Source: Candidatus Alcyoniella australis
Lineage (GTDB): Bacteria; Lernaellota; Lernaellaia; JAVCCG01; Alcyoniellaceae
Direction: 5' to 3'
Assembly (NCBI GenBank): GCA_030765605.1
Contig: JAVCCG010000036.1
Location: 1-28,751 of the forward strand
Length of the DNA: 28,751 nt
Positions 1 to 28,751 of the stretch are shown one piece after another. How positions within the stretch are numbered: the first letter of the stretch is position 1; every line of letters begins with the position of its first letter. The notes beneath the pieces are model-generated. The model was not told the origin of the DNA, searched no databases, and saw nothing but the letters and a program-made list of their open reading frames with translations. Position numbers and translations under genes: made by a program.

Positions 1-218
1 AAAACCATTTGTCGCGTCTAAGACTCGAGGGTCGAAGGGAATGCCACGGGTTGCATGGTGAATCGTTTTAGTTAATCTCGAGCCAATACTTCCGGCGAGC
101 CTACACACAAAGATCGATATCTCGATCTTTACCCCCATCTCCCCAATGCTTATTCGCGGAGTGGATCGTTGCCTAACGACCAGCGAACTACGCGAGCCCT
201 GCACCCGGCTCAAAGCCG
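1..218 (+). repeat. Left copy of 218-bp inverted repeat bounding the window
   Basis: Bases 1-218 match the reverse complement of 28479-28696 without gaps. By hand alignment there are 7 mismatches, 4 of them in the 6-nt loop of the head hairpin at 117-122. The match begins at the very first base of the window, so the left edge may be an assembly break inside a repeat. Confidence 0.85.
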
Positions 219-304
219 TCGACGCGGGGTGGGTCGATGTATTACGACCAGCGAACTACGCGAGTTTTGTAGCACCTCAAAGGTGCCGTGAGTTTTGTGC
301 CGCC
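1..304 (+). repeat. Hairpin-repeat array A (head plus modules)
   Basis: There is no gene here. Bases 1-165 are the head shared with arrays C and D, including a hairpin with arms 109-116 (AAAGATCG) and 123-130 (CGATCTTT). Then come two module pairs. The first has an L hairpin (TCGTT 166-170, AACGA 175-179) and an H hairpin (CGGCT 206-210, loop CAA, AGCCG 214-218). The second has an L hairpin (GGTCG 232-236, CGACC 245-249) and an H hairpin (GCACCT 272-277, loop CAA, AGGTGC 281-286). A partial third H module (GTGAGTTTTGTGCCGCC) runs into the stop codon of the minus-strand gene at 305. The open frames across it look spurious. Confidence 0.85.
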
Positions 305-2365
305 TCAATCCGGGTCGCAGGGTCCGTCGCAGTATTGGACGACCTCGCCAGTTGCCAGCAAGTGCGATACCTGCTGCATCACGTGGGGCAGGAACACCAC
401 ATCGGAGTGCACGTTGTTGTCCACGGTGGGCGGGACGTTCGATTCCGGCGGCGGATTGGCCTGGGCCTGCTCGACCAAGTGGTACTGCACCATTACCGGA
501 GCAGTCGTCGGCGAAGGAATGATATTCAACCCGTAAACCGGGTAGATCGAGGGCTGGATCAACGCCGCCCCTGTTGAGCGCGCCAGCATCTCGGTGGCGA
601 TGTTGGGCACCTGGCAGTCGCCGATCGATTCCTGGATCAGGGTCACGCGATCCGGCGGCGCATCGGGCAGCGGTTCGTAGTAAAGCAGCCGCGTGAGGTT
701 CACCGGGTCGGAGAGGTCGAACCGCGACTGGATCAGTGCGATTCCTATCTGCTGGGCCAGCGGATCGGGGTATTTCAGGTCGAGCACCAGTTTGACCGGC
801 AGCCAGTTGATCGAGCGCGTGAACATGTTGAGCCAGACCGAGCCGGGAACCGCAAACACGCCGCGCGAGACGCGGTCGGAGATCGAGACGAACGACGAGC
901 CCTGGATTCCGCCGAGGCTCACGCCGTAGTAGTAGACTCGGTCCGGATCGAGCAGCGCTTCCTCGGTGACCATCACGTCGGGATCGGTCGAAAGCTGGTT
1001 GAGCGCCAGTTCGGTGAGAGTCAGGTTGTTGATCAGCGACTGTTGCAGCCGGTCGGTGACCAGCGAGATGTTGTTTAGATCGGTAATCACGTTTTCGAGG
1101 ATCATGTTCATATCGCCGGCGCTCAGGCCGATCCAATCGGTGGCGATGATTACTATGCCGTTTTCCTCGGCCAGCGGCTGGATATACTTGGCGGCCCAGC
1201 CGTTGAGGTAGCTGCGCCCCGAGCCGAACAGTCCGTGGCCGAAGATCATCAGCGGCAGCGGCTCGCCCAGAGTGCGCGCCTGCTTGGGGATCACCATCGT
1301 GAACGGGAATGATTGGTTGGTCTCCTGACGGATCGGGTGGTGCAGCCCGTCGTAGTCGAAGACGCTGTTCTCGTTAAGAAACGTCGGCACCTCGAACGTG
1401 CCCTCGATCACCTTGGCCGCCCACTGGTTGGGGTCGACCTGAATCCGGGTGATGGTGTAGCCCAGGTCTCCGGCGTTCAGCGCCTCCTCGCGCATCGAGA
1501 GTATCGAGCCGAGCAGGAAGTCCTTGGAGGCGACCATGAAATCCCAGGCCAGCAGCAGTTCGTCGCGCTGGTAGCCGTTCTCTTCGAGCATGGCGAAAAT
1601 CAGCTCGTAACGCTCGCGCACCGCCTCGATCTCGGGGTTGTTGGTCAGCACGCCGTCGCGCAGCGCAACGAACGCCGGCGGGGATGTAAACGGCGCGCCG
1701 TCCACGTCGTTGAGTTCGTTGGTCAGTGCGATCACGTGGCGGTGGCCCATCTCCATCGGCGACATCGGGCGCAGGATCAGCGCGTAGCGGTCCGGGCGGG
1801 ATTCCTTGCGGTTGGCGTCCATCTCCGACATGAACAGCAGGCGCTCGCCGGTCTCGATGTCGAACAGCGCGATGGGCGAGTCCAGCGCCACCGACTCGTC
1901 GAGCTCGTCGGCAAAAGTCAGGTCGTCGGGGTCCACGTCCGCGGCAAAGTGCAGCAGGATCGGTCCGGCCGTGGACACGCCGTCGGCGTCGTTGGTCGGC
2001 CCCAGATCGAACGGCGGCATGTCCGGCGGCACGGGCAGCATGTCGTCGGGATAGTTGTTGCGCACGCCCGTGGCGCTGTTCGGATCATCGATCTGGAAAA
2101 ACGAGCTGGGATAGGGCAACACGCACTCGTCGCTGGTGGCGAACGGGTTGCAACCCGGGATCAGCTCGAGGGTAATGCGATCGTCCGCGGTTTGCGGATC
2201 GGGGGATGATGCATCGTCGTCGTCGTCGGCCGCATCGTCGTCGTCGAGTAAGTCGTCGTCATCGGCGTCGTCATCATCATCGCCCTGGGAGCAGGCGCCG
2301 AGCAAACAGGCGCATGCCACCAACGCAGACAGAAAAAGTACAAGCGCAAGCCGTTTTACCTTCAT
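305..2365 (-). CDS. Poly-Asp lipoprotein, alpha/beta-hydrolase fold, probable surface esterase/lipase
   Basis: This 686-residue exported lipoprotein is probably a serine hydrolase; its substrate is unknown. The signal peptide ends in a lipobox LGAC, with Cys25 as the lipidated residue. Residues 29-51 are an Asp-rich tether (runs of 4-5 Asp broken by Ala or Leu pairs), encoded by GAC/GAT repeats. The hydrolase part lies at roughly 350-670. It has an oxyanion-type GHGLFG (376-381), a nucleophile elbow GVSLGG with Ser483, and plausible Asp583 and His653. Residues 60-340 are a large N-terminal region I cannot assign. A GGAGG Shine-Dalgarno lies 5 nt before the ATG. Its stop codon touches hairpin array A. 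The family call is firm at fold level; the catalytic Asp and His are inferred from position. Confidence 0.85.
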   Translation of the reverse strand: MKVKRLALVLFLSALVACACLLGACSQGDDDDDADDDDLLDDDDAADDDDDASSPDPQTADDRITLELIPGCNPFATSDECVLPYPSSFFQIDDPNSATGVRNNYPDDMLPVPPDMPPFDLGPTNDADGVSTAGPILLHFAADVDPDDLTFADELDESVALDSPIALFDIETGERLLFMSEMDANRKESRPDRYALILRPMSPMEMGHRHVIALTNELNDVDGAPFTSPPAFVALRDGVLTNNPEIEAVRERYELIFAMLEENGYQRDELLLAWDFMVASKDFLLGSILSMREEALNAGDLGYTITRIQVDPNQWAAKVIEGTFEVPTFLNENSVFDYDGLHHPIRQETNQSFPFTMVIPKQARTLGEPLPLMIFGHGLFGSGRSYLNGWAAKYIQPLAEENGIVIIATDWIGLSAGDMNMILENVITDLNNISLVTDRLQQSLINNLTLTELALNQLSTDPDVMVTEEALLDPDRVYYYGVSLGGIQGSSFVSISDRVSRGVFAVPGSVWLNMFTRSINWLPVKLVLDLKYPDPLAQQIGIALIQSRFDLSDPVNLTRLLYYEPLPDAPPDRVTLIQESIGDCQVPNIATEMLARSTGAALIQPSIYPVYGLNIIPSPTTAPVMVQYHLVEQAQANPPPESNVPPTVDNNVHSDVVFLPHVMQQVSHLLATGEVVQYCDGPCDPD

Positions 2366-2463
2366 TATCGCCTCCGAACGAGTGACCCCGGTGGAACCTT
2401 TCTGCTTACGCTACGAGTCAATCTTTGTCAACTTAATCAACCTCACAGGTATTAGCCTAGCGA

Positions 2464-2499
2464 ATATGTCCCCTGTAACTGCTCTGCGATTATGTCCCC
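2464..2499. other. Pair of ATGTCCCC direct repeats in an intergenic gap
   Basis: ATATGTCCCC (2464-2473) and TTATGTCCCC (2490-2499) share ATGTCCCC at a 26-bp period. They lie between the start of the lipoprotein hydrolase gene and the end of the membrane-protein gene. This could be a scar of an insertion element or a tandem regulatory site; no transposase is present. Confidence 0.35.
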
Positions 2500-2525
2500 A
2501 TGGCAAAGATTAGAATGGAGATCGG

Positions 2526-3194
2526 TCAGAGAGTGCGGCGTCGGCGCTCGGAATCGACCGTGGCCACGATCGCGGCGTAGGCCAGGGCGAAGATCCCGAG
2601 CAGCAGCTGGAGCACCGGCTGGCTGGGGATGCACTCGGCAAAGAACGCGAAGCCGAACAGGATCAACGCTACTTTGCCCAAAAACTCGCCGCGCCAGGCG
2701 CGCACCAGACTATAGAGCAGAAACCCGGCCAACGGCGTGAGCAAAAACGCCAACGCCCAATATTGGCCCACGGGCACTGAGGATCCCTCGCCGAACATCA
2801 GCAGGTTGTGGATGTTGACCGCGTCGAACTTGTTGTGCACCACGAAAAATTGCGGCGAGTCGTAGCCCAACACCTGCTGCAGCCAGTCCGACTCCTCCAT
2901 TGCCAGCACAAAGAAGTATGCGCCGTAGAGCGCGAAGCGCGCGCGTTTGCCGCTGATCTTGACCGCCAGGACCGTCGACAGTGCGAAGGTCGCCAGGTAG
3001 CAAAGCATCTCGGCCAGTTCCACGCCGCGTCCCTCGGCCTGGAGCAGTTCCCAGTGGGTGTAGAGTTTGAACGGCCCGAACTCGGAGATCCCGGTCAGAC
3101 CAACGGCCGTGATCACCACGCCTGCGCCCACCAGCAGGGCGAGCAAGAAGATCGGATTGCGATAGCTCTCGAGCAGATGCGGCTCATCGGACAT
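2526..3194 (-). CDS. Six-helix integral membrane protein of unknown function
   Basis: From the ATG at 3194 the product has 222 residues and begins MSDEPHLLES. About six hydrophobic helices are visible, the first starting at NPIFLLALLV. Between helices 3 and 4 there is a conserved-looking MEESDWLQQ and, 22 residues further on, NIHNL. This resembles bacterial membrane proteins carrying EE-x-x-W-x-Q and N-x-HN motifs; that is a weak, family-level resemblance. The start at 3194 is preferred over the ATG at 3209, because a perfect TATAAT (3201-3206) lies only 6 nt upstream of it and would fall inside the longer frame. There is no Shine-Dalgarno, which suggests a leaderless message. It is divergent from the hydrolase gene at 3278. 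The function is unknown. Confidence 0.8.
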   Translation of the reverse strand: MSDEPHLLESYRNPIFLLALLVGAGVVITAVGLTGISEFGPFKLYTHWELLQAEGRGVELAEMLCYLATFALSTVLAVKISGKRARFALYGAYFFVLAMEESDWLQQVLGYDSPQFFVVHNKFDAVNIHNLLMFGEGSSVPVGQYWALAFLLTPLAGFLLYSLVRAWRGEFLGKVALILFGFAFFAECIPSQPVLQLLLGIFALAYAAIVATVDSERRRRTL

Positions 3195-3200
3195 GGCCGC

Positions 3201-3206
3201 ATTATA
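3201..3206 (-). promoter_or_regulatory. -10 element TATAAT for the membrane-protein gene
   Basis: On the minus strand TATAAT is followed by GCGGCC and then the ATG at 3194. Transcription starting about 7 nt downstream would begin at the start codon. There is no convincing -35 at 17 nt (GCGCAA). Confidence 0.5.
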
Positions 3207-3223
3207 CATGGGCCGGCAACGGC

Positions 3224-3253
3224 TTGCGCCGGGCGCCGCGGCCTGTCTATGAT
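3224..3253 (+). promoter_or_regulatory. Candidate sigma70 promoter for the alpha/beta-hydrolase gene
   Basis: TTGCGC (3224-3229) and TATGAT (3248-3253) are separated by 18 bp. The Shine-Dalgarno AGGAGG (3269-3274) and the ATG at 3278 follow at fitting distances. The region overlaps the divergent promoter of the membrane-protein gene. Confidence 0.45.
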
Positions 3254-3277
3254 CCGGAAACGGAACCAGGAGGATCG

Positions 3278-4369
3278 ATGTTGAACAAGAGCAAGATCGA
3301 GGGAATCCAGAAGGGGAGTTTCGAGAGCTTCGACGGCACGCGGATCGCCTATCAGTCCGTGGGCCAGGGCCCGCCGCTGGTTTTCGCCAACGGGCTGGGC
3401 GGCACGTTCAACGCCTGGTGCTATCTGTTCAACCACCTCAAGGCGCGCTACCGCATCGTGACCTGGGATTACCGCGGGCTCTACGCCTCCGAGCGTCCGC
3501 GGGACCTCAATACAATGACGATCCCGGTGATGGTGCGCGACATGCACTGCCTGATCGAGCACCTTAAGGTCGAGCGCCCGATCATTGCCGGTTGGTCCAT
3601 GGGCGTGCCGATTGTGATCGAGTATTACAAGGCCCACCCCGAGCAGGTGCGCGGCCTGGGCCTGATTTGCGGCAGCGCGGGACGGCCGTTCGACACGGCG
3701 TTGCACTGGGGCGGCAGCCGCTACCTGATGCCGCTGGTGTTCAACCTGCTCGAGCGGCTGCCGGGTCTTACGGGCAAGGCGATGAAGCTTTCGCTCAACC
3801 TCGAGCCGCTATTCAAGCTCGCGCAACCGTTGGGCATAGTGGCCAAGGAGGCTGACATCGAGGTCTTCAAGGAGCTGGTCGAGGACTACTCGGGCCTGGA
3901 CTTCGAGGCCTACTTCCACGTGATGAACGACATGGGGAAACAGGACGCCTGGGACTTTCTCAGCCGCATCGACGCGCCGACCTTGATCGTGGCAGCGGGC
4001 CGCGACTTCTTTACTCCGGTCTACGTCAGCGAACGCATGCACCGCCGCATTCGCGGCTCCGAGCTGCTGGTGCTGCCCAAGGGCACGCACTACGCGCCGC
4101 TGGAGTTCCCCAGCGAGATCAACGCGGGCATGGATAAGTTCCTCGACCGCATGGAGCGCACCAACCCCCTGCCCGTTAAAGCCGCGCCCAAGCCGAAGCC
4201 CAAACCCAAGGCCAAAGCCAAAGCCGCTGTTAAAGCAAAGCCCAAACCTGCGCTAAAAAAGACGGTCGGCAAACCTAAACCTAAAGCCGCTGCTAAAGCC
4301 GTGGCCAAGGCCAAAGCCAAACCGAAGACTGCTGTAAAGGCCAAACCAAAGCCTAAAAAACGGAAGTGA
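3278..4369 (+). CDS. Alpha/beta hydrolase with Lys/Ala/Pro-rich C-terminal tail
   Basis: This is a 363-residue cytoplasmic-looking alpha/beta hydrolase without a signal peptide. Residues 1-295 form a complete fold, with GWSMG carrying nucleophile Ser107, GRDFFTP with Asp243 and GTHYAP with His271. It resembles the broad esterase/peroxidase-like group, so the substrate cannot be named. Residues 301-363 form a low-complexity basic tail of KPKA/KAKP repeats ending KKRK, similar in composition to histone H1-like or AlgP-type tails. Such a tail could bind nucleic acid, polyphosphate or the membrane surface; this is inference. The ATG at 3278 is chosen over one 18 codons upstream because AGGAGG lies 3 nt before it. 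Its 3' end faces the C25 peptidase gene across hairpin array B. Confidence 0.9.
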   Translation: MLNKSKIEGIQKGSFESFDGTRIAYQSVGQGPPLVFANGLGGTFNAWCYLFNHLKARYRIVTWDYRGLYASERPRDLNTMTIPVMVRDMHCLIEHLKVERPIIAGWSMGVPIVIEYYKAHPEQVRGLGLICGSAGRPFDTALHWGGSRYLMPLVFNLLERLPGLTGKAMKLSLNLEPLFKLAQPLGIVAKEADIEVFKELVEDYSGLDFEAYFHVMNDMGKQDAWDFLSRIDAPTLIVAAGRDFFTPVYVSERMHRRIRGSELLVLPKGTHYAPLEFPSEINAGMDKFLDRMERTNPLPVKAAPKPKPKPKAKAKAAVKAKPKPALKKTVGKPKPKAAAKAVAKAKAKPKTAVKAKPKPKKRK

Positions 4370-4377
4370 GCCGCCTC

Positions 4378-4552
4378 CGCGACGCGGAAACGGGGTGGGT
4401 CGTGGCCTTACAACCGGAGAGGCGAGCCTTGCTCCCGACTCAAAGCCGGGCGCTCGCGTGTTTTGCTGTAGCTCCAAGCGGTGGTCGCGGGGCGGATCGT
4501 TGGATTAGGACCAGCGTTCTGCGCGTGTTTTGTGGCAGCTCCAAGCTGCCGC
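4378..4552 (+). repeat. Hairpin-repeat array B between convergent genes
   Basis: Modules in order: an L-like GGGTGGGTCGTGGCCTTACA; an H hairpin CCCGACT-CAA-AGCCGGG (4434-4450, one mismatch); a decayed H module around GTAGCTCCAAGCGG; an L module GGATCGTTGGATTAGGACC; and a perfect H hairpin GGCAGCT-CCA-AGCTGCC (4534-4550). The last hairpin ends 2 nt before the stop codon (4553-4555) of the minus-strand gene. It lacks a U-tract in either direction, so it does not look like a standard terminator. Confidence 0.8.
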
Positions 4553-5857
4553 TTAGGGCCGGTAGGTCAGTGCCGGGTCGCCATAGATCGTGAAGCCGAA
4601 AATGTTGCGTAGGTAAAGCTGCGGCTCATAGCCCATCTTCAGGAAAAAGTTGTCCATGTAATTGTTGATCCCGTCGCGGAACGATGTGCCCAGCGGCAGG
4701 CCGTCGACGATGAATTCCTCGATAGTAATAATGAACGTCAGAGACCCCTCGCCCAAATCGCCGGGGTGGGTCACGGTGGTCGAGCCGATGAATCCCGCCG
4801 CCTTGTCCGCCAGCAGCGCGTGGCCCAGGCTGTACTCGGTGGCCTTGGCATTGGAGCAGGCGCTGGAGAAGACCACGCTCGGGGCTGATCCGCCCACGTC
4901 CGGAAGGTCGGCCACGCGGAAGAAACGTTCGTTGTCGTAGCCGGTGTAGGCGGCAAAGGCGCTGCCGTGACAGGCCCACATCACGAACCCCAGGTCGTGG
5001 CCGTTCCAATAATCGATGAAGGCCGAGCTCTCCAGCGGGATCTCGGGCACGGCGAGGTTGTCGTCGGCATAGGCGCGGGTCACGTTGAATCCCGCTGGCG
5101 CCAGGGTCTGAGTACGAATCACCTCCATGATGATCGAGGAATCGCCCTCGAGCTGAATGCGTCCCGCGGCGAGCATTACGTCGTTCTTGTACGCGGCGTT
5201 GGATCCGGTCCAATCGACGATTCGCGCTGCAACCGCTGCGACCTGCTGCGGATCGTCCAGCGGGATGCGCCCCACCAGCAGCTCGGCATTGAAGTCCATG
5301 GCGTCGTCGCCGTACTCGCCGTAGAACCCGTCGCCGTCCGAGTCCCAGGCCGAGGTCAGGTCGGAATAGTAGAAATCGGTGAGCGTGGTGTACTCGCCCT
5401 GAGCCGAGTGATTGAGCGGATCGAGGTACGCGGTGCACATCGGCAGCAGCGCGTGGGAACCGATCAACAGCACGTACTGGGTGCGGCTCGGGTCGTACTC
5501 GCCCAGCAGGTAATCGCGCAACGCGACCATCATCTGCTCGGCGTCGCCCTTAATTCCGAGCTGCTCGAGGTTGGTCGATTTCACCGAGAGCCCCTCGTCG
5601 TGACGCAAAGCCTTGAGCTCCATGGCCGCGGACTCGAGATCCGGATTGGCGGCCACGATGATGTAGTCGTGTATCCCCGGATCGTCGGGCACCTGCTCGT
5701 CGCCGCCGTCGCCCGAATCGTCGCCGTCTCCGGGATTATCGCCATCGGCCGGATCGCCGTCATCGTCGTCGTCGTCTCCACCGGAGCAGGCGCAGAGACT
5801 CAACACGGCGCACAGCGCCAGGATTAGCCACAATCTACCAGTATGCTTGAACATCAT
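4553..5857 (-). CDS. C25 (gingipain-like) cysteine peptidase lipoprotein with poly-Asp linker
   Basis: This 434-residue exported protein belongs to the caspase-fold C25 peptidase group. The N-terminus has a signal peptide and a lipobox near LCAC (Cys24), followed by an acidic Asp/Gly linker (28-60). The C25 pattern is clear. It shows YVLLIGSHALLP (128-139), a DFYYSDL block with an acidic DSDGDG stretch (161-177), VGRIP (195-199), catalytic His297 in CHGS and Cys334 in SSACS, and a terminal IYGDPAL. It lacks the long C-terminal adhesin or sorting domains of Porphyromonas gingipains, so a lipid anchor probably holds it. Two adjacent ATGs are possible; GAGGGG directly precedes the first, so the second (5854) has slightly better spacing. 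The substrate is unknown. Confidence 0.88.
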   Translation of the reverse strand: MMFKHTGRLWLILALCAVLSLCACSGGDDDDDDGDPADGDNPGDGDDSGDGGDEQVPDDPGIHDYIIVAANPDLESAAMELKALRHDEGLSVKSTNLEQLGIKGDAEQMMVALRDYLLGEYDPSRTQYVLLIGSHALLPMCTAYLDPLNHSAQGEYTTLTDFYYSDLTSAWDSDGDGFYGEYGDDAMDFNAELLVGRIPLDDPQQVAAVAARIVDWTGSNAAYKNDVMLAAGRIQLEGDSSIIMEVIRTQTLAPAGFNVTRAYADDNLAVPEIPLESSAFIDYWNGHDLGFVMWACHGSAFAAYTGYDNERFFRVADLPDVGGSAPSVVFSSACSNAKATEYSLGHALLADKAAGFIGSTTVTHPGDLGEGSLTFIITIEEFIVDGLPLGTSFRDGINNYMDNFFLKMGYEPQLYLRNIFGFTIYGDPALTYRP

Positions 5858-5915
5858 CCCCTCGCGGATAGTCCCCTGTGAGGTGAATTATACACCAGCT
5901 CCGCACAATGCCGCG

Positions 5916-8534
5916 TCAGGGAGTCAGCACGACCTGCACTCGAGCTTGGGGATCGAGAAAGCGTTGGGCCACGCGTTGCACGTCTTGGGGCGTGGCGCTC
6001 TGGAGCAGCACTCGCATGCGCTCGATTTCGTCGCGCGGAAGTTTGTACAGCTCGTTGAGCACCAGCTGCGAGGTCCAGGCCGAGCCGGTCTGCAGCTCGA
6101 TCTCAAAGCTGCCCAGCACGTAGCGCCGCCCGCGCTTAAGCTCCTCGAGCGAAACGGGTTGCTTGCAGATGCGCTCGAGGTGCGCATCGATCTGCTCCAG
6201 CACGTGCTCGACCTTGTCCGGCGCGCAGCCGATGTAAACGCCGAAGAATCCCGGATCAAGGCCTTCGACGCTGAGGCTGTTCAGGCTGTAGGCCAGGCTC
6301 TGGCGGTCGCGCAGATCGAGAAACAGCCGCCCGGACTGTCCGCTTAGAATCGCACTGAGCAGCTCGAGCAGATGGCGGTCCGGATCGTTGAGGGTTGCGC
6401 CCGGAAAGCCGATCACCGCGTGGGCCTGCTGCTTGTCGCTGCTCTGGGTCGCCTGGCGCGGCCCGTCAAGACGCGACGGCGCGGGCTCGGGTCGCAACGG
6501 CTCGAGGTCCGCGGTTTGCTGCAGGTCGATCGCGTCTTGCAACGCATCGAGGGCCTCCAGCGGATCCACGTCGCCAGCCACGCCGATCACGCACGAGCGC
6601 GCGCGCAGCTGGTCGCGCCAGGCTCGCCTAAGCTGCTCGACGCTGATCGCGCCCACGCTTTGGACGTTGCCCAGGCTGGGGAAGCTGTAGGCGTGGTCGC
6701 CGTAGAGCGTGCGCGCGAACAGGTCGAAGGCCACGCGCGCCGGTTGATCGCGGCGGCTGGAGAGGGCAAAGAGCAGCTCGCGGCGTTTCTTCTCGGCCTC
6801 GTCCGCATCGAAGCGCGGACGCAGCAGTACGTCGCTGAACAGCTCGAGCCCGCGCTGGAAGTCCGCGGCCAGAAACTCGCCGGTAAGGCCGATGCTGTTG
6901 CGGCCCGAGAATCCGCTCAGCGATCCGGCCAGCCGGTCGACCTCGCGGGCCAGCTGCGCCGCGTCGCGCGTGCTCGTGCCCTTAGTCAGCATCTGGGCGC
7001 AGAAGTTTTGCAATCCTACGTGTTCGACCCGCTCCATGCGCTGGCCCCCGAGCAGGGCCGCGCGCATGCTCACCACGCCGCTGCCCGGACGCTGAATCGC
7101 CACCAGTTTCATTCCGCTTGGCAGCTCGCGATAGAGCGGCTGGACCTGCCGCACCGTGCGCCGCGCCGCCTTGTGCGTTTGCGTCGGCTGGGCGACTTGC
7201 TCGGGTGTAGCCTCGACCGCCGCAGGCGCGGGGGCTGCCAGAACGCGCTCGAGCAGCGCCTTTTGGCTCGGCGCGTCTCCCGCCTGCTCGGGCCACAGCG
7301 CGGCGAGCCGAATCCGTTCGGGCCGCATGTATTGCGCCACGACCCGTTGCACGTCTTGGGCCTGCACCGCGCGCACCCGCGCCAGGTACTGGGCCTCGAG
7401 ATTTACATCATCGGTGAGGCTCATCGACAGCCCGAGCTTGTGCGCCGAGCCCTGCACGGTCTCGGCGTCGAACACCAGCTCGGCCTCGACGATCCGCTTG
7501 GCCTTGCATAGCTCCTCGGGGTCGGGCGGCTCTAGGGCGATTTGCGCGCACTGCTCGAGGATCGCCGAAAGGCAGGGCTCGAAATGCTCGGCCGTGGTCA
7601 TCGCCCCGGCGAACATCAGCCCCGGATCCTTGGGCGTATAGTTCTGGGCCCAGACCGCGAACGCCAGCTCGCGCTTATCGTGCACCTCGCGGTACAACCG
7701 GCTGGATTCTCCGGCCCCGAGCACCAGCGCCGCCACGTCCAGGGCCGCCGCGTCAGGATGATCGATGGCGGGCGCGGGCCAGGCCAACGATAGGTAGCAT
7801 TCGGACACGGACGAGGCCTCGATCTGCGCGCGCGGTCCCTCGGGCTCGGGCTCGGCCTGACGCGGACCAACGGCGGGCAACGGCGCGGGCCGCCTTTGGC
7901 CGAACTCGCTTTCGATCAACTGCATAATCACGTCCGGCTCGAACTCGCCGGAAACCACCAGGCAGACGTTCGACGGGCAATACCAGCGGTCGTAAAACTC
8001 GATCACCTTTTCGCGGGTCATCGCGGCCACGGACTGCTCGATGCCGATGACCGGTCGGCCGTAGGGATGAATTGCAAAGGCTTCGGAGAACTGTAAATCG
8101 CTGAGCCTGATCTGCGGGTTGTCGCGGCCGCGCAGGATCTCCTCGCGGATCACCTCGAGCTCGCGCGTCAGCTCGTCTTGATCGAACAGCGTATTGTTCA
8201 ACGCGTCGCCCAACACGCTCAGCGCGCGATCAGCGAAGCGCGAGGCAATCGTGATGTAGTAGACCGTATGATCCAGGCTGGTAAAGGCGTTGATCTCGCC
8301 GCCCAGACCCTCGACCTCCGCTGCGATCGCGCCCACCGGCCGCGTGGGCGTGCCCTTGAACACCATGTGCTCGTGTACGTGGGCCAGGCCCGCCTGATCG
8401 GGGCGCTCGTCGGCCGAGCCGACCATCACCCAGGCCTGAACCGAGACTACCGGCGAGCCCGACAGCGGGTCGAGCACGATCCTCAGCCCGTTGCCCAGAG
8501 TGCGGATTTGCGGCCATTGATCGCTACGATTCAC
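5916..8534 (-). CDS. M16 (insulinase/pitrilysin-type) zinc peptidase, two-repeat form
   Basis: This 872-residue zinc metallopeptidase carries two M16 halves on one chain. The N-terminal half has the inverted zinc motif HVHEH (His52, Glu55, His56), and the distal Glu is expected in the EVIREEI stretch (127-133). An Ala/Pro/Gln-rich linker near 440-470 leads to the C-terminal half, which has no HxxEH. As in many M16 enzymes, the second half probably closes the chamber without catalysis. No signal peptide is visible, so a cytoplasmic peptide-degrading role is the simplest guess. The start is GTG at 8534, chosen because AAAGGA lies 6 nt upstream. The M16C presequence-protease subgroup is a less likely alternative. 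It lies downstream of gyrB, separated by array C. Confidence 0.92.
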   Translation of the reverse strand: MNRSDQWPQIRTLGNGLRIVLDPLSGSPVVSVQAWVMVGSADERPDQAGLAHVHEHMVFKGTPTRPVGAIAAEVEGLGGEINAFTSLDHTVYYITIASRFADRALSVLGDALNNTLFDQDELTRELEVIREEILRGRDNPQIRLSDLQFSEAFAIHPYGRPVIGIEQSVAAMTREKVIEFYDRWYCPSNVCLVVSGEFEPDVIMQLIESEFGQRRPAPLPAVGPRQAEPEPEGPRAQIEASSVSECYLSLAWPAPAIDHPDAAALDVAALVLGAGESSRLYREVHDKRELAFAVWAQNYTPKDPGLMFAGAMTTAEHFEPCLSAILEQCAQIALEPPDPEELCKAKRIVEAELVFDAETVQGSAHKLGLSMSLTDDVNLEAQYLARVRAVQAQDVQRVVAQYMRPERIRLAALWPEQAGDAPSQKALLERVLAAPAPAAVEATPEQVAQPTQTHKAARRTVRQVQPLYRELPSGMKLVAIQRPGSGVVSMRAALLGGQRMERVEHVGLQNFCAQMLTKGTSTRDAAQLAREVDRLAGSLSGFSGRNSIGLTGEFLAADFQRGLELFSDVLLRPRFDADEAEKKRRELLFALSSRRDQPARVAFDLFARTLYGDHAYSFPSLGNVQSVGAISVEQLRRAWRDQLRARSCVIGVAGDVDPLEALDALQDAIDLQQTADLEPLRPEPAPSRLDGPRQATQSSDKQQAHAVIGFPGATLNDPDRHLLELLSAILSGQSGRLFLDLRDRQSLAYSLNSLSVEGLDPGFFGVYIGCAPDKVEHVLEQIDAHLERICKQPVSLEELKRGRRYVLGSFEIELQTGSAWTSQLVLNELYKLPRDEIERMRVLLQSATPQDVQRVAQRFLDPQARVQVVLTP

Positions 8535-8608
8535 ACATTATCCTTTCATCCGTTGCGAGCCGATGACGTTAGAACCTTTACCCCGGCAGATCAAGAGAAC
8601 CCTTGGGG

Positions 8609-8988
8609 AAGGGAGGGAATGCCACGGAGGGCATGGTGAATTGTTTTAGATAATTTTGAGCCAATGCCCCGCGAGCGCTCACCAAATAATGCTATTCAAC
8701 ATTATTACCCACCCCCATCTTCCGCCGCGGAGAGGGTCGTTGGATTACAACCAGCGTTCTGCGCGAGCCTTGCCCCCGGCTCAAAGCCGGGCGCGGAGAG
8801 GGTCGTTGGATTACAACCAGCGTTCTGCGCGAGCCTTGCCCCCCGCTCAAAGCCGGGCGCAGGGCGGATCGTTGGATTAGGACCAGCGAACTATGCGAGC
8901 TTTGCTGCGGCTGATAACCGCCTCAAGGCCGCCGTCGCGGAGAGGGTCGCTGGTTAACGACCCTGGTGCTGTGCGAGTTATGCGGCGC
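8609..8988 (+). repeat. Hairpin-repeat array C (diverged head plus four modules)
   Basis: The gene-free stretch 8535-8988 holds the M16 leader (8535-8608, with its Shine-Dalgarno) and this array. The head (about 8609-8730) matches heads A and D at AATGCCACGG, GCATGGTGAAT, GTTTTAG, GAGCCAAT and CCCCCATCT. Its hairpin, however, is AATAATG (8685-8691) with CATTATT (8700-8706), unrelated in sequence to the AAAGATCG stem of A and D. Two tandem 66-bp units follow. Then comes an L module with GCGG/CCGC (8907-8910, 8918-8921), then an L hairpin GGGTCG/CGACCC and a truncated H module that ends at the gyrB stop codon. Confidence 0.82.
8727..8858 (+). repeat. Tandem duplication of a 66-bp L+H unit
   Basis: Units 8727-8792 and 8793-8858 differ at one base by hand alignment. 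The H hairpin of the first is CCCGGCT-CAA-AGCCGGG (8775-8791); the one change introduces a mismatch into the stem of the second. This points to a recent duplication. Confidence 0.85.
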
Positions 8989-12541
<3,553 letters not shown>

Positions 12542-12793
12542 GGCCGCGTCCGTGCTCCTTATATGTTCTATGTATTATAGTCTTCTAGTATTAGTATTAT
12601 CGCCTGTGAATTTGTGGATCGAGCGTACAACTGCCCGGTGCCAAAGGCAAACCTCCTGGTGATAAAGTATGGACCGTGCTGTGTACCGATCGACCCAATC
12701 TGTGAACAACCGACTTGTCCACAATTGATCCCCCGAACGACTCCCAGGCTTTTAACACCCCTTGCATCCCCCTGATTGGCCGCCGTCTGCGGC
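12542..12793. other. dnaA-dnaN intergenic region, candidate oriC segment
   Basis: This 252-bp gap contains DnaA-box-like 9-mers: TGTGAACAA (12701-12709) and TTGTCCACA (12715-12723), facing each other across 5 bp, and a weaker TGTGGATCG (12613-12621). An AT-rich stretch at about 12558-12600 contains TAGTAT repeats and could be an unwinding element. Boxes plus an AT-rich tract beside dnaA fit an origin. This was not tested by skew or experiment. Confidence 0.6.
12574..12579 (-). promoter_or_regulatory. -10 element TATAAT upstream of dnaN
   Basis: A perfect TATAAT on the minus strand would place a transcript start about 26 nt before the dnaN ATG, leaving AAGGAG in the leader. No good -35 is visible at 17 nt. 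Confidence 0.4.
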
Positions 12794-14140
12794 TCAACCC
12801 TTGCTCAGCGTCTTGAGCAGCGAATCGATCTCGCCGCTGAGGTTGATGTCTTCCTGCATTTTCTTGACGATGCGGTTCACCGCGTGGATCACCGTCGAGT
12901 GGTCCTTGCCGCCGAAGCGCTGGCCGATCTCGGGGTAGCTGGCCTCGGTGATCTTGCGGCTGAGGTACATCGCCACCTGACGCGGGTGGGCGATGATCTT
13001 GGGCTTCCTGTGTCCGCGCAGGTCGTGGACCTTGACGTGGTAGTAGTCGGCCACGGTTTTCTGGATGTCCTCGATCGTCGGCCGATGGTTCTTGTCGCGG
13101 ATCATATGCTTGAGCACCTCTCGCGCCAGCTCGACGGTGAGCTGCTTGCCCGAGAGCGAGGCGAAAGCGTGAGCGCGGATATAGGCGCCCTCGAGTTCGC
13201 GGATGTTGTTGCGGAAGTTGCTCGCCAAAAACAGCGCCACGTCGTCGGGCAGGTCGGCGCGTTCTTTTTTGGCCTTGGCGATCAGGATCGCGATGCGCGT
13301 CTCGAGCTCGGGCGGCGCGATGTCGGCGATCAGCCCCCACTCGAAACGGCTGCGCAGCCGCTCCTCGAGGCCCGGGATGTCCTTGGGGAACTTGTCCGAG
13401 GTCATCACGATCTGGCGCTCGGTCTCGTACAGCGAGTTGAAGGTGTGGAAGAACTCCTCCTGGGTGCGCTCCTTGCCCGTCAGGAACTGGATGTCGTCGA
13501 TCAGCAGCACGTCGCAGCCGTTGCGGAACTTGTTGCGGAAAGCCTGAATGCGGTTGTGCTGCAACGACATGATCATCTCGTTCATGAACGTCTCGGCGGT
13601 GATGTACAGCACGCGCATGTCCGACCACTTGCGCATCACGTGGTTGCCGATGGCGTTGAGGATGTGCGTCTTGCCCAATCCCACGCCGCCGTAAATGAAC
13701 AGCGGGTTGTAGCTGCGTCCCGGATTGTTGGCCACCGAGTTGCACGCCGCGTAGCAGAACTGATTGCTCGGGCCGACGATGAACTGGCTGAACGAGAACT
13801 GCGCGTTGAGCTTTTTGCGCTCGTTGCGCTTGGCGCGATGTCGGCGATCCACCGGCGGCGTGGTCTCGTCGTTGAGCAGGCTCAGTTGGGCCTTACCCTT
13901 GGCCTCGTTGATCATAAACTTTAACTGATAGTGACGACCGGTCAGCTCGTGCAACGCCTCTTTGGTAATCGAGATGTATTTCTCGAGAAACACCTCTTTG
14001 GCGTACTTGCTCGGGACCTCCAGGGTCATGGAACTTTCCTCGGCGTCGACGAACTCGACGGGCTCGACCCACGCCGACCAGGCCTGAGCCGGCACGCGTG
14101 AGCGCAGCAACTGAGCCGTCTCGGTCCAAACAGTCTTCAT
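12794..14140 (-). CDS. dnaA: Chromosomal replication initiator DnaA
   Basis: This is the AAA+ initiator that binds DnaA boxes and opens oriC. From the ATG at 14140 the product has 448 residues. Domain I begins MKTVWTETAQLL. The AAA+ core has Walker A GGVGLGKT (151-158), Walker B VLLIDD (211-216) and NNIRELEGA (311-319). Domain IV has the DNA-binding signature GGKDHSTVIHA (410-420). The upstream ATG at 14254 would add 38 residues unlike DnaA and overlap the DnaA-box-like sites, so it is rejected. A GAGG sequence lies 5 nt before the chosen start. DnaA-box-like sites on both sides of the gene suggest autoregulation and origin function. Confidence 0.98.
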   Translation of the reverse strand: MKTVWTETAQLLRSRVPAQAWSAWVEPVEFVDAEESSMTLEVPSKYAKEVFLEKYISITKEALHELTGRHYQLKFMINEAKGKAQLSLLNDETTPPVDRRHRAKRNERKKLNAQFSFSQFIVGPSNQFCYAACNSVANNPGRSYNPLFIYGGVGLGKTHILNAIGNHVMRKWSDMRVLYITAETFMNEMIMSLQHNRIQAFRNKFRNGCDVLLIDDIQFLTGKERTQEEFFHTFNSLYETERQIVMTSDKFPKDIPGLEERLRSRFEWGLIADIAPPELETRIAILIAKAKKERADLPDDVALFLASNFRNNIRELEGAYIRAHAFASLSGKQLTVELAREVLKHMIRDKNHRPTIEDIQKTVADYYHVKVHDLRGHRKPKIIAHPRQVAMYLSRKITEASYPEIGQRFGGKDHSTVIHAVNRIVKKMQEDINLSGEIDSLLKTLSKG

Positions 14141-14205
14141 TTCGGCCTCATTTCCCGTGGCGATAGTGGCTTTAATACCAAGAATTACAGGTCTCGATCC
14201 CCAGT

Positions 14206-14237
14206 TTGTCCACAGGGAATTCCACAGCTGTTGATAA
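14206..14237. promoter_or_regulatory. DnaA-box-like sites upstream of dnaA
   Basis: TTGTCCACA (14206-14214) matches the TTATCCACA consensus at 8 of 9 positions. TGTTGATAA (14229-14237) is TTATCAACA on the minus strand, also 8 of 9. A weaker AATTCCACA (14218-14226) lies between them. The cluster ends 66 bp before the dnaA start and fits autoregulation or part of the origin. The rest of the 14141-14421 gap is moderately AT-rich, with a weak CAATCCACA at 14364. Confidence 0.6.
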
Positions 14238-14421
14238 CGCAAAACCAGGCGCAAAGGTCGCGTTCAAATGTGAAATCTTCTTGCATAACAACATCTTAGG
14301 GGTTGAGACGAATAAGAGGGGGAACCAATCCAGACCTCCTGATTCAGATCATAATAAGTACCACAATCCACATGAACTGTAAAGATGAAAAACCAACCTT
14401 GGGCAATCGCGCGAATCGGTT

Positions 14422-15762
14422 TTACAATCCGCCGCAAACTCGATCGCCCTGGTCCAGATCCATCGTCGTTGGCGGGATATCCGGCGCGGGCGGCGGCTCT
14501 GCGTCATCGTCGTCGCCTCCGCCCTCAATCGGCTGGTCAAAGCGGTGGGTAAAGCAGCGCGCCTCCAGCGGCCCGAGCAAAATCGTGGGCGCCAGGCCGA
14601 AGTACTCCTCGCGGGTGATGTGTTGCCAGGCGCGGCAATCCTCGCAGTCCGATCGGTGGAAGGTCTGGACGAAACCCTGGGTGTACACATCGTAGATCGT
14701 ATAGCCCAGCGGGTACTCCTTGGTGCTGGGCGTCTCGATCAGCGGCACGACGCGGCCGTCGGCAGTCAGGTAGGGATCGACCGCCGCGCGGTGGCTGTGG
14801 CCGGAGAGTACGGCCAGCACCTGCGGGTGTTCGTCGATCAACGCCAGCAGTTTCTCGGCATCCTGGCCCAGGCCCCAGGCCGGCACGCGTACCGCGTGAT
14901 GCAGGAAGATCAGCGTCGGCGTATCCGGCGCGGACTGAAGCTGCGATATGAGAAAGGTCATGGTCTGGTTGGACAGGCTCGGCGCGCCGCTGAGCGGATC
15001 GACCGAGTCCAGCAGGATGAACTTGACCCCCTGGTATTCAAAGCTGCGGTTGGACGACTCCAGCCCCAACATGCTCAGGAACAGATCCCCGTCCTCGCCG
15101 GGCCGGTCGTGGTTGCCGCGCAGTTCCCAGATCGGCAGCGGATAGCCCGCGGTCAAGTCCAGGTAGGCCTGGTACTCCTCGGCCCACGAGTTCGAGGTCA
15201 GGTCGCCCTTGATCACCAGCAGCTCGGCGCCGGCGTCCGAGGCGCCGTTGAGCGCGGCCGCGTTGGAGAACAGCCAGTAGGGGTTCTGCGGGTCGGGCCA
15301 GGTAAAGCCCGGAGTGAGCACGATCGGCCCCAGTTGCAGCAGTCCTGCGGTGGACTCGCCGATGTGCATGTCGTTGAGCGTGCCGAAGCGGAACAGGAAC
15401 TCGCCGCCGGGCTCGTTCAGGGTCTGGAACCAACCCGGGCTCAGCTCGTCCAGGGCCGCGGTTTGGCCGCCGCAACGGATCTCATAGCTGTAGGCGATTC
15501 CCGAATTCAGGCCGCGAATGTCCGCGCGGTGGTAGATCGCGGAATCGGCCTCCTCGTACACCTGGTCGTAGTCTGCCGAAGAAAAGCCGTAGCGCACCGA
15601 TCCTGCGCAGGGCTCGTCCGTGGTCCAGCTCAGGGTGACCCAGTCCAGGCCCACACTCACCAGCTCGGCCTCGCCGATCTCCAGCGCTGCGCCCGGCGCG
15701 GCGCTCAAGGTCAACACAGCCAGGCAGGCGGCGGTCGCTACCAACAGTCTGTATCCGCTCAT
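14422..15762 (-). CDS. Secreted calcineurin-like metallophosphoesterase
   Basis: This 446-residue exported protein has a signal peptide (about 1-26, ending near APGAA) without a clear lipobox. Residues 28-115 form a fibronectin-III-like beta domain (WVTLSWTTDEP, RYGF) like that preceding purple acid phosphatase catalytic domains. The metallophosphoesterase core has NDMH (130-133), KGDLTSN (185-191), GNHD (216-219), LHHA (287-290) and GHSH (321-324), which together give the usual dinuclear metal ligands. The C-terminus carries a short GGGDDDD run and a Pro-rich stretch (414-431), an echo of the Asp-rich linkers of the neighbouring lipoproteins. GGAGG lies 7 nt before the ATG. The substrate is unknown; a periplasmic or surface phosphatase or nuclease is possible. 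Confidence 0.9.
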   Translation of the reverse strand: MSGYRLLVATAACLAVLTLSAAPGAALEIGEAELVSVGLDWVTLSWTTDEPCAGSVRYGFSSADYDQVYEEADSAIYHRADIRGLNSGIAYSYEIRCGGQTAALDELSPGWFQTLNEPGGEFLFRFGTLNDMHIGESTAGLLQLGPIVLTPGFTWPDPQNPYWLFSNAAALNGASDAGAELLVIKGDLTSNSWAEEYQAYLDLTAGYPLPIWELRGNHDRPGEDGDLFLSMLGLESSNRSFEYQGVKFILLDSVDPLSGAPSLSNQTMTFLISQLQSAPDTPTLIFLHHAVRVPAWGLGQDAEKLLALIDEHPQVLAVLSGHSHRAAVDPYLTADGRVVPLIETPSTKEYPLGYTIYDVYTQGFVQTFHRSDCEDCRAWQHITREEYFGLAPTILLGPLEARCFTHRFDQPIEGGGDDDDAEPPPAPDIPPTTMDLDQGDRVCGGL

Positions 15763-15816
15763 TGCTTTTCCTCCGACGGACGATTATGCACTGCGGCCGT
15801 AAAAAATTGTATCGAT

Positions 15817-15847
15817 TTGACTTAATTCCCACACAGGGGGGTATGAT
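15817..15847 (+). promoter_or_regulatory. Candidate sigma70 promoter for the poly-Asp lipoprotein gene
   Basis: TTGACT (15817-15822) and TATGAT (15842-15847) are separated by 19 bp, slightly long. The leader of about 40 nt contains AAGGAG (15881-15886), 9 nt before the ATG. Confidence 0.45.
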
Positions 15848-15895
15848 TCCTTGTTAACTCGATAATTCTGGGGTTAAGAAAAGGAGAGAAAAGAG

Positions 15896-16711
<816 letters not shown>

Positions 16712-16734
16712 TCCGACTTGCATTGGCAAACCAC

Positions 16735-16768
16735 AAGGGACGGGGCATTGGCCCTGTCCCTTTTTTTT
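16735..16768 (+). terminator. Rho-independent terminator
   Basis: The stem GGGACGGGGC (16737-16746) pairs with GCCCTGTCCC (16751-16760), with one G-T wobble and loop ATTG, followed by eight T residues (16761-16768). It ends transcription of the lipoprotein gene. Confidence 0.92.
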
Positions 16769-16797
16769 CGTCCGGCATTTTCGACATGGGGGCAAGG

Positions 16798-16913
16798 CTC
16801 GCATAGTTCGTTGGTCGTAATGCAACGATCCACCCCCATCTTCCGTCGTGGGGAAGGTCGTCGAGCTACGACCATGGTTCGCTCGCGAATTTTGCTGCGG
16901 CTCCAAGCCGCCT
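16798..16913. repeat. Hairpin-repeat element E (inverted module pair)
   Basis: A minus-oriented L module (16798-16831) is followed by the CCCCCATCTTCC stretch typical of array heads. That stretch can pair as CTTCC/GGAAG around GTCGTGG. A plus-oriented L hairpin GGTCGT/ACGACC and an H hairpin GCGGCT-CCA-AGCCGC (16897-16911) follow. It fills the gap between the terminator and lepB. Confidence 0.75.
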
Positions 16914-16920
16914 GTAGAAT
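16892..16920 (+). promoter_or_regulatory. Candidate lepB promoter partly built from a repeat hairpin
   Basis: TTGCTG (16892-16897), part of the conserved module text, and TAGAAT (16915-16920) are separated by exactly 17 bp, and that spacer contains most of the H hairpin. The predicted transcript start is 0-2 nt before the lepB ATG, so the message may be leaderless. Confidence 0.5.
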
Positions 16921-16928
16921 GGCGGCCG

Positions 16929-17900
16929 ATGTCCGTTGAACAACCTCAAGCCGGCGAGGCGGCGCAGAGTACGCATCGGCCGCGGATCCACATTCATCGT
17001 CCGGCCTGGGCCGGTGTGATGAGCGTAATGCAGATCGGCTGGGGCCAGTTCTACAACGGCCAGCTGTTCAAGGCGGCCTGGGTGTTCCTGATCGCTCAGG
17101 CGCTCTCGGTGCTTGCGGCGCTGCTTGCCGCGCGTTCGGGACAGCCGCTGTATCTGCCGGCGCTGATGTTGCCGATGTACGCCTTTGCCGTGGTCGAATC
17201 GGTGATTACCGCGCGGGCCATGGGCCCGCTGCACGAGCGTTGGGTGCCGCGCTGGTATTGGCACCTGCTGTTCGTGGTGCTGACCACGCTGTTGGACACT
17301 GCGGGCTACGTGGTGGTCAACGAAAACGTGCTCAAGTACAGCAAGATCCCCTCGACCTCGATGCTGCCCACGCTGACCGTGATGGACGTAATCGCCGTGG
17401 ACCGCACGGCCTATCAAGACCGCTCCCCGCAACGCGGTGAGATCGTGGTTTTTCGTCCGCCGGACGGATCGGACGAGGAATGGGTCAAGCGCGTGATCGG
17501 CGTGGGCGGCGACGTGGTGAGCCTCGACCCGGACGAGGGGTTTTTACGCGTCAACTACGAGCCGCAGCTCGAGACGCCTTTGGGCGTATGGGACGCCGGG
17601 CTGTGCGGCGACGTTGAGCAGATCTATCTGCGCTTCCGCGTATCCGCGCCGTGGGGCGAGTACGAAATCCTGCGCTCCACCGACATGCTGCCCGAGCCCG
17701 AGTTCAACGTGCGCGTGCCGCAAGGGCAGCTGTTCATGATGGGCGATTGTCGCGACTACTCGCAGGATAGCCGCATTGTCGGACCGGTGCCCGTGGGAAA
17801 CGTGGTCGGTCGCGCCGTGTTCATCTATACATCCTTTGACATGTGCCGCTCGCTGCCGCTGCCCGTGCCGCGTCCGGGGCGTACCCTGCGCAGGCTTTAA
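16929..17900 (+). CDS. lepB: Signal peptidase I with extra N-terminal membrane domain
   Basis: This inner-membrane serine protease removes signal peptides from exported proteins. Its 323 residues carry the family boxes: PSTSMLPTL with nucleophile Ser144, RGEIVVFRPP (169-178), WVKRVIGVGGD with general base Lys187, and MGDCRDYSQDSR (271-282; the family usually reads GDNRDNS). Before the catalytic part is an unusual hydrophobic region (about 28-130). It starts with GWGQFYNGQLFKAAW, the GxGQxYNGQ pattern of TM2-like small membrane domains, so the protein appears to be a fusion. The ATG at 16929 is preferred to 16848 because the added residues would be encoded by repeat sequence. No Shine-Dalgarno is visible. 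The next gene begins 2 nt after its stop codon, indicating an operon. Confidence 0.95.
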   Translation: MSVEQPQAGEAAQSTHRPRIHIHRPAWAGVMSVMQIGWGQFYNGQLFKAAWVFLIAQALSVLAALLAARSGQPLYLPALMLPMYAFAVVESVITARAMGPLHERWVPRWYWHLLFVVLTTLLDTAGYVVVNENVLKYSKIPSTSMLPTLTVMDVIAVDRTAYQDRSPQRGEIVVFRPPDGSDEEWVKRVIGVGGDVVSLDPDEGFLRVNYEPQLETPLGVWDAGLCGDVEQIYLRFRVSAPWGEYEILRSTDMLPEPEFNVRVPQGQLFMMGDCRDYSQDSRIVGPVPVGNVVGRAVFIYTSFDMCRSLPLPVPRPGRTLRRL

Positions 17901-17902
17901 GC

Positions 17903-19591
17903 GTGGCGCGATCGCGGCGCTCGCTGCAACCGACACTGCGCTACGCCGCGCGCCTGGCCGCGCTGCTGTTCGTGCTGCTGCACTTGGTGTTGCCGATGCT
18001 CGACACCCTGGCGGGCTGGGACCGTCACGAGACCATGCTCGAGCTGGTGGGCCAGGCCGATGTTTACCGCGCGCTGTTCTACGCCCTGCTCCCGGCTGCG
18101 GGATTGATGCTGCTGCCGCGCATTGAGCGGGCCGCGCGCTTTAGCCGCGGCTGGACGATCTTTGCCGTGATTTGCGGATTGGGTTCCGCTGCCGCGTATT
18201 TGGCCGCGCCGCGCTTGTGCCGTGCGGGCCTGGAGATGCAAGAGCTGCCCGCGTGGGAGTGGCTCGCGGCGCTCTACCTTGGAATCAACGTCAGCGCCGC
18301 CCTGTGGCTGCACAGCGGATCACGCCTGGACGCCCGCGAGACGCGGCTGTTGCTGCGCGGCTACGGAGTTGCGGATTTGCTGCTGCCCAGCGGGCTCTAC
18401 GCGGCGTACGCTGCTGCGCGCGGACGCTGGATAGCGGCGTTGCGACCGATCGGCGCGGGCCTGGTCTGCGCGCTGTGCCTGCTCCCCTGGCTGCTCGATC
18501 CGCTGAGCGTCAGCGTATTGCCGCGCGTAAATCCGGCATTGGAGCAGCTGGCGCCCGGCGCCTTCTTCCAAGTGCTGGTCGATCCGGCCGACGGATCGCT
18601 GATCGCGGTCGACCGCCAGGAGCAGAAGATCGTGCGCCTCGATGCGCGCAGCGGGGATCGCATCGAGTCCGAGTCCATCGCGCCCAGCGCGGTGATGGCC
18701 CTGGCCCTGGACGAGCACAACGGCGAGCTGCTGATCTGCGAACCGCCGCGAGCCAAGACCCTGGTGCTCGACGCGCGCAGCCTGAAGCTGGTGCGCAGCG
18801 TGGACTGGGACCGGCGTGTGGGGCGGCTGCGGATGCCCACGGGCTGCCGCACGCTGCTGGCGCACGATCCGGCGTTGCTGCTGGTCTCGTGCATCGACGG
18901 CACGATCCGCCTCGATCCGCAGGGTCGCGTGGTTCTCGCCTCCCACGGCAGCGGGATGTTTCACGACGCGGTGCTCGACCCGCAGCGCGGGGTGCTGCAT
19001 TTGCTGCACGCGGTGCCGGGCCTGCTGCTGACCCTTGACGCGGCCACCCTCGAGCCGCTGCGCAGCCTGGCGCTGCCGCCCTCGGGCGAGCGCATGGCGT
19101 TCGACCGCGCGGCCAACTCGCTGTTTATCAGCTTCCCGTTGCGCGGCCAGGTGCTGCAGATCGATCTTGCAACCTACGCGGTGCAACGCTCGATCCCGGC
19201 CTTCCCCGGGGTGCGGGCCCTGGCCCTGGACCTTGAGCGCGGCCTGCTGATTTGCGGCGGACTCTCGCCGCTGATCGAGCTGCGAGGGATTGCCGACGGC
19301 GCGCTGCTGGCGCGGCTGGTCGGTCCCCAGTGGTTGCGCTGGATCGAGGTCGATCCGCGGCGCGACGCGGCCTACCTGACCTCGGGCGAGCACGGCCTGT
19401 GGCGGTTGGACCTGGCGCGGGCGCTGGACTCCGGCAGCGGGCGCTACGACCCGTTTTACGCGCTGCTGGGATCGGCCGGACGCCTGGCGCAATTCGCCCT
19501 GGGCTGGGACCAAGATCCGCTGCAAAGCGTGGATTGGGGCAATGCCGAGATTTACGATCCCTCTGTGCCTGAATCGGAACAAGGGTTGTAG
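17903..19591 (+). CDS. Membrane protein with C-terminal beta-propeller-like domain
   Basis: From the GTG at 17903 the product has 562 residues. Residues 1-205 hold about six hydrophobic helices, with a basic N-terminus (VARSRRSLQPTLRYAARL). The rest shows repeated blades of the type seen in NHL/YVTN-like propellers, for example VLVDPADGSLIAVDRQEQKIVRLDA, read in pieces, and later units with LALDLERGLLICGG. No catalytic motif is visible. The in-frame ATG at 17843 lies inside lepB, so the GTG 2 nt after the lepB stop is preferred. The close packing with lepB and the next gene suggests an envelope role; the function is unknown. Confidence 0.8.
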   Translation: MARSRRSLQPTLRYAARLAALLFVLLHLVLPMLDTLAGWDRHETMLELVGQADVYRALFYALLPAAGLMLLPRIERAARFSRGWTIFAVICGLGSAAAYLAAPRLCRAGLEMQELPAWEWLAALYLGINVSAALWLHSGSRLDARETRLLLRGYGVADLLLPSGLYAAYAAARGRWIAALRPIGAGLVCALCLLPWLLDPLSVSVLPRVNPALEQLAPGAFFQVLVDPADGSLIAVDRQEQKIVRLDARSGDRIESESIAPSAVMALALDEHNGELLICEPPRAKTLVLDARSLKLVRSVDWDRRVGRLRMPTGCRTLLAHDPALLLVSCIDGTIRLDPQGRVVLASHGSGMFHDAVLDPQRGVLHLLHAVPGLLLTLDAATLEPLRSLALPPSGERMAFDRAANSLFISFPLRGQVLQIDLATYAVQRSIPAFPGVRALALDLERGLLICGGLSPLIELRGIADGALLARLVGPQWLRWIEVDPRRDAAYLTSGEHGLWRLDLARALDSGSGRYDPFYALLGSAGRLAQFALGWDQDPLQSVDWGNAEIYDPSVPESEQGL

Positions 19592-19600
19592 GGTAGCGCG

Positions 19601-21163
19601 ATGTCACGCAGGACGTCACTGGCGCTGATCACGGCCGCGGCAATCGCAGCCATTGCGCTGTGGTGCTGGTGGGTGGGGTTCGACAACCCGCAGATCATCC
19701 CCCGGCCCCACGTTGCGGCCTGGGACACGCTGAGCCTGAGCCTGGGGCTGAACGGTGTAGACGTGGCTCCGGGTGCGGCAGCCACGGCGCACAGTCCGCT
19801 GATCTGGGCGGCCGGGGCGCTGCAAAGCGTACTGGGTCACAGTTGGGGAACGCTGTGCGCGGTGCAGATTTTGCTGCTGATCCTGCTGGTGCTCGCATCG
19901 GCCGTGTTGGCCTGGCAATTGGGCGGACCCGGCGCGGGCGCGGCTGCGGCCTGGGCCGCGGCGTTGGCCCCGGCGAGCGTGGGCTGCGCCGTGAACCTCG
20001 ACGACCTGCTGTGCATTCAGGCGCTGATCACCCTCTCGCTGGCGCTGATCGCGTTGGCCGGACGCGCGCGTCTGTGGTGGCTCGGGCTGCTGAGCGCGCT
20101 GCCGATGCTGCTGCTGCTGCGCTGTAGTTTGGTGTTCTCCAACGCGGTGCTGGCCCTGGCAAGCTTTTGCTGCGGCGCTTCGGCCCTGATCTGGCTGCTG
20201 CACACGCGCGCCAAAGATCCGCAATCGTCGGGCAAGCGCGGCGCAATTGCGGCGCTGATCGGCGCGGCCTGCGCGCTGCTACTGGGTCCGGTGCTGATCC
20301 CCGGGTTGCAGATCCATTACCTGTTTGGGCAGGCCCAGGGCGAGCAGTACCCCGGGTTGCTTGAAAACCCCCTGGGCGCGCTGGCCCCGGCAGTGGTCTG
20401 GGCCTGGTTCCAGGTCGGATTGCCCATTGCCCTGGTTGCGGTGGTTTCCGCCGCAGCGCTGCTTGCCAAACGCCAATGGCGCACGGCATTGGTGGCACTG
20501 GCCTGGCTTGGCGTGCCGCTGTTGCTTTTAAGCCTGATGACCAAGCGCCGGGACAATTATCTAATCAGCATGCTGCCCGCGACATACGTGCTGGTAGGGC
20601 TGGGGATCGGATTGCTCGGCCGTCGTGCGCAATTCGCCGGGCTGGCCGCGTTGATCGCGGCCGCGGGCGGGCTGTGGGCCTGGCAGGTCAGTCCGCAGGG
20701 CCAGGGCGCGGCCTCGATCAACCCTTGGGACGGGTTGGAGGATCCGTCCGTTCAATATTTGCTTGATCCGCGCGCGAACTCGGACAACTACAGCACGGTT
20801 GCCCGGCAACTGGCGCAGGAGAGCTCGGCACGCGGGTTGCGGCTGCTGTTCGTGCGCATCGATCTGGCCGACGGGCTCTACGCGCTGCACGCCTGGCGCG
20901 CGCATCCGGACGTGCTGCCCCTGGACCTGATCCGCGGGCCGGACTGGGACGCCGCGCCCGGCGTTGCAATCTGGACCGGCGACCAGTACGCGGACTCCCT
21001 GGCCCTGGCCCTGGGGCAATTCACCGTCGAGGCCACGGCCCGCGACGCGCTGATCGACCAGGCCGCCCTGGGTCGACTGTTGCGCTTAAGCGCCGCTGCC
21101 GATGATTACAATCCGCTGACCAGCGCGGGTGGCTGGACCCTGTTTGTGCCCGAAGATAAATGA
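19601..21163 (+). CDS. Polytopic membrane protein, GT-C glycosyltransferase-like
   Basis: This 520-residue protein has about ten hydrophobic helices up to residue 370 and a hydrophilic C-terminal domain of about 150 residues. The layout matches GT-C (PMT/ArnT-like) glycosyltransferases. These features are a first periplasmic loop with acidic residues (AAWDTLSLSLGL), SPLIWAAGAL, a DD pair in NLDDLL, and KRRDNYLISMLPATYVLVGLG, like the K-x-x-Y-x-LP-x-xP segment of that fold. The donor would be a polyprenyl-phosphate sugar and the acceptor a lipid or protein; both are inferred. It begins 9 nt after the upstream gene, without a strong Shine-Dalgarno, so translational coupling is plausible. Confidence 0.72.
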   Translation: MSRRTSLALITAAAIAAIALWCWWVGFDNPQIIPRPHVAAWDTLSLSLGLNGVDVAPGAAATAHSPLIWAAGALQSVLGHSWGTLCAVQILLLILLVLASAVLAWQLGGPGAGAAAAWAAALAPASVGCAVNLDDLLCIQALITLSLALIALAGRARLWWLGLLSALPMLLLLRCSLVFSNAVLALASFCCGASALIWLLHTRAKDPQSSGKRGAIAALIGAACALLLGPVLIPGLQIHYLFGQAQGEQYPGLLENPLGALAPAVVWAWFQVGLPIALVAVVSAAALLAKRQWRTALVALAWLGVPLLLLSLMTKRRDNYLISMLPATYVLVGLGIGLLGRRAQFAGLAALIAAAGGLWAWQVSPQGQGAASINPWDGLEDPSVQYLLDPRANSDNYSTVARQLAQESSARGLRLLFVRIDLADGLYALHAWRAHPDVLPLDLIRGPDWDAAPGVAIWTGDQYADSLALALGQFTVEATARDALIDQAALGRLLRLSAAADDYNPLTSAGGWTLFVPEDK

Positions 21164-21191
21164 CGCGCCGCGACAAAAGGGCTTTAAAGAC

Positions 21192-21220
21192 TTGACTTTA
21201 GCCCATTGTCAACCGATATT
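21192..21220 (+). promoter_or_regulatory. Candidate promoter for the DAGK-like gene
   Basis: TTGACT (21192-21197) and GATATT (21215-21220) are separated by 17 bp. The ATG at 21228 is 7 nt beyond the -10, with no Shine-Dalgarno, so the message would be essentially leaderless. Confidence 0.45.
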
Positions 21221-21227
21221 CCCCACC

Positions 21228-22223
21228 ATGGAACACGAGCTGGAGCCAACGACGCCGATGCGCGTACGGATATTGATCAACGCCAATGCCAAGGCAGTGC
21301 GTTACGGCCGTATCCCGATCGAACTGTTCAATCGCTATCTGTCCGATCGGGTTTCGCTGCGCATCACCGAGGCTGTGGACCAGATCGACGACGCGATCAA
21401 CGAGTGCTGGGAGAGCGACCAGCAAGTGGTGCTGCTGGCCACGGGCGACGGCGGATTGCACCGTTTTCTCTCGAGCTTCGTCAAGGTCTACGGCCAACGA
21501 CATCTCGAGGGGGGCGCGCTTAAACCGCTGCCGGTGTTCGCCACGTTGCGCACGGGCACGGCCAACCTGATCACCGGCCTGCTGGGGGTCAAGGGCAAGC
21601 CGATCATCGCCATGCAGCGGCTGTTCGACCGGCTGTACGAGGTGCGCTCCACCGCCGACCTGCCGCTGATCAAGCAAAAGCTGCTGGCGGTCTCCGACGG
21701 CATCCAGGAGCGTTTCGGCTTTATCGCGGGCACCGGACTGCTCTACAACTTCTTCCTCGAGTACTACCAGGGCACGCGGCACAGCCTGCTTAAGTTCTTC
21801 AAGATCTTCTCGCGGATGCTGCTCTCGCTGTTTACCGGCACCGGCTATCTCAACCGGCTGCTGACATCAATGGAGGCCCGGTTGCAGCTCGACGAGCGCC
21901 GCTCCAGGCTCTCGCAGTGGAAGATGATGGCCGTGAGCACGGTGGAGACCCGCGTGGTCTTTTTCCGTGCGTTCAAGCTCGACCGGCTGGCCGAGAAGGT
22001 GCACGTCAAGGCGGGCAACCCCTCGCGCCTGGCGATCATGCGCAACCTCCCCAACCTGCTGCTCAACCGTTCGCTCAAAGGACGCGAGTTGCTGGACCAG
22101 CTGGCCCGCCGCGTGCACTACGAGCGCGAGACGGAGTTTGGCTACACCATCGACGGCGAGCTGTACAACGCCTGCTCCCTGACCCTCCAGGCCGGCCCCG
22201 AAGTCTGCTTCGTGCGGCTTTAA
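21228..22223 (+). CDS. Diacylglycerol/lipid kinase-like protein (DAGK_cat family)
   Basis: This 331-residue protein resembles the DAGK/YegS/sphingosine-kinase group, which phosphorylates lipid hydroxyls with ATP. It shows RVRILINANAKA (12-23) at the start of the nucleotide-binding fold, TGDGGLH (72-78; the family usually has GGDGT-x-N) and RTGTANL (108-114; compare P-x-GT-x-N). The Thr-to-Gly change in the first motif is unusual and may alter activity. The C-terminal half carries basic, amphipathic segments. Two starts are possible: 21228 (no Shine-Dalgarno, promoter just upstream) or 21258 (MRVRIL, with GGAG 12 nt before). It follows the GT-C-like gene by 64 bp and may have its own promoter. 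Confidence 0.75.
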   Translation: MEHELEPTTPMRVRILINANAKAVRYGRIPIELFNRYLSDRVSLRITEAVDQIDDAINECWESDQQVVLLATGDGGLHRFLSSFVKVYGQRHLEGGALKPLPVFATLRTGTANLITGLLGVKGKPIIAMQRLFDRLYEVRSTADLPLIKQKLLAVSDGIQERFGFIAGTGLLYNFFLEYYQGTRHSLLKFFKIFSRMLLSLFTGTGYLNRLLTSMEARLQLDERRSRLSQWKMMAVSTVETRVVFFRAFKLDRLAEKVHVKAGNPSRLAIMRNLPNLLLNRSLKGRELLDQLARRVHYERETEFGYTIDGELYNACSLTLQAGPEVCFVRL

Positions 22224-22228
22224 GGCGG

Positions 22229-22433
22229 GGGAGGGGCGTTGCTCAATGATTATCGCGGTGCGCGAGTCTTGTGGCGGCTCCAAGCCGCCTACGCGGGGTG
22301 GGTCGATGTATTACGACCATCGAACTACGCGAGTTTTGCAGCACCTCAAAGGTGCCCGGCTCAAAGCCGGGCGCGGGGTGAGTCGTTGCATTAGGACCAG
22401 AGAAGTATGCCAGCCGGGCGCTCGCGTGTTTTG
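22229..22433 (+). repeat. Hairpin-repeat array F between convergent genes
   Basis: H hairpins: GGCGGCT-CCA-AGCCGCC (22273-22289); GCACCT-CAA-AGGTGC (22341-22355), which shares its last base with CCCGGCT-CAA-AGCCGGG (22355-22371). An L hairpin GGTCG...CGACC precedes them. About 60 bp around 22297-22356 is nearly identical to the second unit of array A (two differences by hand). The array ends in CGCGTGTTTTG, directly against the stop codon of the minus-strand gene at 22434. Confidence 0.85.
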
Positions 22434-23114
22434 TTAGAACGCGATTCCGGCGGTTACCAGGAATGAGATCGGCAGGTAGCCCATGACGATTTCAACGTCT
22501 TGGTCGTCCTTTTCCCATTGCAGCGGCTGGATCGAGAACAGCAGGTCCGCGCGGCCTTGTGCGCCGATGATGACCGAGTAATCCTTGGTGCGGTAGACCG
22601 CGCCGTCCACGCCCAGGGCGCCCCAGGGGCCAAAGCCGGTGCCCGAGGCGGTCTCGTCGGCCTTCTCGTCGGCAAAGCCCATCCAGGCGATGGACGCGCC
22701 CAGCAGCCAGTAGGGCATGACCTTGCTGGTCTCGAACATCGGGCGGCCGAATCCGGCGGAGCCGCGAAAGATTTTCATCGTATAGTCGAACTCGGCGTCG
22801 TCGAGGTCCTCGTCTTTGTACTTGATCTCGGCCTCGCCGCTTTGCGAGGCGTAGCCCAGGTCGAAGCGCACCAGGAACTTTTTGGCGAACAGCGTGCCGT
22901 GGGCGCCGATCCAGGGGCCGAATCCGCCGATGCCGTAGAACGAGGCGTCCTCGTCGCCGGCGTCGACGTTGGCGTAGGGGATCACGCCGTAGAGGTAGGT
23001 GCCCAAGTCGAGCCCGGCCATGAAGTCGTAGCGCTCGGAGAAGTCGCGCGCCACGGCGTTGCCCGACGCGGCGAGCAGGAAAATTACCGTTGCAATCAGT
23101 GTCATTTTACGCAT
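22434..23114 (-). CDS. Probable outer-membrane beta-barrel protein
   Basis: This 226-residue exported protein has a signal peptide MRKMTLIATVIFLLAASGNAVA followed by alternating hydrophobic and polar stretches typical of beta strands (YDFMAGLDLGTYLYGV, KKFLVRFDLGYASQ, FLVTAGIAF). It ends in Phe, the usual outer-membrane barrel signature. There are no Cys residues in the mature part and no catalytic motif. A perfect AAGGAGGT lies upstream of the ATG, implying strong translation. The transporter or structural role is unknown. It lies 46 bp downstream of glmS on the same strand. Confidence 0.75.
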   Translation of the reverse strand: MRKMTLIATVIFLLAASGNAVARDFSERYDFMAGLDLGTYLYGVIPYANVDAGDEDASFYGIGGFGPWIGAHGTLFAKKFLVRFDLGYASQSGEAEIKYKDEDLDDAEFDYTMKIFRGSAGFGRPMFETSKVMPYWLLGASIAWMGFADEKADETASGTGFGPWGALGVDGAVYRTKDYSVIIGAQGRADLLFSIQPLQWEKDDQDVEIVMGYLPISFLVTAGIAF

Positions 23115-23160
23115 TGCAAACCTCCTTGCACTACGCCCAGCCTAAAGCTACGGCGCGTGG

Positions 23161-24990
<1,830 letters not shown>

Positions 24991-25015
24991 GGGCGTCGGA
25001 CCTCCCGTAGCTGGA

Positions 25016-26512
25016 TCAGGACTTCTTGTCGGGCGCGGGCTTTTTCTCGTCTTCTTCCTGCTTTGCCTGCTCGCCCTGCTCGATCTTCTGTTGGCGGACG
25101 ATCCGCAGCTTGCGCCAGCGGTCGACCCAGCCCTCTTTGGTCTCTTGGCGGGCGCGGGTCATGCTCAGCGCTCCGGCGGGCACGTCGTGGGTGATCGTCG
25201 ATCCCGAGCCGACGTAGGCGCCGCGATGGATTTTGATCGGGGCCACAAGCTGGCAGTCCGACCCGATGAACGCCTCGTCCTCGACAAGGGTCTGATATTT
25301 GCCCAGCCCGTCGTAGTTGCAGGTGATCGTGCCCGCGCCGATGTTGACGTTCTGTCCGATGTTGGCGTCGCCGATGTAGCTCATGTGATTGACCTTGCTG
25401 CCGGCGCCGATTTTGGATTTCTTGATTTCGACGTAGTTGCCGACGCTCGATCCAGCGGCCATGTCCGCTCCGGGGCGCAGGTGGGCGTTGGGGCCCACGG
25501 AGCAGCCGTGCCCGACGCTGGCCTCCTCGATCACCGAGTGCGGCCGGATGCGCGCGTCGTTGCCCACGGTGGAGTTCTCGATGTACGAGCCGAGCATCAC
25601 CTTGGTTCCCTTGCCGATGCGGGTGTTGCCGCGCAGGTGGACGACCGGCTCGATCACCGAGTCCTGGCCGATGCGCACGTCGGCGTCGATAAAGGTCGTG
25701 AACGGATCGCGGATCGAGACGCCGCGCTCCATGTGGCCGTTGTTGATCTGGTTGCGCATTACCCGTTGCGCCGAGGCCAGGTCCGAGCGCGAGTTGACGC
25801 CCAGCCCCTCGGCGGCATCGTCGAGGCACAACGCCTGCGCGGGCAGACCGCGCTCGACCGCCAGGGCGATCATATCGGTCAGATAGAACTCCTTGGCCTT
25901 GCCCTTGCCCTTCTTGAAGTTGGACTCGAGCTTTTTAATGCCGTTGAACAGGTAGCGCCCCTGGAACATGTAGATGCCGGTGTTGACCTCGTCGATCTCG
26001 CGCTGCTTGGGCTTGGCATCGCGGTATTCGATGATCTGCTGGAACGCGCCCTCGTCGTCGCGCACGATGCGGCCGTAGACCCCGGGCCGGTCAAGCTGCA
26101 TGCTCAGCACGCTCGCCGCGGCCTCGGCCTTGGCGTGGCTGCGTTGCAGCGTGCGCAACGCATCGCGCGAGATCAGCGGCACGTCGCCGCTGAGCACAAG
26201 CACGTTGCCCTTCCAGGATTTTAAATAGCGCTGGCACTGGAGCACGGCGTGCCCGGTGCCCAGCTGCTTATCCTGCTCAACGTACTCCAGTTGGAGTTTG
26301 CCGCTGCGCAGGCGCTCGGTGATCGCCTGCTGCACCTTCTCTTTTTGGTGGCCGACCACGATTACGACCTTGGCCAGCCCCAGGGCGGCCAGCGTGTCCA
26401 GGGTGTACATAATCATCGGTCGACCGGCGATCGGATGCAGCACCTTGGCCAGTTCGCTCTTCATCCGCTCGCCTTTGCCGGCGGCCAGTAAAATTGCCAT
26501 GGTATTTTTCAT
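25016..26512 (-). CDS. glmU: Bifunctional UDP-GlcNAc pyrophosphorylase/GlcN-1-P acetyltransferase
   Basis: This enzyme acetylates glucosamine-1-phosphate and couples it to UTP, giving UDP-GlcNAc. The N-terminal nucleotidyltransferase has LLAAGKGERMKS (8-19), the PKVLH-equivalent AKVLH (22-26), QLGTGHA (83-89) and LSGDVP (107-112). The C-terminal left-handed beta-helix shows many hexapeptides and the acetyltransferase stretch NHMSYIGDANIG, followed by NIGAGTITCNYDG. It has 498 residues against 456 in E. coli. The extra length is mainly a charged Lys/Glu/Gln tail after EGWVDRWRKL, probably disordered. AAGGGAG lies 8 nt before the ATG. It is sandwiched between the PilB/GspE gene (30 nt) and glmS (25 nt), consistent with one operon. 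Confidence 0.97.
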   Translation of the reverse strand: MKNTMAILLAAGKGERMKSELAKVLHPIAGRPMIMYTLDTLAALGLAKVVIVVGHQKEKVQQAITERLRSGKLQLEYVEQDKQLGTGHAVLQCQRYLKSWKGNVLVLSGDVPLISRDALRTLQRSHAKAEAAASVLSMQLDRPGVYGRIVRDDEGAFQQIIEYRDAKPKQREIDEVNTGIYMFQGRYLFNGIKKLESNFKKGKGKAKEFYLTDMIALAVERGLPAQALCLDDAAEGLGVNSRSDLASAQRVMRNQINNGHMERGVSIRDPFTTFIDADVRIGQDSVIEPVVHLRGNTRIGKGTKVMLGSYIENSTVGNDARIRPHSVIEEASVGHGCSVGPNAHLRPGADMAAGSSVGNYVEIKKSKIGAGSKVNHMSYIGDANIGQNVNIGAGTITCNYDGLGKYQTLVEDEAFIGSDCQLVAPIKIHRGAYVGSGSTITHDVPAGALSMTRARQETKEGWVDRWRKLRIVRQQKIEQGEQAKQEEDEKKPAPDKKS

Positions 26513-26542
26513 GATCTGGGCTCCCTTATCTCTGGACTGGGG

Positions 26543-28168
26543 TCAATAGACCTCGTATTTACCGTCAAGTTGCGCAGTGATCTGGCGTACCGGGATCACG
26601 CGGAACAGCTCCTCGATTGTGGTTATCCCCTGCTCGACCTTGAGCAGGCCGTCGCGCATCAGCGGCCTCATGCCCGATTCGACCGCGGTCTCGAGCATCT
26701 CGTCCATCGAGGCGTTGACCACGATCTTCTTGCTCAAATCCGAGTCGATGATCAACAGCTCGAACAGGCCGGTGCGGCCCTTGTAGCCGGTGTTGTTGCA
26801 CAGGCTGCAACCCTTGCCGCGCTTGAATTCGACCGGCCCCAGGTGCCTCTCGAGCATCGCCAGGTGGGTCGGGTCGGGCTGGTAGGGCTCGACGCAGTTG
26901 GTGCAGATTTTGCGCACCAGGCGCTGGGAAAGCACGCCGATCAGGCACGAGGCGATCATATTGGGCTCGATTCCCAGGCTGCGTAGGCGCGGGATCGAGC
27001 CGATCGAATCGTTGGTGTGCAGGGTCGAGAGAATCAGATGGCCGGTGGTTGCGGCCTTGAGCGCCACATCGGCGGTGTCCACGTCGCGGATCTCGCCGAT
27101 CAGCAGGATGTCCGGGTCGTGGCGCAGAAACGCCCGCGCCAAGTCGGCGAACCCGAGCTTGCCGCTGATCTGTTTCTGGTTGACGTAGTCCAGGGTGTAC
27201 TCGATGGGATCTTCGGCTGAGAGGATCTTGTTGTAAGGGGTTTTAATTTCCTTAAGCGTGGCGTAGAGCGTGGTCGTCTTGCCCGAGCCCGTGGGCCCGG
27301 TGACCAGGATGAACCCCTGAGGCGAGTTCACCAGTTTGCGGTAATTAACTAAATCATCGGAGGTGAAACCCAGCAGCTCAAGATCGATCGGCGCCATGGA
27401 CTTGTCCAGCACGCGCAGCACGACATCTTCGCCCGCAGGACCCGGCAGGATGCTAACCCGGAACGGAACGTCGTAATCTTCGCGATTTCGCAGGGTTCGC
27501 AGGAGGATCCGGCCGTCCTGCGGCGAGCGGTGCTCGGAAATGTCCAATTCGCTCATCACCTTGAAGCGCGAAATCACCTCTTCGACGTTCTCCTTGTTGA
27601 TAGGAGTATCGATGCGGTAGAGCATGCCGTCGATTTTGTAGCGTATCATCACCTCTTTACGGAAGTTCTCGAGGTGGATGTCCGTGGCGCCGCGGCGCAG
27701 GCCATCGAGCAGCAGATGGTTGACCAGCTCGATGATCGGGCGCTCTTCCTGGTCGAGATAGCCCACGGGCTCCAGGCCGCGGATGCGCGAAAAACCACCG
27801 ACATCACGGGACAATTCGAGATGCGGTTCGTCGATCGGCTTGGGCGGCGCCCGGCGGCCGGTATGGTCGGCGTCGAGCCGCTGGGCATCGTCGTGCTCGA
27901 CCAGCAGTTGGCCCAGGCCGTATCCCATGTTCTGGGCCCGGCTGGCCTCCTGGGTGCTTAAGGGAACGATCTCGACTTTTCGCGGTGAAAACTTACGGTT
28001 TAGGTGATCGAGCACCACCAGATCGCCGGGGTCGACCATGCCGATTGTGATCGTATCTTTGGACTGCTTGTCAACTTTTCCCAGAACGACCACGCCATTG
28101 GTCAGACTGAACAAATGCGGCAGCAATTGCACCGATTCGGGGTCAATCAGGTGATCTTTGACTTCCAT
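26543..28168 (-). CDS. Type IV pilus/type II secretion assembly ATPase (PilB/GspE family)
   Basis: This cytoplasmic hexameric motor powers pilus or pseudopilus extension. From the ATG at 28168 the product has 541 residues. The N-terminal third is divergent and has a short variable linker at 95-115. The ATPase core has Walker A GPTGSGKT (291-298), the Asp box around SAEDPIEYTLD (317-327), Walker B DILLIGEIRD (353-362) and the His box TGHLILSTLHTND (375-387). The tetracysteine zinc motif is Cys422, Cys425, Cys454 and Cys457, which marks the PilB/GspE subgroup rather than retraction PilT. The upstream ATG at 28222 is less likely: the added residues are atypical, and TATAGA lies 6 nt before 28168. 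No pilin, PilC or secretin gene is in the window, so pilus versus secretion cannot be decided. Confidence 0.95.
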   Translation of the reverse strand: MEVKDHLIDPESVQLLPHLFSLTNGVVVLGKVDKQSKDTITIGMVDPGDLVVLDHLNRKFSPRKVEIVPLSTQEASRAQNMGYGLGQLLVEHDDAQRLDADHTGRRAPPKPIDEPHLELSRDVGGFSRIRGLEPVGYLDQEERPIIELVNHLLLDGLRRGATDIHLENFRKEVMIRYKIDGMLYRIDTPINKENVEEVISRFKVMSELDISEHRSPQDGRILLRTLRNREDYDVPFRVSILPGPAGEDVVLRVLDKSMAPIDLELLGFTSDDLVNYRKLVNSPQGFILVTGPTGSGKTTTLYATLKEIKTPYNKILSAEDPIEYTLDYVNQKQISGKLGFADLARAFLRHDPDILLIGEIRDVDTADVALKAATTGHLILSTLHTNDSIGSIPRLRSLGIEPNMIASCLIGVLSQRLVRKICTNCVEPYQPDPTHLAMLERHLGPVEFKRGKGCSLCNNTGYKGRTGLFELLIIDSDLSKKIVVNASMDEMLETAVESGMRPLMRDGLLKVEQGITTIEELFRVIPVRQITAQLDGKYEVY

Positions 28169-28174
28169 CGTGAT

Positions 28175-28180
28175 TCTATA
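28175..28180 (-). promoter_or_regulatory. -10-like TATAGA upstream of the PilB/GspE gene
   Basis: The hexamer lies 6 nt before the ATG at 28168, the same spacing as TATAAT before the membrane-protein gene at 3194. There is no Shine-Dalgarno and no clear -35. The rest of 28181-28271 is AT-rich without a recognised motif. Confidence 0.35.
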
Positions 28181-28271
28181 AAAGCCTTTAATATCAGCAC
28201 ATTGCCGCCACAGACAGCGCATATTATCGAGCGCTTCGAGTCCAAAGGTAGCATAAAATGAAATAAAATCA

Positions 28272-28303
28272 AGTGTAAACTAAAATCTGTCAGTGTTTAC
28301 GCT
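28272..28303 (-). other. Inverted repeat at the end of array D
   Basis: AGTGTAAAC (28272-28280) pairs with GTTTACGCT (28295-28303) with one G-T wobble and a 14-nt loop. On the minus strand it is followed by a T-rich stretch (TGATTTTATTTCATTTTAT), so it could be a weak terminator of transcripts from array D before the PilB/GspE gene, or an operator. Confidence 0.4.
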
Positions 28304-28696
28304 CACCGCACGAGCTGGCTTTGAGCCGGCTTCGAGCCGCAGCAAAACCCGCGGCACCTTTGAGGTGCTGCAAAACTCGCGTAGGCGGCTTGGAGCCGCC
28401 ACAAGACTCGCGGCACCTTTGAGGTGCCACAAAACTCGCGTAGTTCGCTGGTAGTTGACCAACGATCCACTCCGCGCCCGGCTTTGAGCCGGGTGCAGGG
28501 CTCGCGTAGTACGCTGGTCGTTAGGCAACGATCCACTCCGCGAATAAGCATTGGGGAGATGGGGGTAAAGATCGTTAAAACGATCTTTGTGTGTAGGCTC
28601 GCCGGTAGTATTGGCTCGAGATTAACTAAAACGATTCACCATGCAACCCTTGGCATTCCCTTCGACCCTCGAGTCTTAGACGCGACAAATGGTTTT
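28304..28696 (-). repeat. Hairpin-repeat array D (head plus modules, reverse orientation)
   Basis: Read on the minus strand, it begins with the head (28696 to about 28532, hairpin arms 28567-28576 and 28579-28588). An L hairpin and an H hairpin CCCGGCT/AGCCGGG (28477-28493) follow. Further H hairpins are GGCACCT/AGGTGCC (28412-28428), GGCGGCT/AGCCGCC (28384-28400), GCACCT/AGGTGC (28354-28368) and CGGCT/AGCCG (28327-28339), the last overlapping a fused GGCT/AGCC. Loops read on the minus strand are CAA, CCA or CGA. The gene-free stretch 28169-28751 is mostly this array. 28697-28751 is unique sequence in which I see nothing. Confidence 0.85.
28479..28696 (-). repeat. Right copy of 218-bp inverted repeat bounding the window
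   Basis: This is the reverse-complement partner of bases 1-218. Most differences lie in the hairpin loop, where this copy also extends the stem by two pairs (TT/AA). Confidence 0.85.
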
Positions 28697-28751
28697 AAAG
28701 AGCCTGGTGCCGCTTATTGACGCTACGGATAGCACGTCTTTTAGCCCAACT

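Follow-up and report, generated by a model that had tools for sequence, protein, structure and literature searches.

The 28,751-nt stretch of Candidatus Alcyoniella australis DNA analysed here (the window) carries short hairpins at six intergenic sites which share one plan, with stems that differ from copy to copy and an inner cap that does not. This raises the question of whether they are selected as a folded RNA or as single-stranded DNA, and whether they belong to any known repeat family. All of the hairpins listed in a preliminary description of the locus were found at their positions in the window, where they form part of larger arrays (Table 1).

Table 1. Repeat modules in the window, with their positions, strand and distinguishing traits.
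Feature	Positions	Strand	Remarks
Lead module, 3' part, cut by contig end	1-101	+	98% match to the full copy on contig C131; compensated closing stem
C module, AAAGATCG..CGATCTTT then ACCCC	109-130	+	
A+B unit, weakened B hairpin	155-220	+	Left arm CCGG, right arm CCGT
A+B unit	223-288	+	B hairpin 272-286, GCACCTCAAAGGTGC
Truncated B	289-307	+	Runs into stop codon of minus-strand gene 305-2365
Array filling gap between convergent stops	4385-4551	+	Genes 3224-4369 (+) and 4553-5857 (-); B hairpin 4534-4550, GGCAGCTCCAAGCTGCC
Lead module, partial copy	8614-8676	+	82-83% match
C module, second stem class, AATAATG..CATTATT then ACCC	8685-8706	+	
Four A+B units	8726-9001	+	B hairpin 8775-8791, CCCGGCTCAAAGCCGGG; last unit overlaps gyrB stop (8989-11406, minus)
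A module, inverted, facing next unit	16788-16836	-	
A+B unit	16838-16913	+	B hairpin 16897-16911, GCGGCTCCAAGCCGC
Array filling gap between convergent genes	22225-22430	+	Genes ending at 22223 (+) and 22434 (-); B hairpins 22273-22289, 22341-22355, 22355-22371 (last without own prefix)
Array	28324-28542	-	B hairpins 28477-28493 (CCCGG), 28412-28428 (GGCAC), 28384-28400 (GGCGG), 28354-28368 (GCAC), degenerate 28327-28339
C module, AAAGATCGTTTTAACGATCTTT then ACCCC	28567-28588	-	
Lead module, 156 of ~190 nt, cut by contig end	28596-28751	-	99% match to contig C131 copy

We found that each hairpin belongs to a module, here termed B, which consists of GCGAGTTTTG, 2–3 nt, a variable GC stem and the cap CT-CNA-AG. 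As our search pattern demanded CT...AG, the invariance of these bases in the covariation alignment of 124 copies is partly built in; the unbiased test of cap constancy is a scan of 860 kb of the genome for the exact prefix, with no cap assumed. A hairpin of at least 5 bp followed the prefix at 81 of 98 sites, and the reversed-sequence control yielded two prefix sites and no hairpins. CT-AG capped 77 of these 81 hairpins, and almost all had a CNA loop (CAA 36, CCA 17, CTA 15, CGA 4). The constant CT-AG of the preliminary description is thus borne out, but its loop set of CAA, CCA and CGA is too narrow, CTA being common as well. Similarly, the prefix does not precede each hairpin, as 22355-22371 abuts the preceding hairpin and has none of its own. 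The stem classes named earlier are indeed the main ones among 148 copies (GCAC 37, GCGG 33, CCGG 28, GCAG 16), yet the list was incomplete: rare variants that keep their pairing include ACAG/CTGT, CCAG/CTGG, GTGG/CCAC, GTGC/GCAC, GCGC/GCGC and CCGA/TCGG. Loop type tracks stem type as a tendency (CAA in 27/37 GCAC, 13/28 CCGG, 5/33 GCGG and 2/16 GCAG stems; chi-square p ~1e-6) and not as the rule first proposed.

The covariance model called for by the preliminary description was built from 124 distinct copies. With scoring limited to 150 candidates, it detected at least 141 copies in the whole genome; six genomes of the same class contained none. A position matrix for the 28-nt module retrieved 126 copies and, at the same threshold, none from the reversed sequence. 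The exact pattern was absent from 84,980 other species, a set in which records of the source genome or a very near one may be missing; plasmids and phages gave no match at distant sensitivity, and about 290 kb from three same-class relatives held no analogous repeat. A lone match to the pattern in a viral contig appears to be a chance match in a phage. Searches of Rfam with the window and seven array loci returned no credible match, and a loose threshold added only vertebrate miRNA and lncRNA noise. The 7-nt CTCNAAG on a 5-bp stem recalls a T-arm, but this tRNA-like reading was abandoned, as ARAGORN found no tRNA in the window and no acceptor-stem partner could be seen by eye. The GyrB protein of the host is at most 59% identical to that of any relative among the matches listed; judged by its sequence, the host is a deep lineage.

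To evaluate the paired changes, we imposed a 7-pair hairpin on the 124 distinct copies and compared it with shuffles and with slid partners. Paired cells amounted to 90.9% (76.5% when shuffled), double-change cells to 135 (52.6 in shuffles, sd 8.1), and the covariation score was 0.391 as compared with 0.152 in shuffles and at most 0.109 when the partner was slid by 1–3 columns. Since related copies can inflate such figures, we also paired copies whose 40 nt upstream (module A) differ at no more than eight positions. Among 37 disjoint flank-matched pairs with differing stems, 61 of the 76 changed stem pairs were altered on both sides and still paired, six were one-sided yet paired and nine were broken, so that the stem has been exchanged or has co-changed independently of its flank. 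Because matched changes exceed the controls and survive this comparison, the hairpin is preserved as a fold. The claim that a change on one arm is matched on the other therefore holds, except that the stems are not uniformly unbroken: six fully Watson-Crick pairs are present in 98 of the 124 copies, and the remaining 26 depart from this at one position or more. The broken stems frequently combine two classes, e.g., GCGG with CCGG or GCAG with GTGT, a pattern that suggests recombination via the constant cap. What the matched changes alone do not prove is selection for a folded RNA, one of the two options in the preliminary description: a single template switch at a palindrome can alter both arms (PMC8794818), and in this family whole stems have been swapped between flanks that are nearly identical.

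The B hairpin is not an isolated element. It is the outer hairpin of an A+B unit of ~67 nt, in which B is preceded by module A, ~39 nt in length, represented by several families and able to fold alone. The spacings between neighbours cluster at 28–31, 64–69 and 113–117 nt. B alone repeats at the shortest of these distances and A+B units form direct tandem arrays at the intermediate one; direct tandem neighbours account for 45 pairs. In turn, all 16 inverted dimers have hairpin centres 113–117 nt apart, with the B hairpins outermost and CCGCG(A/T)CGCGG at the centre; their halves usually differ in A family and often in B stem. These 16 outward pairs correspond to the inverted palindrome pairs with a conserved spacer by which BIMEs and REPINs are recognized. 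Inverted ends were seen; of the target-site duplications that would accompany the terminal inverted repeats of DDE-type MITEs, none was obvious by eye. The C module is an AT-rich 22-nt hairpin with CACAC or CACC before it and ACC(CC) after it, and its two main stem classes (AAAGATC and AATAATG) occur in one shared frame. The lead module (~190 nt) has a multibranched fold with a long closing stem; we detected seven full or end-cut copies, one diverged copy and short fragments, and three of the copies display six doubly compensated pairs. MAFFT and RNAalifold applied to the A+B units recovered only the B helix, because the A sub-families are too different to be aligned together. Several contigs, including the window at both ends, break off inside the repeats, as is expected where an assembly meets repeats.

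Gene-position statistics were obtained from 860 kb fetched around the copies together with the window, using a simple codon-usage gene caller, so the absolute numbers are approximate. We determined that 146 of 148 copies lie outside predicted genes. Gaps of at least 60 nt are occupied in 35 of 66 cases between convergent genes, as opposed to 19 of 164 between tandem and 4 of 83 between divergent ones (35/66 vs. 23/247 others, Fisher p 1e-13). Of the copies, 61 lie 60 nt or less from a gene 3' end, and in 57 of these the hairpin faces the stop codon; only two copies are found near gene starts. About 20 hairpins start no more than a few bases from the stop codon, and a few genes have their stop, TGA or TAG, inside the hairpin itself. 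Genes abutted by an element end in TAG more often than others (16/27 vs. 162/552, p 0.002). On the gene-sense strand the hairpin comes first and is followed by CAAAACTCGC; the TTTTG adjoining the hairpin is often CCTTG or CCATG. No U-run follows the hairpin on this strand, which sets it apart from intrinsic terminators, and the possibility that the element replaces a terminator was discarded, as canonical terminators are just as rare at gene ends that lack it as at those that carry it.

Such seating could mean that the hairpin is a functional 3'-UTR element, selected after the stop codon for mRNA stability, ribosome release or termination, with the arrays serving as bidirectional 3'-end modules of convergent genes. 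The hairpin-first orientation, the strong preference for convergent gaps and the stop codons lying within hairpins all favour this reading, and work cited in PMC12306157 reports that hairpins no more than 15 nt from the stop codon stall ribosomes in E. coli and that E. coli REPs within this distance reduce translation. Yet, the orientation needs no further explanation than the hairpin's place at the outer end of the unit, about half the convergent gaps have no copy and same-class relatives do without the element altogether; the absent U-run, the frequent loss of TTTTG and the uniform rarity of canonical terminators speak against this reading as well. We thus regard a primarily 3'-UTR function as unlikely. 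It is highly improbable that the repeats are instead the tandem genes of an undescribed family of structured non-coding RNAs. Such a reading would draw on the multibranched, doubly compensated lead module and on an excess of G-U over A-C on the B strand, but the latter is a small count (11 vs. 5) from copies that are not independent, Rfam offers no match, and the units, which are mosaic and cut short at gene stops, are confined to one genome among those searched.

The opposite view is that nothing selects the fold: palindrome-templated errors would copy one arm onto the other by template switching, and the ability to fold would not be required. Compensation of several hairpin bases in a single event has been documented (PMC8794818), and the broken stems are few and often two-class chimeras, as this view would have it. 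However, it predicts many random stems, and instead four stem classes recur across unrelated sites, while the CT-AG cap and the CNA loop stay constant. Template switching probably contributes to the paired changes, but it is insufficient because it leaves the small recurring set of stems and the constant cap unexplained, and we consider it very unlikely as the full account.

The properties of the B family are found together in one published class of repeats. REPs have stems of 5–13 bp, sub-families with alternative complementary stem residues, short loops that are often TY or CMA, and outward (head-to-head) dimers, heterodimers included; convergent REPs lie less than 20 bp from both ORFs, the repeat supplies TAG stops, and the families are patchy among species (PMC3733652). 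Complementary mutations in REPs were noted even earlier (PMC2817692). Like the GTAG/CGTC-tagged REPs (Di Nocera et al., 2013; PMC3733652), the B family comprises short GC-rich hairpins with complementary stem sub-families, CMA-type loops, head-to-head dimers, convergent ends at less than 20 bp, TAG stops and a patchy occurrence. It also falls within the broad description of REPs: a stem of 6–7 bp with a 3-nt loop is a stem-loop palindrome in the range of 14–50 nt, the genome contains many similar copies, and these are extragenic, mostly 3' of genes and often between convergent ones. This shared set of published properties implies that the B family works like REP/BIME repeats. Hence, its description as belonging to no named family is right as to sequence, with no Rfam match and no copy in the other genomes searched, and wrong as to kind.

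There are nonetheless clear differences. In contrast to GTAG/CGTC REPs, the B family has no tag, has the constant GCGAGTTTTG flanking its stem on one side, keeps a fixed dimer geometry of ~115 bp and is linked to other hairpin modules; head-to-tail tandem units, so common here, are rare in published REP families. Looking for an unpaired GTAG tag 5' of the stem (also as GTRG or GYAG), we found GTAG at 4 and GTGG at 4 of 747 intergenic hairpins, and CTAC after the B stem in 6 of 148 copies. CGTC was present at 1 of the 747 hairpins, and the 3-nt loop of B departs from CGTC-tagged REPs, which combine the tag with an 8–9-bp stem, a 4–5-nt loop and a CCA tail. Since neither tag is present, the family cannot be filed under either type. 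Similar to E. coli BIMEs (bacterial interspersed mosaic elements) and Pseudomonas REPINs, it forms intergenic mosaic arrays of palindromes with constant linker motifs and inverted pairs at constant spacing, but its palindromes carry no tag and are linked to AT-rich hairpins and a structured module of ~190 nt. Neisseria intergenic mosaics with dRS3 (CGTC-1), as described in PMC3733652, likewise interleave several repeat families, with other sequences and other tags.

As in RAYT REPtrons (Nunvar et al., 2010; PMC2817692; PMC8266576), the genome combines many palindromic repeats with one RAYT gene, encoded on contig C95 (190 aa; NF047646, 146 bits at a cut-off of 80). Published RAYT genes are flanked by two inverted REPs (PMC2817692), but this one is not bounded by B copies, the nearest lying ~3.7 kb away; the link to RAYT is therefore a lead and not a result. 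The IS110 family was not detected in the genome by a search whose controls worked; the IS91 (Y2) search gave no match, and its control genomes were likewise silent.

Taken together, we favour the view that these hairpins are probably a lineage-specific, untagged REP/BIME-like mosaic family that spread as DNA and is kept at gene 3' ends. Their dispersion suggests that the units have been mobile, the closest relatives compared being of the same class. In the simplest case they may have spread in the form of folded single-stranded DNA processed by an HUH-type enzyme; a RAYT could be such an enzyme for the B hairpin. Amplification and exchange by recombination inside the arrays would follow, and insertions would survive mainly between convergent genes, where harm is least. 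There the hairpin would be the structure that comes first in the 3'-UTR of either message and, like the REPs of E. coli, could influence mRNA stability or the release of ribosomes. The matched changes in the stems would then reflect the need to fold at the spreading or the message step, aided by stem exchange or template switching. A bolder proposal is an as yet undescribed class of mosaic mobile element in which constant joints (GCGAG/CTCGC) frame swappable GC-rich (B) and AT-rich (C) hairpin cassettes around a multibranched structured core of ~190 nt; it would lack a REP tag and move in folded single-stranded form, its enzyme recognizing joint, cap and shape and not the sequence of the stem. 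We think this quite unlikely.

The REP/BIME-like family described here extends such repeats to a deep, uncultured lineage and indicates that complementary stem sub-families, inverted dimers and stop-codon seating, i.e., REP behaviour, occur without a GTAG or CGTC tag. It also cautions against taking strong covariation in a repeat family as proof of a functional RNA. Finally, near-identical flanks carrying several intact stems provide natural variants with which to ask what the cell, or an enzyme that mobilises repeats, recognizes in the hairpin.

The ~190-nt module accompanying the hairpin arrays folds into a multibranched interior closed by a long stem, with pairs doubly compensated between copies and the invariant stretches CGAAGGGAATGCC and GCATGGTGAAT. 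It had no match in Rfam and is a candidate for either a structured RNA or the core of an element. We observed a second long-stem module, of 155 nt, on the reverse strand of two loci of the genome (L062 and L064), of the form GTCGAGTGGTTTTCAT...ATGAAAACCACTCGAC and flanked by GCGAGCAG and CTGCTCGC-like joints. Bigger GC hairpins, differing in sequence, are found on the reverse strand of L063, L064, and L065 within a similar frame (GCGCGGGGG-GAGAG ... CCCACACCC-ACC-TGCTCGC), and possibly represent a third exchangeable-stem family. Approximately 80 bp past the 3' end of the gene for the REP-associated tyrosine transposase (RAYT), a GTGG-preceded hairpin, GTGGCCGGGCGCTGATGGCCCGG, may be a relic of this gene's own REP.

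Location of the modules and genes
Feature	Position	Strand	Basis
~190-nt module	window 1-101	+	
~190-nt module	window 28596-28751	-	
~190-nt module	L062:1410-1601	+	
~190-nt module	L063:1548-1736	-	
~190-nt module	L066:1541-1729	-	
RAYT	L050:13328-13900	-	NF047646
Peptidase C25 (gingipain family) domain protein	window 4553-5857	-	
gyrB	within window 8989-14254		homology search
ORF, probably dnaN	window 11423-12541		position
dnaA	within window 8989-14254		Pfam

Among the window proteins, those encoded at 15896-16713, near 2210, and near 5760 look secreted and carry long aspartate runs, starting right behind a lipoprotein-like cysteine (CGGDDDDDDD). The gyrB-dnaA stretch, together with the intergenic gap that comes after dnaA (14255-14421), is a probable replication-origin region.
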